Source of the DNA: an uncultured Rhodospirillales bacterium
GTDB lineage: Bacteria > Pseudomonadota > Alphaproteobacteria > Acetobacterales > Acetobacteraceae
NCBI GenBank assembly: GCA_903927465.1
Contig: CAIYMY010000168.1
Location: forward strand, 1-56,976
Direction: 5' to 3'
DNA: 56,976 nt
The notes under the pieces were generated by a model that saw only the letters and a program-made list of their open reading frames with translations, searched no databases and was not told the origin of the DNA. Below, one piece after another: positions 1-56,976 of this stretch (position 1 is the first letter of the stretch; the number at the start of each line of letters is the position of its first letter). The translations under genes and the position numbers were made by a program.

Positions 1-142
1 CAAATGCACCACAAGCTGCGCCAGCGCCAATTCGCCTTCGGGTGATCCCATACGCTCAAATGTTTCCCAGGCGGCGATGGCAAGCGGCAGCGCGCGCGGG
101 TCGGCCATGCCGATATCCTCGGCCGCGAAGCGCGTGAGGCGC
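1..142 (-). pseudogene. rarA: rarA (replication-associated recombination ATPase) 3' fragment
   Basis: Read on the minus strand from about 142 to the window edge, one open frame gives [17 protein letters not shown] followed by [15 protein letters not shown]. These are the conserved segments of the C-terminal half of RarA/MgsA, a clamp-loader-like AAA+ ATPase acting at stalled replication forks. The frame runs off the left end, so the gene's 3' part continues outside the window. The sequence that should encode the N-terminal AAA+ domain is absent: at about 141 the match stops and transposase sequence begins. I infer a disrupted gene. An intact copy could exist elsewhere. Confidence is good for the family and moderate for loss of function. 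Confidence 0.7.
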
Positions 143-412
143 CCGCAATCCAACGGCATCCTTGAACGCTTACACCGCACGCTGCTCGACGAGCATTTCC
201 GGGTCGAGGGGCGGCGCACCTGGTTTGAGACCATTGAGGAAATGCAGGCGGTGCTCGATGAATACCTCGAGGGCTACAACACCAAGCGGCCTCATCAGGG
301 GCGCGGCATGAATGGTCGCACGCCCATCCGCGCATTCACGGAGGGCATGCCAAAAACCAGCAACACGAAGGTGACCAGCCAGACAAAGACTGCCAAACTC
401 AAAGCCGCCTGA
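140..412 (+). pseudogene. DDE integrase-type transposase, C-terminal fragment
   Basis: From about 140 the plus frame encodes [20 protein letters not shown], then YNTKRPHQGRGMNGRTP. This is the C-terminal part of the integrase core (the segment with the third acidic residue) found in IS3/IS481-type transposases. The helix-turn-helix and the first two catalytic aspartates are missing, because the upstream 140 bp is rarA sequence read on the other strand. An in-frame ATG at 77 would only create an artificial fusion through rarA. The stop is at 410-412. It is an insertion-sequence remnant that cannot be active; exact family assignment (IS3 versus IS481) is uncertain. Confidence 0.7.
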
Positions 413-430
413 GGCCTGCTTCAAATGCGC

Positions 431-460
431 TCACTGTCAGGGAAATATCATAGGTGTACA
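431..460 (+). repeat. possible right end of the insertion-sequence remnant
   Basis: Eighteen bases after the transposase stop is a segment ending ATCATAGGTGTACA. Read inward from 460 it starts TGTACACC, the kind of TGT-beginning terminus used by IS481-type elements. The partner left end is gone, so this could not be confirmed by an inverted-repeat match. Unrelated AT-richer sequence follows. Confidence 0.3.
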
Positions 461-660
461 ACCATCAGCCATCAAAGCAGAGGAATCTCCGTATAGATGG
501 ATACATTCGGGGGGGTACGTCACTCTCAATATCCCGTCAAAGAAAATACATTAAAATTCCATTTTATTGTAATATTTTTCATCTAATGTGTGAATGAGAT
601 TTCGGAAGTGACCGCCCTTTCATAATTCGTGGCAGGTTTTGGCTTTTTTTGAGGTATATC

Positions 661-1260
661 GTGAAACAAACTCAGCTATTCCCTTCTGAGAAGACTCAAC
701 TTCCTCACGACGTAACGCTATTCTTTCGCCGCTGGCTTTCTAATCCTCTGCAGATGGGCTCCATAGTTCCGTCTTCTGCAAAGCTGGGGGAACTTATCGC
801 CAAGCAGATAGACAAAAATTCAAATTCGCTTGTCCTGGAATTGGGGGCCGGTACGGGTGCAATCACGCGCAGCCTGATCAAATCCGGCATCGCACCGGGG
901 CGCATTGCCATGGTGGAAATTGTGCCGGAAATGGCCGATCATTTGCAGACAAAATTTCCGGGCACAAAAGTACTACAAGCAGATGCCTTTAACTTACCGA
1001 AATCGCTATTGCAGAAGACCGGCCTGGAGGTTGGGACCGTAATTTGCGGTATCCCGCTTGTTCTGCTTGGCGAAGAAAAGCAGCGCCAGTTCATCCAACA
1101 GGTTGAAGCGGTAGCCCCCGGTCGTGGCTTCCTGCTTTACACCTATTGTATTACCTCCCCTTTGCCATACCACACCCTGAACCTTGAGGCACAAAGGCTT
1201 GCCTGGACGCCCAAGAATTTTCCCCCAGCTAGTGTCTGGCATTATCGACCAAAAACATAG
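661..1260 (+). CDS. pmtA: PmtA-like phospholipid N-methyltransferase
   Basis: A class I SAM-dependent methyltransferase of about 200 residues. The SAM-binding motif I reads LELGAGTGAITR, motif II gives VEIVP, and the N-terminal SNPLQMGSIVPSS segment is typical of the PmtA/rRNA-adenine-methylase-like group that methylates phosphatidylethanolamine to phosphatidylcholine at the inner membrane face. A TTG at 649 is in frame, but GAGG at 651-654 sits six bases before a GTG at 661, so I prefer GTG. It ends five bases from the convergent lipid-kinase gene, and lipid genes follow. This supports a membrane-lipid role. Substrate is inferred from family and context only. Confidence 0.72.
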   Translation: MKQTQLFPSEKTQLPHDVTLFFRRWLSNPLQMGSIVPSSAKLGELIAKQIDKNSNSLVLELGAGTGAITRSLIKSGIAPGRIAMVEIVPEMADHLQTKFPGTKVLQADAFNLPKSLLQKTGLEVGTVICGIPLVLLGEEKQRQFIQQVEAVAPGRGFLLYTYCITSPLPYHTLNLEAQRLAWTPKNFPPASVWHYRPKT

Positions 1261-1264
1261 GAAG

Positions 1265-2143
1265 TCATGGTACAACAACCCGTAGAGGTTGCATGAATGG
1301 CACAATATGGATCGGCAGAGACCCGGCGGCGTCACCATCTGCCTGAACAGGTAGATCCGCGCCAAAAACTTGGATATCATGGCCTCGCCGCAGTGAGATA
1401 CTGGAAAGGTACGGGAGCCTGCCGAGACTGAGTGCTGCGGCGTGTTTCATGGCATCAAGAAAGTGATCTTGATGAAGTGACAGAACGTGAAACTGTGTCT
1501 CACGTGGATCAGCTTCTGGTGCAATCTGGAAACGCCCAGCGTAGTACCGACCTTTGGTTACAACCAATCCAGACGTTTCGACCTCAACAGCGTCAATTTT
1601 TACCTTAAAGGATTGGAATGAATGCCGCGTCAAATCACATAACGTCTGCATCACATAAGCCCCCTTTCCGAATACTCGCTTCAGTCCCGGTGGTAGTCGA
1701 TGGACCACAACTGAATCGAGTCCTACGCCCACCATTTGGATGAAAAGACGGTCTGTAAGGTCGCCTCGCTTCAAGATGCCGGGATAGACGCTCGCGCTCC
1801 GGCCCATGAGAAGCGTGCGTGCGGCTTCCCGCGGATTAAGCGGTACCGACATTTCCAAAGCAAAGACATTTGCAGTACCAAGTGGAAGAATTCCAAGCAG
1901 CGCTTGGGTTCCTGCAAGACCAGCCGCCACTTCCGCTATCGTACCATCCCCTCCAGCCGCAACGACAATGCGCCCCTGATCAGCTGCCATGCGCGCAAAT
2001 TTTTCCGCATCGCCGCGTGCGCTGGTTTCCAGCAGCTGAAACTGAATGCCAAGACCGTAGAGAACATCAAGTGCTGAATACAGTTTAGCACGACGCCGGG
2101 CGCCCGCGGCTGGATTGAAAATAATGACTAGGTTCTGTGCCAT
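1265..2143 (-). CDS. diacylglycerol kinase-like lipid kinase (DagK/YegS family)
   Basis: The start MAQNLVIIFNPAAG carries the NPxxG element, and the catalytic glycine-rich loop is VVAAGGDGTIAEVA, followed by LPLGTANVFA. This is the DAGK catalytic domain order of the soluble DgkB/YegS family, about 293 residues. The enzyme phosphorylates diacylglycerol or a related lipid to phosphatidate. Upstream in-frame codons extend to 2209, but the NPAAG motif is expected about 10 residues from the start, so I chose the ATG at 2143. It is divergent from the plcP-like gene, with a PhoB-like site between. That fits recycling of the diacylglycerol a PlcP-type enzyme would release; the substrate is not shown by sequence. 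Confidence 0.78.
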   Translation of the reverse strand: MAQNLVIIFNPAAGARRRAKLYSALDVLYGLGIQFQLLETSARGDAEKFARMAADQGRIVVAAGGDGTIAEVAAGLAGTQALLGILPLGTANVFALEMSVPLNPREAARTLLMGRSASVYPGILKRGDLTDRLFIQMVGVGLDSVVVHRLPPGLKRVFGKGAYVMQTLCDLTRHSFQSFKVKIDAVEVETSGLVVTKGRYYAGRFQIAPEADPRETQFHVLSLHQDHFLDAMKHAAALSLGRLPYLSSISLRRGHDIQVFGADLPVQADGDAAGSLPIHIVPFMQPLRVVVP

Positions 2144-2224
2144 GACCCATGATTCAATCAAATGAAGATTTCTATTATGTGATAGTCCTAAGAATATTTT
2201 GTTAAGCATTACGCCAAAAGGAAA

Positions 2225-2242
2225 TTGTCATCCAAGTTTCAC
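2225..2242 (+). promoter_or_regulatory. candidate PhoB box, lipid-remodelling divergent promoter
   Basis: TTGTCAT (2225-2231), a four-base spacer CCAA, then GTTTCAC (2236-2242). Against the alphaproteobacterial half-site CTGTCAY the matches are 6/7 and 5/7, with the correct 11-bp period. It lies in the 200-bp gap between the divergent lipid kinase and plcP-like genes, 101 bp before the latter. It is weaker and further from its gene than the two strong arrays near 4200 and 10700. Confidence 0.5.
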
Positions 2243-2342
2243 GCATGAAGTCGCGTAACTTATCTAGCCGGTCCTAGAAAGAAACGCGGTCCTTCGTCGT
2301 CGATTCGCTCCGACGCCGACAATCGCATCAGGAGGGTAGATC

Positions 2343-3170
2343 ATGAGCCTCGCTTCAGCGCCTCAAGTCTATCGATCAATTTTCCTCTCCGATATTCATC
2401 TCGGATTACGGAGCTGCCGCAGCGATTCATTGGTGGATTTTTTGCGCAGTGTTCAGTGCGAAAAACTCTATCTGGTTGGCGACATCATTGATGGCTGGCG
2501 CCTTCGACGATCCTGGTATTGGGACGCATATCATGATGAGGTCATTCGCCTGATCTTGAGGATGGCTCGCCACGGAACGGAAGTGATCTACGTTCCTGGG
2601 AATCACGATGAAATCTTTCGTGATTGGCTGGGTCTCGAAGTCGCCGGCGTCAAATTGTTGCGGGAAGCTGAACATATCGCAGCAGACGGGCGCCGCTTTC
2701 TTGTCATTCACGGCGATGAATTCGATGGTGTCATTCGTTATGCCAAATTCCTAGCTCATATGGGGGATTGGGCCTATGACGCTGCCCTTACGACCAATCG
2801 TTGGTTCAATTTTCTGCGTCGCCGGCTTGGCTATCCCTATTGGTCGCTTTCCCAATGGCTGAAGCGCCAGGTGAAGGAAGCGGTCAAGGCAATTGATCGT
2901 TTCGAAACAGCCCTTGCCCATGAAGCGAAATCGCGCGGTATGGATGGCGTCATTTGTGGTCACATTCACCATGCCGAAATGCGGATGGTTCATGGCATTC
3001 TTTACATGAATGACGGGGATTGGGTGGAAAGCTGTACCGCCCTGGTTGAGCATCAGGATGGCCGCTTTGAGCTGCTCGATTGGTCGCACCGCCAGGCCGT
3101 ATCAATGGACAAAACAACATCCACGCCTGCTCCCGATCTGGTAGCCGAGTTATTGCGCGGTGCAAGGTAA
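2343..3170 (+). CDS. plcP: PlcP-like metallophosphoesterase (phospholipase C type; LpxH superfamily)
   Basis: All calcineurin-type metal motifs are visible in order: FLSDIHLG near residue 15, VGDIIDGW near 46, PGNHDE near 85, HGDEFD near 124 and CGHIHHAEM near 203. The 275-residue length and motif spelling match the UDP-2,3-diacylglucosamine-hydrolase-like group that includes PlcP of rhizobia and marine alphaproteobacteria, which removes headgroups from phospholipids during phosphate starvation. A strong AGGAGG (2330-2335) precedes the ATG. The next gene is a GT4 glycosyltransferase overlapping its 3' end, which is the known plcP-agt arrangement. True LpxH is the alternative, but the glycosyltransferase partner and phn neighbours favour lipid remodelling. 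Confidence 0.75.
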   Translation: MSLASAPQVYRSIFLSDIHLGLRSCRSDSLVDFLRSVQCEKLYLVGDIIDGWRLRRSWYWDAYHDEVIRLILRMARHGTEVIYVPGNHDEIFRDWLGLEVAGVKLLREAEHIAADGRRFLVIHGDEFDGVIRYAKFLAHMGDWAYDAALTTNRWFNFLRRRLGYPYWSLSQWLKRQVKEAVKAIDRFETALAHEAKSRGMDGVICGHIHHAEMRMVHGILYMNDGDWVESCTALVEHQDGRFELLDWSHRQAVSMDKTTSTPAPDLVAELLRGAR

Positions 3171-3174
3171 AGCG

Positions 3175-4176
3175 ATGCGTATCCTGATTGTCTCAGATGC
3201 TTGGTTTCCCCAGGTCAATGGCGTTGTGCGTACGCTTTCGGTTGTCGTTGAAAAGTTACGGGCTGGTGGCGATACCGTTGAGGTTATCGGCCCTGATCGC
3301 TTTCGCAGTATGCCCACCCCCGGCTACGCTGAAATCCGGCTCGCGATCGCTCCCAAGCGCCGCCTGGCGCAGATTGTCACCGATTTCGAGCCAGAGATCA
3401 TCCATATTGCGACTGAAGGACCGCTTGGTTGGGCTATGCGCGCCCTTTGCCGACGCAACGCTTGGCCCTTCACAACTGCCTTTCACACGCGCTTTCCTGA
3501 ATATCTTGAAGCCAGAACACGCATTCCCGCCGATTGGTCCTGGCGCGTGATGCGACGCTTCCATGAGGCAGGCGCAGGTACCTTTGCAGCGACCGCGTCC
3601 TTAAGGCAGGAACTGACCCGGCGGGGCTTCACCAAGGTGCGTGCTTGGACACGCGGCGTTGATCTTGAAAGATTTCGCCCGGGCGAGGGTGACGCATGGC
3701 AGGGGCTGCCACGGCCCATTTTTCTTTATGCGGGGCGCGTCTCGATCGAAAAGAATATCGAGGCTTTTCTGGCGCTGGATTTGCCGGGTAGCAAGGTTGT
3801 GGTCGGTGATGGGCCCGCCTTGCCGGCGCTGAAGCAGCGATTTCCGCAGGTTACCTTCACGGGCTATCGCGATAATGGTTTGCTTGCCCGGTCCTATTCA
3901 GGGGCGGATGTCTTTGTGTTTCCGTCGCGAACAGACACTTTCGGGTTGGTTTTGCTCGAAGCGCTGGCTGCGGGCACGCCCGTTGCCGCCTTCCCGGTCA
4001 CAGGGCCGATTGACGTCATCACCGATCCTCGTGTTGGCGCTTTGAACGAAGACCTCCGCGCTGCTTGCCTCAAGGCGCTTGAATGTGATCGCGCGGCGTG
4101 CCGTCTTCATGCAGAAGCCTGGTCCTGGGACGCTTGTGTTGCGCAATTCAGGGCGGCGCTGGTGCCTATTCGATAA
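3175..4176 (+). CDS. GT4 glycosyltransferase, probable diacylglycerol glycosyltransferase (Agt-like)
   Basis: A GT-B fold family 4 enzyme of about 333 residues. The N-terminal Rossmann half begins MRILIVSDAWFPQVNGVVRT, and the sugar-nucleotide half carries FVFPSRTDTFGLVLLEALAAG, with the Glu of the EX7E motif. It resembles SqdX, MgtA and other GT4 lipid glycosyltransferases. An ATG at 3160 is in frame inside the end of plcP, but the ATG at 3175 gives the family-typical N-terminus. Coupled to plcP, it would put a sugar on the diacylglycerol released there, making a phosphorus-free membrane lipid. The sugar donated cannot be read from sequence. Confidence 0.72.
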   Translation: MRILIVSDAWFPQVNGVVRTLSVVVEKLRAGGDTVEVIGPDRFRSMPTPGYAEIRLAIAPKRRLAQIVTDFEPEIIHIATEGPLGWAMRALCRRNAWPFTTAFHTRFPEYLEARTRIPADWSWRVMRRFHEAGAGTFAATASLRQELTRRGFTKVRAWTRGVDLERFRPGEGDAWQGLPRPIFLYAGRVSIEKNIEAFLALDLPGSKVVVGDGPALPALKQRFPQVTFTGYRDNGLLARSYSGADVFVFPSRTDTFGLVLLEALAAGTPVAAFPVTGPIDVITDPRVGALNEDLRAACLKALECDRAACRLHAEAWSWDACVAQFRAALVPIR

Positions 4177-4187
4177 AAGCCCCTTCC

Positions 4188-4227
4188 CTGTCATCATTCT
4201 TTCATTGATCCGTCACGCATCCATCAT
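4188..4227 (+). promoter_or_regulatory. PhoB box array, four tandem half-sites upstream of phnD
   Basis: Four half-sites at an exact 11-bp period: CTGTCAT (4188), CTTTCAT (4199), CCGTCAC (4210) and CCATCAT (4221), each followed by four spacer bases. The first is a perfect CTGTCAY match and the others are 5-6 of 7. The array ends 43 bases before the phnD start codon, where it would replace a -35 element. It predicts phosphate-starvation induction of phnD-phnE1-phnE2. Confidence 0.8.
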
Positions 4228-4270
4228 TCAATTCAGTCACATGTTGCAAAGCTTTTGAGAGAGGTCTCCC

Positions 4271-5182
4271 ATGCTTGGCCGTCGAACTGCCCTAATGCTG
4301 CCGGGTCTAGCAATCTTACCGCTGCATGCCCGGGCGCAAGCTGATTGGCGCCAACAGCTCCGCGAAGTGCGCTTCGGCATGATCTCGGTTGAGAATGAGC
4401 GCGACGCCGTGGCGCGCCTGCAAGGTCTTCAGGCCTATATGGCGCGTGAATTGCGCTCCCCTTTCCGTGTATTCCGCGGGTCTGACTATGCAGCGGTGGT
4501 GGAGGCGCTGCGCGCTGGTCATTCCGAATTGGCCTATCTCGGCCCGGCTTCCTACGGGCTTGCGCGGCGTGTCATGGGGGAACGTATCACCCCCATATTC
4601 CGCTATATTGATAATGAAGGTATGGAAGGCTACCACAGCGTCATGATTGTGCGGACGGATAGCCCGATCCGGACTCTTGAGGATATGCGCGGCAAGACGC
4701 TCGGGTTCAGCGACCCCAATAGTACATCCGGCTTCCAGGTACCTGGCTGGTTTCTGCGTCGCCAGGGAATGGACCCGGCAAGCTACTTCTCCCGCACAGG
4801 CTTTACTGGAAGTCATGAGCAAGGCGTCATGACTGTAATCAATGGTACATTTGATGCTGCTGTGCTTTCCTATTCAAATGAACGCCGCAATACATTCCAG
4901 CGCATGGCAGAAAAAGGCATGATCCCGGAAGGCGCTGTTCGTGTCATCTGGAAATCCCCGCTTATTCCGAATGCGCCCATTGTGATGCGCACGGATTTGC
5001 CGGAAAGCTTCCGGCAGGAGGCGATTGCCGCTTTTGCCGCCATGCCGCAGCGCGATCCACAAGCCTTTCGCGACATGACATCTGATGCCCGTGGCCTGGC
5101 GCCCGCCAAGCACGAGGATTACCTGGATATCGTCGCCATCCTTGAGGATAATGCCGCGCGTCGGCGGGAACGGCGGTCCTGA
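4271..5182 (+). CDS. phnD: PhnD-like phosphonate/phosphate ABC transporter substrate-binding protein
   Basis: A 303-residue periplasmic protein with an N-terminal leader (MLGRRTALMLPG then LHARAQA). The mature part shows PhnD features: LAYLGPASY near residue 95, the DSPIRTLEDMRGKTLGFSDP segment, then STSGFQVP, which form the phosphonate/phosphate pocket in this family. It binds phosphonate, phosphite or phosphate and delivers it to the PhnE permeases encoded directly downstream. GAGAGAGG lies just before the ATG. Preceded by a four-site PhoB box. Ligand preference cannot be told from sequence. Confidence 0.88.
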   Translation: MLGRRTALMLPGLAILPLHARAQADWRQQLREVRFGMISVENERDAVARLQGLQAYMARELRSPFRVFRGSDYAAVVEALRAGHSELAYLGPASYGLARRVMGERITPIFRYIDNEGMEGYHSVMIVRTDSPIRTLEDMRGKTLGFSDPNSTSGFQVPGWFLRRQGMDPASYFSRTGFTGSHEQGVMTVINGTFDAAVLSYSNERRNTFQRMAEKGMIPEGAVRVIWKSPLIPNAPIVMRTDLPESFRQEAIAAFAAMPQRDPQAFRDMTSDARGLAPAKHEDYLDIVAILEDNAARRRERRS

Positions 5183-6036
5183 CCGATTCTCCCGCTGTTC
5201 TTGCGGCAGAAGCGCGGTGGCGTGAGGCGCAAGGGCCTCGACAGCGCACGTGGTTCCTGACTGCATCGTTGCTTGCCATCGCGATTGCGGCCTCCGCCTG
5301 GATTGGGGAGGTCAGTATCGCGAGGCTGGTGCGCGGCCTCCCGCTTGCGGCTGATTACATTGCCGGCACCCTACCGCGGCTGCGCCTGGATCATTTCTTG
5401 GCGGATCTTGCCTATTGGATGTGGGGTTTTGCGGATTGGGCGCTGCTGCTCGCCGATACGCTGCTGATTGCCTATGTTGGGACAGTATTAGGTGGATTGG
5501 TGGCGCTTCTGCTTTCTTTTCCGGCTGCCACGACGCTTGCTCCGCCATGGATCGTCACGATCATACGCCGCGCTTTGGAATTGATGCGGACAGTGCCAAC
5601 ACTCGTCCTCGCGCTCATCTTTGTTTATGCCTTTGGGCTTGGCGCCTTCGCCGGCATGCTTGCCATAGCAGTCCATACGGCGGGCTCGCTTGGCAAGCTG
5701 TTTGCCGAAGAACATGAAAACGCGTCTCTGACCCAGATGGAGGCTGTGCGCGCCGCCGGCGGCACTTGGGCTGCCCAGATGCGCTTTGGTATTTTTCCGC
5801 AGTCCCTGCCAGGTGTCTTGAGCTATGGCCTGCTGCGTTTTGAGATCAATGTACGCGAAGCGAGTGTCCTTGGCATCGTCGGCGCTGGCGGGATTGGTGA
5901 AGAACTTTATCTGGCAGTCCGCCAATTCGAATATCAGGATATTTCAGCGATCCTTGTCCTTATTCTTGTGACCGTCACGGCAATTGACCTTCTTTGCGGG
6001 CGCTTGCGCCGTAGTATTCTTGGGGCAGCGATATGA
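5179..6036 (+). CDS. phnE1: PhnE-like phosphonate ABC transporter permease 1
   Basis: Binding-protein-dependent inner-membrane permease with about six hydrophobic segments and the cytoplasmic EAA loop (EAVRAAGGTWAAQMRFGIFPQ), ending in the family signature ASVLGIVGAGGIGEEL. There is no ATG, GTG or TTG giving a normal N-terminus. A TTG at 5269 would start inside the first membrane helix. The frame is open back to a CTG at 5179 whose last two bases overlap the phnD stop (CTGA) and gives an N-terminus beginning TDSPAVLAAEARWREAQ, typical of PhnE cytoplasmic leaders. I propose CTG initiation coupled to phnD. It overlaps phnE2 by four bases. Confidence 0.82.
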   Translation: MTDSPAVLAAEARWREAQGPRQRTWFLTASLLAIAIAASAWIGEVSIARLVRGLPLAADYIAGTLPRLRLDHFLADLAYWMWGFADWALLLADTLLIAYVGTVLGGLVALLLSFPAATTLAPPWIVTIIRRALELMRTVPTLVLALIFVYAFGLGAFAGMLAIAVHTAGSLGKLFAEEHENASLTQMEAVRAAGGTWAAQMRFGIFPQSLPGVLSYGLLRFEINVREASVLGIVGAGGIGEELYLAVRQFEYQDISAILVLILVTVTAIDLLCGRLRRSILGAAI

Positions 6037-6806
6037 CAAAGCTGCGCCTGACCACGCCGCTGCTTTTCACGCTTCTATTCCTGCTGTTGCTGGGCGGACT
6101 TTGGCGTATGGATGCATCGTCAGATCGCATCCTCAACGGCATCATGAAGCTCGGTTGGTTGGTAGCGTTGATGTGGCCGCCTTCGGCTGGTGGCGTATTG
6201 CCGGAATTGCTGGTCAGCCTGATGGAAAGCCTCGCCATGGCGTTTCTTGGAACGCTTTTGGCGGCGCTTGTAGCGCTTCCCCTGGCATTGCTTGGGGCTG
6301 GCAATATTGTCGGCAATATCTTCCTGCGCTTTTCCGTAAGGCGCATTTACGATGGTCTGCGCGGGATAGATACGCTGATCTGGGCGCTTATCTTTGTCTC
6401 GGCGGTCGGCATGGGACCCTTTGCCGGCATTCTGGCACTTGCTGTCCCAGATATCGGCGTGCTGTCCAAGCTTTTCAGTGAGGCCTTGGAATCGGCGGAT
6501 AAACGTCAGGTTGAGGCAGTGCGTGCGGCAGGTGCCAATCGGGTTTTAGCTGTCAGAATTGGATTGATCCCGCAGGTAGCACCCATCATGCTCTCGCAAA
6601 TCCTCTATACCTTGGAATCGAATGCGCGGTCCTCAACGGTGCTTGGCATTGTTGGCGCCGGTGGCATTGGTTTGGCGTTATCAGACCGAATTCGTATCAA
6701 TAATTGGGATGAAGTGGCCTTCATCGTTCTACTTATTCTGGTGATGGTGGCGGCCATTGATTTGGGTAGCCGCAAGCTCCGCATGAAGATCATTCGCGCA
6801 GCCTGA
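6033..6806 (+). CDS. phnE2: PhnE-like phosphonate ABC transporter permease 2
   Basis: A second PhnE-type permease of 257 residues, beginning at an ATG that overlaps the phnE1 stop (ATGA). It has an N-terminal helix (LTTPLLFTLLFLLLLGGLW), the EAA loop EAVRAAGANRVLAVRIGLIPQ near residue 162 and the closing SSTVLGIVGAGGIGLALS. With PhnE1 it would form the heterodimeric channel for PhnD-delivered substrate. The two permeases are clear paralogues. No phnC ATPase gene follows: 12 bases after the stop comes the end of a convergent permease gene, so the ATPase must be encoded elsewhere or borrowed. Confidence 0.87.
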   Translation: MTKLRLTTPLLFTLLFLLLLGGLWRMDASSDRILNGIMKLGWLVALMWPPSAGGVLPELLVSLMESLAMAFLGTLLAALVALPLALLGAGNIVGNIFLRFSVRRIYDGLRGIDTLIWALIFVSAVGMGPFAGILALAVPDIGVLSKLFSEALESADKRQVEAVRAAGANRVLAVRIGLIPQVAPIMLSQILYTLESNARSSTVLGIVGAGGIGLALSDRIRINNWDEVAFIVLLILVMVAAIDLGSRKLRMKIIRAA

Positions 6807-6818
6807 CGATTGCTCTCG

Positions 6819-8516
6819 CTAGCGGCGCCAGGCGGATGTGAAGCGCGCGAATAGACCGCCCACCACGAGCTGCATGAGCTTTGCCGATAGGGAAATAGCC
6901 ATGATGACACAGGCCATGGCGGCTGCAGCACTTGCTTGGCCTGCTTCATCCATATGAACAACTGCGACCGAAGCAGGCTTCGTATCCGGCCCATAGAGAA
7001 AAATCACCGCGCTGACAGTCGTCATGGCGCTGACGAAAAGAAACACCAGTATTTCGAATATGGCAGGCAGGCAGATCGGCAAGGTAACGCGGCCAAAGGT
7101 CTGCCAGATTGGCACATGCAGGCTGGCGCTCACGGCTTCGAATTCAGGATCGAGCTGCCTGATCGCCGTGACGGCCGTAAGATGCCCGACAGTATAAAAA
7201 TGGATGATCGAATTCAGCACTAAGATAGCCAGCGTACCATAAATGATGCCGAACGGATTTGCCGGGTGGTTGAAGAAGATAATGAAGGCAAGGCCAAGCA
7301 CCAGCCCTGGTACCGCCAGGGGAATCGTCGCCAGCAAGCGAAGCAGCACAGCCAGAAAACCCCTCTGGGGTCCGCGTTCAAGGCTATAGGCGATGATGAA
7401 GATAAGCGCTGCCCCCACGAAGGCCGTGATAAGACTCAGCTTGACCGAAAGCCAAACGGCCTGCCACCCCGCAGTATCGAAACGCGCGAAATCGTAATTG
7501 TCGAGCGTCAGGGAAAGATTATAGGGCCAGAACCGAATGAAGGATCCCCATACGGCCACAGCAACAATCACCATCAAGGCTAAGGCCACGGAAAGGCAGA
7601 ACAGGAAGGCAGGTAGGTCGCGTCTAAGGCGTGGCTTTGGACGATAAGCCACCGCCCGCCCTGATAATGTGGCGGTTCTTTTGCCATGCGCCCAACGATC
7701 AAGAAGAAAGGCAAGAATGGCTGGCAGCAGAAGCACAAGACCAACCACCGCCCCCATATTCAAATCCTGGCGTCCCACGACTTGCTTATAGACATCCGTT
7801 GCAAGCACGTTGAATTGCCCGCCAATGACTTTCGGAATGCCGAAATCCGTTACAACCAGCGTGAACACCACAACACTTGCGGAAACCAAACCATATAGAG
7901 CGCCCGGCAAGGTCACGGTCAGGAAAATCCGGAATCGGGAAGCCTTCAGCGCCTCCGCCGCTTCATACAGGCGGCCATCAGCAGTGGATAAGGCGACAGA
8001 CAGAAGGATGGCAGCCGCCGGGAAGCAGTAGAAAATCTGCGCGCCGATGATACCCCAGGGGCCATAGATGCTGCCCCCATCCATCATCCAACGCAGCATG
8101 CCCTGATTGCCGAAAAGGTAGATCAGCGACAAGGCCGGCAGCAATGATGGCGCCAAAATCGGCAAGAACATGATGGCGCGAAAAATCCATTTGCCCGGCA
8201 TGCAACTTCGCGTCAGGCCATAGGCGTAAGCGAAAGCAAGTGGGATAACCACGCAGGTGGTGATGAAAGCTGTCCAGACCGAATTCCAGGCCGACCGCAC
8301 CAGGCTTGGCGTGGTTACATAAATTGCAAAATTGCGTAGGCCCACAAAACTGCCGTGCTGGTCTTCAAAGGCGCGCAGCAGAAGGCTTGCCAAGGGCAGC
8401 GCCAGCGCAAGGCTTAGGAACAGAAAACCCAGCGCCTGGATGATGCGGAGCGATATCTCATCCGATGATGCCTTAGGGCGGATTACGCCGGACTGCGCCA
8501 AAAAGGGCTTACCCAT
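6819..8516 (-). CDS. 2-aminoethylphosphonate ABC transporter, fused double permease (PhnU/V type)
   Basis: A 565-residue inner-membrane protein with two consecutive permease domains, each about six helices. The first EAA-type loop is EAAEALKASRFRIFLTVTLP near residue 180; the second is EFEAVSASLHVPIWQTFGRV near residue 465. This two-domain layout is that of the putative 2-aminoethylphosphonate permeases and of iron/thiamine permeases such as ThiP and FbpB. The assignment to aminoethylphosphonate rests on the PhnS-like binding protein, the ATPase and phnX on the same strand. It overlaps the ATPase gene by eight bases. It ends 12 bases from phnE2, convergently. Confidence 0.8.
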   Translation of the reverse strand: MGKPFLAQSGVIRPKASSDEISLRIIQALGFLFLSLALALPLASLLLRAFEDQHGSFVGLRNFAIYVTTPSLVRSAWNSVWTAFITTCVVIPLAFAYAYGLTRSCMPGKWIFRAIMFLPILAPSLLPALSLIYLFGNQGMLRWMMDGGSIYGPWGIIGAQIFYCFPAAAILLSVALSTADGRLYEAAEALKASRFRIFLTVTLPGALYGLVSASVVVFTLVVTDFGIPKVIGGQFNVLATDVYKQVVGRQDLNMGAVVGLVLLLPAILAFLLDRWAHGKRTATLSGRAVAYRPKPRLRRDLPAFLFCLSVALALMVIVAVAVWGSFIRFWPYNLSLTLDNYDFARFDTAGWQAVWLSVKLSLITAFVGAALIFIIAYSLERGPQRGFLAVLLRLLATIPLAVPGLVLGLAFIIFFNHPANPFGIIYGTLAILVLNSIIHFYTVGHLTAVTAIRQLDPEFEAVSASLHVPIWQTFGRVTLPICLPAIFEILVFLFVSAMTTVSAVIFLYGPDTKPASVAVVHMDEAGQASAAAAMACVIMAISLSAKLMQLVVGGLFARFTSAWRR

Positions 8517-9639
8517 GCGCAGGGAAAATCAAAAGCCGATCAGGCCGAAAGCGGGCGGATAGTCGCGCACCAGGAAGCGCGCCCAGTTCGGTAAAGGCGG
8601 CTGGTGTAATATCTGCTTCGAAGCGCAATCCATTCGCTTCCAGGCCCAGGCGGCAGACCGGGCCAAGAAACTCATAGCCAGCCACGACAGCTTCGAAACT
8701 TCCGTCGCCATGGTCTGTGATGGGGCGGAGTTCGACATCCTCCGGGCGGATGAAAACCTCCGCCTCCTCGCCATACAGAAGGGTACTTGCTGCCTTGGCG
8801 GGCATCACAAGGCCATGGGTGGTGATGTATCCAGTTGGTGTATGCACCTTGGCCATGAAATGCGCTGAACGCCCGACAAAGCCCGCGACAAAGGCAGAAG
8901 CGGGTGCGCAGTAGATTTCTTCTGGCGTCCCGATTTGTTCAATACGACCTTGAGACATCACCACAATACGATCGGATACACTCAGTGCCTCTTCCTGGTC
9001 ATGGGTCACCATAATCGTCGTCACGCCAAGCCTTTGCTGCAAGGATCGAATTTCTTGCCGCAGGTGAAGCCGCACAATGGCATCCAGTGCTGAAAGCGGC
9101 TCATCCAGCAGCAGCAAGCCTGGTTCGGCCGCCAAGGCGCGGGCCAGCGCCACGCGTTGCTGCTGCCCACCAGAAAGCTGGGCCGGGTATTTTACTGTCT
9201 GATCTGCAAGGCCCACCAGCTGCAGCAATTCGGCTACACGCTGATGTCTTCTAGCCTTTGGCCAGGCAGCACCACGCAAACCGTAACCGATATTCTCGGC
9301 GACACTCAAATTCGGAAATAGCGCATAGGATTGGAAGACAATACCGAAATCACGCTCTGCCGGGGGAAGCGCCGTGATATCCCGCCCCGCCTGGATGATG
9401 CGCCCGACGGTAGGTGGATCAAGCCCCGCGATGGCGCGCAGCAGCGTCGTCTTGCCGCAGCCGGATGGGCCAAGAAATGAGACAAATTCGCCCGTAAGGA
9501 CGTTCAGGCTTACGCGTTCAAGCGCTACGAAGCTGCCGAATTGCTTGCCGACATCTCTGATCTTCAGAAATGGATCACCGATGCCGGTTGTGTTTCCGGC
9601 ATCGGTGCCCAAGCCATTATCAAGAGCAGCTACCATCAC
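8509..9639 (-). CDS. 2-aminoethylphosphonate ABC transporter ATP-binding protein (PhnT-like)
   Basis: A 376-residue ABC ATPase. Walker A is GPSGCGKTTLL near residue 58, the Q-loop is FQSYALFPNL, the signature is LSGGQQQRVALARALA, Walker B is LLLLDEPLSALD and the H-loop is VTHDQEEAL. The C-terminal 120 residues form a TOBE-type regulatory domain with IRPEDVEL. It would energise the fused permease whose gene overlaps its 3' end. The start at 9639 gives about 25 residues before the domain; a later start is possible. The family also serves spermidine and iron uptake, so the substrate comes from neighbours. Confidence 0.84.
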   Translation of the reverse strand: MMVAALDNGLGTDAGNTTGIGDPFLKIRDVGKQFGSFVALERVSLNVLTGEFVSFLGPSGCGKTTLLRAIAGLDPPTVGRIIQAGRDITALPPAERDFGIVFQSYALFPNLSVAENIGYGLRGAAWPKARRHQRVAELLQLVGLADQTVKYPAQLSGGQQQRVALARALAAEPGLLLLDEPLSALDAIVRLHLRQEIRSLQQRLGVTTIMVTHDQEEALSVSDRIVVMSQGRIEQIGTPEEIYCAPASAFVAGFVGRSAHFMAKVHTPTGYITTHGLVMPAKAASTLLYGEEAEVFIRPEDVELRPITDHGDGSFEAVVAGYEFLGPVCRLGLEANGLRFEADITPAAFTELGALPGARLSARFRPDRLLIFPAHG

Positions 9640-9641
9640 GC

Positions 9642-10655
9642 TTAGCGCGGCGCGGATTTGCCATCATAACGGCGCTGCCATTCGGCCAGCAGCCTTTCGC
9701 GCGCCGCTGCTATGTCCGCAAAATTCGCATTCACAAGGCGCTGAGCGAATTCAGCCGGATAGCCACGCACCGTCGGCTCAACACCCGGCAGAGCAAGCAT
9801 GGCGTAGAAGCGGCCATAGAGTTCAGCAGCAGTGCGCGAGACCGTGAAATCAGCAAGACGCTTCGCCGCTTCCAGGTTGCGGGTGCCGCGCATGATCGCA
9901 GTGGCTTCCAGGTCAAAGCCCACGCCATCGGTCGGCACAATGATGTCAATCGGCGCGCCTTGATTCTTCAGCGTGACAGATCGCATATCGAAGGAAAGGC
10001 CCACACCGAATTCACCGCGCGCGGCATTGTTGCAAGGCGCGCTGCCGGAATGGGTGTATTGCTGCACATTCTCATGCAGCCGGTCCATGAAGGCCCAGGC
10101 GCCTTGCTCACCCATATTGGCAATCCAGCCCGAAATCGTCAGGAAGCCAGTGCCCGATGAATTCGGGTTCGGCATCACAATCTGGCCACGGAAGCGCGGG
10201 TCAAGCAGGTCCTGCCAGGTAGCAGGGCGCGGCAGGTTGCGCTGCTGAGCCACCACCGTATTGAAGCAGATGGCGGAAACAAACGCATCCATGCCGGTCC
10301 AGGTCATGGGGCTGCGGCTGCTCCGCATATTTGCACGCAGCGCTTCGCCGCCCTGTGGCGAATAGGGTTCCAGCATATCCTGCGCTTCCATTTGCAGCAG
10401 GGAGAAGACCGACAAGCCCCACACCAAATCGGCGCGCGGATTGGCTTTTTCGGCGATCAGACGGGCCGTGATGACGCCCGTGGAATCGCGCACCCAGGCG
10501 ATTTCGATATCGCGCAGCGCAGCCTCAGCCGCCTGCTTGAAGGGCGCGAGCTGTTCATTTTCAAGCGCAGTATAGACAGTCAGGCGCGTGCGCTGCTGCG
10601 CCTCGGCCATGGGCGCCAAGCCAAGCAAGGCCAGGGCAAGAAGGATGAAACGCAT
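9642..10655 (-). CDS. 2-aminoethylphosphonate ABC transporter substrate-binding protein (PhnS-like)
   Basis: A 337-residue periplasmic binding protein with a clear Sec leader (MRFILLALALLGLAPMAEAQ). The mature start TRLTVYTALENEQLAPFKQA and the later VMPNPNSSGTGFLTISGWI segment match the putative aminoethylphosphonate-binding proteins, which are related to ferric-iron-type binding proteins. An excellent AGGAGG is centred about 10 bases upstream of the ATG, and a four-site PhoB box starts 44 bases upstream. First gene of a three-gene transporter operon (binding protein, ATPase, fused permease). Confidence 0.84.
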   Translation of the reverse strand: MRFILLALALLGLAPMAEAQQRTRLTVYTALENEQLAPFKQAAEAALRDIEIAWVRDSTGVITARLIAEKANPRADLVWGLSVFSLLQMEAQDMLEPYSPQGGEALRANMRSSRSPMTWTGMDAFVSAICFNTVVAQQRNLPRPATWQDLLDPRFRGQIVMPNPNSSGTGFLTISGWIANMGEQGAWAFMDRLHENVQQYTHSGSAPCNNAARGEFGVGLSFDMRSVTLKNQGAPIDIIVPTDGVGFDLEATAIMRGTRNLEAAKRLADFTVSRTAAELYGRFYAMLALPGVEPTVRGYPAEFAQRLVNANFADIAAARERLLAEWQRRYDGKSAPR

Positions 10656-10698
10656 GAATGAGCCTCCTGTTTAGATGAGTTCGGCTATCGCGCGATCA

Positions 10699-10738
10699 GC
10701 GACGGAATCATGACATATAAATGACAATTCCGTGTCAA
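10699..10738 (-). promoter_or_regulatory. PhoB box array upstream of the aminoethylphosphonate transporter
   Basis: On the minus strand four half-sites at an 11-bp period: TTGACAC (10738-10732), TTGTCAT (10727-10721), ATGTCAT (10716-10710) and CCGTCGC (10705-10699). The central pair TTGTCAT-TTAT-ATGTCAT matches the consensus 6/7 and 6/7. The array ends 43 bases before the binding-protein start codon, the same offset as in the phnD promoter. Its upstream edge overlaps the phnX stop codon, so the transporter can be transcribed separately from phnX. Confidence 0.8.
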
Positions 10739-11559
10739 TTTGCTTCCAAAAGCCCGGGCTTTTCGCCGGCTTCCAGCCGCGCTTCGATATGCTCCACCAG
10801 CCAGGGCAGTTCGGCAATGCTGTCAATCACAAGATGGGCGCCCGCGCGCAGTAAGGGTTCACTCGCCGCGCGGCGGAGCTCCGAACGTTGATCGGGCGGA
10901 AGGCGCGCAAGCTCCTCGGCTGATAGCCCTGGGTTATTGCCAGTAAGCGCTGCCCCCACCGCCCAACATCCCGCAGCGCGTGCTTCGCCAATTCCAGGCG
11001 CCGTATCATCCAGCTTAATCACGCTGCTGGCGGGCCAGATGCCCATTTGCGCCAAAGCTGACCAGATTTGCAGCGGTGCCGGACGCCCCGCAGCCAAATC
11101 GCCGGCACAGATCGTCACTTCTGGCACAAAGCCTTGCGCGGCAGCGAGCGGCATCAGCCTTTCCATGATCGGGCGCGTATAGCCGGTGGTGGACCCAACC
11201 CGAATGCCGCGCGCCTTGCACCATTGAAGGGCATCGTGCGCGCCAGGTATCAGCGCTGAATGGGCTTCCACCGCGGCCACATTCATGGGTTCGAAAACCT
11301 CGAAAATCGCATCAATGGCGGCATCATCGAAATCGCGCCCATGATTTGCCCGCCAAGCGGCCGCAACGGCAGGGGCTGTGCCCACCATGCGGATATGGTC
11401 GCGTTTCGCCATGCCCATCGGGCCGCGCGCATCGGCGATAGAAATGGTGACACCAAAATGGGCGAAGGCCTTCACAAAGGCCCCCATGGGCGCGCTACTG
11501 CCATGGTCCAACACGGTGCCCGCCCAATCCAGGATCACAGCCTTGATCTTTTGTGTCAT
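10735..11559 (-). CDS. phnX: phosphonoacetaldehyde hydrolase
   Basis: A HAD-superfamily enzyme of 274 residues that cleaves phosphonoacetaldehyde to acetaldehyde and phosphate. The nucleophile motif is ILDWAGTVLD with Asp11, preserving the DWAGT spelling specific to PhnX. GMAKRDHI supplies the Schiff-base lysine (Lys52; family position 53). STTGYTR and VIKLDDTAPGIGEA give the remaining phosphate-binding and acidic residues. It is cytoplasmic and overlaps the upstream FAD oxidase gene by four bases, so the two are coupled. No phnW transaminase gene is present nearby to supply the aldehyde. Confidence 0.93.
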   Translation of the reverse strand: MTQKIKAVILDWAGTVLDHGSSAPMGAFVKAFAHFGVTISIADARGPMGMAKRDHIRMVGTAPAVAAAWRANHGRDFDDAAIDAIFEVFEPMNVAAVEAHSALIPGAHDALQWCKARGIRVGSTTGYTRPIMERLMPLAAAQGFVPEVTICAGDLAAGRPAPLQIWSALAQMGIWPASSVIKLDDTAPGIGEARAAGCWAVGAALTGNNPGLSAEELARLPPDQRSELRRAASEPLLRAGAHLVIDSIAELPWLVEHIEARLEAGEKPGLLEAN

Positions 11560-12671
11560 GGGTTTGCTTCCATATCAGCCAATACTTCCTCAGCAAGGCC
11601 AAATCCCGTACTGGCACCGGTGCCAGAGGTTACGGAAACCAGCCGCACGCCCGGCATGGGCGCTTCGAAGAATGCATCATCGGGGCCAGAGGGATAAAGC
11701 CCGGTCCATCTTTCAACGACTTTCGGCGTAGGCAGATCAAGCACAAGCTGCGCTTCGCGGATGATCAAAGCGTCCACATCCTCGGGCTGAAACGGGTCGG
11801 GCGTTGGGCCGTAATGATGGCTGTCACCCACAATAAGCGACCCATCGGCGCTTTGCACGACAATCAGGTGAACGCCATTATCGAGTTCATCCTTTTGTTC
11901 TCGCTGCAAGCGCTGGCGCAGACGCGGGAGGGAGGCGCAATCCGCATAGCCACGATAACGATGCAGCCCAAGGTCACTCATGATCGCCGCCGGCAGGCGC
12001 CACCCAGGATCCGCCAGGCGCAGCATATGCAGCTTGCAGAGCGTGACCTGCCGACGCGCAAAGATATCAGGAAACAGCGTTGAGATATCCGGCCCAGGGC
12101 ACACCACAATGCGTGGTGCAGCAAAGCTTCCCTGCGTGGTGGTCACTTCACCTGATGAAATGCCATGCACGGCGGTCCGCCAGAAAAACCGCACATCAAG
12201 GCTTTGTTCCAGCCAGGCCGCGAGGCGTGGAATGGCCTCCCGGCTTTCGACCCGAAGTTCATGCTGGCTATGCAGCGCAGCGAGGAGATCGTGGCTGCGG
12301 AGTGGCGGGGGGATATCAGTGCCTTGCAGCAGGCGGCAGCCCTCACCCATCGGGCTTTTGAGGAATTCCTGCAAAACATTGACTGCTTCGGGACGCCTGA
12401 CCGCCATCAGCAAGCCGCGGTGGTGAACGGGAATACTGGCAAGCGGGGCGATTTCCGCCCATACGTCCCGCGCACGGCGCGCACGGCGCCAGGTGTTATG
12501 TTCGGCCTGACCGGTGACGGTGACGAAACCGAAATTGCGAATGCTGGCGCCATTGGCCTGCGCGTCACGGTCGAGCACCGCCACCTTGAGGCCTCGCCGA
12601 GCCGCATGCAGGGCATGGGCCAAGCCAATGATACCGGCGCCAATGACCAGAAGGTCAAATTTTTGTTTCAT
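11556..12671 (-). CDS. FAD-dependent oxidoreductase of phosphonate clusters (TIGR03364 type)
   Basis: A DAO-fold flavoenzyme of 371 residues. The dinucleotide-binding motif is LLVIGAGIIGLAHALHAARRG at residues 7-27, followed by the VLDRD acidic end of the second strand. The C-terminal VTSGTGASTGFGLAEEV contacts the flavin in this family. Members recur next to phnX or phnW, and published work links such flavin enzymes to oxidation of aminoethylphosphonate-type amines. Here the gene overlaps phnX and no transaminase is present. The likely role is oxidative production of phosphonoacetaldehyde from 2-aminoethylphosphonate or an N-methyl derivative. The exact substrate is inference. Confidence 0.8.
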   Translation of the reverse strand: MKQKFDLLVIGAGIIGLAHALHAARRGLKVAVLDRDAQANGASIRNFGFVTVTGQAEHNTWRRARRARDVWAEIAPLASIPVHHRGLLMAVRRPEAVNVLQEFLKSPMGEGCRLLQGTDIPPPLRSHDLLAALHSQHELRVESREAIPRLAAWLEQSLDVRFFWRTAVHGISSGEVTTTQGSFAAPRIVVCPGPDISTLFPDIFARRQVTLCKLHMLRLADPGWRLPAAIMSDLGLHRYRGYADCASLPRLRQRLQREQKDELDNGVHLIVVQSADGSLIVGDSHHYGPTPDPFQPEDVDALIIREAQLVLDLPTPKVVERWTGLYPSGPDDAFFEAPMPGVRLVSVTSGTGASTGFGLAEEVLADMEANP

Positions 12672-12842
12672 GCATCAAATCCACAGGCGAGGAGCCGCCA
12701 AGGCACTAAGCCAGAAGTGAACCTTTTAAGCACAGTATTCGGTTCGATTCATCCCGCCATCTTAACCGCGTAAGGCAGGGACTCGCATCATTTATCCAAA
12801 AACAGCAAAATTGGCCCTAACCACCAAGTGACCAAATTTCTT

Positions 12843-12880
12843 AAAAACATTGCGGCTGAGGGATAACGCTTCCCTCAGCC
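12843..12880 (-). terminator. intrinsic terminator of the phytase-like gene
   Basis: On the minus strand a perfect 10-bp stem, GGCTGAGGGA with TCCCTCAGCC, around a seven-base loop (arms 12880-12871 and 12863-12854), followed by TGTTTTTAAG. It begins 24 bases after the phytase-like stop codon and insulates the downstream FAD oxidase gene. Confidence 0.8.
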
Positions 12881-12903
12881 AATCGGTCAAGAGCGGCGCA
12901 GAA

Positions 12904-14289
12904 TTAGCGTGCGCGCAGCAATTCCGGCACATGCAACAGGATGAATTCGTTCGAATCTGCCTGGAAAAAGTGACGTCCGGCGCTGAACGGAAGATTATTG
13001 TCATTGCCGACGATGATATGATCCCCATCCACTGCCGCCACATTCTCGATCGTAAAGAAGGGGAAGGTAAAACGGTCACGCGGCGCATTGGTCGGGCGAT
13101 CACCACTCATCCGCGCACGCGCGTTGGGGTCCCGAATGGCCATCAGATCAATATGGCCGATCTTGCGCACAAAGCCGTCCGCATCGGCCTGGGCCATATC
13201 TACAAGATAGACACGCTTGAAGCGCGCGGGCAGCGGGAAACAGGGCTGCTGCGGCGTGGGGCGAACACCCTGGGCGCAAGCAAGGCCCGGGTCCCCTTCG
13301 CCATTGTCGCGTTCAATCACCAAGGCGCGGGTGGCGTCAATGAAATTGAAGTCGCCAATGGCTGTCGCACCCGCTTCAAGCCGGTAGCGCAAGGTGCGGC
13401 CGGTCCATTCCATGCGTGGCACACTGAATTCCAGGATGCGCAGGAACTGTCCTTCAGATTGATCCGAATTGGCAGCAAAAAGCGGTTGTTCCAGCAGGGC
13501 CCAAAGGGTCTGACCATCCGGCGTCAACGCCATGCCCTCATAACCACCAGACCGCCGTACCCGATAGGGCACACCGGCGGCGGGGCTCGCAGGCACTTGC
13601 AGCGCGGGGTGATCGGGGGACATCAGAACCTGACTATCCATACGCGTTTCAATCACCCGCTGCACGATGCCATTCGCCGAGACATGGACAAGGAATGGCC
13701 CAAATTCATCGCCGATCATGAAAGACCCATCAGCAAGTGGCTGAATGCTCTCAAGATCAAAATCAGAACCGGTCAAATAGCGTTGCTCCGTGCCCTCATA
13801 GGCGATGCGGAACGGGATCCGGCGAAGAGTATCGCGCAGGAATGTTGTCTGCAGCAGTGTCACCTGCCCGGTCGCCCAATCAGGCTTCACCTTATGAAAC
13901 ATCAACAACGCATCAGGGCTGTTGCGGCGATTACCAAACCCGTTATCCGTGAGCACCCAGTAATGGCCCGGCTCATTGGCCACCGGCTTAATGCCCGAAA
14001 AGCCCTGGACTGGTTGTCCAATGAAAGGAAAGGCAATACCCGTCTGCCGATTGCCGTGCATCGCACCCGTATCGCCCATCACGGCGCCAGGAATATCAAC
14101 CCGCGTATTACCAGGACCTGCAAATTTACCGGAAACCAGCGCATCCCGCGGTGCATCCGCGGGCGGCAGGACCATGGTGAAGGCAGGCAATATCGCGTGC
14201 CCAGACAAGGTCGCCTCGAAACGCTGGTCCGCAATTGCAGGCCCAGAAAGGCAGAGTACCGTGGTCAATAAAAGATGACGCAGTTTCAT
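12904..14289 (-). CDS. secreted esterase-like phytase-family protein (PF13449 type)
   Basis: A 461-residue exported protein with a Sec leader (MKLRHLLLTTVLCLSGPAIA). The mature region is a beta-propeller-like fold with FSGIKPVANEPGHYWVLTDN near residue 95, DLESIQPLADGSFMIGDEFGP near 175, and a distal ENVAAVDGDHIIVGNDNNLP. These are the hallmarks of the esterase-like activity of phytase family, often found in Pho regulons. Catalysis is poorly characterised; release of phosphate from organic esters in the periplasm is a context-based inference. A TTG at 14310 is in frame, but the ATG at 14289 gives the leader directly. A PhoB-like site lies about 40 bases upstream. Confidence 0.75.
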   Translation of the reverse strand: MKLRHLLLTTVLCLSGPAIADQRFEATLSGHAILPAFTMVLPPADAPRDALVSGKFAGPGNTRVDIPGAVMGDTGAMHGNRQTGIAFPFIGQPVQGFSGIKPVANEPGHYWVLTDNGFGNRRNSPDALLMFHKVKPDWATGQVTLLQTTFLRDTLRRIPFRIAYEGTEQRYLTGSDFDLESIQPLADGSFMIGDEFGPFLVHVSANGIVQRVIETRMDSQVLMSPDHPALQVPASPAAGVPYRVRRSGGYEGMALTPDGQTLWALLEQPLFAANSDQSEGQFLRILEFSVPRMEWTGRTLRYRLEAGATAIGDFNFIDATRALVIERDNGEGDPGLACAQGVRPTPQQPCFPLPARFKRVYLVDMAQADADGFVRKIGHIDLMAIRDPNARARMSGDRPTNAPRDRFTFPFFTIENVAAVDGDHIIVGNDNNLPFSAGRHFFQADSNEFILLHVPELLRAR

Positions 14290-14325
14290 TACTGTCGAGC
14301 CCCTGTGCAAAGAGACCGTTTTGAT

Positions 14326-14354
14326 ACCACTGGACTATGACAGGCGGACGACCG
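14326..14354 (-). promoter_or_regulatory. candidate PhoB box upstream of the phytase-like gene
   Basis: Minus-strand CGGTCGT (14354-14348), spacer CCGC, CTGTCAT (14343-14337), spacer AGTC, CAGTGGT (14332-14326). The middle half-site is a perfect match; the flanking ones match 5/7 and 4/7. It ends 36 bases before the start codon (47 from the perfect half-site), similar to the strong boxes. Confidence 0.5.
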
Positions 14355-14497
14355 AATGATTGCAGCGCGATGAAAGCAATGATGGAACCTACAGACCCGT
14401 GATGTTCCCAGCCTCTCGATGCGCACAATGCGCTTTTTTGTAGATGACGATATTTGCTCGCTTCGCGAATAGGGCTAGCTGACGCGGCTTCTTCAAA

Positions 14498-14526
14498 GTG
14501 TCATGATATCGCAATGCGACTGCCAT
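14498..14526 (+). promoter_or_regulatory. candidate PhoB half-sites upstream of the Ugp-like operon
   Basis: GTGTCAT (14498-14504) and CTGCCAT (14520-14526), each 6/7, lie exactly two 11-bp periods apart. The middle register, TCGCAAT, is poor (3/7). The last site ends 46 bases before the ATPase start codon, the same offset as the strong boxes. The evidence is suggestive only. Confidence 0.4.
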
Positions 14527-14572
14527 CTTGGGCGCATATCCAACGCAGCGTCGTCAAACGGGGTGTTGCGGC

Positions 14573-15715
14573 GTGACCGGCATTAGTATCGATTGCATTT
14601 CTCGTAATTTCGGGTCTGTAAAGGCCCTCGATAATGTTTCCTTGTCTATTGCACTGGGAGAATTTGTGGCGCTTGTTGGCCCTTCTGGCTGCGGCAAAAC
14701 CACCCTGATGCGGATTGTGGCAGGCATCGAAATAGCGGACTCAGGAAATATCACCATTGGTTCACGCAACGTGACCCGACTGCGTTCTGCGGAGCGTAAT
14801 GTCGCGATGGTATTTCAGAATTATGCTCTATATCCTCACCTCACCGTGCGGGAAAACATTGCTGTTCCGCTAGCGATGCGTCGCCTTTCCACATGGCAAC
14901 GCCTCCCTCTCATTGGTGGCATTATACCAGGCTCTTCAGGCAAGCGCGCCTCAATTGAAACGGATGTAATCCAGGCAGCGGAATCGCTTGGCCTCGGCAC
15001 TCTCTTGGACAGGCGGCCTGGGCAGCTTTCAGGCGGCCAGCGTCAACGTGTTGCATTGGCACGTGCCATTGTTCGCCATCCCGCTGCTTTCCTTATGGAT
15101 GAGCCGCTTTCCAATCTTGATGCGGCCCTTCGCGTTCAGACAAGGCGCGAAATTGTGGATATCCATCGTCGCGTGGGCGCTGCGACCCTATACGTTACAC
15201 ACGACCAATCTGAAGCCCTCACCATGGCCGATCGTGTTGCTGTGATGCAGGCTGGAAAAATTCTACAGGTAGCTTCACCGGAAGCCATCTATCATGATCC
15301 CCAAGACCTACGCGTCGCAACTTTCATCGGTAGCCCGCGTATCAATACTCTCTCGGCGCAAGCTGATAGCGCAGGGCGCGTTCATGTCTCTGATGCACCA
15401 ACAGGCTTGCACGCCGAACCTGGCTCTCTAATCCTGGCAGTTCGACCGGAAGACTTGCGGCTTTCCCCTAATGGCATTCCCTGCGTTGTTGAGGGAATCG
15501 AATTTCTTGGTGAAAGTCTCCTTTTGCATGTACGCCAAAGCTCAAGTGGCGAGCCTCTGGTGATGCGGCTTCCGCCTGAACTATCGCGACCAGCACCAGG
15601 CACTGACATTTTCTTGGCCTTCGACCCAAAACGTGCCCTGCTTTTTCACACTGACGGAAGGCGCATGCCGTCACGCGGCCATATAGGCCATGCCCAGGAA
15701 TTGGCACTTGTCTAG
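14573..15715 (+). CDS. CUT1-type ABC transporter ATP-binding protein (UgpC/MalK-like)
   Basis: An ABC ATPase of about 380 residues. Walker A is GPSGCGKTTLM near residue 35, the Q-loop is FQNYALYPHL, the signature is LSGGQRQRVALARAIV, Walker B is AFLMDEPLSNLD and the H-loop is VTHDQSEAL. It ends in the MalK/UgpC-type regulatory domain with VRPEDLRL. The GTG at 14573 (GVTGISIDC region) is preferred over an upstream in-frame start because it places the first strand at the usual position. It would power the two permeases that follow. An unusual insertion of about 15 residues (LSTWQRLPLIGGIIPGSSG) sits between the Q-loop and the signature. Confidence 0.82.
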   Translation: MTGISIDCISRNFGSVKALDNVSLSIALGEFVALVGPSGCGKTTLMRIVAGIEIADSGNITIGSRNVTRLRSAERNVAMVFQNYALYPHLTVRENIAVPLAMRRLSTWQRLPLIGGIIPGSSGKRASIETDVIQAAESLGLGTLLDRRPGQLSGGQRQRVALARAIVRHPAAFLMDEPLSNLDAALRVQTRREIVDIHRRVGAATLYVTHDQSEALTMADRVAVMQAGKILQVASPEAIYHDPQDLRVATFIGSPRINTLSAQADSAGRVHVSDAPTGLHAEPGSLILAVRPEDLRLSPNGIPCVVEGIEFLGESLLLHVRQSSSGEPLVMRLPPELSRPAPGTDIFLAFDPKRALLFHTDGRRMPSRGHIGHAQELALV

Positions 15716-16631
15716 TGCTGTCGGCCTAGGTGCCATCAAGGTAACGCGCGGCGCCCCGATTGGTGAGGCGCTCGCGGGCCTTATGTTGACTGTCCCGGCA
15801 GGCCTCGCTTATTTGGTAATGTTGCTTCTGCCGACTATGGCAACCATCCTACTGGCTTTCACTGATTATGAATTAGGCTTGCCTGACTGGAACTGGATCG
15901 GCCTTGGTAATTTCACTGAGATGTTTGAGGATCGTGGCTTTGGGGTCGCCCTTCGCAATACAATAATTTACGTTGGTTTTGTAACGCCACTATCAATTTT
16001 GTTGGGGCTTGGTATCGCATTACTCATCGAAAGCGGCATCCGTGGGCGTGCTACCTTTCGAGCGATTTTCTTTTTGCCCGTTGTGTCACTGACAGTTGCG
16101 ATGGCCGCGGCTTGGCAATACCTGCTGCATCCAACCATAGGTCCTTTGAATGGATTGTTGCGCGCCATTGGCGTCTCATCCCCGCCCTATTGGTTGTCTT
16201 CCTCGGATTGGGTGCTGCTTAGCTTGTCTGCCATAGGAATTTGGGAAAACATCGGCTACAACATGGTGCTCTTCCTCGCGGGCCTCACAGCAATTCCGCG
16301 CGAGCTTTATCATGCTGCTGAGGTTGATGGCACCAAGACTTGGTTGGATCGGTTTCGCTTGGTCACCTGGCCCTTGCTTGGACCAACAACACTTTTTGTT
16401 CTTACCATCACCATGATCCGAAGCATTCGGGTTTTCGATACGGTAGCAGTATTAACACAGGGTGGCCCAAATAAGGCGAGCGAGGTTTTGCTGCACACCA
16501 TGTACAAGGAAGGGTTCACCTTCCTGCGCCTTGGCTACTCCGCTGCAATAACCTTGGTATTCCTGGTCATGGTACTTGGCTTGGTCTGGTTGCAAACAAA
16601 GGCACTGGATAAGCGAGTGCATTATGGATAA
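15690..16631 (+). CDS. CUT1-type ABC transporter permease (UgpA-like)
   Basis: A 313-residue inner-membrane permease with about six helices, beginning VPAGLAYLVMLLLPTMATILL. The MalF/UgpA-type EAA loop reads ELYHAAEVDGTKTWLDRFRL near residue 212, and VAVLTQGGPNKASEVL near 258 is typical of UgpA. It overlaps the ATPase gene by 26 bases and the next permease by eight. The family carries sugars or glycerol-phosphate compounds; the phosphodiesterase gene in the same operon favours glycerol-phosphate-type substrates. Confidence 0.82.
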   Translation: MPRNWHLSSAVGLGAIKVTRGAPIGEALAGLMLTVPAGLAYLVMLLLPTMATILLAFTDYELGLPDWNWIGLGNFTEMFEDRGFGVALRNTIIYVGFVTPLSILLGLGIALLIESGIRGRATFRAIFFLPVVSLTVAMAAAWQYLLHPTIGPLNGLLRAIGVSSPPYWLSSSDWVLLSLSAIGIWENIGYNMVLFLAGLTAIPRELYHAAEVDGTKTWLDRFRLVTWPLLGPTTLFVLTITMIRSIRVFDTVAVLTQGGPNKASEVLLHTMYKEGFTFLRLGYSAAITLVFLVMVLGLVWLQTKALDKRVHYG

Positions 16632-17466
16632 GCCTCGGGAAAGATCTTTTCTTGCAGATACGCCGCGCCTACTTGCTTTAGGCTTGGTTGGGTTGCTGTT
16701 GCTGATGCCCTACATCTGGATGCTGTCAGCCAGTCTCAAGCCATTGGATGAATTGTTTCGTGCAAGTCTTTCCCTATGGCCGGAGCGATTCCACGCCGTA
16801 GAAAATTACAGCCGCGTATTTTCACAGGTCCCCGTGTTCCATTATCTCTGGAACGGCATAGTAGTTTGTGCGGGCATTCTCTTCTTCCAACTTCTTTTTG
16901 CTGTGCCTGCCGGTTATGCATTAGCAAAGCTTCGCTTTCCCGGGCGCGATATTGCTTTTGGCTTAGTGATGCTGGGCCTACTGGTTCCACCACACGTCCC
17001 TGCCCTGCCGCTTTATGTCACCTTCAGCAAGCTTGGCCTCCTTAACACTTATGCTGCCCTCATTCTTCCCTTCACAATTTCTGTATTTGCAATTTTTCTA
17101 TTTCGGCAGTTTTTCCGCGCCTTACCAGACGAACTTATACATGCAGCTCGCCTTGATGGTATCGGTGAATTTGAAATTGTCTGGCGCATCATTCTGCCCA
17201 ATTCTTGGCCGGCCGCGACTGCTTTTGCTATTTTTTCCGTTGTTGCACATTGGAACGATCTATTCTGGCCACTGATTGTGATTGAAGGGCAAGCGCGCGC
17301 CACTCCGGCGCTTGGTGTTCTCTATTTCCGTTCAGATGAGGCAGGGGATGACTTCGCCGCACTCATGGCGGCTGCTGTAATCATGACATTACCACTCGTC
17401 TTGGCATTCCTTTTTGCCCAACGCCGCTTCGTTGAGGGCATTGCTACGACCGGTCTCAAGGGATGA
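16624..17466 (+). CDS. CUT1-type ABC transporter permease (UgpE-like)
   Basis: A 280-residue partner permease starting at the ATG at 16624, inside the end of the UgpA-like gene. The first helix is LLALGLVGLLLLMPYIWML. The EAA loop is ELIHAARLDGIGEFEIVWRI near residue 175, in the UgpE/MalG style. It closes the channel heterodimer. Its stop overlaps the ATG of the first binding-protein gene (ATGA). Base composition of the three core genes looks somewhat AT-richer than the flanks by eye, not measured. Confidence 0.82.
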   Translation: MDKPRERSFLADTPRLLALGLVGLLLLMPYIWMLSASLKPLDELFRASLSLWPERFHAVENYSRVFSQVPVFHYLWNGIVVCAGILFFQLLFAVPAGYALAKLRFPGRDIAFGLVMLGLLVPPHVPALPLYVTFSKLGLLNTYAALILPFTISVFAIFLFRQFFRALPDELIHAARLDGIGEFEIVWRIILPNSWPAATAFAIFSVVAHWNDLFWPLIVIEGQARATPALGVLYFRSDEAGDDFAALMAAAVIMTLPLVLAFLFAQRRFVEGIATTGLKG

Positions 17467-18755
17467 GAATGACAATGAAATCCATGCTGCAGCCTTTCAC
17501 GCGTAGGGCCTTCTCCAACCTTGCTCTTGGCGCCCTCGTCGCGCCCGCCGTCAAGGCCCAGTCTTTGACTGAGATCACGGTGCATTATTCGCAACCGCAT
17601 GTCTTTCGTGAATCAAAGGAAGCTGTTGCAGCTGCCTTCATGCGACGTGAACCAGGTATTCGCATCAATTGGGTGACCACGCCCAATTATGATGAGGGCA
17701 CGCAGCTGATCTTGCGCCAAGCTGTTGCTGGCACACAGGCTGATTTGACCTATCAGGGTTTGAACCGGCTGCGTGTTCTGGCCGAGCGTGGCATTTGCCA
17801 GGATTTGACGCCTTTCTTGCACCGAGAGGGCAGCGCGGCGGAACAGGGTTACAGTCCAACGATTCTTGGCCTGGGCCAAACCGGCGGCATGCAAGCGGGG
17901 CTTGCATATGCTGTTTCTACAATGATCACTTACTTGAACCTTGATGTGCTTCGCAGGATTGGCGTGGAACCCGAAGCAGTATCCACGAACTGGTACGGCA
18001 TAATCGAACTAGCTGAACGTATCGCACGGCTGCCCAATGCGCCTGACCCTATCTATTATGATATTGGCGAATGGGCTTGGTCAGCACTGCTTTACGGCCA
18101 TGGCGGCCAATACATGAGCGGCGATGAGCGCCGTTTTCTAATGGAGAGCCCCCAAGGCCTTGCTGCCATGCGCCTTTATCAGCGCATCCTTCGCGATGGG
18201 CGTATGCCAAACCTAACCACGCCTGCGGCGCAGCAAGCCTTTGGCGCCGGGCGCATCGCCATCCGCTTCGGATCTACCGCATTTCTTCGCAATGTCATCC
18301 AATCGGTGGGTCAGAATTTCCAGCTTGCCACTACTATCATGCCAGTGATTGATGCTGAACGCGGGCGGCTTCAGGTTGGGGGTTCGGCGGGTATGCTGCT
18401 GGCGCGTGACCCAGTGAAGCAAGAAGCCGCTTGGAAATTCCTGCGCTTTTCCACGAGCGCCGAGGGAACTGCACTGATGGTGCAGAATACCGGCTATGTC
18501 CCGTGCAATCAGCTTGCCGTGGATGATCCACGATGGCTTGCCGAATTCTACCGCGGAAACCCGCTTTTTGCGGCAGCCATGCGGCAACTCCCCATCACCG
18601 TCGCTTGGTATGCGTTCCCCGGCGCTAACGGTGTGCGCATCAGCCAGACAATTTCAGACAATCTGCAACGCCTTGTTGAGAGCCGCGCAACGCCGGAGCA
18701 GGTGGTGCAAGACATGCAGCGTGAAGTCACGCGCCTCCTACCCCGTAATACCTGA
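17463..18755 (+). CDS. extracellular solute-binding protein 1 of the Ugp-like transporter
   Basis: A family 1 binding protein of about 430 residues with a leader containing FTRRAFSNLALGALVAP, which looks like a Tat signal. The mature protein starts EITVHYSQPHVFRESKEAV and has TTPNYDEGTQLILRQAV near residue 62, AYAVSTMITYLNLDVLRRIG near 150 and WKFLRFSTSAEGTALMVQNT near 325. It is a clear paralogue of the next gene along its whole length. Its middle (residues 165-185) is diverged: the usual KTWDE segment reads STNWYGIIELAERI. The ligand is probably a glycerol-phosphate diester or similar compound, by operon context. Confidence 0.78.
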   Translation: MRMTMKSMLQPFTRRAFSNLALGALVAPAVKAQSLTEITVHYSQPHVFRESKEAVAAAFMRREPGIRINWVTTPNYDEGTQLILRQAVAGTQADLTYQGLNRLRVLAERGICQDLTPFLHREGSAAEQGYSPTILGLGQTGGMQAGLAYAVSTMITYLNLDVLRRIGVEPEAVSTNWYGIIELAERIARLPNAPDPIYYDIGEWAWSALLYGHGGQYMSGDERRFLMESPQGLAAMRLYQRILRDGRMPNLTTPAAQQAFGAGRIAIRFGSTAFLRNVIQSVGQNFQLATTIMPVIDAERGRLQVGGSAGMLLARDPVKQEAAWKFLRFSTSAEGTALMVQNTGYVPCNQLAVDDPRWLAEFYRGNPLFAAAMRQLPITVAWYAFPGANGVRISQTISDNLQRLVESRATPEQVVQDMQREVTRLLPRNT

Positions 18756-18779
18756 ACCCTGCCAATTCGGAGAGAAGCC

Positions 18780-20060
18780 ATGAAGCCTTTCACTCGCCGC
18801 ACCCTAATGGGTGTCAGCGCCGCCGCCCTAGCCGCACCGCAAGTGCGGGCGCAGGCAAATGTTGAAATCGCAGTTCATTATGCGCAACCGCAGATCTTTA
18901 AGGAAAGCTATGACGCCATAGCCGCTGAATTTGCACGGCGCGAGCCCGGCGTTACAGTGCGCTTCATTACCACACCAAATTATGAGGAAGGCAACCAGCT
19001 TATCCTCCGCCAAGCCGCAACCAATCAATTGCCCGATCTTTCCTATCAAGGTTTCAACCGGCTTCGGGTCTTCGCCGAGCGTGGAATCGCGCAAGACCTT
19101 GCGCCACTTCTTTCCCGAGAAGGTGATCCGGCAGCGCATGGCTATACGCCTGGCATCCTGGCGCTAGGTCACTTTGGTGGCATGCAATCTGGCCTAGCCT
19201 ATGCTGCGTCCAATGCGATTTCATATTACAATACAGATCTCCTGCGTCGCGTTGGTGCAAACCCGGACCCCGCGGCATTCCCGAAGACCTGGGATGAAGT
19301 GATTGCCCTTTCGGCGCGTATTCGCGCGCTTGGCGATGGCACTGAAGGAATGTGGTTCCAATGGCCCGGTGATGATTGGATGTTCTCCGCGCTTTTGTTC
19401 AGCCATGGCGCACGTATGCTGACGCCTGATGAAAGGGATGTCGGCTTCGCTGGGCCAGAGGGGCTCTCCAGCCTTCGTATCCTGCGGCGTATGGTCACCG
19501 AAGGTGGTATGCCACAACTCAATGGCACAACCGCGCTCCAGGCCTTTGCTGCGGGCAAGCTCGGCATGCGATTTGGGTCAACGGCCTTCCTGCGCAATAT
19601 GATGACCAGTGTTGGCCGTAACTTTGAAATGCAAACGGCGCTTCTTCCGGTGATCGATCCGGTGAATGGCCGCCTGCCTACAGGCGGTGCAGCGGGCATG
19701 CTAACCGCGCGGGACCCCGCGAAGCGTGAAGCGGCTTGGAAATTCCTGCGCTTTTCCACCGGCGCTGAGGGCACATCGCTCATGGTCAAGAATACTGGCT
19801 ACGTGCCAACGAACCAGATCGCCATTGATGATCCGCGTTATCTTTCGGAATTCTATCGCGAAAACCCGCTGTTCAAGACGGCGACCATGCAGGTTGGGCG
19901 CATGGTACCCTGGTATGCCTTTCCGGGGACCAATAGCGTCAGGGTAACAGAAGTCATGGTGAATAATATGGCGCGTGTGGTTGAGGGCACTGCAACACCA
20001 GAAGCAGCCTTGGCTGATATGGCAAGCGAAGTTCGGCGCCTCCTGCCGCGTAGAGGCTAA
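18780..20060 (+). CDS. extracellular solute-binding protein 2 of the Ugp-like transporter
   Basis: A 426-residue paralogue of the preceding gene, starting 24 bases after its stop. The leader is MKPFTRRTLMGVSAAALAAP. Shared blocks include TTPNYEEGNQLILRQAA, GFNRLRVFAERGIAQDL, FGSTAFLRN and WKFLRFSTGAEGT. Unlike protein 1 it keeps the canonical FPKTWDEVIALSARI segment, so it may retain the ancestral ligand while protein 1 has shifted. Two binding proteins serving one permease pair broaden the substrate range. The ligand is unknown. Confidence 0.8.
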   Translation: MKPFTRRTLMGVSAAALAAPQVRAQANVEIAVHYAQPQIFKESYDAIAAEFARREPGVTVRFITTPNYEEGNQLILRQAATNQLPDLSYQGFNRLRVFAERGIAQDLAPLLSREGDPAAHGYTPGILALGHFGGMQSGLAYAASNAISYYNTDLLRRVGANPDPAAFPKTWDEVIALSARIRALGDGTEGMWFQWPGDDWMFSALLFSHGARMLTPDERDVGFAGPEGLSSLRILRRMVTEGGMPQLNGTTALQAFAAGKLGMRFGSTAFLRNMMTSVGRNFEMQTALLPVIDPVNGRLPTGGAAGMLTARDPAKREAAWKFLRFSTGAEGTSLMVKNTGYVPTNQIAIDDPRYLSEFYRENPLFKTATMQVGRMVPWYAFPGTNSVRVTEVMVNNMARVVEGTATPEAALADMASEVRRLLPRRG

Positions 20061-20063
20061 GAC

Positions 20064-20894
20064 ATGCAAACCATCCTACAGCTCACTGATTCGCATCTTT
20101 CACCGCGGAATGATCTGTTCCGTGGCAACCTGGCCCTGATTCATGGTCTTGCCCAGAATATCCTGCCTGATCTTACGGTTGCGAGTGGCGATCTCTCCCT
20201 TGATGGGGCAGACCATGACGCTGATTTGGTTTTTGCGGCAGAACAGCTTCAGCGTTTCCCTGGACCCTTGCTTGCCTTACCGGGAAACCACGATACGGGC
20301 AGCCATGGCCACACGATGCCACGTCAACCTTACGATTCGGCGCGGCAGGCCCGCTTCCAGAGTCATTTCGGAAAAGGCTATGGGGTTCATGACCTGCCAG
20401 GCTGGCGTGTAATTGGCCTCAATTCGGAGGTGATGGGCACTGGTCATGCCGAAGAAGCTAGTCAGGCCCGCTTTATTATTGAAGCAGCTGAGGGTACCGG
20501 AACAAAGCGCTTGGCTGTCTTTCTTCATAAGCCGGTTTTCGTGACCGAACCGGAAGACCCGACCTTTGATTATTGGTCTGTTCCCCCACATGCGCGTGCC
20601 GCCCTTGCGCCCTTGCTGGAGCATCCAAGCCTACGCTTGGTAGCTTCGGGGCATCTTCACCTTCATCATGAATTCTCCCGTGGCCTGGTCGCGTATGTCT
20701 GGGCCCCGCCACTTTCATTTGTGGTGGAAGAAGAAGAACAGCTTGGACTACCAGGAGAACGGCATTGTGGTGCCTTGCTGCATCATCTGCATGAGGATCA
20801 TGTTGAGACAGTGCTTCTCAAGCCAGATGGTATGGAAGTGCCTTATCTGGGCCCACTCCGGCACCTAACCTATCCGCGTCACATCACGAAGTAG
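20064..20894 (+). CDS. cytoplasmic calcineurin-like phosphodiesterase (GpdQ/Icc type)
   Basis: A 276-residue metallophosphoesterase without a signal peptide. The five metal motifs are in order: TDSHLSPR near residue 7, ASGDLSLDG near 40, LPGNHDTGSHG near 75, VFLHKPVF near 153 and ASGHLHLHHEF near 193. The SGDL..DG pattern is that of cyclic-nucleotide and glycerophosphodiester phosphodiesterases (Icc, GpdQ). It starts three bases after the second binding protein, so it belongs to the importer operon and probably hydrolyses imported diesters to release a phosphomonoester. A cAMP phosphodiesterase role is the alternative, but the operon argues against it. Confidence 0.8.
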   Translation: MQTILQLTDSHLSPRNDLFRGNLALIHGLAQNILPDLTVASGDLSLDGADHDADLVFAAEQLQRFPGPLLALPGNHDTGSHGHTMPRQPYDSARQARFQSHFGKGYGVHDLPGWRVIGLNSEVMGTGHAEEASQARFIIEAAEGTGTKRLAVFLHKPVFVTEPEDPTFDYWSVPPHARAALAPLLEHPSLRLVASGHLHLHHEFSRGLVAYVWAPPLSFVVEEEEQLGLPGERHCGALLHHLHEDHVETVLLKPDGMEVPYLGPLRHLTYPRHITK

Positions 20895-21179
20895 CCGTAA
20901 TACTGGATGTTTCTTCAGCTGGGACAGGATTTGAACAAATACATGCTCTTCCTCAAATCCTGATCCCCCATTTTGTTCAACCAAAACAAAGACGACCAAC
21001 GCGATCCAGGAACGAAGCGAACATCCTCAGTATGTTTTCGTTCCCGTTGAGCCGATGCATGTAGGGCAACTCCTGAACAGGCGGCAACATCACAAACCTA
21101 CCGCGCAAATGTAACTTTAGTGAAATATTGGCGCTTTAGAAACCGAGTTTCGTATTTCTCAGTCATTCGAGGCTCTGGC

Positions 21180-22739
21180 ATGTCTGCTCGTAAAAATGTT
21201 CTCTTGATCGTTGTTGACCAATGGCGTGCCGATTTCGTGCCCCATCTGGGCGCCAGCTTTTTGCGCACCCCGAATTTGGATCGCCTGTGTCGGGAAGGGG
21301 TGACTTTCCGGAACCATGTGACCAACACGGTGCCCTGCGGACCGGCTCGAGCGAGCCTATTGACCGGGCTTTACTTGATGAACCATCGCGCGGTGCAGAA
21401 TACCGTGCCGCTGGATGCGCGCCACACAAACCTTGCCAAGCAGCTGCGCCTTATCGGCTATGATCCCGCGCTGATTGGCTACACCACGACCACGCCAGAC
21501 CCGCGAACCACCGGCCCTCAGGATCCTCGCTTCACAACGCTCGGCGATTTGATGGATGGCTTTCGCAGCGTTGGTGCTTTTGAACCAAGCATGGATGGGT
21601 ATTTCGGCTGGCTCGCCCACCAAGGCTACCAATTGCCCCCGCGGCGCGAAGATATCTGGCTGCCGGAAGGTGAGGATTCAGTGCCGGGCGTGACCGATAA
21701 GCCATGCCGAATTCCTGCCGAACTTTCTGACAGCACCTATTTCACCGAACGTGCGCTCACCTATCTGAAGGGGCGCAACGGCAAGCCTTGGTTCCTGCAT
21801 CTTGGCTATTACCGCCCGCACCCCCCCTTCATCGCACCTGCGCCCTATCATGAGATGTACAAGCCATCTGACATGCCCGCGCCGATACGTTCCCCTAATT
21901 GGCAGGATGAAGCGGCGCAGCATCCGCTACTTCAGCACTATCTGCGTGATATCAAGCAGGGTTCCTTCTTCCACGGCGCCGGCGGCGCAGCAAGCACGCT
22001 TGATGAAGCTTCCATTCGCCAAATGCGCGCCACTTATGCCGGCCTGATCAGTGAAGTGGATGATTGCCTTGGACGTGTCTTCGCCTGGCTCGAAGAAAAT
22101 GGCGAGTGGGACAACACCATGATCATCTTTACGTCTGATCATGGTGAGCAGCTGGGTGATCACTGGCTTCTTGGTAAGGTTGGTTATTTTGACGAAAGCT
22201 TCCGTATCCCGCTCGTGGTCAAGGATGCCGGGCGCACCACGCGCGCTGGCGAAATTGAAGAGGCCTTCACGGAAAGCGTGGATGTGATGCCTACCATTCT
22301 GGAAGCGCTTGGTGGCACCACACCCCGCAGTGCCGATGGACGTTCATTGCTACCATTGCTGGATCACACGGCGCCCCAGGATTGGCGTGAACAATTATTC
22401 TATGAATATGATTTCAGGGATGTGCACTATTCGCAGCCGGAAACGGCGCTTGGGCTTCCCATGGATGAATGTGCTCTTTGCGTCATTCAGGATGCTGAAT
22501 TCAAATATGTGCATTTCGCTGCACTGCCACCGTTGTTCTTCGACCTGAAGCAAGATCCGCATCAGTTCACGAACCTGGCTGAGGATCCCGCCCATGCGGC
22601 ACGCGTGAAGGAATATGCGCAGAAAGCGCTGTCCAAGCGCATGCGCCACGCGGAGAAGACGCTGACGCATTATCGCGCCACGCCGCAAGGTCTTGAAGAG
22701 CGCATCCTGCCGCACACCGCCGCCCGCCCCGCTGAATAA
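21180..22739 (+). CDS. pehA: phosphonate monoester hydrolase (alkaline phosphatase superfamily, formylglycine type)
   Basis: A 519-residue cytoplasmic hydrolase. The metal-site Asp is in LIVVDQWRADF (Asp13). The nucleophile motif VPCGPARASLLTGLY has Cys53 in a CxPxR frame, to be converted to formylglycine, and distal IFTSDHGEQLGDHWLLGKVG completes the metal site. Long segments agree with the characterised Rhizobium and Burkholderia phosphonate monoester hydrolases, including DPALIGYTTT, YYRPHPPF and ALPPLFFD. These enzymes hydrolyse phosphonate monoesters and phosphodiesters promiscuously. A GTG at 21120 is in frame, but the ATG at 21180 with GAGG 7 bases upstream fits the family. The importer genes follow 26 bases later. 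Confidence 0.9.
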   Translation: MSARKNVLLIVVDQWRADFVPHLGASFLRTPNLDRLCREGVTFRNHVTNTVPCGPARASLLTGLYLMNHRAVQNTVPLDARHTNLAKQLRLIGYDPALIGYTTTTPDPRTTGPQDPRFTTLGDLMDGFRSVGAFEPSMDGYFGWLAHQGYQLPPRREDIWLPEGEDSVPGVTDKPCRIPAELSDSTYFTERALTYLKGRNGKPWFLHLGYYRPHPPFIAPAPYHEMYKPSDMPAPIRSPNWQDEAAQHPLLQHYLRDIKQGSFFHGAGGAASTLDEASIRQMRATYAGLISEVDDCLGRVFAWLEENGEWDNTMIIFTSDHGEQLGDHWLLGKVGYFDESFRIPLVVKDAGRTTRAGEIEEAFTESVDVMPTILEALGGTTPRSADGRSLLPLLDHTAPQDWREQLFYEYDFRDVHYSQPETALGLPMDECALCVIQDAEFKYVHFAALPPLFFDLKQDPHQFTNLAEDPAHAARVKEYAQKALSKRMRHAEKTLTHYRATPQGLEERILPHTAARPAE

Positions 22740-22765
22740 CGCCCCCCTTTCTGAGGAGCTACCCC

Positions 22766-24385
22766 ATGCTGCGCCGTCATCTGCTTGCCGCGCCGGCCCT
22801 GGCCGTATTGCCGCGCTTTGCCATTGCTCAATCGGATCAGCGCCCCGCGATCACCATCGCGGTACAAAAAATCAGCAATAGCAACACGCTGGAAGTGCTG
22901 CGCGAACAGTCGAATGTAGGTGAGCGGGTCTTCTTTACCTCGCTTTGGGAAGGGCTGATCGGTCGGAACTGGCTTGGCAATCTTGAATCGCGCCCAGGCC
23001 TTGCCACCGAGTGGCGCCGCATTGATGATAAGACTGTGGAATTGTCACTGCGTCGTGGTGTGCGGTTCCATAATGGCGACGAAATGACGGCTGAGGATGT
23101 GGTCTTTTCCTTCGGAGCCGAACGCATGTTTGGCGCGGGCACGCCAGGTTCCCCCGCTACTGGCACCTTGTTCACCCGCATCCCAGGCCAGGGCCCACAG
23201 GGTAAGGAACTCCCGCCAGAAGTGGTCGCTGTCTCACGCCGTATTTGGCCGGCGCTTGAAAAGGTTGAAGTGCTTGATCGCTATACGGTGCGCTTCATCA
23301 ATCGGACACCTGATGTCACGTTAGAAGGCAGGCTTGCGCGCTATGGTAGCGACATCTGCTCACGCCGCGGCTTCATGGAAGCGGGAAGCTGGCTTGATTG
23401 GGCGCGCAAGCCAATCACGACCGGACCCTATATGGTCACGGAATTCCGTCCCGATGTGTCGCTTACGCTCGTGGCCCATGATCAATATTGGGGTGGGCGT
23501 CCGCCGCTGCGCCAGATCCGTTTTGTGGAAGTGCCGGAAGTTGCGTCCCGGCTTAATGGTCTGCTTTCCGGCGAATATCAATTCGCGTGTGATATGCCGC
23601 CCGATCAAATCAGCAGCATTGAGCGTAACCGTGCCTATGAAGTACAAGGCGGAACGATCCTCAATCACCGTCTCACGGTGTTTGACAAGAACCACCCGCA
23701 ATTGCGTGACCCGCGCATTCGCCGCGCCATGACCCATGCCATTGATCGTCAAGCGATTGTGGACAGCCTCTGGGCAGGCCGCACCGTGGTGCCGAAAGGT
23801 CTGCAATGGGAATATTATGGCGAAATGTTCCATGCGGATTGGTCGGTACCGGCCTTCAACCTGAACGAGGCAAGGCGCCTGCTGCGAGAGGCGAATTACC
23901 GCGGTGAACCCATCCCCTATCGCCTGCTAAACAATTACTACACAAACCAGAACGCAACCGCGCAGGTACTGGTTGAAATGTGGCGGCAGGCTGGCCTGAA
24001 TGTGCAGATCGAAATGCGCGAGAATTGGGCGCAAATCTTCTCCCGCGAAACACCGCGCGCAGTGCGCGATTGGTCCAATAGTGCGCCCTTCAATGACCCG
24101 GTATCGTCCATCGTGAACCAACATGGACCAAGCGGCCAGCAGCAACAAGTTGGCGAATGGACCAATGAGGAATTCAATCAACTGTCCGGTGAATTAGAGA
24201 CCAGCACGGACCGCGCGCGTCGCCGCGCAGTGTTCCGCCGCATGCTTGAAATCTCTGAGCGTGAAGACCCCGCCTTCATGGTTCTACACCAGAATGCAAC
24301 CTTTACCGCAAAGCGCCGCGATACCGTTTGGAAAGCGAGCCCTGCCTTCGCGATGGATTTCCGGCCCGGCAATTTCGGGAATTGA
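22766..24385 (+). CDS. family 5 ABC substrate-binding protein A (Dpp-like), first of three paralogues
   Basis: A 539-residue periplasmic protein with leader MLRRHLLAAPALAVLPRFAIA and GAGGAG upstream. Family 5 (peptide/nickel/opine) features are VELSLRRGVRFHNGDEMTAEDVVFS near residue 92, ITTGPYMVTEFRP near 215 and IRRAMTHAIDRQAIVDSLW near 320. It shares most blocks with the next two genes, including REQSNVG and YYTNQ. Between AEDVVFSF and the ALEKVEVLD block it holds a longer loop than protein B. Context with phosphonate and diester hydrolases suggests organophosphorus ligands rather than peptides; this is inference. Confidence 0.8.
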   Translation: MLRRHLLAAPALAVLPRFAIAQSDQRPAITIAVQKISNSNTLEVLREQSNVGERVFFTSLWEGLIGRNWLGNLESRPGLATEWRRIDDKTVELSLRRGVRFHNGDEMTAEDVVFSFGAERMFGAGTPGSPATGTLFTRIPGQGPQGKELPPEVVAVSRRIWPALEKVEVLDRYTVRFINRTPDVTLEGRLARYGSDICSRRGFMEAGSWLDWARKPITTGPYMVTEFRPDVSLTLVAHDQYWGGRPPLRQIRFVEVPEVASRLNGLLSGEYQFACDMPPDQISSIERNRAYEVQGGTILNHRLTVFDKNHPQLRDPRIRRAMTHAIDRQAIVDSLWAGRTVVPKGLQWEYYGEMFHADWSVPAFNLNEARRLLREANYRGEPIPYRLLNNYYTNQNATAQVLVEMWRQAGLNVQIEMRENWAQIFSRETPRAVRDWSNSAPFNDPVSSIVNQHGPSGQQQQVGEWTNEEFNQLSGELETSTDRARRRAVFRRMLEISEREDPAFMVLHQNATFTAKRRDTVWKASPAFAMDFRPGNFGN

Positions 24386-24389
24386 TGTC

Positions 24390-25964
24390 ATGATGCGTCG
24401 TCGTCATGTACTGAAGGCGCCGGCAGCCCTTCTTGCTGCGCCACTTTCTGCGCCAGCACTGGCGCAAGCAGATACGCGCCCGGTCATCAGCATTGCGGTG
24501 CAGGAAATCACGACAAGCAATATGCTTGAGATGATGGCCGAACAATCCAATGTAGGGTCTCGCATCTTCCGAAATTTCGTAGAGCCATTGATTGATACGG
24601 ACTGGATCGGCGACATGTCGCTCCAGCCAGGTCTTGCCACAAGCTGGCGGCGCATCAGCGACAGCGTTGTTGAATTCTCACTGCGGCGGGACGTGCGATT
24701 CCATAATGGCGATGCCTTTACGGCTGAAGATGTTGTGTTTTCCTTTGGCCCGGATCGGATGTGGGGCGGTGGTCCACTTGGCAAGGAACCACCCCCGGGC
24801 GCTACGCAGATTGCGCGCCGCAGCTTCCCTGGCTTTGAACGCATGGAGGTGGTGGATAGCCATACCGTTCGCTTCATCAATAAGACACCTGATCTGACGC
24901 TGGAAGGCCAGATGGCGCGGACTGCCAGTGTCATTGCCAACCCGCGCGCTTTTGCCGCGGCGCGCAGTTGGCAGGATTGGGCGCGTCGCCCTATTGGCAC
25001 CGGGCCCTATATGGTCACGGAATTCAATCCGGATCGCATTTTGGTCCTGGATGCCTTTGATGGCCATTGGGCGGGCCGGCCACCAATCCGCCGGCTCCGT
25101 TTTGTGGAAATCCCGGAAGTCTCAAGCCGCATCAATGCGCTTCTTTCGGGCGAAGTCGATTTCGCCTGCGATATTCCGCCCGACCAGATCGCGACCATCG
25201 AACGCAATCCGCGTTTCGAAGTTGCCGGCGGTATCATCAACAACACGCGTATTACGGTATTCGATAAGACCCATGCGGTGCTTTCAAATCCGCTGATACG
25301 CCGCGCTCTCACGCATAGTATTGATCGCCAAGCCATTATTGATGCCCTTTGGGGTGGCCGGGTCAACGTACCCCGTGGGCTCAATTGGGAATACTATGCC
25401 GATATGTTCATTGGCGAACATGAAGCACCGCGCTTTGATCTTTCGGAAGCCCGGCGGTTGCTGCGGGAAGCCAATTACCGTGGTGAGCCCATTCCCTACC
25501 GTGCACTGAATAACTACTACACCAATCAAACCGCCACAGCGCAGATCCTTGTTGAGGGCTGGCGCGCGGCCGGCTTGAATGTCCAGCTTCAGATGCAGGA
25601 AAATTGGGGGCAGATCACGGCGCGTACGCCCACACGTGCCATTCGCGATTGGTCGCAGACAGCGTCCTTACCCGATCCGGTTGCGCAAATCGTTCCCAAT
25701 TGGGGCCGTAATGGCGTCGCATGGAATAATGGCGAATGGCGCAATGATGAATTCGCCACACTTGGCGACTTCCTGCAGTCCAGCGTTGATCGGGCAGCGC
25801 GCCGCCAAGCCTGGGCGCGCATGTTGCAGATCGTGGAACGGGAAGATCCTGGCTACACGGTCTTGCACCGCAATGGGAATTTTACTGCCAAACGCCGCGA
25901 TATCCGCTGGAAAGCCGGGCCAAGCTTCGTGATGGATTTCCGTGCCTCAAATTGGGGAACCTGA
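24390..25964 (+). CDS. family 5 ABC substrate-binding protein B (Dpp-like), second of three paralogues
   Basis: A 524-residue paralogue starting four bases after the stop of protein A. The leader MMRRRHVLKAPAALLAAPLSAPALA has a twin-arginine look. It has VEFSLRRDVRFHNGDAFTAEDV near residue 96, GTGPYMVTEFNPDRI and LIRRALTHSIDRQAIIDALW. The loop after AEDVVFSF is about 17 residues shorter than in A. Open frame extends upstream into the end of protein A, but the leader fixes the start at 24390 or 24393. It differs most in the ligand-facing second half (ENWGQITARTPTRAIRDWSQ). Ligand unknown. Confidence 0.8.
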   Translation: MMRRRHVLKAPAALLAAPLSAPALAQADTRPVISIAVQEITTSNMLEMMAEQSNVGSRIFRNFVEPLIDTDWIGDMSLQPGLATSWRRISDSVVEFSLRRDVRFHNGDAFTAEDVVFSFGPDRMWGGGPLGKEPPPGATQIARRSFPGFERMEVVDSHTVRFINKTPDLTLEGQMARTASVIANPRAFAAARSWQDWARRPIGTGPYMVTEFNPDRILVLDAFDGHWAGRPPIRRLRFVEIPEVSSRINALLSGEVDFACDIPPDQIATIERNPRFEVAGGIINNTRITVFDKTHAVLSNPLIRRALTHSIDRQAIIDALWGGRVNVPRGLNWEYYADMFIGEHEAPRFDLSEARRLLREANYRGEPIPYRALNNYYTNQTATAQILVEGWRAAGLNVQLQMQENWGQITARTPTRAIRDWSQTASLPDPVAQIVPNWGRNGVAWNNGEWRNDEFATLGDFLQSSVDRAARRQAWARMLQIVEREDPGYTVLHRNGNFTAKRRDIRWKAGPSFVMDFRASNWGT

Positions 25965-25967
25965 CTT

Positions 25968-27572
25968 ATGCTGATCTCTCGCCGTGCCGCCTTGCTGGCA
26001 CCTGGTCTTCTTGCGGCACCTGCGCTGGCGCAGGCGGATAATCGCCCCGTCTTGACCATCGCCGTCCAGCGGCTTTCGAATTCAAATACATTTGAACCAC
26101 CGCGCGAACAATCCAATGTTGGCTTTAGGATTCACGGGCTTTATTCGGAACAATTGATTGGCACGGATTGGCTCAGTAATGCAGCCTTGGTGCCTGGATT
26201 GGCCACATCTTGGAAGCGCGTGGATGCGCGCACGCTCGACCTTACCTTGCGGCAGAATGTCAAGTTCCACGATGGCAGTCTGCTGACAGCCGAGGATGTG
26301 GTCTTTTCCTTCAAAGAACGTCTTTTCGGCACGCAAGGCGCGACTGGCGCTGGGCGCAGCACGGTGCTGACTGGGACCGCCACGAAGGAACCGCCCGCAG
26401 AAGTTGTTGCCGTTGGCCGGCGCACCTATCCAGCGCTTGAGCGGATCGAGATCCTGGATCAGCAGACCATTCGCTTTGTCAATCGGCTTCCCGATGTGAC
26501 CTTGGAAGGACGCATCGCCCAGAGTGTAGGCGCTATCTTTTCTCGCGCTGCCTTTGGGCGGTCCGAAAGCTGGCTCTCTTGGGGGCGCACGCCTATCGGC
26601 ACTGGCCCTTATCGTATCGCGGAATTCCGCCCAGATACGCTTCTGGTTCTTGAAGCGCATGATGAATATTGGGGCGGCCGCCCACCTGCACGGCGCCTGC
26701 GCTTCGTTGAAGTGCCGGAAGTCTCCGGACGACTCAACGGGCTTTTCTCAGGTGAATATGATTTTGCCTGTGATGTGCCGCCAGATCAGATCACGGTGGT
26801 GGAACGCAATCCGCGTTTCGAGGTTTTGGGAAGCCCCATCAACAATATCCGCAAACTCGCTTTCGACAAGACGCATCCCGTTCTTGCTGATGCGCGCATC
26901 CGCCGCGCCATGACGCATGCCATAGACCGGCAAGTTCTGGTGGAGGCGCTTTGGGCAGGCCGCACCAAAATCCCGCGCGGCATGCAAATGGAAAGCTATG
27001 GGGAGATGTATCTGGCGGATTGGGAGAACCCCCGCTTTGACCCTGCCGAGGTCCGCCGACTGCTGCGTGAAGCCAATTATCGGGGCCAACCCATCCCCTA
27101 TCGCTTGCTCAATAACTACTACACCAATCAGGTCGCCAATGCGCAGATTATGGTTGAGATGTGGCGCAGTGTCGGCATCAATGTTGCAATCGAAATGAAG
27201 GAAAACTTCGCTCAGGTGACGGAACGCACGCCTGGTCGCGGTGTGCGCGATTGGTCCAATACATCAGTCTTTGGCGATCCTGTGGCGGGGCTTCTCCGCA
27301 GCTTTGGCCCCAATACCGAGGCTGAGCGCAATGGTGAATGGGCGAGTGGCGAATTCAATCAAGCCTCAACCGCGCTGGAGGCTGAAACCGACCTGAACCG
27401 CCGGCGTGAACTGTTCCGCCGCGTGCTCACTATCGTTGAACGTGAAGACCCCGGCTACATCACGCTGCACCATGCGGCGGCCTTTACCGCCAAGCGGCGC
27501 AATATCGAATGGCGCGCTTCTTCCGGCTGGGCGATGATGTTTGGCCCTGGCAATTTGCGTGTTGGCGCGTGA
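25968..27572 (+). CDS. family 5 ABC substrate-binding protein C (Dpp-like), third of three paralogues
   Basis: A 534-residue paralogue starting three bases after protein B ends. The leader is MLISRRAALLAPGLLAAPALA. Shared blocks are NRPVLTIAVQRLSNSNTFE, REQSNVGFR, FHDGSLLTAEDVVFSF, GTGPYRIAEFRPDTL and RRAMTHAIDRQVLVEALW. It looks closer to A than to B in loop length. Its stop codon overlaps the ATG of the ATPase gene (TGATG), so all three binding proteins are translationally linked to a single transporter core. The repeated triplication with preserved full length suggests selection, not decay. Confidence 0.8.
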   Translation: MLISRRAALLAPGLLAAPALAQADNRPVLTIAVQRLSNSNTFEPPREQSNVGFRIHGLYSEQLIGTDWLSNAALVPGLATSWKRVDARTLDLTLRQNVKFHDGSLLTAEDVVFSFKERLFGTQGATGAGRSTVLTGTATKEPPAEVVAVGRRTYPALERIEILDQQTIRFVNRLPDVTLEGRIAQSVGAIFSRAAFGRSESWLSWGRTPIGTGPYRIAEFRPDTLLVLEAHDEYWGGRPPARRLRFVEVPEVSGRLNGLFSGEYDFACDVPPDQITVVERNPRFEVLGSPINNIRKLAFDKTHPVLADARIRRAMTHAIDRQVLVEALWAGRTKIPRGMQMESYGEMYLADWENPRFDPAEVRRLLREANYRGQPIPYRLLNNYYTNQVANAQIMVEMWRSVGINVAIEMKENFAQVTERTPGRGVRDWSNTSVFGDPVAGLLRSFGPNTEAERNGEWASGEFNQASTALEAETDLNRRRELFRRVLTIVEREDPGYITLHHAAAFTAKRRNIEWRASSGWAMMFGPGNLRVGA

Positions 27573-28549
27573 TGCCGCTGGTCAGCCTCACCGGGCTTTC
27601 GGTTGCTTTTGACGGAGCGCCTGCCCTGCGTGGCATCGACCTTTCGGTCGCCAAGGGTGAAGCGGTTGGGCTTGTCGGCGAAAGCGGCTGCGGCAAATCG
27701 GTCACATGGCTGGCGGCGCTTGGCCTGCTGCCACCCAAGGCGCGCATCACTGGCAGCGTCATGCTGGAAGGGCAGGAATTGATCGGTGCGCCGGCGTCCA
27801 TACTTGAAAAAGTGCGTGGCGGGCGCATCGCGATGATCTTCCAAGACCCGGCAAGTAGCCTCAATCCCGTACACAGGATCGGGAAGCAGATCACGGAAGC
27901 ACTCGCGTTGCACAGGAAGATGGTGGGGCAAGCTGCTCGCAGCGAAGCCAAGCGGCTGCTTGATCTTGTTGGCATCCCAGATGCCACGCGGCGCTTGGAT
28001 GCCTATCCGCATGAATTGTCAGGCGGCCAGAATCAACGTGTCATGATTGCCATCGCACTTGCTGGGCAACCTGAATTGCTGGTGGCGGATGAACCGACCA
28101 CGGCGCTTGATGTGACGATCCAGGCGCAGATTCTTGAGCTTTTGAAAGACCTGCGGCGCCATATGGGGATGACCTTGGTGCTGATCAGTCATGATCTGGG
28201 CGTTGTGGCTGATTCTTGCGAACGTGTCGCGGTCATGTATGCCGGGCGCATTGTGGAAGAAGCACCGATCAGCCGGCTATTCTCGGCTGCCGCCCATCCC
28301 TACACACAAGGCTTGCTAGGCGCTTTGCCGCCAATGGATGGCCCGCGGCGGCGGCTTGCAGCAATACCTGGCGGTGTTCCAGAACCCTGGGCCATGCCGC
28401 CAGGCTGCGCCTTCGCCCCACGCTGCGCGCACCGGGTGGCGGCGTGTGATGCGGGCGTACCAGGATTGATACCCCTTGCCGCAAGTCACCGCGTTGCCTG
28501 CTTACAGGTGGCGCAAATGCCCATACCGCGTGAAAGCGTGCCAGCATGA
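27572..28549 (+). CDS. ABC transporter ATP-binding protein (DppD/OppD-like)
   Basis: A 325-residue OppD-type ATPase. Walker A is [19 protein letters not shown] near residue 38, the Q-loop is [11 protein letters not shown], the signature [16 protein letters not shown] carries an Asn in place of the usual Gln/Lys, and Walker B is [12 protein letters not shown]. The C-terminal region ends with the OppD/DppD-type cysteine segment [16 protein letters not shown]. The ATG at 27572 overlaps the stop of the upstream gene; in-frame codons further up lie within protein C. It forms the ATPase heterodimer with the following gene. Confidence 0.88.
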
Positions 28550-29556
28550 AACCCGGGGGCGCTCTACTGGAAGCGGAAGGCTTGGTTCGCCGTTATGCGA
28601 TGCGTCGAGGCATTATGGGCCGCGCAGTGGAAGTCCGCGCCGTGGATGGCGTTTCGCTGAAATTGGAACGTGGACGCACCCTGGGCCTGGTCGGTGAATC
28701 GGGATGTGGGAAATCCACCACCGGTCGCCTGGTGCTCGGCATGGAAACGCCTGATGCGGGGCGTGTCAGCTTTGAAGGCGCCACCATGCCGCAACCGGGC
28801 AGCGCGGCTTGGCGGAAGCTGCGCGCGCGCATGCAGATGGTTTTCCAAGACCCCTTGGGGGCTTTGGATCGCCGACTCCCCATCGCAACGCAAGTCGCTG
28901 AACCGCTTGACATCCACAATATCGGTGCGGTTTCCGAACGTGCTGCCAGGGTGGAAGCGCTGCTGCGCGCTGTGGGCCTTCGGCCAGATCAAGGCGCGCT
29001 GTACCCTCATGAGCTTTCAGGCGGTCAACGCCAGCGCGCAGTGCTTGCGCGTGCTCTGGCGACTGATCCCGCCTTGCTGGTGTGTGATGAACCGATCAGC
29101 GCGCTTGATGTTTCCATCCAGGCGCAGGTGATGAATCTTCTACTGGATCTGCAGGAGCAGTTCGGCACGTCCATGCTTTTCGTGAGCCACGATCTGCGCG
29201 CCGTTCGGCAAGTGAGCCATCGTGTCGCCGTCATGTATTTGGGCCGCATCGTGGAAGAAGGAGAACCCGATGCGGTGCTGCACGATCCGGCGCATCCATA
29301 TACACGCGCCTTGGTATCCGCCATTCCGCATCCGGGACGCATGGGGCAGCGCATGGTGCTGCAGGGCGACCCACCCAACCCTGCCGACCGGCCATCCGGT
29401 TGCGCCTTTCATCCCCGTTGCCCTGTAGCGAATAGCCTTTGTGCACGTGAAGCGCCGGTATTGAAGCCCCGTGCGGATGGGCGGCTTATCGCTTGCCATG
29501 TCGCGCATGGGGAAGTCGCCGCGGGACACGGCTTCACGGGTCAGGAGGCCGCCTGA
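28546..29556 (+). CDS. ABC transporter ATP-binding protein (DppF/OppF-like)
   Basis: A 336-residue OppF-type ATPase beginning at an ATG that overlaps the DppD-like stop. Walker A is [18 protein letters not shown] near residue 49, the signature is LSGGQRQRAVLARALA, Walker B is LLVCDEPISALDVSIQAQV, and the C-terminal cysteine segment is GCAFHPRCPVANSLC. The N-terminal RRYAMRRGIMGRAVEVRAVDGV is the OppF-type extension in which substrate is called. Partner of the preceding ATPase. Confidence 0.88.
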   Translation: MKPGGALLEAEGLVRRYAMRRGIMGRAVEVRAVDGVSLKLERGRTLGLVGESGCGKSTTGRLVLGMETPDAGRVSFEGATMPQPGSAAWRKLRARMQMVFQDPLGALDRRLPIATQVAEPLDIHNIGAVSERAARVEALLRAVGLRPDQGALYPHELSGGQRQRAVLARALATDPALLVCDEPISALDVSIQAQVMNLLLDLQEQFGTSMLFVSHDLRAVRQVSHRVAVMYLGRIVEEGEPDAVLHDPAHPYTRALVSAIPHPGRMGQRMVLQGDPPNPADRPSGCAFHPRCPVANSLCAREAPVLKPRADGRLIACHVAHGEVAAGHGFTGQEAA

Positions 29557-30489
29557 ATGCTTCGCTTCATTGCATCACGCTTGGCGCGCGCTGCGCTCAC
29601 CATCGCCATGGTGGTCACCTTCGCTTTCATTGTGCTGCGCCTTTCCGGTGATCCTGCGCAGATCATCATGGGTGCGGATGCGCCCCCTGAAGCGGTTGAT
29701 GCCTTTCGTACCGCCTGGGGGTTGGATGAACCGATTTGGGTTCAGTATTTCTCCTATTTCTGGGCCATTTTGCAGGGCGATCTGGGCCGGTCCATGCGCG
29801 ATGGGCGTGATGCCATTGTGTTGGTCACTGAACGCATTCCAGCCACGCTTGCGCTGACCTTGCCGGCACTGGCCATCAAGATATGCCTTGGCATACCGGC
29901 GGGCATTTATGCCGCGCTGCATCGCAATTCACTTGCCGATCGCGTTGTCATGATCATCGCCGTGGCAGGCTTCACAGTACCTTCCTTTGTGCTTGGCTTG
30001 CTGCTTGTTCTTTTATTTGCAGTTCAGCTTGGCTGGCTTCCATCTGGCGGGCAGGAAAGTTGGCGCCACGGCATTCTGCCGGTGATTACGCTTGGGCTTG
30101 GCGGTGCCGCCGTATTGGCGCGCTTTACGCGCAGCGCCATGCTGGAAGTCCTTGGGCAACCCTTTATCCGGACAGCGAGTGCCAAGGGCGTGCCCTGGCA
30201 CGCCGTTGTCACCGGCCATGCGCTACCGAATGCCGCAATCCCTACTGTAACCATCATCGGCTTCATGGTTGGCTCGCTGATAGCCGGTGCTGTGGTGGTT
30301 GAAAGCGTCTTTTCCTGGCCAGGTGTCGGAAGGCTTCTTGTGGTCGCCGTCGCCAACCGTGATCTCGCTGTTGTGCAATGCATTCTTTTGCTGGTGGCTA
30401 TCACCATGGTCTGCGCAAATCTGATCGTTGACTTGCTTTATGGACTGCTAGACCCGCGGCTTCGCGCTGCGCCAGGAAAGGCTGCCTGA
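29557..30489 (+). CDS. ABC transporter permease (DppB/OppB-like)
   Basis: A 310-residue inner-membrane permease starting at the base after the previous stop. The first helix is AALTIAMVVTFAFIVLRLSGDPA, with the OppB-specific GDP motif. VFSWPGVGRLLVVAVANRD near residue 252 is the conserved OppB/DppB signature, and YGLLDPRLR closes the protein. It has about six helices. It pairs with the DppC-like permease downstream. Confidence 0.88.
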   Translation: MLRFIASRLARAALTIAMVVTFAFIVLRLSGDPAQIIMGADAPPEAVDAFRTAWGLDEPIWVQYFSYFWAILQGDLGRSMRDGRDAIVLVTERIPATLALTLPALAIKICLGIPAGIYAALHRNSLADRVVMIIAVAGFTVPSFVLGLLLVLLFAVQLGWLPSGGQESWRHGILPVITLGLGGAAVLARFTRSAMLEVLGQPFIRTASAKGVPWHAVVTGHALPNAAIPTVTIIGFMVGSLIAGAVVVESVFSWPGVGRLLVVAVANRDLAVVQCILLLVAITMVCANLIVDLLYGLLDPRLRAAPGKAA

Positions 30490-30490
30490 T

Positions 30491-31369
30491 ATGCCTGAAG
30501 CGCCTCTTGTCCTGGCTGCATCCACGGCGCCCCCCAAGCGGCGCCGCGCGGCAGCGCCGGCCCTGGTCATTTTTGGCATGGCCTGGTTGATGCTGATGCT
30601 GGCGGTGGCCGTGCTTGCCGATGTGATTGCCCCTTACGCCTATACCGCACTTGATTTGCGCAACCGGCTTTCACCGCCCATTCTATTCGGGGGGACATGG
30701 ATTCACCCGCTTGGGACTGATGAATTGGGGCGGGATGTGCTATCCCGACTGATCTACTCCATCCGTACAAGCCTGCTGATTGCCTTCGGTGCCACCATCA
30801 TTGGGGCGGCGGTCGGGACCTCGCTGGGATTTCTTGCCGCGCATTTCCGTGGCTTGGTTGAGCAGGCCGTTTTGGCGCTGGTGGATTTTTCTGCATCCTT
30901 GCCCTTCCTGATTCTAGCCCTCGCGGTGCTGGCCTTCTTCGGCAATTCCCTTGGACTACTGGTCTGCCTTTTGGGCTTACATGCCTGGGAACGCTATGCG
31001 CGGATTGCGCGTGGACTTGCCTTGGCTGCTGGTGCGCAGGGCTATGCCGCTGCGGTGCGCGGGCTTGGTGCTTCGCCCTGGCGGATTTATGGGCGGCATG
31101 TGCTACCCAATATTGCCTCCACCTTGATTGTCTCCATGACGCTCGCCTTTCCTGAGGTCATCTTGCTCGAGTCAGGCCTGTCCTTCCTTGGCTTGGGTGT
31201 GCAGCCGCCAGAAACCTCGCTCGGTTCAATGGTCGGTTATGGGCGGGAGTATCTGACCCGTGCGCCCTGGATTCTTCTCACGCCCGCCAGTGTCATTGTC
31301 CTGACAACGCTGTCTGTTTCGTTGATTGGTGATTGGCTGCGTGATGGTCTTGACCCAACGCTGAGGTAG
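30491..31369 (+). CDS. ABC transporter permease (DppC/OppC-like)
   Basis: A 292-residue permease starting two bases after the DppB-like stop. It shows HPLGTDELGRDVLSRLIYSIRTSL near residue 73 (the OppC amphipathic signature), FLGLGVQPPETSLGSMVGYGREYL near 230 and the terminal GDWLRDGLDPTLR. Its cytoplasmic N-terminus is proline/arginine rich. Last gene of the 10-kb plus-strand operon that starts with the phosphonate monoester hydrolase. It ends 22 bases from the convergent NPP-type gene. Confidence 0.88.
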   Translation: MPEAPLVLAASTAPPKRRRAAAPALVIFGMAWLMLMLAVAVLADVIAPYAYTALDLRNRLSPPILFGGTWIHPLGTDELGRDVLSRLIYSIRTSLLIAFGATIIGAAVGTSLGFLAAHFRGLVEQAVLALVDFSASLPFLILALAVLAFFGNSLGLLVCLLGLHAWERYARIARGLALAAGAQGYAAAVRGLGASPWRIYGRHVLPNIASTLIVSMTLAFPEVILLESGLSFLGLGVQPPETSLGSMVGYGREYLTRAPWILLTPASVIVLTTLSVSLIGDWLRDGLDPTLR

Positions 31370-31390
31370 CATCGCGCCAAGCCTTATCCT

Positions 31391-32815
31391 TTAAGATGCG
31401 CGACGCAGTGCGGTTGGGTAAAGGCGACCAGTTGGGCCGCGCATCGCTTCAAGCACGAAGCCGCGCGGCATTTCATGCAGTTCTGCCACCGCCGTGAAAT
31501 CTGCCGAATGGTCAAAGGCGCCGCGCAATGGGCGCCCTTCCATCCCTGTAGTTTCAATGCCGAGCATGTGCAGGATTGTGGGGACGATATCCGTCAGATC
31601 GGCGGGTTCTTCCGCCACTGCGCCATGGCGAAAAGCGCCACCTTGCATCACAAGAACGGTCGCGAGTTCAGCGCGATGCAACCCACCATGCATGCCGCCG
31701 CCTTCTGGCACATCAGGCGCGTCAAAGGGCGCGGTACCCGGAAGGCCCCATTCATCCGGCCCTTCATCGCCGGCGAAAGTCGCCACCAAATCGGCGCTTC
31801 GTGCATGTGCACTGCCCAAAAGTGCTAGAGGTATGGCCTCACCCGCTGCCAAGATTGAAGGGTCCCTCGCCAAGACCGGCCCTGCCCAAGCTTGGGATGC
31901 CAGGAAGCTGGCCACTTGCGATGCCATGGCGCGGTCCTTCAGCCATATGCCAGGTGCCGCTGCGGGCGCGACCACCACATCAACATCCGGCCCCATGCCA
32001 GTGCCAGCACGGAAGCCCGCACGCTGCAGTTCTGTGCGCAAACAAAGCTTCCCTCTGCCGGTGACATGGCCATGGTCAGATAGGACAATAATGGAAATCT
32101 CCTTCGCATCAGGCTGAGCGTCTCGCCATGCGATTATCCGGCCAAGCACCGCATCCGCCGCAAGAAGAGCACGCTGCGTATGTTCGGCCCGCAATCCGCC
32201 CCAATGGAAGGAAACGTCAGGTTCGGACAACCAAAGCAGCGCAACATCCGGCTTTATCTGAGGCAGTACGTAATCGAGCAGCACGCGCCCGGCGAATTCA
32301 ACCCGCGCTATATTCGGTACCTCTGCGGGCGGCGTTGCGCCGATGGCTTCACGCACGCGGCGCGCAGTTTCGCCTTCGGTATCTTCAACATTCCAACGAA
32401 ACGCACCAAGGCGTTCTGCCGCCGGGTGAAGTAGCCGCGCTGCCCCCGCCGTGCCGGCGCTGACAAGCGCAAAGCTCAGGCCATGCGGCGCAAGGCGTTC
32501 TGCCAAGCTGGCGCGTTGCAATGGCGATTCGGCACCGGCCGCGAGCAGAAGCACATCCTCAACCAGTTTTGTCCTGAGCAGACGATCAGGCGCCACCGAC
32601 GCATCAAATAGCGTATTGGCGACAAGCCCATGTCCGCCAGGGCGACAGCCTGTGATCAGCGATGGCGTGGCCACCCGGGTTTCTGACGGGAAAATGCTTC
32701 GGGCGTGGCCGAAGCGCGTTCCGTTGGCGGAAAGCGCAAATAGGTGCGGCGTTGCAATGGCGTCGACCATATCCGGCCGTAGCCCATCCAGCGCCACCAT
32801 GATGAAGCGTGTCAT
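31391..32815 (-). CDS. nucleotide pyrophosphatase/phosphodiesterase (NPP-type, alkaline phosphatase superfamily)
   Basis: A 474-residue protein without a signal peptide. Metal Asp10 is in MVALDGLRPDM. The nucleophile region IFPSETRVATPSLITGCRP has Thr46 at the position of the NPP nucleophile, unlike the Cys of the nearby phosphonate monoester hydrolase. Distal metal residues are in IIVLSDHGHVTGRG and GGMHGGLHR. NPP enzymes cleave phosphodiesters and nucleotide pyrophosphates. Most characterised NPPs are exported; this one seems cytoplasmic, which fits an import-then-hydrolyse role beside the Dpp-like transporter. A TTG at 32830 is in frame; the ATG at 32815 fits better. Confidence 0.8.
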   Translation of the reverse strand: MTRFIMVALDGLRPDMVDAIATPHLFALSANGTRFGHARSIFPSETRVATPSLITGCRPGGHGLVANTLFDASVAPDRLLRTKLVEDVLLLAAGAESPLQRASLAERLAPHGLSFALVSAGTAGAARLLHPAAERLGAFRWNVEDTEGETARRVREAIGATPPAEVPNIARVEFAGRVLLDYVLPQIKPDVALLWLSEPDVSFHWGGLRAEHTQRALLAADAVLGRIIAWRDAQPDAKEISIIVLSDHGHVTGRGKLCLRTELQRAGFRAGTGMGPDVDVVVAPAAAPGIWLKDRAMASQVASFLASQAWAGPVLARDPSILAAGEAIPLALLGSAHARSADLVATFAGDEGPDEWGLPGTAPFDAPDVPEGGGMHGGLHRAELATVLVMQGGAFRHGAVAEEPADLTDIVPTILHMLGIETTGMEGRPLRGAFDHSADFTAVAELHEMPRGFVLEAMRGPTGRLYPTALRRAS

Positions 32816-33107
32816 GGAAATGTCATCCAAAAGAGATCGAGGGAATTTGAGGGGTGGCTTCTCGCATCAAGTCTTTTGTCAGGGTGCATGGAATTCGCCC
32901 GGGAGGCAAGATTCTCGGGCATTTTCAAGCCAAATGAAATGACTTGCTGAAAAGAAACGCAGGCCATTTTCAGGCATGGGACCAGTTCGCGACGCAAAGC
33001 TGGCCAAGCGGGCGCGACCGGATAAGAAAAATAACAAGGCCGGAGCCTAGGAGAGTAGGCAAGATTGTCATTAACCTGCGGCTACAGCGCGGGGGGCGTC
33101 GTAGCTC

Positions 33108-33404
33108 CTATTCATGTTCGCCAGTGCCGCTGCGACCATTATTATGTTTGAAGAAACTCGGCTTCAACGAAGCAGTGGTATAGGTTGCTACGGTGATGAA
33201 CGCAGCTGATATCAATAATACATGCCCGATAATACTTGCGGGCAACAGCGTGTAACTACCGATCGCCAACAGGCTGGCGACGGCCCACATAAAACCAAGA
33301 GCCTGCAACACATAGTGCCGCATGGACAAATCAGTGATGTGGCGAAGGGGGCTGACCTCAGAATTGAAGAAAAAGTTCCACGCGGAGACAATCATTCGTC
33401 GCAT
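33108..33404 (-). CDS. small two-helix membrane protein of unknown function
   Basis: Ninety-eight residues beginning MRRMIVSAWNFFFNSEVSPLR. Two hydrophobic segments follow: LQALGFMWAVASLLAIGSYTLL and SIIGHVLLISAAFITVATYT, separated by a short turn, with a charged tail ending TGEHE. The start is set by GGAG (33416-33413) before the ATG at 33404; the open frame extends 21 codons further. No known domain is recognised. It stands alone between the NPP-type gene and tRNA-Ser. A membrane location is supported; function is unknown. Confidence 0.6.
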   Translation of the reverse strand: MRRMIVSAWNFFFNSEVSPLRHITDLSMRHYVLQALGFMWAVASLLAIGSYTLLPASIIGHVLLISAAFITVATYTTASLKPSFFKHNNGRSGTGEHE

Positions 33405-33602
33405 AAATGCAACTCCAACCCTTGCCCTTCTCGCGGATAGCGCGAAATCATTTTCAAGACTGGGCATGAATTAATTAAGCGGCGACGAAAGCATTTTCAA
33501 GACCGAACGTGCCTTGCCGGCCAACAGGTCCGCCCTAAAAAACCGGAGATCCTGCCATGCAGTGGTAGTCCAGCGGGCGGAGAGAGAGGGTCACTTTGAA
33601 AC

Positions 33603-33695
33603 TGGCGGAGGGGATGGGATTCGAACCCACGATAGGACTATTAATCCTATAACGGTTTAGCAAACCGCCGCCTTCGGCCACTCGGCCACCCCTCC
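33603..33695 (-). tRNA. tRNA-Ser (GCT anticodon)
   Basis: Minus strand, 93 nt including an encoded CCA. The acceptor stem is GGAGGGG (33695-33689) with CCCCTCC, discriminator G, then CCA at 33605-33603. The anticodon loop TTGCTAA gives GCT. A long variable arm (TTATAGGATTAATAGTCCTA region) marks a class II serine tRNA, and the T arm contains GGGTTCGAATCCC. It reads AGC/AGT codons. Confidence 0.96.
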
Positions 33696-33775
33696 GCAGG
33701 AGTGGAAGTCACACGGCGTTGCAACAACCCGCTTCTAGTGCCGCGGCGGCGCAGCGTCAAACCCGAAACTTCGGG

Positions 33776-34408
33776 TCAGCCCAGTGAAACCTCAAATCCG
33801 CGTTTCGTGGCGGGGCGGGCCATCATCGCCTCATACCAGCGCTTCACATTCGGCAAGGTCCCAAGATCCACCTGATGGCGTTCATGCCGCCAGGCCCAGC
33901 CCAGAATCGCGAAATCAGCGATTGAAGGTTCACTGCCGCTTGCCACAAAATCGCGCCCTTCAAGCCGGCGGTCCAAAACGCCATACAAGCGCTTTGTTTC
34001 ATCATGGTAGCGCTTGAAGCCGTAATCGCGCGCTGGGCCTTCGGGCTGCATCAGGAAGTGGTGCACCTGCCCCGGCATCGGGCCGAAGCCGCCCATCTGC
34101 CACATCAGCCATTCATATACCGGCACGCGGGCGCGCAGGTCTTTCGGCATAAAGCGACCGGTCTTTTCAGCCAGATACAGCAGAATGGCACCGCTTTCGA
34201 AAACCGTGATCGGCTTGCCATCCGGCCCATCCGGGTCCTGGATGGCGGGGATGCGGTTATTCGGGCTGAAGGCCAGGAATTCAGGATTGAATTGCTCGCC
34301 CTTGCTGATGTTCACGGGCTTGGCCGCATAGGCTAGCCCCATTTCCTCAAGGGCGACACTGATCTTCCGCCCATTGGGCGTATTCCAGGTCCAGAAGGTT
34401 ATGCTCAT
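33776..34408 (-). CDS. glutathione S-transferase (YghU/YfcG-like)
   Basis: A 210-residue cytosolic GST. The N-terminal thioredoxin-like domain has TPNGRKISVALEEMGLAYAA, with the cis-Pro loop NNRIPAI near residue 51, and the glutathione-binding VFESGAILLYLAEK near 67. The helical C-terminal domain has FVASGSEPSIADFAILGWAW (the N-capping SIADF motif) near residue 155. The TPNGRK pattern, with Asn rather than Ser/Tyr, is that of the nu-class YghU/YfcG group acting on organic hydroperoxides or disulfides. Upstream of a peroxiredoxin gene on the same strand order, a plausible redox pair. Confidence 0.88.
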   Translation of the reverse strand: MSITFWTWNTPNGRKISVALEEMGLAYAAKPVNISKGEQFNPEFLAFSPNNRIPAIQDPDGPDGKPITVFESGAILLYLAEKTGRFMPKDLRARVPVYEWLMWQMGGFGPMPGQVHHFLMQPEGPARDYGFKRYHDETKRLYGVLDRRLEGRDFVASGSEPSIADFAILGWAWRHERHQVDLGTLPNVKRWYEAMMARPATKRGFEVSLG

Positions 34409-34468
34409 GGGCGGCGATCCTCACCTTGGCCGATGCGCCCCAAAACAAGGGCGCATCGGACAATTACA

Positions 34469-34951
34469 TCAAAGCGCGGCCAGAACCGCTTCGGCCTTGC
34501 TCACTTCAAAGGCGCCCGGGGCTTCCACCGCCACATGGGTCACCTTGCCATCCTTCGCCACCAGGGCGAAGCGCTGGCAGCGCAAGCCAAGGCCGCGCGC
34601 CGTCAGGTCGAATTCCAACCCCATCGCCTTGGTGAAGGCAGCCGAGCCATCGGCAATCATGGTCACCTGATCCGTGATGCCCTGGTCCTTGGCCCAGGCG
34701 CCCATCACAAAGGCGTCATTGGCAGCCATGCAGGCTACGGCATCCACGCCCTTGGCCTTCAGTGCCGCAGCATGTTCCACAAAGCCCGGCAAATGCTTGG
34801 CCGAGCAGGTGGGGGTAAAGGCGCCTGGCACGCCGAACAGCACAACCGTGCGGCCCTTGAAGAATTCCGCCGTATCAAGCTCCTTCGGTCCGTCCGGGGT
34901 GCCCTGCATGATCTTCATCGCGGGAATGCTGTCGCCAGTCTTGATTGTCAT
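34469..34951 (-). CDS. peroxiredoxin (Prx5/AhpC-TSA, glutaredoxin-type)
   Basis: A 160-residue peroxiredoxin. The peroxidatic cysteine is Cys49 in FGVPGAFTPTCSAKHLPGF, a spelling typical of Prx5. VACMAANDAFVMGAWAKDQG is the conserved mid segment with the catalytic-pocket Arg replaced region following. It reduces H2O2 and alkyl hydroperoxides using thiol donors. The frame extends nine codons upstream, but the ATG at 34951 gives the family start MTIKTGDSIP, with GGAGAAG just upstream. It lies 60 bp upstream of the GST gene on the same strand. Confidence 0.9.
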   Translation of the reverse strand: MTIKTGDSIPAMKIMQGTPDGPKELDTAEFFKGRTVVLFGVPGAFTPTCSAKHLPGFVEHAAALKAKGVDAVACMAANDAFVMGAWAKDQGITDQVTMIADGSAAFTKAMGLEFDLTARGLGLRCQRFALVAKDGKVTHVAVEAPGAFEVSKAEAVLAAL

Positions 34952-35110
34952 GGTCTTCTCCTTGTGAAGCAGCCCCAAAACTAGCCCCGAGCACAGCGCC
35001 TGTCACCTGGGCGCCGCAGGTCAGCGAAGCATCCTTCACGGGTAGGCTAAGGGCACCTCATCGCTCGTAGGTTGAATTTTTAACCAATTCGCGTGTAACA
35101 ACGCCCTACC

Positions 35111-36940
35111 ATGAGCGTGTCCCCCCCCATGGCCCCCTGCCGAACCCTGCCTTTATTGGCCCTGGTTCTGGCGCCCTTGTGGTTTGGAAGCCCCCTTCCA
35201 GCCGCAGCGCAGGGGGCCGTTCAAACCGCTGCCTTGCCCGCACCCGCCCTTCGCGGGCCTGCCAGCGCTGGCAGGCCACTTGCGGCTGCGGATGCAGATC
35301 AGATCAAGAATATCTTTGCTCTTCACACGACCAAAGATTGGTCAGCGGCGGATCAGGCCGCATCGCTGCTCACGGATCATCGGCTTGAAGGCCATATCCT
35401 TGCGGATCGCTGGCTGAACCCCGCCGCACCAAGGCCGGATCAGGAAGCGCTACGGGATTGGCTGGTGCGCTTTGCCGATCATCCGGATGCGCCGGCGATT
35501 CATGCCATACTCCGCCGTACGGCACCGCGCGGGGCCAGCCTGCCGGCCGCGCCCGCCCAAGAAAGCCTGGCCGAGGATGCCGGCGCCGCCCCGGAAGAAC
35601 GCGAAGCCCCGGAACAGGGTTTTGTGCGCAACTCATCACTGGACCGTGCGCTCAGGGATCTGGTGCGCGATGGCAATCTGGAAGCCGCCTTGCGCCAGAT
35701 AGAAGCAACCCGCGGCATGACGCCCGCGTATGCCGCCGCACTCAGGGCCGATTTCGCCTTGATCCTGTTCCGCCGTGGGGAAGATGAACGCGCCTTCGAA
35801 GTTGCATCGGCGGCTACCCGCAGCCGGGCTGAGCCCAGCGGCCGGGCCGCCTTTGCCGCGGGCCTTGCCGCCTGGGGGCTTGGGCATTTCGATGTGGCGC
35901 TGCCCTATTTCGAAGTGGCGGCGCGAGCACCCGGGGCATCGGCTGCCAACCGCGCCGCCGCGGCCTATTGGGCGAGCCGTGCGGCCATTCGCGCCCGGCA
36001 CCCTGGGATGCATGTGCCCTGGCTTTTACAAGCCGCACAGGAACCGCGCACCTTCTACGGCCTGATGGCGCGCCGCGCGCTTGGGCTGACACCCGGCTTC
36101 GCCTGGCATGCCGAAGCGGGCGGTGAGGAAGGCATGGCGGCGCTGCTGGAAACCGCCGGCGGGTGGCGCGCCCTCGCGCTGCTGCAAATCGGCCAGGCAG
36201 GCCGGGCAGAGGCGGAATTGCGCGCACTTTGGCCGCTGGCGCGGGGCAATCTGCCCTTATTGCGCGCCATGCTTGCCCTGGCCTCTCGGGGGGGGCTCAC
36301 GCATCTTTCGGCGCAGCTTGCGGAACTGGCACAGACTGCCGATGGCCGGCCGCGCGATTTGGCGCGTTTCCCCCTGCCCCGGTTGAACCCAGCGCAAGGT
36401 TTCCGCGTGGAACCCGCCCTGCTTTATGCGCTGGCGCGCCAGGAATCGAATTTTGACGCTGCGGCGGTTTCTCCTGCCGGGGCGCGCGGCTTGATGCAGG
36501 TTATGCCCGCCACCGCCGCCTATTTGGCCAATGACCCATCCTTCGTCGGCGAAGGGGCGGAAAGGCTAAACAATCCCGGGCTGTCGCTGGAATTGGGCCA
36601 GCGTTATCTGCATTATCTGGCGCGCAGCGAAGCGGTGGGCGGCGATCTGATCCGCCTGCTGGCGGCCTATAATGCTGGGCCGGGCAATCTGGCGAAATGG
36701 CTGCCCGCCGCGCGCCACCGTGGGGATGCGCTGCTTTTCATTGAAGCGATTCCCTTCGACGAAACCCGCACCCATGTGCAGCGCGTGCTGGCCTATTCCT
36801 GGATTTATGCCTCCAGGCTTGGGCTGCCAGCGCCCAGCCTTGATCAATTGGTGCAGGGCGAATTCCCGCGCTTTATGTCACCGCAGGAAGTGTTAGCACT
36901 GCTTGGCAGCGCGCCCACACTGCCTGGCCGGACGCGCTGA
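35111..36940 (+). CDS. soluble lytic murein transglycosylase (Slt family)
   Basis: A 609-residue periplasmic muramidase. After a hydrophobic leader (LPLLALVLAPLWFGS then LPAAAQGA) comes a long alpha-superhelical region of about 400 residues rich in Ala, Leu and Arg, as in the doughnut domain of Slt70. The catalytic lysozyme-like domain has LARQESNFDAAAVSPAGARG near residue 440 with the catalytic Glu, then LMQVMPATA, AYNAGPGNL and ETRTHVQRVLAYSW. It cleaves glycan strands giving 1,6-anhydroMurNAc ends. It stands alone on the plus strand; NagZ, which recycles such products, is also in the window. Confidence 0.88.
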   Translation: MSVSPPMAPCRTLPLLALVLAPLWFGSPLPAAAQGAVQTAALPAPALRGPASAGRPLAAADADQIKNIFALHTTKDWSAADQAASLLTDHRLEGHILADRWLNPAAPRPDQEALRDWLVRFADHPDAPAIHAILRRTAPRGASLPAAPAQESLAEDAGAAPEEREAPEQGFVRNSSLDRALRDLVRDGNLEAALRQIEATRGMTPAYAAALRADFALILFRRGEDERAFEVASAATRSRAEPSGRAAFAAGLAAWGLGHFDVALPYFEVAARAPGASAANRAAAAYWASRAAIRARHPGMHVPWLLQAAQEPRTFYGLMARRALGLTPGFAWHAEAGGEEGMAALLETAGGWRALALLQIGQAGRAEAELRALWPLARGNLPLLRAMLALASRGGLTHLSAQLAELAQTADGRPRDLARFPLPRLNPAQGFRVEPALLYALARQESNFDAAAVSPAGARGLMQVMPATAAYLANDPSFVGEGAERLNNPGLSLELGQRYLHYLARSEAVGGDLIRLLAAYNAGPGNLAKWLPAARHRGDALLFIEAIPFDETRTHVQRVLAYSWIYASRLGLPAPSLDQLVQGEFPRFMSPQEVLALLGSAPTLPGRTR

Positions 36941-36952
36941 CCAGCCGCTATC

Positions 36953-37816
36953 TCAGCCCTCAATCTTCACGCCCATCCGCCCAGCCAAATCCTGGATGAA
37001 TTGCCAGGCGACACGGCCAGACCGAGACCCGCGCGTGACAGACCATTCCACCGCCTGCGCATGCAATTCCTCAACCGGTACAGCCAGCCCAAAATGCTTG
37101 GCATAGCCTTCGATCATGGCGAAGAAGGTATCCTGATTGGCGTTATGAAAACCAATCCACAGCCCAAAGCGGTCTGAGAGCGATACCTTTTCCTCGATCG
37201 CTTCTGATCCATGGATCGCGGCGCTGCGTTCATTCTCAATCATATCGCGCGACATCAAATGCCGACGGTTGGAAGTGGCGTAGAACAAGACATTGGTCGG
37301 CCGGCCTTCAATGCCACCATCCAAAACGGATTTCAGCGCCTTGTAATCCGCATCTTCACGTTCAAAAGACAGATCATCACAGAACACCAGGCAGCGACGC
37401 GTCCCCGCGCGCAAAAAGCGCAGCAATTCTGGCAGGGTCTTGATGTCTTCGCGGTGGATTTCAATCAAGGCAAGGCTGCCGGGCACTTCCCAATTGGCCG
37501 CCGTATGCGCGGCCTTCACCAGCGATGATTTGCCCGTCCCCCGCGCACCCCAAAGCATGGCGTTATTGGCGCTGAAGCCGCGCGCGAAGCGCAGCGTGTT
37601 TTCCATGAGGATCTCCTTCTGCCGATCCACCCCTTGCAACAGGTCAATCGGCACCGCCGCCACCTTGGGCACCGACGATAACCGCGCCACGGGTTCCGGG
37701 TGCCAGATGAAGGCATCCGCGCCAGAAAGGTCTGGAATGGCGGCGGGCGGCGGGGCCAAGCGTTCAAGTGCCTCAGCAATGCGGGTCAAGGCGGGGAGAA
37801 GCGAAGAATGTTCCAT
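36953..37816 (-). CDS. AAA+ ATPase of the DUF815 family
   Basis: A 287-residue P-loop ATPase. Walker A is LWGARGTGKSSLVKA near residue 90, Walker B is RRCLVFCDDLSFE near 140, and YATSNRRHLMSRD near 180 gives sensor 1. The C-terminal lid has SRSGRVAWQFIQDLAGR. This matches the DUF815 family of bacterial ATPases with no firmly established role. The frame opens at 37828, but the ATG at 37816 gives the usual N-terminus. It is divergent from yajC by 89 bases. I cannot assign a function. Confidence 0.82.
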   Translation of the reverse strand: MEHSSLLPALTRIAEALERLAPPPAAIPDLSGADAFIWHPEPVARLSSVPKVAAVPIDLLQGVDRQKEILMENTLRFARGFSANNAMLWGARGTGKSSLVKAAHTAANWEVPGSLALIEIHREDIKTLPELLRFLRAGTRRCLVFCDDLSFEREDADYKALKSVLDGGIEGRPTNVLFYATSNRRHLMSRDMIENERSAAIHGSEAIEEKVSLSDRFGLWIGFHNANQDTFFAMIEGYAKHFGLAVPVEELHAQAVEWSVTRGSRSGRVAWQFIQDLAGRMGVKIEG

Positions 37817-37905
37817 GACCGCGCGCAATAGGCCGGGTTGCTATTGACGGAAAGGGGGCGGGCGCTAGTTTCCGGCCCCATCAACGCAAAAAGGAACGCC
37901 GGACC

Positions 37906-38253
37906 ATGGAAAGAATTTTTGGTGTCAGCACCGCCTATGCCCAGGATGCAGGCGGCACGGCGGGAGTCATCATGCAATTGCTGCCGCTGGTTTTGATTTT
38001 CGTCGTCTTCTATTTCCTGCTGATTCGCCCGCAGCAGAAGAAGATGAAGGATCACCGCGAAATGCTCGGCCAATTGAAGCGCGGGGACCGCGTGGTGACC
38101 GCGGGCGGCATCGTCGCCACCATCACCAAGGTCAAGGACGGCTCTGACGAGATCGAGGCTGAAATCGCCCCCAATGTGAAAGTCATGGTGGTGCGCGGCA
38201 CCATCGGCAGCGTGCTCCGCCCCGAAGCGGCGAATGACACGGCGAAAAGCTGA
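37906..38253 (+). CDS. yajC: preprotein translocase subunit YajC
   Basis: A 115-residue membrane protein. One membrane helix (MQLLPLVLIFVVFYFLLI) is followed directly by the family signature RPQQKKMKDHREML and then VVTAGGIVATITKV. It assists the SecDF complex in protein export. The N-terminal MERIFGVSTAYAQDAGG is typical of alphaproteobacterial YajC. secD and secF are not downstream here: a terminator and sodB follow. Confidence 0.95.
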   Translation: MERIFGVSTAYAQDAGGTAGVIMQLLPLVLIFVVFYFLLIRPQQKKMKDHREMLGQLKRGDRVVTAGGIVATITKVKDGSDEIEAEIAPNVKVMVVRGTIGSVLRPEAANDTAKS

Positions 38254-38273
38254 TTCGTCGGAGAAAAAAAGAA

Positions 38274-38306
38274 AGGCGCTGAGGATCACTCCCCAGCGCC
38301 TTTTTT
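38274..38306. terminator. bidirectional terminator between yajC and sodB
   Basis: AGGCGCTG (38274-38281) pairs with CAGCGCCT (38294-38301), followed by TTTTTT (38301-38306) on the plus strand. On the minus strand the same stem is followed by TTTCTTTTTTT. Convergent yajC and sodB both end within 25 bases of it. Confidence 0.88.
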
Positions 38307-38323
38307 CATGGCCTTGCGGCGGA

Positions 38324-38962
38324 TTAGGCTGATTGGCCGGAAGCGAGCCCACCCTTGCCCATCAGATCGGCAACGACTTCCCAATTCACGAGCTTGTTCA
38401 GGAAGTTATCCAGGTAATTCGGGCGCACATTGCGGAAATCCAGGTAATAGGCGTGTTCCCACACATCCACACCCAGAATGGGCTTGCCTTCGCCAGTGGA
38501 AATCGGGTTGGCGCCATTCGGCGTCTTGGTCACCTTCAGCTTGCCGTCGGCGCCAATGATCAGCCAGGCCCAGCCGGAGCCAAACTGCGTCACACCCGCC
38601 TGCTTAAAGGCTTCCTTGAAGGCCGCGAGGCCGCCGAGGTCGCTATCAATCTTGGCCGCCAGCGCGCCCGGCAACGCATCACCACCGCCGCCTGGCTGCA
38701 TCACCTGCCAGAACAACATATGGTTGTAATGCTGCCCCGCCTGGTTCAGCACGGGCAGGCCATCAGCGCCCGCCTTGCCGGCTTCAGCGCAGATCGCTTC
38801 CAGCGATTTGCCAGCCAGGCCCTTGGCTTCAATCAGCCCATTCAGCGCCGTGACATAGGCATTGTGATGCTTGCCATGATGCAGTTCCAGGGTTTCCTGG
38901 CACATGCCATTGGCGGCAAGCGCAGTGGTGGAATAGGGCAGCGGGGGCAGGCTGAAAGCCAT
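38324..38962 (-). CDS. sodB: superoxide dismutase, Fe type
   Basis: A 212-residue Fe/Mn superoxide dismutase. Metal ligands are visible: LELHHGKHHNAYV near residue 26, QHYNHMLFW near 78, and the DVWEHAYYLDFRNVR pair near 165. The FGSGWAWLII segment and the Gln/Ala-type pattern around NHMLFWQVM favour the iron form. The family start MAFSLPPLPY is the ATG at 38962 with GGAG upstream; open frame continues much further upstream but is non-coding. Cytosolic. It has its own terminator and probably its own promoter. Confidence 0.93.
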   Translation of the reverse strand: MAFSLPPLPYSTTALAANGMCQETLELHHGKHHNAYVTALNGLIEAKGLAGKSLEAICAEAGKAGADGLPVLNQAGQHYNHMLFWQVMQPGGGGDALPGALAAKIDSDLGGLAAFKEAFKQAGVTQFGSGWAWLIIGADGKLKVTKTPNGANPISTGEGKPILGVDVWEHAYYLDFRNVRPNYLDNFLNKLVNWEVVADLMGKGGLASGQSA

Positions 38963-39080
38963 GGGGGGAACTCCGTTCCTAAGATGTGATGGGTTAACGC
39001 AGGCTTTGAGGTAAGCGGGGCCAGCATAAGCGTCAACCGCACCCTTCCCGCGCGGCGCGCGCCCGGGCATATCAGCCAGT

Positions 39081-39893
39081 GTGAGCCTTTCCCCAATCGC
39101 GGCCTTCGCCCGCGCCCATGACCCGGACCGTTTCCTGGCCGCGCTTTTCGCGCCGCCGGAAAGGCGAGAGGCGATCTTCACCCTGATTGCCTTCAACCAT
39201 GAATTGGCCCGCGCCCGCGAAGCGGCAAGCCACCCCATGGCCGCGCTGATCCGCCTGCAATGGTGGCGCGATGCGCTGGAGGAAGCTTTGGCCGGCAAAC
39301 CTGCCCGCCGGCATGAGGTGGCCGAGCCACTCCACGCCGCCCTCACCGCCGGCAGCCTGGACCCCACGGCACTTGGCGCCATGATTGACGCGCGTGAGGC
39401 CGAAACCGACGAAGCCGGCATCCCGACCGAGGCGGATTTCGTTGCCTGGCTGCGCGGCACCGCGGGCGGCTTTGCCTATGCGGCAGGGCTGGCTTTGGGC
39501 GGCAGCGCTGAGGAAGCCGAGAAGCTCCGCGCCCTTGGCGCGGCCTATGGGCTGGCGGGGGTGTTGCGGTCTGTTGTGGCGCATGCCGCGCAAGGGCGCT
39601 GCCTGCTGCCGGGGGATCGGCTGGCGGCTGCGGGGCTGAATGCCGAGGCGGTGATCAGCGCGCCGACGCAGCCCGCGCTTTTGGCGCTTTGCGCTGAGAT
39701 GGCAGCCGAGGGGTTGGAGGCTTTACGGACCGCGCCGCGCGATGTGCCGAAAGGGCTGATGGCCGCTGGCCTGCTGGCGGTGCTGGCGGCGCGTGACTTG
39801 CGGCGGCTGGCCGCAGGAAAGCTAGTGGCCATGCCGCGTGGCGTTGCGGATCGCGTCGCGGTGATTTGGGCGGGGTGGCGGGGGCGGGTTTAG
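39081..39893 (+). CDS. squalene/phytoene synthase-like protein, NDUFAF6-type
   Basis: A 270-residue alpha-helical isoprenoid-synthase-fold protein. It has LFAPPERREAIFTLIAFNHELAR near residue 25, LIRLQWWRDALEEALAG near 60, and AYGLAGVLRSVVAHAAQGRCLLP near 160. The two Asp-rich motifs of true squalene or phytoene synthases are absent: the positions read NHELARARE and no DLFED-like box appears. The IRLQWWRDAL and GVLRS..HA patterns match the NDUFAF6 group linked to respiratory complex I assembly. It is likely not a terpene synthase. It ends four bases into the convergent GNAT fragment. Confidence 0.75.
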   Translation: MSLSPIAAFARAHDPDRFLAALFAPPERREAIFTLIAFNHELARAREAASHPMAALIRLQWWRDALEEALAGKPARRHEVAEPLHAALTAGSLDPTALGAMIDAREAETDEAGIPTEADFVAWLRGTAGGFAYAAGLALGGSAEEAEKLRALGAAYGLAGVLRSVVAHAAQGRCLLPGDRLAAAGLNAEAVISAPTQPALLALCAEMAAEGLEALRTAPRDVPKGLMAAGLLAVLAARDLRRLAAGKLVAMPRGVADRVAVIWAGWRGRV

Positions 39894-40138
39894 GCAGGCC
39901 TGGGGCCAAGCAGGCTTCGTACCGTCTCAATAGGCATCAGCATCACCCGCTCGTCCAAGGGGCTTCGAACAACCCCATGCCCCTCGTAAAAACGTGCCGA
40001 ATCCTCATCAATCGCATGCGCCACAACGCCGCGCACGCCAGCGAACTCGGAAGCAGCAAGGCAGCTCCCCAACGCATCCGCGAGCAGCGCCGATCCCAAA
40101 CTGCGCCTGCCTGCCAAGTTTTGGAGGTCGGCGCCCAT
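39890..40138 (-). pseudogene. GNAT acetyltransferase C-terminal fragment (TacT-toxin-like)
   Basis: Only the second half of a GNAT fold is present. LGSALLADALGSCLAASEFAGVR corresponds to the acetyl-CoA-binding loop and helix, followed by GVVAHAIDEDSARFYEGHGV and the tail SPLDERVMLMPIETVRSLLG. This tail resembles TacT-type toxins that acetylate aminoacyl-tRNA. The Q/RxxGxG/A loop is degraded (GRRSLGSA), and a TAG lies 15 codons upstream in frame, so the N-terminal half is missing. A DUF1778 antitoxin, the usual partner, is encoded 850 bp upstream on the same strand with a membrane-protein gene between. Most likely a decayed toxin. Confidence 0.6.
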
Positions 40139-40273
40139 TGCCGCGTCGTGCAGGATGCGAGCGAATAGCCGGCGCTATTCTCCCGCATAATGCCGGCGCC
40201 ATCAAAGCAGCGCAGACAAAGCCGCCCGCCATCGGCCCCGATCGACGCCTGAGTTTCTACAGGCGTGACATCA

Positions 40274-40912
40274 TTATTTCGGTGGTGCAGGCAGCGGCCT
40301 AGATGGCAGCAGCGACACGCCGAAGGCAACGCAGAAGCCGACAACATACACCATCGCCAGGCCACCCCACTCATCCAAGTCCCCCTGGACGGCAATGGCT
40401 GCAATGCAATTGACGAGAACTATGATGGGAATGGCAATACCGGCGAAAGTCCACTCACGCAGTTTCCAGGCCGGGATAATTCCAGGCGCGGAGGTGATGA
40501 CAAGGCAAAGAATCCAGCCGTAATAGAGGGCTTCATCCCCCTCGCGCAGCGTGGGAAAAGACAGGGAGAAATAGCGGAAGACCAGATAACCCGACATTGC
40601 CAGCACTGCGAAGATATAGGCCCGATATGCCACATGCAGGCTCCGCCCAAGACCGGTTTGCCCTGCAAGCAGGCTCCGGCGACGCGCCTTATCGATGGTG
40701 TTGCCAGCCATCACGGCGAAAGTTGTCACGCCCAGCGCAAGGGTGGCGAGCAGGAGGTCGACATAGCGGCCATAAACGAGAAGCCCGACGATGCCTACGC
40801 CGCCGAAAAGCACAAGCACAATCGTCATTTTGTCGAGACCGTACTCGAAGAGGTAGAGACGTGTACCGTCGATTGCGTCCTGCCGACGGTCCTTCTCAGT
40901 CAAGCGCGGCAT
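40274..40912 (-). CDS. polytopic membrane protein of unknown function
   Basis: A 212-residue protein beginning MPRLTEKDRRQDAIDGTRLY. About five or six membrane helices follow: MTIVLVLFGGVGIVGLLVYG, LLLATLALGVTTFAVMAG, AYIFAVLAMSGYLVF, ILCLVITSAPGIIP, IAIPIIVLVNCIAAIAV and MVYVVGFCVAFGVSLL. A further ATG lies in frame at 40939, but GGGGGACGGGG just before the ATG at 40912 favours the shorter form. No domain is recognised. It sits between a DUF1778 antitoxin gene and a broken GNAT toxin gene, suggesting acquired or rearranged DNA. Confidence 0.6.
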   Translation of the reverse strand: MPRLTEKDRRQDAIDGTRLYLFEYGLDKMTIVLVLFGGVGIVGLLVYGRYVDLLLATLALGVTTFAVMAGNTIDKARRRSLLAGQTGLGRSLHVAYRAYIFAVLAMSGYLVFRYFSLSFPTLREGDEALYYGWILCLVITSAPGIIPAWKLREWTFAGIAIPIIVLVNCIAAIAVQGDLDEWGGLAMVYVVGFCVAFGVSLLPSRPLPAPPK

Positions 40913-40987
40913 CCCCGTCCCCCTGCGTGCCACAGTCATTTATCGAAAAGTACCCAACCACGCACGCCGGCGCAAGCAAAGGCGGCT

Positions 40988-41269
40988 TCACGCCTCCCAA
41001 GGTGCTTTCCGGTTCAAGCGTCCGCGCGCCTTGGCCGATGGCGCTGGCGGCGCATCAAAAAATCTCAGAAACAGCGCATGCGCCTGATCATCAAGGAAGA
41101 AGCTGCGCTGATCGAGTATTCTCTCCAGAGCATTCTGACGCGCGCTTTCCAGCATGAATTCAGAAAGCGTCTGCCCGCGCATCGCTGCCGCGCAGTTGAA
41201 AAGCGCCTTTGCCTCCGCTGAGGCACGGATTTGAATGACATCATCCTTGGGGCGCGAGGAGGCGGGCAT
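40988..41269 (-). CDS. DUF1778 (TacA-like) type II antitoxin
   Basis: A 93-residue ribbon-helix-helix protein. The N-terminal DVIQIRASAEAKALFNCAAA is the DNA-binding strand and helix, followed by LSEFMLESARQNALERILD, the DUF1778 signature, and SFFLDDQAHALFLRFFDAPP, which in TacA homologues wraps the GNAT toxin. The stop overlaps a GTG (40991-40989), the position where a toxin normally starts, but no GNAT sequence follows there. It is probably an antitoxin left without a functional toxin. Chosen start is the ATG at 41269. Confidence 0.72.
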   Translation of the reverse strand: MPASSRPKDDVIQIRASAEAKALFNCAAAMRGQTLSEFMLESARQNALERILDQRSFFLDDQAHALFLRFFDAPPAPSAKARGRLNRKAPWEA

Positions 41270-41346
41270 AGTTCGTAACTTTCTCCAACACGACAAAGAA
41301 AAGAATTTGTATGGCTTTTGTCAACAAAAATAGCACAAGGGCAACC

Positions 41347-41496
41347 CCTACCCCCGCTCCGTCGCCCCCCCACCGCCACCATCGGCGCCGCCAAAACCCC
41401 ATCCCGCACACCGCGCAGCGCCGCAGCGCATAATCGCTCAGCACCGGGCATTCCGGCAGCAGCGCCGCCGCACCCTCCAAGCCTTCCCGTGCAATG
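41347..41496 (-). pseudogene. decayed second copy of the nagZ 3' end
   Basis: This 150-bp stretch aligns with 43416-43625, the last 210 bp of nagZ, in the same orientation. Shared runs include CCGCCAAAACCCCATCCCGC, CTCAGCACCGGGCA and CCGTGCAATG. One deletion of about 59 bp and scattered substitutions separate them. Translated on the minus strand it still gives GLEGAAALLPECPVLSDYALRR, close to the NagZ segment GRLEDAAALLPNCPVLSDDALRR. With the true nagZ end it forms direct repeats flanking the cyclooxygenase-like gene. Confidence 0.75.
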
Positions 41497-41652
41497 GAAC
41501 CGCCCATTCCAAGGAAACAGAACTAAATCAGCGGCAGCCTAAGCTATTTCTCTCGTATTTTCACGCCAAGTGGAATCACTTGGCGCCTCAGAAAACGCGA
41601 CCAGATAAGATTTCGTTGCGAATCCGGTGAACACATGTGAACGGGGCGCAGA

Positions 41653-43254
41653 CTAAACCCGTTCCCATTCTTCTCGGGTCATGCCGATAAAGCCATCACC
41701 AAGATGAGGCACATTGCGCGCCAATACATCCCGCAGCGTTTTGGTCGCCTTGATCACGGCAATTCCCGCATCGGTGAAGGCCAGGCGCTGATTGGCAGGA
41801 TCACCCCAGACATGCTCGCTCAGCAAGGGATTGGTGAGCGCCTGCGAAAAGGCATCCATGGCCACCAGATCAGAAACGAGTTCCGGCAGCGGCCCGTTCT
41901 TCTGGACGGGTTCGGCAAAAAGGCCGACATAAAACTCAACATTCTCCACATCGCCATAAAGGCCTTCCAGCTCTGCCGCCAAGGCATCCAGCCGCGCCTG
42001 TTCGGCCGGATCATCACTACTGCCGACAATGTCGCTGAAATCCTCAGCCGGCGCGGCACCGGTCGCCCGACGATAGTCATTGTAACCGGCCAGATTATTG
42101 ACTCGTGCCTGTTCGATTGCGCCCGATTCCGCAAAAAGCATGAAATCAGCTCCATTCTTCAGGCCTAAGGCCGCAGTACGGTTCGCCGAAACATCCATGA
42201 AGCTGCGCGCAAGACCGCCGCTGATCAACGGCTTGTTGTTGAGGAGTAGGCCATTGGCAGGAAGGGTTTGATTGGCCCAAGTAACTTCGTCCGTCACAAG
42301 CCCATGCCAGCGATAAAGCAGGCTGAATTCCACCGTCATCCAATTCGGACGATTCCAATCCGCATGCCACGCCGCCTTGGGATCGGCCTGTAGCGGAAAT
42401 TCGGTGGTATTGATGTGATTGATGTATTCTTCAACAACAATCTTGATGAACATGACAATGACGATATTGCGCGCGGTCTGGAAGACGCGTTCATCATCCC
42501 AATCTGCATGCGCACCGCCCAGCAATCCTGCAAGACGATTGTGTTCACGCAGGAACAAGGTATTGATCATGGATGTTTGCGGCGTGGCATTCACCCGGTC
42601 CCCGCCCACAGCAAACAGCGAAAGCCGTGTTTCGAGCGCGGCATCCTTCTTGAGGCCGAGCGGCTCATCCAAGATGGCGAATTCGGGCTTGATGGCGCCT
42701 GTTTGATCACAAAGCGGGGGCGGGTATTCTTCCCCATTGATCATTTGGCTTTTCAACCTGCCGCGCATATCAGCCGCTGAAGAGTGCAATCGCAGCACTG
42801 CTGTCTGCGCCTCGGTGCGGCCATAAAGGGGGCTCAGATCAATCTCGTGGTTGGAGGTAGTACGGCGACGGTCTTCGCGCGCCCGATCATTACTGAGCTG
42901 TGTGCGAATAAAGCCATCGGTCAGATACTGGGCAAAGGCCGGGAAAAGGCCGGTGGATTTGGCACAGAGTCGCTGAGGTGTTCCGGGAAGCCGCTTGAAA
43001 AGGGCCGCGACTTCCTCAAGGGGCGGGCGCCTCGTACCGCGGGCACTTTCTGATGGGTATGGCTTGTCGGGCAGCAGCCGGGCATTATAGCTTCGATCCG
43101 TCAGTCCAGACCAGGAGATGTAAGGATGCCGGGTTGACCACGGATGCGGCCGGTTCCGACAAATATTTACTGCCCGATTAATGACTATCCTATTGACATC
43201 ATCATCAAGCTTGAGCGCTTCCAGCACATCCACCACAATAGACAACAACGACAT
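41653..43254 (-). CDS. cyclooxygenase-like haem peroxidase-family protein
   Basis: A 533-residue member of the animal haem peroxidase superfamily that matches prostaglandin endoperoxide synthases. It has FAQYLTDGFIRT near residue 107, EIDLSPLYGRTEAQ near 137, GEEYPPP, NTLFLREHNRLAGLL near 231, VIVMFIKIVVEEYI and FSLLYRWHGL near 310. The latter keeps the radical tyrosine (Tyr314) and proximal haem histidine (His317). AMDAFSQALTNPLL near 467 keeps the serine equivalent to COX Ser530. The distal Gln109 is present, but the COX distal His207 position is Asp113. The ATG at 43254 gives the helix MSLLSIVVDVLEALKL at the start; a GTG at 43311 is also possible. Fatty-acid oxygenation is inferred. Confidence 0.8.
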   Translation of the reverse strand: MSLLSIVVDVLEALKLDDDVNRIVINRAVNICRNRPHPWSTRHPYISWSGLTDRSYNARLLPDKPYPSESARGTRRPPLEEVAALFKRLPGTPQRLCAKSTGLFPAFAQYLTDGFIRTQLSNDRAREDRRRTTSNHEIDLSPLYGRTEAQTAVLRLHSSAADMRGRLKSQMINGEEYPPPLCDQTGAIKPEFAILDEPLGLKKDAALETRLSLFAVGGDRVNATPQTSMINTLFLREHNRLAGLLGGAHADWDDERVFQTARNIVIVMFIKIVVEEYINHINTTEFPLQADPKAAWHADWNRPNWMTVEFSLLYRWHGLVTDEVTWANQTLPANGLLLNNKPLISGGLARSFMDVSANRTAALGLKNGADFMLFAESGAIEQARVNNLAGYNDYRRATGAAPAEDFSDIVGSSDDPAEQARLDALAAELEGLYGDVENVEFYVGLFAEPVQKNGPLPELVSDLVAMDAFSQALTNPLLSEHVWGDPANQRLAFTDAGIAVIKATKTLRDVLARNVPHLGDGFIGMTREEWERV

Positions 43255-43415
43255 GATCCAAGCCCTTTCGAATGACTTCGAAACACTAACAGATTCATTT
43301 TGACCTGTCACCTGAAGCCGGATCCATGGGGGGCTAGCGTCAAAGAAGCGGTAAACAATCGGTCAAACCATTGATCCTCCGCGCATCAGGGCAGAGCCAT
43401 TGCGCGGACTGGCGC

Positions 43416-44447
43416 CTACACCCGCTCCGTCGGATCAACTTCCCGCGCTACCACCACCGGCACCGCCAAAACCCCATCCCGCGACCCACGCAGCGCCGCC
43501 ATATCCCCCGCGCCAAAGCCGCGCCTTGCCGCATCGGCGAAAGCCAGGCGCCGCAAGGCATCATCACTCAGCACCGGGCAATTCGGCAGCAAAGCCGCAG
43601 CATCCTCAAGCCTACCCGTGCAATGCAGCACCACATCGCAACCCGCCGAAAGCGCGGCACCTGCCAAGTCATTCGCCATGCCAGCAAGCGCACCCATCGC
43701 CAGATCATCCGTGATCAGCAGGCCATCAAAGCCAATCTCGCCCCGGATCACACGCTGGATCACGGCGGGCGAAATCGTCGCCGGCAGGTGTGCATCCCAG
43801 GCATCATAAAGCACATGCGCGGTCATGGCCCAGGCACCGCTGCCAGCCAGCGCACGAAACGGTGCAATGTCATCGGCCAGCGTCTCAACACCCACAGCAA
43901 CGCGCGGCAATTCATGATGGCTATCAGCCAAGGCACGGCCATGGCCTGGGATATGCTTGATAACGGGAATGCAGCCCGCCGCTTGCAGCCCGGCAATACA
44001 CGCCGCACCAAGCCGCGCGACCTCATTCGGTGCAGCACCAAAGGCGCGATCACCAATCACCTGATGCGCGCCAGGCAGGCGCAAATCCAAAACAGGCGCA
44101 CACACCACATCCAAGCCAGCCGCGCGGCACATCGCCCCCAGCAGCAGCGCATTGGCGCGCTGAGCCACCTCCGGCTGCCCCTCAAACAGCGCGGCAGCAG
44201 GGAATGCTTCCCATAGTGGAGGCTTCAACCGCGCAACACGCCCACCTTCCTGATCAATCAGGATCGGCGCGGCAGCGCCCAGCACATCCCGAATATCATT
44301 GGTCAGCGCGCGCAATTGCTCGGGGTCCTGGATATTGCGCGCGAACAAAATGGCGCCAAGCGGTGGAAAGCGCCGCCAAAGCGCGGCTTCCTCCGCCGTC
44401 AGGCGTGGCCCTGCCAGGCCGATAATCGCAGCACGCGCCGTTGGCAT
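43416..44447 (-). CDS. nagZ: beta-N-acetylhexosaminidase
   Basis: A family 3 glycoside hydrolase of 343 residues that removes GlcNAc from anhydro-muropeptides in cell-wall recycling. It has ILIDQEGGRVARLKPP near residue 61, VIKHIPGHGRALADSHHELP near 161 carrying the mobile-loop His/Asp pair, and LLITDDLAMGAL near 236 with the catalytic Asp nucleophile. No signal peptide, as expected for the cytosolic enzyme. It begins seven bases after the SPOR gene and belongs to the dgt-argS-SPOR-nagZ operon. scpA, scpB and tat genes that commonly follow in alphaproteobacteria are absent here. Confidence 0.94.
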   Translation of the reverse strand: MPTARAAIIGLAGPRLTAEEAALWRRFPPLGAILFARNIQDPEQLRALTNDIRDVLGAAAPILIDQEGGRVARLKPPLWEAFPAAALFEGQPEVAQRANALLLGAMCRAAGLDVVCAPVLDLRLPGAHQVIGDRAFGAAPNEVARLGAACIAGLQAAGCIPVIKHIPGHGRALADSHHELPRVAVGVETLADDIAPFRALAGSGAWAMTAHVLYDAWDAHLPATISPAVIQRVIRGEIGFDGLLITDDLAMGALAGMANDLAGAALSAGCDVVLHCTGRLEDAAALLPNCPVLSDDALRRLAFADAARRGFGAGDMAALRGSRDGVLAVPVVVAREVDPTERV

Positions 44448-44453
44448 CTGAAC

Positions 44454-45212
44454 CTATCCGCCAACCACCATGCAGGGGATGCTTTTGGTCTTCATTTCCT
44501 CACAAAAGGCGCGCGCGGTGGTCGCATCGGCAAGGCCGCCGGTGCGGATCCGATACAGCGTTGTCTGCCCTTCACGATCAAAGGGCACGAGCGTAACACG
44601 ACGATTACCCAGTAATTCTGGCACGCGTTTTTGCAGGCGTTCCCATTCGCCGCGTGCTGCCGCTTCACTTGGCAGCGCACCCAATTGCACCTGCGCGCGA
44701 CCATTCGCCACTGGCGTAAAACGCTCCGCCGCCGCGGGCACTGGTGCCGGCAGGCTTGGCGCGTTCAGCGCTGAAGCCGTGGCAGGGGCCGAGGGCGTTG
44801 CCGGTGCAGCAGGCTGCGCCGGCGCAGGGCTTGGCGGTGGCGCATTTCGCGCGGCTTCCTGCGCGGCGCGTTCGGCTAATTGCGCGCGTAGCTGGTCCAC
44901 ACGCGGCCTCTCCGCCTCCGGCGCCAGGCCACCCGGTGCAGCCGGCCGCGCGCCGCGATTACGGTCAAAAATCAGCTCATCCTGATTGGGCACGCGCAGC
45001 CCACCTGGATTGTCGGGCCGAATTTTGATTGGGCGCGCATCCGCTTCGATCAGCGGCGCATTGCGCGATGACCCACGCGAAAACCCCCAGACCAGCGCTG
45101 CAATCACAGCACCCGCCGCAAGCACAGACCCCGCAATGATCATCATTCGCCAAGGCGGGCCCCCACCCGTCTTGCGACCCAGCCTATAGGCTGGAACTGG
45201 AACTTCCCTCAC
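44454..45212 (-). CDS. SPOR-domain membrane protein
   Basis: A 252-residue single-pass protein. A short cytoplasmic N-terminus precedes the helix MMIIAGSVLAAGAVIAALVWGF. A long proline/alanine-rich linker follows (residues 95-165), and a C-terminal SPOR domain begins near NGRAQVQLGALPSEAAARGEW with LYRIRTGGLADATTARAFCEEM. SPOR domains bind denuded septal glycan, so a role in division or wall remodelling is likely. The start is a GTG at 45212. Conserved place between argS and nagZ. The linker suggests spanning the periplasm. Confidence 0.88.
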   Translation of the reverse strand: MREVPVPAYRLGRKTGGGPPWRMMIIAGSVLAAGAVIAALVWGFSRGSSRNAPLIEADARPIKIRPDNPGGLRVPNQDELIFDRNRGARPAAPGGLAPEAERPRVDQLRAQLAERAAQEAARNAPPPSPAPAQPAAPATPSAPATASALNAPSLPAPVPAAAERFTPVANGRAQVQLGALPSEAAARGEWERLQKRVPELLGNRRVTLVPFDREGQTTLYRIRTGGLADATTARAFCEEMKTKSIPCMVVGG

Positions 45213-45242
45213 GCCTATCCCCCGATCGGCGCTGGAATAGTG

Positions 45243-47078
45243 TCAGCGCATTTCCTCGACTGGCGTCACCCCCATGACGCCAAGACCGGAACGAATAACG
45301 CTTGCCGTAGCCGCCACCAGCGCGAGCCGGGCGGCCGTGGCGTCCGGTTCATCCTCTCGGATGAAGCGGAGCGTCGAGTCTTCGCGGCCTCGATTCCATA
45401 ATACATGAAAATCAGCGGCCAAGTCATGGAGAAAAAACGCGATTCGGTGCGGTTCCCGGGCCAAAGCGGCGGCTTCCACCACGCGCGGCCAGGAAATCAG
45501 GCGCCGGATCAGGTCCAGCTCCGCCTTATCCCGCAAATGCTCAAGCCGCGCGGCTGCAAGCTGGGCAATCTGGGGCTCGCCCGCCTGGCGCAGCACGGAA
45601 CGGCAGCGCGCATGGGCGTATTGCACGTAGAATACCGGGTTTTCGCGGGTTTGCTCCACAACCTTGTCCAGGTCGAATTCCATCTGCGCGTCGGATTTGC
45701 GCGTCAGCATGGTGAAGCGCACCGCGTCGCGGCCCACTTCCTCGATCAAATCGCGGAGCGTCACGTAAGTTCCAGCGCGCTTCGACATACGCACGGGCTC
45801 CCCCGCCTTCATCACATGCACAATCTGGCAGAGCACCACTTCCAAAGGCACGCGCCCATCAGACAGCGCCTTCACGGCAGCGCCCATGCGCGAAACATAG
45901 CCGCCATGATCCGCACCCCAGACATCAATCAGCAGATCATAACCGCGCGTGAGCTTATCCGCATGGCAGGCAATGTCATTGGCGAAATAGGTGTTGGAGC
46001 CATCAGATTTCTTGAGCGGCCTATCCACATCATCGCCAAATTGCGTGGAGCGGAACAGCAATTGCGGGCGCGGTTCCCAATCATCCGGCGTCTTACCCTT
46101 GGGCGGTTCCAGCACACCTTCATAAAGCAGGCCCTTGCCTTCAAGCGCTGCAATCGCGGCATCCGTGGCATTCGCGTCCACCAGCGCGCGTTCGGATAAG
46201 AAAACTTCCTGAGTGACACCAAGCAGCGCCAGATCCTCGCGGATGGCGATCATCATCATCGCAACCGCGCGCTCACGCGCCGTATCAAGCCAGGCACGAT
46301 CCACGAACCAGCCAAGCTCCAGCGCGCCTGCCACGCCGGCGGCGGCTTGGGACGCACTTGGCGCGCCTTCGATGCGTTGTGGTGCCATGGACGCGCCGTG
46401 ATGCTCCGCCAAAGCCTCGCCCACCGCGACCAGGTAATCGCCACGATATTGCAGCGTCACGCCAAAGCGGCGTTCCACCTGTTCGGCAGTCCATTCCTCA
46501 AGATTGGGCTCGATCACGCGCAAATAGCGCCAATAGGTGGCCCAGCCGAGTGCTGCCACCTGCGCGCCCGCATCATTGACGTAGTATTCTTTCGTGACAG
46601 CAAAGCCCGCCTTGCCAAGAAGATTGGCCAGCGCATCACCCACCACCGCGCCACGGCAATGCCCGACATGCATCGGCCCCGTCGGATTGGCCGAGACATA
46701 TTCCACATTCACGCGCCGCCCAGCGCCAATCGCACTATTGCCATAGGCTTCACCAACGCCCAGCAAAAGCGCGATCTGCCCCGCCAGATAGCTTTCGCGC
46801 AAACGCAAATTGACGAATCCCGGCCCCGCCGCTTCGGCGGCCTCAACCATCGGCAGCGCGCCGAGCTTTTCCACCAGTGCCGCCGCAATCTTGGCTGGCG
46901 GCAGGCGTGCGGGCTTGGCAATCACCAAGGCGGCATTGGTCGCCATATCGCCATGCGCCGCGTCGCGCGGCGGTTCCACCTGCACGCGCGCCAGGATGTC
47001 AGCGGGAAGTTCGGGGTAAAGCGCCACCAGCGCCGCGCGCACCTGTTCCGCCATGGTGGTGAAAACATTTTCGGTCAT
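45243..47078 (-). CDS. argS: arginyl-tRNA synthetase
   Basis: A class I synthetase of 611 residues. The N-terminal ArgS domain has VEPPRDAAHGDMATNAALVIA near residue 32. The HIGH-type motif is SANPTGPMHVGHCRGAVVGD near 129, DVWGADHGGYVSRM near 375 is the active-site segment, and the KMSKS-type loop is GEPVRMSKRAGTYV near 420. The C-terminal anticodon-binding domain contains NPVFYVQYAHARCRSVLR. It charges tRNA-Arg. It starts eight bases downstream of the dgt stop. Confidence 0.97.
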   Translation of the reverse strand: MTENVFTTMAEQVRAALVALYPELPADILARVQVEPPRDAAHGDMATNAALVIAKPARLPPAKIAAALVEKLGALPMVEAAEAAGPGFVNLRLRESYLAGQIALLLGVGEAYGNSAIGAGRRVNVEYVSANPTGPMHVGHCRGAVVGDALANLLGKAGFAVTKEYYVNDAGAQVAALGWATYWRYLRVIEPNLEEWTAEQVERRFGVTLQYRGDYLVAVGEALAEHHGASMAPQRIEGAPSASQAAAGVAGALELGWFVDRAWLDTARERAVAMMMIAIREDLALLGVTQEVFLSERALVDANATDAAIAALEGKGLLYEGVLEPPKGKTPDDWEPRPQLLFRSTQFGDDVDRPLKKSDGSNTYFANDIACHADKLTRGYDLLIDVWGADHGGYVSRMGAAVKALSDGRVPLEVVLCQIVHVMKAGEPVRMSKRAGTYVTLRDLIEEVGRDAVRFTMLTRKSDAQMEFDLDKVVEQTRENPVFYVQYAHARCRSVLRQAGEPQIAQLAAARLEHLRDKAELDLIRRLISWPRVVEAAALAREPHRIAFFLHDLAADFHVLWNRGREDSTLRFIREDEPDATAARLALVAATASVIRSGLGVMGVTPVEEMR

Positions 47079-47085
47079 GGAACTC

Positions 47086-48234
47086 TCAGCCTGAAATATC
47101 GGGGTCGGTCATGCGCCTGTGTTCTTCCAGCGCAAAGCGGTCTGTCATGCCGGCGATATAATCGCAAACCACCAGCGCGGCCTTGGCGGAACCAGCCTCC
47201 CCCGCGCGGGCGCGCCACAACGGCGGCAGCATGGCCGGCCCGCCATGCAGCAGGCTGAACAGCACCTGCACCACGCGCTTGGATTTCGCCATGGTGCGAT
47301 TGACGCGCCAATGCCGATACATGCGCTGGAACAGGAAGTCGCGAATGGCCAAATTGGCGCGCGCCATGTCTTCAGAAAACACCAGCATGGGCCTGTCAGC
47401 CGCGCGAATATCAGCAACCGTGGCGGGTTTCAGCGTGGCCAGGCGGCGCGATGCCTCAGCCGCCACATCGCCCACCATGCGGCTGATCACGCGCCGGATC
47501 ATCTCCGGCGCCAGGCGATCCAGGGGCGCATCCGGTGCCGCTGCCCGCGCAGATGCCAGCGCTTCACCAATCACCGGCAGCGCACCCACTTCTTCCAGGG
47601 TGAAAAGCCCTGCGCGTAGCCCGTCATCCAGATCATGGTTGTTATAGGCGATGTCGTCCGCAATGGCCGCAATCTGCGCCTCGGCGGAAGCATAGCTTGT
47701 TAGCTCTAGCGCATGGCGCGCATCATATTCGGCGATATAGGGCGAAGGCCGGCGCAAGGGGCCGTTATGCTTGGCAAGCCCTTCCAGCGTTTCCCAAGTC
47801 AGGTTCAGCCCGTCAAAGCCCGCATAGCGCGTTTCCAAATGAGTCACGACGCGCAAGGACTGCGCGTTATGGTCAAACCCGCCATAGGGCTTCATCGCCG
47901 CATTCAGCGCATCTTCCCCGGCATGGCCGAAGGGCGGGTGGCCCAGATCATGCGCCAGCGCCAGGGCCTCGGACAAATCCTCATCCAGCCGCAATAGCCG
48001 CGCGATGGAACGCGCGATCTGCGCCACTTCAATGGAATGGGTCAGCCGCGTGCGGAAGTGATCGCCCTCGTGATAAATAAACACCTGCGTCTTGTATTGC
48101 AGGCGCCTGAAGGCAGTCGCGTGAATGATGCGATCCCGGTCCCGCTGAAAGGGCGACCGCGCATCGCCACCCGGCTCAGGGTATAAGCGCCCGCGAGACG
48201 TCTCAGGCAGCACCGCATAAGGGGCAAGGTTCAT
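47086..48234 (-). CDS. dgt: deoxyguanosinetriphosphate triphosphohydrolase-like protein
   Basis: An HD-domain dNTPase of 382 residues. RLYPEPGGDARSPFQRDRDRI near residue 15 is the family N-terminus, with RLQYKTQVF and THSIEVAQIARSIAR following. The HD motif is ALAHDLGHPPFGHAGED near 95 and IADDIAYNNHDLDDGLR near 190. It hydrolyses dGTP or other dNTPs to nucleoside and triphosphate. The frame extends to 48447, but AGGGGG just before the ATG at 48234 and the MNLAPYAVLPE start fix it. First gene of the dgt-argS-SPOR-nagZ operon, divergent from erpA. Confidence 0.92.
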   Translation of the reverse strand: MNLAPYAVLPETSRGRLYPEPGGDARSPFQRDRDRIIHATAFRRLQYKTQVFIYHEGDHFRTRLTHSIEVAQIARSIARLLRLDEDLSEALALAHDLGHPPFGHAGEDALNAAMKPYGGFDHNAQSLRVVTHLETRYAGFDGLNLTWETLEGLAKHNGPLRRPSPYIAEYDARHALELTSYASAEAQIAAIADDIAYNNHDLDDGLRAGLFTLEEVGALPVIGEALASARAAAPDAPLDRLAPEMIRRVISRMVGDVAAEASRRLATLKPATVADIRAADRPMLVFSEDMARANLAIRDFLFQRMYRHWRVNRTMAKSKRVVQVLFSLLHGGPAMLPPLWRARAGEAGSAKAALVVCDYIAGMTDRFALEEHRRMTDPDISG

Positions 48235-48387
48235 GTAGCCCCCTGCCCTTTGGGCTCGGTTGTCGCGGTTCTGGCTGGCGCTTGCATGGAAATCGTGGTT
48301 TTCCGTCAAAAATCGCGTAACGAAGCGCTGTAACACCCGCCGCGCGCCCCCCGCAATCTTTGGTGATTGGAAGCAGCGCAGAAAATG

Positions 48388-48425
48388 CCTATATCGTGAT
48401 CCTGAGGGATGGATCACGATATAGG
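48388..48425. promoter_or_regulatory. perfect 15-bp inverted repeat with mirrored CTATAT elements
   Basis: Arms CCTATATCGTGATCC (48388-48402) and GGATCACGATATAGG (48411-48425) are perfectly complementary around an eight-base centre, TGAGGGAT. Each arm contains CTATAT, the alphaproteobacterial -10. On the plus strand TTGGAA (48367-48372) is 17 bases from TATATC. No T-run follows, so it is not an intrinsic terminator. It lies in the 274-bp gap between divergent dgt and erpA. Best read as an operator and promoter; the regulator is unknown. Confidence 0.55.
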
Positions 48426-48508
48426 TTAGTTTGAGCGGCTGATTCATCGCTCCGGCGATTCCGCCTACGCGGATCAGACGCTATGTTAGACTTCAAGGAG
48501 TACGCACC

Positions 48509-48862
48509 ATGCCGGATGGCAGCATCAACCCCGCCCAGTTTCGCGTAACCGCCCGCGCCGCCGCGCAGGTGGCCGATATCGCCGTGCGTGAAGGCCGACC
48601 GGATGCGGGGCTCAGGCTTGCGGTGGAAGCGGGCGGCTGTTCGGGCTTTCAGTATAAATTCGGCCTGGAAGACGCACCAGCCGCGGATGATCTGGTGATC
48701 GGTGAAGGCAAGGGCCTGGTTTTCATTGACCCTGTCTCGCTCGATCTGCTGGCGGGGGCCGAGCTTGACTGGGCTGAAGCGCTGATTGGCGCGCATTTCG
48801 CGATCAATAACCCACAGGCAAGTTCCGGCTGCGGCTGCGGTACTTCCTTCGCGATCGGCTGA
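48509..48862 (+). CDS. erpA: A-type iron-sulfur carrier (ErpA/IscA family)
   Basis: A 117-residue HesB/IscA-fold protein. The three cluster-binding cysteines are visible: EAGGCSGFQYKFGL near residue 48 and the C-terminal SSGCGCGTSF. VFIDPVSLDLLAGAELDW is the conserved core. It transfers iron-sulfur clusters to apo-enzymes. The start ATG has AAGGAG seven bases upstream. Its stop overlaps a CTG of the xthA frame. ErpA versus IscA cannot be separated firmly; absence of isc genes nearby favours ErpA. Confidence 0.88.
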   Translation: MPDGSINPAQFRVTARAAAQVADIAVREGRPDAGLRLAVEAGGCSGFQYKFGLEDAPAADDLVIGEGKGLVFIDPVSLDLLAGAELDWAEALIGAHFAINNPQASSGCGCGTSFAIG

Positions 48863-48867
48863 CCCCC

Positions 48868-49644
48868 CTGCTTCGTCTTTGCACCTTCAACGTCAATTCC
48901 ATCCGTGCGCGCGCAGCGCATGTCGCGCGTTTTCTGGAACGCCAGCAGCCTGATTTAGTGTTTTTGCAGGAAACCCGCTGCACGGCGGAACAGGTCCCGG
49001 CGATGGAATTCTCGGGCCTTGGCTATAAGACTCATGCGGTGGGTCAGACGGGCGGGCGGAATGGTGTCGCGGTCCTCTCCCGCATTCCCTTCGAAGTCCT
49101 GGCCGAGGCACTACCCGGTGATCCCGAAGATACCCAGGCCCGCTATATTGAAGTGGCGGCGGCGGGTCTCCGTGCGGCGGGGATTTACCTGCCCAATGGC
49201 AATTCCGGGGGTGATGCCGGCTTTGCCTATAAGCTCGCCTGGATGGACCGGCTGCGCGGCGTAGTGCAGGCCCGGCTTGACGCCTTTCTGCCTTTCGCAG
49301 TTCTAGGTGACTATAATGTCTGCCCGACCGAGGCTGATCTTGCCCCGGGCGCCCTGCCGGCCACCGATGCACTGGTCCATCCCGAAAGCCGCGCCCGGTT
49401 TCGCGCGCTTTTGCATCTTGGCATGACGGATGCGCTGCGTGCGCTGCATCCCACTGAGGCGCTCTACACCTACTGGGATTATGGCGCCGCCTTTGAAGCC
49501 AATCGCGGCCTTCGCATTGACCACGCGCTTCTCAGCCCCGAATTGGCCGAGCGCCTGGAAGCCTGTGAGGTTGATATCCCCCCGCGCGCCGAGGCTCAGC
49601 CTTCGGACCACACGCCGCTGATCGTCACCCTGCGGAATACCTAA
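48868..49644 (+). CDS. xthA: exodeoxyribonuclease III
   Basis: An endonuclease/exonuclease/phosphatase-family AP endonuclease of about 258 residues. It has LCTFNVNSIRARAAHVARFL at the N-terminus, DLVFLQETRC near 35 with the metal Glu, GVAVLSRIPF, GIYLPNGN near 107, LGDYNVCPTEADL near 145, YTYWDYG, and LRIDHALLS near 220. Terminal SDHTPLIVTL holds the catalytic His. No ATG, GTG or TTG lies upstream of the FNVNSI motif: the first, a GTG at 48958, would delete it. A CTG at 48868, five bases after the erpA stop, gives the family-standard start LLRLCTFN (M in place of first L). CTG at 48859 overlapping the erpA stop is the alternative. Confidence 0.88.
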   Translation: MLRLCTFNVNSIRARAAHVARFLERQQPDLVFLQETRCTAEQVPAMEFSGLGYKTHAVGQTGGRNGVAVLSRIPFEVLAEALPGDPEDTQARYIEVAAAGLRAAGIYLPNGNSGGDAGFAYKLAWMDRLRGVVQARLDAFLPFAVLGDYNVCPTEADLAPGALPATDALVHPESRARFRALLHLGMTDALRALHPTEALYTYWDYGAAFEANRGLRIDHALLSPELAERLEACEVDIPPRAEAQPSDHTPLIVTLRNT

Positions 49645-50528
49645 CGAAGCATCCGGCCCGGTCCAGACTGGGCCAAAACTGTGGGCCGACTGACCGCATG
49701 AATCGGCACTGAACGATAGGCATCAAGCCCCCGCCCTGGCGAAGACCCACCCGAGCCCTCCGCGGAAGCCCCTGCCGACATTCCCCCGCCGCTGCTGCCA
49801 GCCAGCGGAATGATGCGCGCCCGATCGGCCCGATTGCTGAGCGAAAGGCCGCCCGCGCTGGCCAGGGCAACACTACCCCAACCGCCACGCAGCCGCGCCA
49901 GCGCCATGGCTTCCGCTGAACTATCCCCGGAATTGCGCGCTTCCTGTTCCCAGGCAGCCAGCACTTTTTCCCGATATGGCCCTGCCCTTTCGGGCGTTTG
50001 CGAATGGTAATGCCCCGCCGCCTGGCGCCAATCCGCTCGCCCGCCATTAAGCTCGGTCAGGAAGCGCGCCGCGTAACGGGCATTGATCAGCGGGTCAAAA
50101 GCCTGCTCAAGCGATGCAAAGGCATTGGCGTGGTGATGCAGGTTCACCTGCATGCAGCCGACATCAATGATACGCACCCCTCGGGCCTGCAATTGCCGGA
50201 CATGGGCAATGGCTGCCTCTCGCGTTGGGAAATATTTGCCCTCCCCCTCCGCATTTGTGGTCCAGGGCCAGGGGGCGAATTGCCCGGTTTCGGGGTCGCG
50301 ACGGCCGGATTCAACCCGGCCAATGGCCTGCAACAACCCGCGCGGCAGATTGGCGCCGCGCTCGGCCTCGGCAATGGCGGCGCGGCATAAATGCCCTTCG
50401 CTGAAGCCCCTGGCTGGCATCAACTGCGCTGAAGCCGAAGCTGGCCATAGGGCCAAGCCAAGCAGAACACAGGCCGCAAGGGCAAGCGTATAGGAAAGGC
50501 GCGGGAAGAATGGTCGGGCCGATGGCAT
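49641..50528 (-). CDS. lytic transglycosylase-domain protein
   Basis: A 295-residue exported protein. The leader is LSYTLALAACVLLGLALWPASASA. The transglycosylase domain has GLLQAIGRVESGRRDPETG near residue 65 with the catalytic Glu, VGCMQVNLHHHANAF near 122 and AAGHYHSQTPERAGPYREKV near 168. The last 100 residues are a low-complexity Gly/Ser/Ala tail without a recognised domain. It resembles the short SLT proteins associated with secretion or flagellar assembly; motB-motA lie 1.2 kb away, so a flagellar wall-clearing role is possible. It overlaps xthA by four bases, convergently. Confidence 0.82.
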   Translation of the reverse strand: MPSARPFFPRLSYTLALAACVLLGLALWPASASAQLMPARGFSEGHLCRAAIAEAERGANLPRGLLQAIGRVESGRRDPETGQFAPWPWTTNAEGEGKYFPTREAAIAHVRQLQARGVRIIDVGCMQVNLHHHANAFASLEQAFDPLINARYAARFLTELNGGRADWRQAAGHYHSQTPERAGPYREKVLAAWEQEARNSGDSSAEAMALARLRGGWGSVALASAGGLSLSNRADRARIIPLAGSSGGGMSAGASAEGSGGSSPGRGLDAYRSVPIHAVSRPTVLAQSGPGRMLR

Positions 50529-50640
50529 GGGTCAGGTGTCGCAAGCCGCGTGCCAGATTTACCGGTGCGGACCAGACATTACGCAAGAAAACCCTTGGTT
50601 AACATTGCAAAAGGCCATTTTGCTGCACTGCAAAAAATAT

Positions 50641-50669
50641 CTTGCCAAGCCCGGATCGGGCACCTATAT
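50641..50669 (+). promoter_or_regulatory. sigma-70 promoter of a small RNA
   Basis: CTTGCC (50641-50646), exactly 17 bases, then CTATAT (50664-50669). The alphaproteobacterial housekeeping consensus is CTTGAC-N17-CTATAT, so this matches at 11 of 12 positions. No protein frame on the plus strand starts downstream before the terminator at 50725. Confidence 0.72.
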
Positions 50670-50675
50670 CCGATT

Positions 50676-50754
50676 TGTACGGCGGTTTCCGCTGTACATT
50701 CTTGGACGTTTCCTCCCTAAACTTGGCGGTGCTTTCGGGCACCGCCCTTTTTTT
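50676..50754 (+). ncRNA. candidate trans-acting small RNA with exposed CCTCCC
   Basis: About 79 nt from the predicted start to the T-run. A 5' hairpin has GTACGGCGG (50677-50685) paired with CCGCTGTAC (50689-50697) around TTT, with one G-T pair. An unpaired linker of about 27 nt contains CCTCCCT (near 50711-50717), complementary to Shine-Dalgarno sequences. An intrinsic terminator hairpin follows. Hairpin, anti-SD single strand and terminator is the layout of known alphaproteobacterial Hfq- or CCUCC-type regulators. It lies on the opposite strand to the flanking genes, in the gap upstream of the lytic transglycosylase gene. I do not recognise a named family. Confidence 0.65.
50725..50754 (+). 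terminator. intrinsic terminator of the small RNA
   Basis: GGCGGTGC (50725-50732) pairs perfectly with GCACCGCC (50739-50746) around TTTCGG, followed by a run of seven T (50748-50754). The T-run exists only on the plus strand, while both flanking genes are on the minus strand, so it must serve a separate plus-strand transcript. Confidence 0.85.
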
Positions 50755-50758
50755 GACC

Positions 50759-51643
50759 TCAGCGATCCGGGGTCAGGAAATCCCATTCCACACGCGCCAG
50801 GCTCTCGATCAGGTTGGTCATATCCCGCCGCAAAGGGCCAAAGCCCGGCAGGCGTTCGATCCGCACCTCATCCATATAAAGATTCCGTGCCACTTCGATT
50901 TGCAGCGCATGGGTCGCTTCCCGCGGGCGGCCATAATGGCGGGTGACGAAGCCCCCTGCATAGGGGTCATTGCGCCTGACCTTATAGCCAAGGCCCATCA
51001 ACACCTCTTCCACCAGGCGGGTCGCGCGCGGCGTACATGCTGTGGCATGCGCATCACCCAACACAAAATGTGGTGGGTTCGCCAAATGCGCGGGGTGGGC
51101 CGGCATGGAATGGCAATCAATCAGCAGGCAATAGCCGAATTTTGCCCTGGTTTCAGCGATCAGCCCGGCCAGCGCGGCGTGATAGGGCTCCCAACAGGCG
51201 CGGATGCGCGCCTCGGCCTCGGCAAAGCTGAGTTTGCGGCGGTAGATTTGCTCGCCACCAGTGACGATCCGCGCCAGCGTGCCAAGCCCGGCGCCCACCC
51301 TTGGGCTGGAGCTATTGACCCAAGGCGGCAAGGGGTCGGCAAACATGGCGGGGTCCAATTCCCAGGCTTCCCGGTTCACATCGCACCAAACCCTGGGGAA
51401 GCTGGCGGCGATCAGCGGGGCCCCATGGGCGGGGGCGGCGGCGAAGATTTCATCCACGAAGGAATCCTCGCTCCGGCGCAGCGCAATCGGGTCCATACGG
51501 GTATCCAAAAACAGTTGGTCCGGATATTGCTGACCCGAATGAGGTGACGCAAAGACCAGGGGGATGGTCTGACGTTCCGGCCGCTTGATGAGGTACGGTT
51601 CAACCTGTCCCGGGTCTTGGGCGGCGTGAATGGGGGAATTCAT
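50759..51643 (-). CDS. N-formylglutamate amidohydrolase
   Basis: A zinc-type amidohydrolase of about 294 residues. It has LVFASPHSGQQYPDQL near residue 26, FPRVWCDVNREAWELDP near 80, LLIDCHSMPAHP near 170 and DPYAGGFVTRHYGRP near 225 with HALQIEVARNLYMDE. These are the conserved segments of the family that hydrolyses N-formylglutamate to formate and glutamate, last step of one histidine-degradation route. Neighbouring hut genes are absent, so the true substrate may differ. The open frame begins at 51715, but the ATG at 51643 gives the MNSPIHAA start. Confidence 0.88.
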   Translation of the reverse strand: MNSPIHAAQDPGQVEPYLIKRPERQTIPLVFASPHSGQQYPDQLFLDTRMDPIALRRSEDSFVDEIFAAAPAHGAPLIAASFPRVWCDVNREAWELDPAMFADPLPPWVNSSSPRVGAGLGTLARIVTGGEQIYRRKLSFAEAEARIRACWEPYHAALAGLIAETRAKFGYCLLIDCHSMPAHPAHLANPPHFVLGDAHATACTPRATRLVEEVLMGLGYKVRRNDPYAGGFVTRHYGRPREATHALQIEVARNLYMDEVRIERLPGFGPLRRDMTNLIESLARVEWDFLTPDR

Positions 51644-51752
51644 GGATAAAGTCTCGAAACCACACCGCGTACCTTCCGTCACACTGGCGCATCGCCGGTA
51701 GAATGACGCCATCATTAGATGATTTTAGGCTTTAGGGGATATACGGGCTGTC

Positions 51753-52811
51753 ATGGCGCGCAAGGGAAGAGGCTCGCAAAGCGGCGGTGATCTGATCATC
51801 GTGCGCAGGGAAGAAGGGGGCGGGCACGCGCATCATGGCGGAGCCTGGAAGGTTGCCTATGCCGATTTCGTGACGGCGATGATGGCCTTCTTCCTGCTGA
51901 TGTGGCTGATCAACGCCACCACCGAAGAACAGCGCCGTGGCATCGCCGATTACTTCAACCCGACTAATGTGATGTCCCGTTCCGAATCCGGCTCAGGTCG
52001 GCCCTTTGGCGGCCAGACACCCAATGATAATGCGGCTCTGACTTCCACCACCGGCACGATTGAGGTCCGACCCGGCAAGCGCCCGGTGGTCATGGATATT
52101 GATGAGGATGACAGCCGCACGCCGGCAGAACCTGTCCCCCGGCGCGAAGGCCCGGTTGGTCAAGAAGATGCCGAGAATGCGCGGCTTGTGCTGCGCACAC
52201 CGCCGGGCGCGCTGGTGGGGCCCGAGCAGCCGCGCGGTAGCCCAGCAGACGAGCCTTCCCCGGAACAGCGGCCAGAGAATGTCGGTGAGGCGGAATTGCG
52301 CCAGGAACTCGCCAAGCGTGAACGTGAAGCCTTTGAGGCCGCGGCAGAACAAATTCGTGAGGCCGTGCGTTCCGACCCTGCCCTTGCCGATCTCGGCCGC
52401 CAATTGCTGATTGAACACACGCCTGAGGGTATGCGCATTCAATTGGTGGATGCGGAGCGCCAGCCCATGTTTGCGCTGGGCGGTGCGGCGCCCAATGACC
52501 GCGCACGAGCGCTGCTGCAGCGCGTGGCGCAGGTGATTCAGCGCCTGCCCAATGCCATCAGCATCGCCGGACATACCGATTCCACACCCTTCCGTGGCGG
52601 TGGTGAGCGCAGCAATTGGGATCTTTCCACCGAACGCGCCAATGTCACGCGCCGCCTGCTTGTTGATGCTGGGATTGCCGATAACCGCATCAGAAACCTT
52701 GCAGGTCATGCGGAACGTGATCTGCTGATACCGGAACAACCAACCGCCGCAGCCAATCGCCGTGTTTCCATCACGCTGATCAGTCAGGCGCCGGGGACAC
52801 CACGCCCATGA
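51753..52811 (+). CDS. motB: flagellar motor stator protein MotB
   Basis: A 352-residue inner-membrane and periplasmic protein. The N-terminal HHGGAWKVAYADFVTAMMAF segment followed by FLLMWLINATT is the single helix with the proton-accepting Asp (ADF, near residue 37). A periplasmic linker rich in Glu, Arg and Pro (residues 75-200) leads to an OmpA-like peptidoglycan-binding domain with ISIAGHTDSTPFRGG near 270, NWDLSTERANVTRRLL and AANRRVSI. It anchors the stator to the wall. The gene overlaps motA by four bases, in the order motB-motA, reverse of the enterobacterial order. Confidence 0.93.
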   Translation: MARKGRGSQSGGDLIIVRREEGGGHAHHGGAWKVAYADFVTAMMAFFLLMWLINATTEEQRRGIADYFNPTNVMSRSESGSGRPFGGQTPNDNAALTSTTGTIEVRPGKRPVVMDIDEDDSRTPAEPVPRREGPVGQEDAENARLVLRTPPGALVGPEQPRGSPADEPSPEQRPENVGEAELRQELAKREREAFEAAAEQIREAVRSDPALADLGRQLLIEHTPEGMRIQLVDAERQPMFALGGAAPNDRARALLQRVAQVIQRLPNAISIAGHTDSTPFRGGGERSNWDLSTERANVTRRLLVDAGIADNRIRNLAGHAERDLLIPEQPTAAANRRVSITLISQAPGTPRP

Positions 52812-53671
52812 TCTCGATTGCTGGCTTTATCTTTCTGCTAGTCTGCGTCTTTGGTGGCTACATTCTTGCCGGCGGCAAGATGGAAATCATCTTGATGGCG
52901 CTACCATTCGAATTCGCCATCATCGGGGGCGCTGCCTTCGGCTCCCTTCTGATGGCCAACAGCATATCCGAGGTGAAGCACATCCTTGGCAGTTTCGGCA
53001 AAATCCTGAAGGGCGGCAAATACAAGCGCCAGGATTACATGGAATTATTGAGCCTGCTTTTCTGGCTGGTGCGCCTTGCGCAGACTAAGGGGCCGATGGC
53101 GATTGAACCGCATATCGAAAAGCCCGAGGAAAGCGCGGCCTTCATGAAATTCCCTAATATCCTGAAGGATCATCACACCGTTGCGATCATTTGCGATTAC
53201 CTTCGCATGGTCGGCATGAATGCCGATGACCCGCATCAGATTGAGGATGTGATGGCGCGCGAATTGAAGAAAATGAAGGAAGAGGAATTGCACAGCGCGC
53301 ATGCACTGACAAGCGTGGCTGATGCGCTGCCTGCGCTTGGAATCGTCGCCGCCGTCATGGGTGTGATCAAGACCATGGCTTCCATTGACCAGCCACCCGC
53401 TATCCTTGGCAAAATGATCGGTGGCGCGCTGGTCGGTACATTTTTGGGCGTATTACTTGCCTATGGGCTTGTCGGTCCCTTCGCCGCGCGCATCAAGGCC
53501 GTGATCGAGGAAGAGGCGAAATATCACGAGGTGATCCGTGCGGTGCTGGTGGCACATTTGCACGGCAATGCCCCGCAGGTTGCCGTGGAGACCGGACGCA
53601 AAATGGTGCCGACTGATCTGATGCCGAGTTTCGCGCAATTGGAAGAATCACTCCAAGAGCTCAAAATCTGA
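52808..53671 (+). CDS. motA: flagellar motor stator protein MotA
   Basis: A 287-residue inner-membrane protein with four helices: ISIAGFIFLLVCVFGGYILAG, LPFEFAIIGGAAFGSLLM, LGIVAAVMGVIKTMAS and ALVGTFLGVLLAYGLVGPF. The cytoplasmic loop between helices 2 and 3 (about 120 residues) carries charged residues such as RELKKMKEEE that contact the rotor. DALPALGIVAAVMGVIKTM and GKMIGGALVGTFLG are family signatures. It forms the proton-driven stator with MotB. Confidence 0.95.
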   Translation: MISIAGFIFLLVCVFGGYILAGGKMEIILMALPFEFAIIGGAAFGSLLMANSISEVKHILGSFGKILKGGKYKRQDYMELLSLLFWLVRLAQTKGPMAIEPHIEKPEESAAFMKFPNILKDHHTVAIICDYLRMVGMNADDPHQIEDVMARELKKMKEEELHSAHALTSVADALPALGIVAAVMGVIKTMASIDQPPAILGKMIGGALVGTFLGVLLAYGLVGPFAARIKAVIEEEAKYHEVIRAVLVAHLHGNAPQVAVETGRKMVPTDLMPSFAQLEESLQELKI

Positions 53672-53685
53672 AGACTGGTTGAGCC

Positions 53686-54207
53686 TTAAGCCTTTTTCGC
53701 CGGAATACCGGTTCTGAGCTGCGGCGGCGCCGCCCCGCGCCCCTGCCCCGCCGGATCACCAGGATCAGAATCGCTTGGGCCGACTTGCCGCCCACCACCG
53801 CGGCCACGACCCGCTTCATCACTTGGGTCAGCATCAGTCGGCCCTGCCTGTTGGCCCCCACGCCGCCCGCGCCCTGGCGCATCGCCAGGATCGGCATCGG
53901 TCGCGCCATTGCCCCCACGCCCCCTTCCTGGTTCATCACCCGGATCGGCATCGGTGGCTTCCAGCGAGCGACCGCCACCCGCCACACCGCGCCCATTGCC
54001 CGGTTCATCATTGGGGTCAGCATCGGTTTCACCACTGCGGCGCTGTTCGGGGCGCGGCTGGTTTTTGCCCGGTAGCTCGGGTTCGGTTGGTGCGGGCGAT
54101 TTGCGCCCCTGCGCCAGCGCGGCGCTAACGGGAACCACAAGCCCTGTGGTTGCAAGCCGAAGCACCAAAAGGCGGCGCCGCAAGGGCGAATCGGGGGGAA
54201 GTGACAC
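53686..54207 (-). CDS. secreted low-complexity protein with Asp-rich tandem repeats
   Basis: A 173-residue protein. The N-terminus has charged residues (SPLRRRLLVLRLATT) and a leader-like GLVVPVSAALAQG. Residues 57-165 hold five imperfect repeats of about 20 residues with core [TS]D[AS]DPxDx[PA]GxGR: TDADPNDEPGNGR, TDADPGDEPGRGR, TDADPGDAPGRGR, TDADPSDEAGRGR and SDSDPGDPAGQGR. Spacers are Gly/Arg-rich. DxDPxD resembles calcium-binding loops, but no established domain is recognised. The stop lies 15 bases from motA, convergently. Codon use seems in line with neighbours. An alternative frame is also open across the repeats, so the reading was chosen by the leader and regular repeat. Confidence 0.65.
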   Translation of the reverse strand: MSLPPDSPLRRRLLVLRLATTGLVVPVSAALAQGRKSPAPTEPELPGKNQPRPEQRRSGETDADPNDEPGNGRGVAGGGRSLEATDADPGDEPGRGRGGNGATDADPGDAPGRGRRGGQQAGPTDADPSDEAGRGRGGGRQVGPSDSDPGDPAGQGRGAAPPQLRTGIPAKKA

Positions 54208-54501
54208 GGTTCTATCCTTCCTTGCAGCAGCGTCTTGTCTGTGAATGCGACGCCATTCATAGCGCGATTTCTTGCAACGCGCCTCGTCGAAACAGCGCTT
54301 GATATCAATTTTTTGACGTCGCCTTCCCTATAAGGGCAAAGCATGAAGCCTTTCCTGATACGTGAAAGCAACCCGGCAGGCGTCCCAGATATCACGACGA
54401 TTAAGTGCCGGCGCAGGTTTTCCCTATCTGGAAGCCACGCCACCAGAAATTCTCTAAAAACAATGGGTTAAAAAAATTTTCGTCCTCGGGATCATTTTTT
54501 G
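54208..54501. other. gene-free intergenic region
   Basis: About 330 bp (with the LexA promoter region to 54538) between the divergent repeat-protein gene and the SOS-type gene. It is AT-richer than the flanks. I see no supportable reading frame, tRNA or hairpin terminator in it. The left end should hold the promoter of the repeat-protein gene, but no clear CTTGAC/CTATAT pair stands out. Confidence 0.5.
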
Positions 54502-54512
54502 CTTGCCAAATT

Positions 54513-54527
54513 GTTCTTATTTTGTTC
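54513..54527 (+). promoter_or_regulatory. LexA (SOS) box
   Basis: GTTC (54513-54516), seven bases TTATTTT, GTTC (54524-54527). This is an exact match to the alphaproteobacterial LexA operator GTTC-N7-GTTC. TATACT (54529-54534) right after it is a likely -10, so LexA would block polymerase. The ATG of the next gene is at 54539, only 11 bases beyond the box, so the transcript may be leaderless. Confidence 0.75.
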
Positions 54528-54538
54528 TTATACTCCCT

Positions 54539-54718
54539 ATGAGCAGCACCCTTTACCAAGACCCCTCCCTGATCATCCCACAACGCCCTGTGCGCGTGCG
54601 TTTTCAGACGCGCCGCGCAGGCTTCGATAAGGCGCGCGGCGCAATGCGCGATTTCACGCTACTGCTGGCGCTCGCCTGGGGCGCGGCGGAAGTGGCGCTT
54701 TGGTTGAGCGGGGGCTGA
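54539..54718 (+). CDS. small SOS-controlled single-pass membrane protein
   Basis: Fifty-nine residues. A basic N-terminal region (IPQRPVRVRFQTRRAGFDKARG) precedes one predicted helix, FTLLLALAWGAAEVALWLSGG, which ends the protein. Orientation should be N-in by the positive-inside rule. No Shine-Dalgarno sequence lies before the ATG at 54539; an in-frame ATG at 54503 is inside the promoter. A perfect LexA box overlaps the promoter, so expression after DNA damage is predicted. No family is recognised. Size, topology and control recall SidA, the LexA-regulated division inhibitor of Caulobacter, but there is no evident sequence similarity. Confidence 0.6.
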   Translation: MSSTLYQDPSLIIPQRPVRVRFQTRRAGFDKARGAMRDFTLLLALAWGAAEVALWLSGG

Positions 54719-54722
54719 CGCC

Positions 54723-55415
54723 CTATCCCTGCGCGGCTTTGGTCGCGCGTTCGCGTAAAATAGCGACCGCCTGGCGCAGCCCATCGGCGATATTCTCCGG
54801 CGGCATGGCGCCCGAGAATAGTAAATGCCGATCCAGCACAAAGGATGGCACGCCGGAAATCCCAGCCTGGCGATAGCCCTCATCCTCGGCCAGCACCTCA
54901 TGCCACCCGGCCTCGCCGGCGCTGAAGGCGGCCAGGCTTTCGGCTGACATCCCCGCCGCCGTGCCAAGGCGCGCGAGTGTCGCGGCATCGCCAATATCCC
55001 CACCATCTTGGAAATAGGCCTGGAAAATCGCCTCGGCCACTTCGCGCTGCCGGCCATCGGCGCCCGAAAGCCGGATCAGCCGATGCGCCTCCAACGTATT
55101 GGGGGTGCGCGCCATCAGATCATGGCGGAATTCAAGCCCGACGATCCGCCCGGCATCGGCGACGCGCCGGTCCAATTCCTGGGATTTTTCGAGCGAGCCG
55201 AATTTGGCGCTGCGATACTCCCGCCGATCCACCCCTTCCGCCGGCATTTCGGGGTTCAACTGGAAGGGCCGGAAACGGACATTAAAATGCAGCCCGTCTT
55301 CAGCAAGCATGCCGAGTGCCGCATCCAAATTACGCTTGCCGATCCAGCACCAGGGGCAAATCGCGTCCGAAATCACATCCAAAGTGCCGGCATTGGCTTC
55401 AATACTGCTGTCCAT
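54723..55415 (-). CDS. DsbA-family oxidoreductase (FrnE-like)
   Basis: A 230-residue thioredoxin-fold protein without signal peptide. The active site is DAICPWCWIGKRNLD near residue 18 (CPWC), and the cis-Pro loop is GISGVPSFVLDRHL near 180. The helical insertion has HDLMARTPNTLEAHRLIR near 95, typical of the FrnE/DsbA-like group found in many bacteria. These cytosolic proteins act in thiol-disulfide exchange or isomerisation. The gene ends five bases from the convergent SOS-type gene. Confidence 0.85.
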   Translation of the reverse strand: MDSSIEANAGTLDVISDAICPWCWIGKRNLDAALGMLAEDGLHFNVRFRPFQLNPEMPAEGVDRREYRSAKFGSLEKSQELDRRVADAGRIVGLEFRHDLMARTPNTLEAHRLIRLSGADGRQREVAEAIFQAYFQDGGDIGDAATLARLGTAAGMSAESLAAFSAGEAGWHEVLAEDEGYRQAGISGVPSFVLDRHLLFSGAMPPENIADGLRQAVAILRERATKAAQG

Positions 55416-55506
55416 GGGGCATACTCCTGCAAAGGCACCTCACCATGCCGCTTTGGTGCGCCTTGGTCCAGCACGCCCCCTCTTGGAGAGTGGCGCGGAA
55501 AGCCGC

Positions 55507-56628
55507 ATGGTCCGCCGTATGAGCAACATGATCTTCCCCGCCCCCGCCCCGGCCGCTTGGCCAACCGAAAACCCCACCCAAGCCGGTTTCGATGCCGCCA
55601 AGCTGCAAGCGGCCGTTGCTTTCGCCGCCGCGCATGAAACGCCCTGGCCTTATGACCTGGCCGGCCATATCGGCCGCGGCTTTTTCGAAGCACCGCCCGA
55701 TAATGAGGTCCTTGGCCCGCTCAGCCCACGCGGCGCTCCTGGCGGCCTGATCACGCGCCATGGTGCGCTGGTGACAAGCTGGGGCGATACGCGTGAGGTC
55801 AGCCAAACCTTCAGTGTCGCGAAATCCTACCTCTCGCTGCTGACCGGCCTCGCCTGGGCCGATGGGCTGATCCCGGACCTCGACCAGCGGGTCGGCGAAA
55901 CCGTCAAGGATGGCGGTTTTGAAGGCGCGCAGAATGGCCCAATCACCTGGCGGCATTTGCTGCAGAACATGTCCGAATGGGAAGGCTCACTGTTTGGCAA
56001 ATCAGACATGATTGACCGCGGCAGAGACCTCGGCGCCGAAGGCCAGGGTAAGAAGGGCATGCGGCAAATGCAGCCGCCCGGCACGCATTGGGAATATAAT
56101 GACGTGCGCGTGAACCGCCTTTCGCTGGCACTTCTGCGCCGCTTTGGCCGACCCTTGCCGGAGGTTTTCGCCGAACGCATCCTGAAACCAATCGGCGGCA
56201 GCCGGGATTGGCGCTGGGATGGCTATCGTACTTCCTGGGTGACTTTGGAAAACGGCCAGCGCGTGCAATCCGTCCCCGGTGGTACGCATTGGGGCGGCGG
56301 CGTTGCCATCCATGCCGAGGATCAGGCGCGGATCGGGCTGCTGGCGCTTAATCGTGGTCGCTGGGCGGGGAGTGAAATCCTGCCGGCGCAATGGTTTGAC
56401 TGGTCCACTGAGGCCTGCACGCTGAACCCTTCCTATGGCTTCCTCTGGTGGCTGAACACAAGCGGGGAGCGTTTCCCCTCCGCCACGCGGGATGCGTTTT
56501 TTGCCTCGGGCGCTGGGGGCAATCTGACCTGGGTGGACCCGAGTTCCGGCATTGTCGCGGTGCTGCGCTGGACCGATCCCAAGGCGATGGATGGCTTTAT
56601 TGGTCGCGTGCGCGCGGCGCTGATCTGA
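55507..56628 (+). CDS. serine hydrolase (class C beta-lactamase family)
   Basis: A serine hydrolase of about 373 residues, of the penicillin-binding-protein/6-aminohexanoate-dimer-hydrolase type. The nucleophile motif SxxK is TFSVAKSYLSLLTG (Ser103, Lys106). The YxN-like motif is HWEYNDVRVNRLSL near residue 198, and the KTG-equivalent region is FFASGAGGNLTWVDPSSG near 338. No signal peptide is seen, so it is probably cytosolic. The start could be the ATG at 55507 (GGAAAG six bases upstream) or at 55519; longer open frame upstream is non-coding. Substrate (amide or ester) unknown. Followed 13 bases later by a gnd-like gene. Confidence 0.85.
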   Translation: MVRRMSNMIFPAPAPAAWPTENPTQAGFDAAKLQAAVAFAAAHETPWPYDLAGHIGRGFFEAPPDNEVLGPLSPRGAPGGLITRHGALVTSWGDTREVSQTFSVAKSYLSLLTGLAWADGLIPDLDQRVGETVKDGGFEGAQNGPITWRHLLQNMSEWEGSLFGKSDMIDRGRDLGAEGQGKKGMRQMQPPGTHWEYNDVRVNRLSLALLRRFGRPLPEVFAERILKPIGGSRDWRWDGYRTSWVTLENGQRVQSVPGGTHWGGGVAIHAEDQARIGLLALNRGRWAGSEILPAQWFDWSTEACTLNPSYGFLWWLNTSGERFPSATRDAFFASGAGGNLTWVDPSSGIVAVLRWTDPKAMDGFIGRVRAALI

Positions 56629-56641
56629 CGGGGACAAAACC

Positions 56642-56976
56642 ATGGAAATCGGCATTGTCGGTTTGGGCCGCATGGGCGGGAATATCGCGCGGCGGCTGAT
56701 GCAGGCGGGGCATCGCGCCGTGGTCTGGGACAAAGATGCCGCCGCCGTGGCGGCCCTGGCCGCCGAAGGCGCGGTGGGTGTCGCGGATCTGGCCGGGCTG
56801 GTTGCGGCGCTGAGCGCACCCCGCGCTGTTTGGGTCATGCTGCCCCATGGCGCGCCGACGGAAGACGCCCTCGAACAACTGGGCGGGCTGCTTGCCCCCG
56901 GCGATACCGCGATTGATGGCGGCAATACCCATTGGAAGGATGATATCCGCCGCGCCAAGGCGCTCGGCACCAAGGG
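56642..56976 (+). CDS. gnd: 6-phosphogluconate dehydrogenase, N-terminal part (window end)
   Basis: Only the first 111 codons lie in the window. The N-terminus has the NAD(P)-binding motif MEIGIVGLGRMGGNIARRL, then VVWDKDAAAV, AVWVMLPHG and the substrate-loop DGGNTHWKDDIRRAKAL. This fits the short (about 300-residue) Gnd form of the pentose-phosphate or Entner-Doudoroff routes. The KxxH catalytic region is outside the window, so assignment rests on the Rossmann half. Confidence 0.82.
   Translation, partial: MEIGIVGLGRMGGNIARRLMQAGHRAVVWDKDAAAVAALAAEGAVGVADLAGLVAALSAPRAVWVMLPHGAPTEDALEQLGGLLAPGDTAIDGGNTHWKDDIRRAKALGTK

Follow-up and report, generated by a model that had tools for sequence, protein, structure and literature searches.

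The window analysed here, a stretch of DNA of 56,976 nucleotides, carries at 649-32,815 a block of genes that is probably a modular genomic island for phosphorus scavenging, formed by two linked modules and suited to living on scarce phosphate; this reading draws on the gene families, their linkage, the joint presence or absence of the markers of module A, the Pho-box-like sites found at that module, and an AccA-type pocket recognised by sequence. The block consists of two linked modules, each of which also occurs apart from the other: module A (pmtA-dgk-plcP-GT4-phnDEE / phnU2T2S2-phnX-FAD oxidase-phytase-like) and module B (ugp-GpdQ-like, npp, importer-pehA). The component parts are already known, and the new points are their assembly and the unit formed by PehA and an AccA-type importer; no report of the island or of this pairing was found among titles and the starts of abstracts, in a partial coverage of the literature. 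The features are:

77..412, + strand: IS481/IS3-type transposase fragment next to the island, at the edge of the contig (NF033577, 66 bits, model positions 216-284 only)
661..1260, + strand: PmtA/OlsG-like phospholipid N-methyltransferase (Methyltransf_25; NF045881 113 bits, cut-off 250)
1265..2209, - strand: YegS/DAGK-type lipid kinase (dgk), divergent from plcP (DAGK_cat 3.9e-25)
2343..3170, + strand: PlcP-like metallophosphoesterase (Metallophos_2; DxH, GNHD and GHxH motifs)
3160..4176, + strand: GT4 glycosyltransferase, Agt-like by position only (Glyco_transf_4, Glycos_transf_1; adjoins plcP in relatives)
4271..6806, + strand: phnD-phnE-phnE importer without adjacent phnC (TIGR03431; TIGR01097 twice)
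6819..10655, - strand: phnU2-phnT2-phnS2 aminoethylphosphonate-type importer (TIGR03262, TIGR03265, TIGR03261)
10735..11559, - strand: phnX, phosphonoacetaldehyde hydrolase (TIGR01422, 316 bits, cut-off 220)
11556..12671, - strand: TIGR03364 FAD oxidoreductase of the PbfB/C/D kind (417 bits, cut-off 285)
12904..14310, - strand: phytase-like esterase (phyt; PF13449 1.3e-56; N-terminus signal-peptide-like by eye)
14528..20060, + strand: Ugp-like importer, with ATPase, two permeases and two binding proteins (profile matches, all below the Ugp cut-offs)
20064..20894, + strand: GpdQ-like metallophosphoesterase (mpp2; PF00149; GpdQ glycerophosphodiesterase in the three best fold matches)
21120..22739, + strand: PehA, formylglycine-type phosphodiester/phosphonate monoester hydrolase by predicted activity (NF045661, 979 bits against 900)
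22766..27572, + strand: three AccA-type (SBP_bac_5) binding proteins (best PDB match AccA in all three, E 1e-73 to 1e-78)
27509..31369, + strand: importer ATPases and permeases, dppDFBC-like (Opp/Dpp/Nik families; below all listed cut-offs)
31391..32815, - strand: NPP-type phosphodiesterase/pyrophosphatase-like protein (npp; PF01663 1e-24; match to PDB NPP, 3e-11, covering residues 1 to about 84)
33603..33695, - strand: tRNA-Ser(GCT), where similarity to relatives starts in the alignment to relatives

All 28 genes at 649-32,815 are assignable, by Pfam and NCBIfam profile searches, to lipid turnover or to the uptake or cleavage of organophosphorus compounds, and in the same searches nothing unrelated interrupts them; no regulator gene lies inside the block. 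Every subsystem named in the original prediction was found where it had been placed, and the contiguity claimed for the block holds, but not its unity, since the two modules are also found separately. Its list of contents stands with amendments: PhnDEE is present, without an adjacent PhnC; the Ugp-like importer is present, but had been described incompletely, with two UgpB-like proteins and the GpdQ-like metallophosphoesterase to be added; and the importer thought to be Dpp-like is of the AccA type, with three binding proteins. As the PmtA, Ugp and Dpp/Opp scores are far below the cut-offs (for the Ugp models, in bits, UgpA 121 against 335, UgpB 46 and 50 against 411, UgpE 129 against 297, and UgpC 352 against 432), these labels hold at the family level only. 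For mpp2, the modest confidence of the structure model (mean pLDDT 64) makes "GpdQ-like" a lead, and a PDB sequence search with this protein gave no match at 1e-3.

At the left of module A, the PlcP-like gene adjoins the glycosyltransferase gene, and the same succession, with a Pho-box-like site, is described for the PlcP-Agt loci of marine heterotrophs and Agrobacterium in the available part of PMC4796936, the likeness being at the level of gene family and adjacency. Compared with the loci presented there, this one is joined to phosphonate and phosphodiester modules, also includes a lipid kinase and a PmtA-like enzyme, and has a weak site at plcP. PlcP would turn the phospholipids of the cell itself into diacylglycerol, thereby freeing phosphate, and the GT4 enzyme would add a sugar head instead; against this, the dgk product encoded next to plcP would reconvert the diacylglycerol to phosphatidate.

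Among the phosphonate genes, PhnE exceeds its cut-off twice (248 and 265 bits against 217), and PhnD is slightly below the equivalog cut-off (255.5 against 261.1) and above that of the TIGR01098 subfamily (216 against 112). None of the 14 loci, of which two are truncated by a contig end, has a PhnC-like ATPase within 4 kb of phnD, and PhnC passes its cut-off on two other contigs of the same genome; PhnDEE would take in phosphonates using a borrowed ATPase. In the second importer PhnU2 (735 bits against 593) and PhnS2 (415 against 393) are over their cut-offs, PhnT2 being slightly below (454.4 against 457.7). This importer would supply aminoethylphosphonate (AEP) to the FAD oxidase, whose product, phosphonoacetaldehyde, would be split by PhnX. 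The available parts of PMC10590968, where TIGR03364 is mentioned, and of PMC10574752 describe such a route for AEP and N-methyl-AEP, which has in common with the block a TIGR03364-type enzyme adjoining phnX; by comparison, the block has a dedicated importer alongside, and a PhnW-like gene lies on a separate contig. This gene, located on contig C4, scores above the cut-off of NF010006 and below those of TIGR02326 and TIGR03301, and it weakens the idea that the FAD enzyme replaces PhnW. A PDB sequence search with the FAD enzyme gave no match at 1e-5. AEP uptake may also serve nitrogen nutrition and be insensitive to phosphate, according to the available part of PMC8316502.

The combination of genes recurs in congeners, which supports the original prediction, and the possibility that the homologues are always scattered in relatives is thereby refuted. 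Of the 35 congeneric genomes, eight have module A on a single contig and three more have it broken between contigs, its order being kept. Both modules share a contig in six of the 35, in differing orders: in the five such genomes other than this one module B lies on the opposite side of A, and a fixed gene order is not supported. The host of the block is related to Roseomonas; one roseomonad, G022 (LacPavin MAG), is of lake origin according to its record. In the subclade of 17 genomes defined by the rpoB tree (G022 and G027, with no rpoB match, and G030, with an rpoB fragment, were left out of the tree), plcP and phnX are concordant throughout (nine with both, eight with neither; six changes on the tree), and the eight relatives jointly lack plcP, phnX and the matching phnE; these presences and absences come from draft genomes, with completeness of 77-100% in the subclade. 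The recurrence of module A in one order and this concordance point to more than chance. Both plcP and phnX differ in the same way in all four supported independent pairs (sign test p 0.125, four pairs being too few to reach significance). Outside the subclade the genus has 16 plcP carriers, and in none of them do plcP and the matching phnE lie on one contig. G008 (78% complete) has plcP, phnX and pehA and no close phnE, and G033 carries a second copy of module A, which may be an admixed contig, given 3% contamination.

Over 19 subclade genomes, nine carry both modules, two A only, two B only and six neither (Fisher p 0.024, kinship ignored; G026 is counted as a carrier of B for its importer and ugp genes, with no pehA match), and in independent pairs 0 to 2 of 4 are concordant, none is discordant, and the rest are undecided; the association of A with B is therefore moderate. 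A possible, if less probable, explanation is that they are neighbours only, that is, a module A controlled by PhoB beside a carbon- or nitrogen-oriented module B for the catabolism of sugar phosphates, glycerophosphodiesters and nucleotide diesters, and not a phosphate-starvation system. The genomes with only A or only B speak for this, as do the many loci where the pehA-importer unit has neither plcP nor phnX in the flanks examined, and AccA itself, which combines nutrition and signalling (PMC4526662, available part). Against it, those six genomes have both modules on one contig, in more than one arrangement, all the genes of module B suit the handling of phosphate esters, and single links between A and B recur outside the island: the pehA-importer unit adjoins hpnW-phnX-phnS2T2U2 in G003, G018 and G028 (and phnDEE too in G003), ugp is some 7 kb from dgk-plcP in G001, L082 and L093 have plcP and a GT4 gene no more than 10 kb from pehA, and ugp is beside pehA in L087.

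The regulatory sites touch the same question. There are 11 Pho-box-like sites with at least 11 of 14 matches, against 1.9 expected, eight of the 11 being intergenic, and none of 300 shuffled motifs scored as high. The sites upstream of module A genes, to which a weaker one at plcP is added, are:

2225..2242, + strand: weak Pho-box-like site upstream of plcP (at -33 from dgk in 12/12 module-A rows, matrix scores 10.1-14.4)
4188..4216, + strand: overlapping Pho-box-like repeats upstream of phnD (13/14 and 11/14 matches; at least 11 in 10/14 orthologous rows)
10699..10738, - strand: Pho-box-like repeats upstream of phnS2 (matrix scores 15.5, 17.7 and 9.7)
14326..14376, - strand: Pho-box-like repeat cluster upstream of the phytase-like gene (at least 11/14 in 9/9 orthologous rows)

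The phnS2 site reaches at least 11/14 in nine of 19 orthologous rows, all nine from genomes with module A, it being understood for all these counts that close relatives do not contribute independent rows. For plcP, no upstream row out of 20 reaches 11/14 of the consensus, and the matrix used there, trained on other genes of the relatives, is a weaker test than the consensus count. The pmtA site is not conserved (3/11 rows), and in module B the sites are scattered and unconserved (ugpC 3/10, pehA 2/10, npp 2/12 and sbp5a 0/9 rows). A candidate Pho box at npp (32,809) was rejected: it is unconserved and falls at the start of a long reading frame, directed away from npp. The sites at phnD, phnS2 and phyt, above chance and recurrent, and more weakly that at plcP, support the original prediction, whereas module B (ugp, pehA, importer and npp) has no conserved one. 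The sites thus point to joint regulation of the left half alone, and a block co-regulated in one piece is not supported. This restriction of the conserved sites to A also favours the reading of two mere neighbours.

It is unlikely, on the other hand, that the genes were gathered neutrally by mobile elements at a recombination hot spot by tRNA-Ser, in which case their linkage would be uninformative about joint function. Similarity to the window starts at the tRNA-Ser 3′ end (window 33,599-33,603) in 9 of 11 gst loci, the G+C of the island (0.547-0.59) is below the 0.618 to its right, the transposase fragment sits at the left edge, and a tyrosine integrase adjoins module A in G019 (without a counterpart in the other stretches searched), all of which would fit such a gathering. 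The block, however, has no unrelated cargo, module A keeps its order even in the other carriers, where gst lies on a different contig, no 13-base stretch from the end of the tRNA is repeated in the window, and no ORF up to 44,447, the limit of the scan, encodes an integrase. The last two results also led to the rejection of an integrated element bounded by paired attachment sites.

The formylglycine motif has the form C-x-P/A-x-R, and it is present in PehA as C73-G-P-A-R. PehA is known for its promiscuity and is not known to have a settled natural substrate. The protein matches PDB 2w8s and 2vqr with 904.5 and 889.5 bits, and shares with these phosphonate monoester hydrolases (PMC5066984, available part) the passing of the NF045661 cut-off and the catalytic Cys motif, differing from those described there in being tied to a dedicated importer; no natural substrate of PehA-type hydrolases is named in the available parts of PMC12421950 or PMC5066984. 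The importer is directly 3′ of pehA in 34 of 38 named loci, and in other families it lies close to the gene, in both gene orders, at 6 of 10 orthologous loci; the pairing recurs across five families.

This importer is very unlikely to be an ordinary Dpp system for oligopeptides, unconnected with PehA. Its permeases and ATPases do belong to the Opp/Dpp/Nik families; against this, the two ATPases and two permeases are all under the Dpp equivalog cut-offs, two scanned binding proteins gave no match to the Dpp equivalogs at 1e-40, and the binding proteins match AccA at 1e-73 to 1e-78, the next distinct PDB protein for the first of them being at 3e-31 and DppA at 8e-26. Asn54, Asn284, Tyr375, Tyr376 and Ser419 (AccA numbering; pocket contacts from the available part of PMC4526662), four of which are phosphate contacts, are kept in all three binding proteins. 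The five residues are kept in 52/52 orthologues and in 0/29 other SBP_bac_5 rows of the same genome, these rows coming from 26 of 27 non-island loci (39 other matches in the genome), with some neighbours or overlaps among them, and with identities of 24-30%, at which single columns may be misaligned. Together with the pairing in both gene orders across families, this replaces the Dpp-like label by that of AccA relatives, which makes the importer kin to the sugar-phosphate importer of plant tumours to which AccA belongs. The Glu510 sugar anchor and the Trp178/Trp423 gate of AccA are lost (Phe/Phe/Trp; Tyr/Thr/Ser; Pro/Ser/Val), and the proteins are therefore AccA-like but not part of an agrocinopine importer.

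In the acc system (AccA, AccF), as the available parts of PMC4526662 and PMC7356202 present it, a phosphodiester is imported and then cut inside the cell. The AccA-type binding protein and its five pocket residues are common to both systems; here, besides those losses, there are up to three binding proteins, PehA stands in the place of AccF, and a regulator is absent from the block. There is about as much to be said for as against the proposal that the AccA family has a widespread non-opine branch, represented by the importer linked to pehA and bringing to a cytoplasmic PehA an undescribed class of phosphodiesters, with the phosphate end gripped by the AccA pocket and a head other than that of agrocinopine.

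Under the island reading, module A would be under PhoB control and induced at low phosphate, and the predicted activities and substrates of module B would have whole phosphodiesters imported and then cut intracellularly, the Ugp-like importer working with a cytoplasmic GpdQ-like esterase, and the AccA-type importer, with its three binding proteins, working with PehA, helped by the NPP-like esterase. Marine cyanobacteria also have phosphorus islands of variable, clustered phosphorus genes; the idea is common to both, whereas the gene set and the host differ, and a membrane-lipid module is included here.

In summary, membrane recycling, phosphonate use and phosphodiester use are found linked as one unit in roseomonad bacteria. 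The more useful point is the tie between PehA and an importer of its own whose phosphate pocket can be read, by which the substrate can be sought through the binding proteins; if the proposal of a non-opine AccA branch serving PehA is true, the phosphonate monoester hydrolase family would gain a natural substrate class, and PehA would become an enzyme of phosphorus acquisition.

The window is one complete contig from a draft genome of 3.78 Mb in 220 contigs, and all 28 genes between positions 649 and 32,815 can be assigned, through Pfam and NCBIfam, to lipid turnover or to organophosphorus uptake or cleavage. Right of this block come tRNA-Ser(GCT) and then unrelated genes (a GST, a lytic transglycosylase and a superoxide dismutase). 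Module A has a G+C content of 0.569, the ugp block 0.547, the stretch between pehA and npp 0.59 and the right flank 0.618, the comparison value being 0.60 across 161 kb of the same genome's other, partly overlapping, loci. An IS481/IS3-type transposase fragment (77-412) lies at the left contig edge, and an sRNA of the suhB/mmgR family (RF00519, 48.4 bits) at 50687-50761. The direct evidence consists of gene families, linkage, joint presence of the module-A markers, site statistics and pocket residues read from alignments.

Module A has the order pmtA-dgk-plcP-gt4-phnD-phnE-phnE, facing phnU2T2S2-phnX-FAD enzyme-phytase, and is found on a single contig, in this order, in 8 of the 35 genus genomes (the window's genome G000, G007, G014, G019, G023, G027, G033 and G034), counting G007, where pmtA was not seen, and G023, where the contig stops after the FAD enzyme and some 2 kb of inserted DNA separates gt4 from phnD. 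It is broken by contig ends in G012, G022 and G008, the last having no phnDEE that could be found. G033 carries two copies on different contigs (L120, L100), through duplication or admixture. Module B (ugp-mpp2, npp and importer-pehA) shares a contig with A in 6/35 genomes (G000, G022, G023, G027, G033, G034), the G027 contig ending within pehA. In the five besides G000 it lies on the pmtA side of A, with pehA nearest in four and ugp in G034; a second, unlike phn operon sits between the modules in G023 and G033. In G000 module B stands between the phytase gene and tRNA-Ser, and in G022 the phytase gene itself adjoins tRNA-Ser and gst.

On an rpoB tree of 32 genomes, the module-A carriers having rpoB all fall within one subclade of 17 (SH-aLRT 100), where plcP and phnX agree in 17/17 genomes (9 both, 8 neither), and a close phnE is likewise absent from the eight lacking them (no match above 52%). 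Six changes are needed on the tree for plcP/phnX, and all four supported independent pairs agree, a number too small for significance (p 0.125). For A against B, in 19 genomes (the subclade plus G022 and G027), 9 have both modules, 2 have A alone, 2 have B alone and 6 have neither (Fisher p 0.024, with kinship not taken into account); among independent pairs 0 to 2 of 4 are concordant and none discordant.

Outside the subclade, 16 other genomes of the genus carry plcP, and in these plcP and a matching phnE are never on one contig, or phnE is missing. At the plcP loci examined in eight of them (G001, G003, G004, G013, G018, G020, G028, G032), dgk-plcP-gt4 is present in 8/8 and phnDEE nearby in 0/8. 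Other parts are joined differently: (i) in G003, G018 and G028 hpnW-phnX-phnS2T2U2 adjoins pehA-importer, with phnDEE further along in G003; (ii) in G001 dgk-plcP is about 7 kb from ugp; (iii) among the named loci, from relatives that the PehA search brought up (Roseomonas, Neoroseomonas, Pseudoroseomonas, Roseococcus and MAGs, including one titled LacPavin and another titled pond), L082 and L093 have plcP and a GT4 no more than 10 kb from pehA, and L087 has ugp genes next to the importer. In L258 (2491-7963), from another family, about 3 kb or less separates a PehA-family gene (47%) from phnS2-T2-U2-like genes.

The 3′ end of tRNA-Ser(GCT) marks the start of similarity in 9 of 11 relatives' gst loci (region 32951-33603), and a 54-base piece (32951-33004) matches beside tRNA-Ser(GGA) in G031 and in G017; the junction looks like a recombination hot spot. 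In G019 a tyrosine integrase with an arm-binding domain (L105, 4983-6131) adjoins module A's phytase end.

The Pho-box consensus is CTGTCAT-N4-CTGTCAT, scored here out of 14. Positions 1-33,100 hold 11 sites of at least 11/14, where 1.9 were expected and none of 30 simulations gave more than 5; at 12/14 or better there are 5 against 0.23. In the remainder of the window the counts are 3 against 1.2 and 0 against 0.1. Eight of the 11 fall in 2.2 kb of intergenic DNA, a total resting partly on gene starts that we trimmed to those of orthologues, and neither count was equalled by any of 300 motifs with shuffled half-sites. Among orthologous upstream regions, which come from close relatives, sites of at least 11/14 recur before phnD (10/14), phnS2 (9/19) and phyt (9/9). 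None of 20 plcP regions reaches 11/14; a weaker site, found with a matrix trained on phnD, phnS2 and phyt of relatives, stands at a fixed distance from dgk in 12/12 module-A regions. Sites are scattered for pmtA (3/11), ugpC (3/10), pehA (2/10) and npp (2/12), and upstream of the importer no Pho-box-like sites were found among orthologous regions. The ugp operon of G000, back to back with the phytase box cluster, might share its control.

The genes phnD-phnE-phnE (4271-6806) have no adjacent phnC, as in 14/14 orthologous loci; the DNA up to 4 kb from phnD holds no PhnC-like ATPase in any of the 14, two of which are truncated by contig ends. The ATPase at 4.4-4.8 kb is PhnT2, and the PhnC-like gene 4.5-4.8 kb away in G033 and G034 (51%, 46%) belongs, by order of matches, to another phn operon. 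The window's genome has PhnC above the cut-off on contigs C157 and C72. PhnDEE would probably borrow an ATPase. As described in PMC4796936, phospholipids are replaced under phosphorus shortage by PlcP and a glycosyltransferase; the DAGK-type lipid kinase (1265-2209) is divergent to plcP in every examined locus showing plcP. Such a kinase beside plcP would rephosphorylate the diacylglycerol made by PlcP. PMC10590968 and PMC10574752 describe phosphate release from N-methyl-AEP/AEP by PbfB/C/D-type enzymes and PhnX.

For all three SBP_bac_5 proteins the best solved relative is AccA (E 1e-73 to 1e-78); for the first, the next distinct match is at 3e-31 and DppA at 8e-26. According to PMC4526662, AccA contacts the phosphate through Asn54, Ser419, Tyr375 and Tyr376, and the sugar hydroxyl through Asn284; our numbering offset of 28 derives from the alignment printed there and fits all named residues except Glu504. 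These five residues are kept in 3/3 window proteins, 52/52 orthologues in named loci and 6/6 other-family orthologues (one cut short), and occur together in 0/29 other SBP_bac_5 alignment rows from the window's genome, whereas Glu510 and both gate tryptophans of AccA are replaced in the window's proteins.

An AccA-type gene directly follows pehA in 34 of 38 named loci; of the rest, two run into a contig end (L063, L099), L089 lacks such a gene, and in L098 a more distant version lies upstream. PehA has a match at 1e-100 in 64 of 385 genomes of the class, with surroundings examined for 20. At 61-66% identity the importer accompanies pehA in 6/10, with both gene orders represented (families f145, f95, f87 and three f135 genomes), and is missing in 4/10, one of which has a contig end just past pehA; the pairing thus occurs in five families including f1. 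At 44-51% the importer appears, in a distant version, in 1/10 only. The pairing therefore belongs to the window's PehA branch. We infer that the AccA-type importer and PehA take in intact diesters, as the Ugp-like importer with the GpdQ-like enzyme, recognized by a fold match, would also do.
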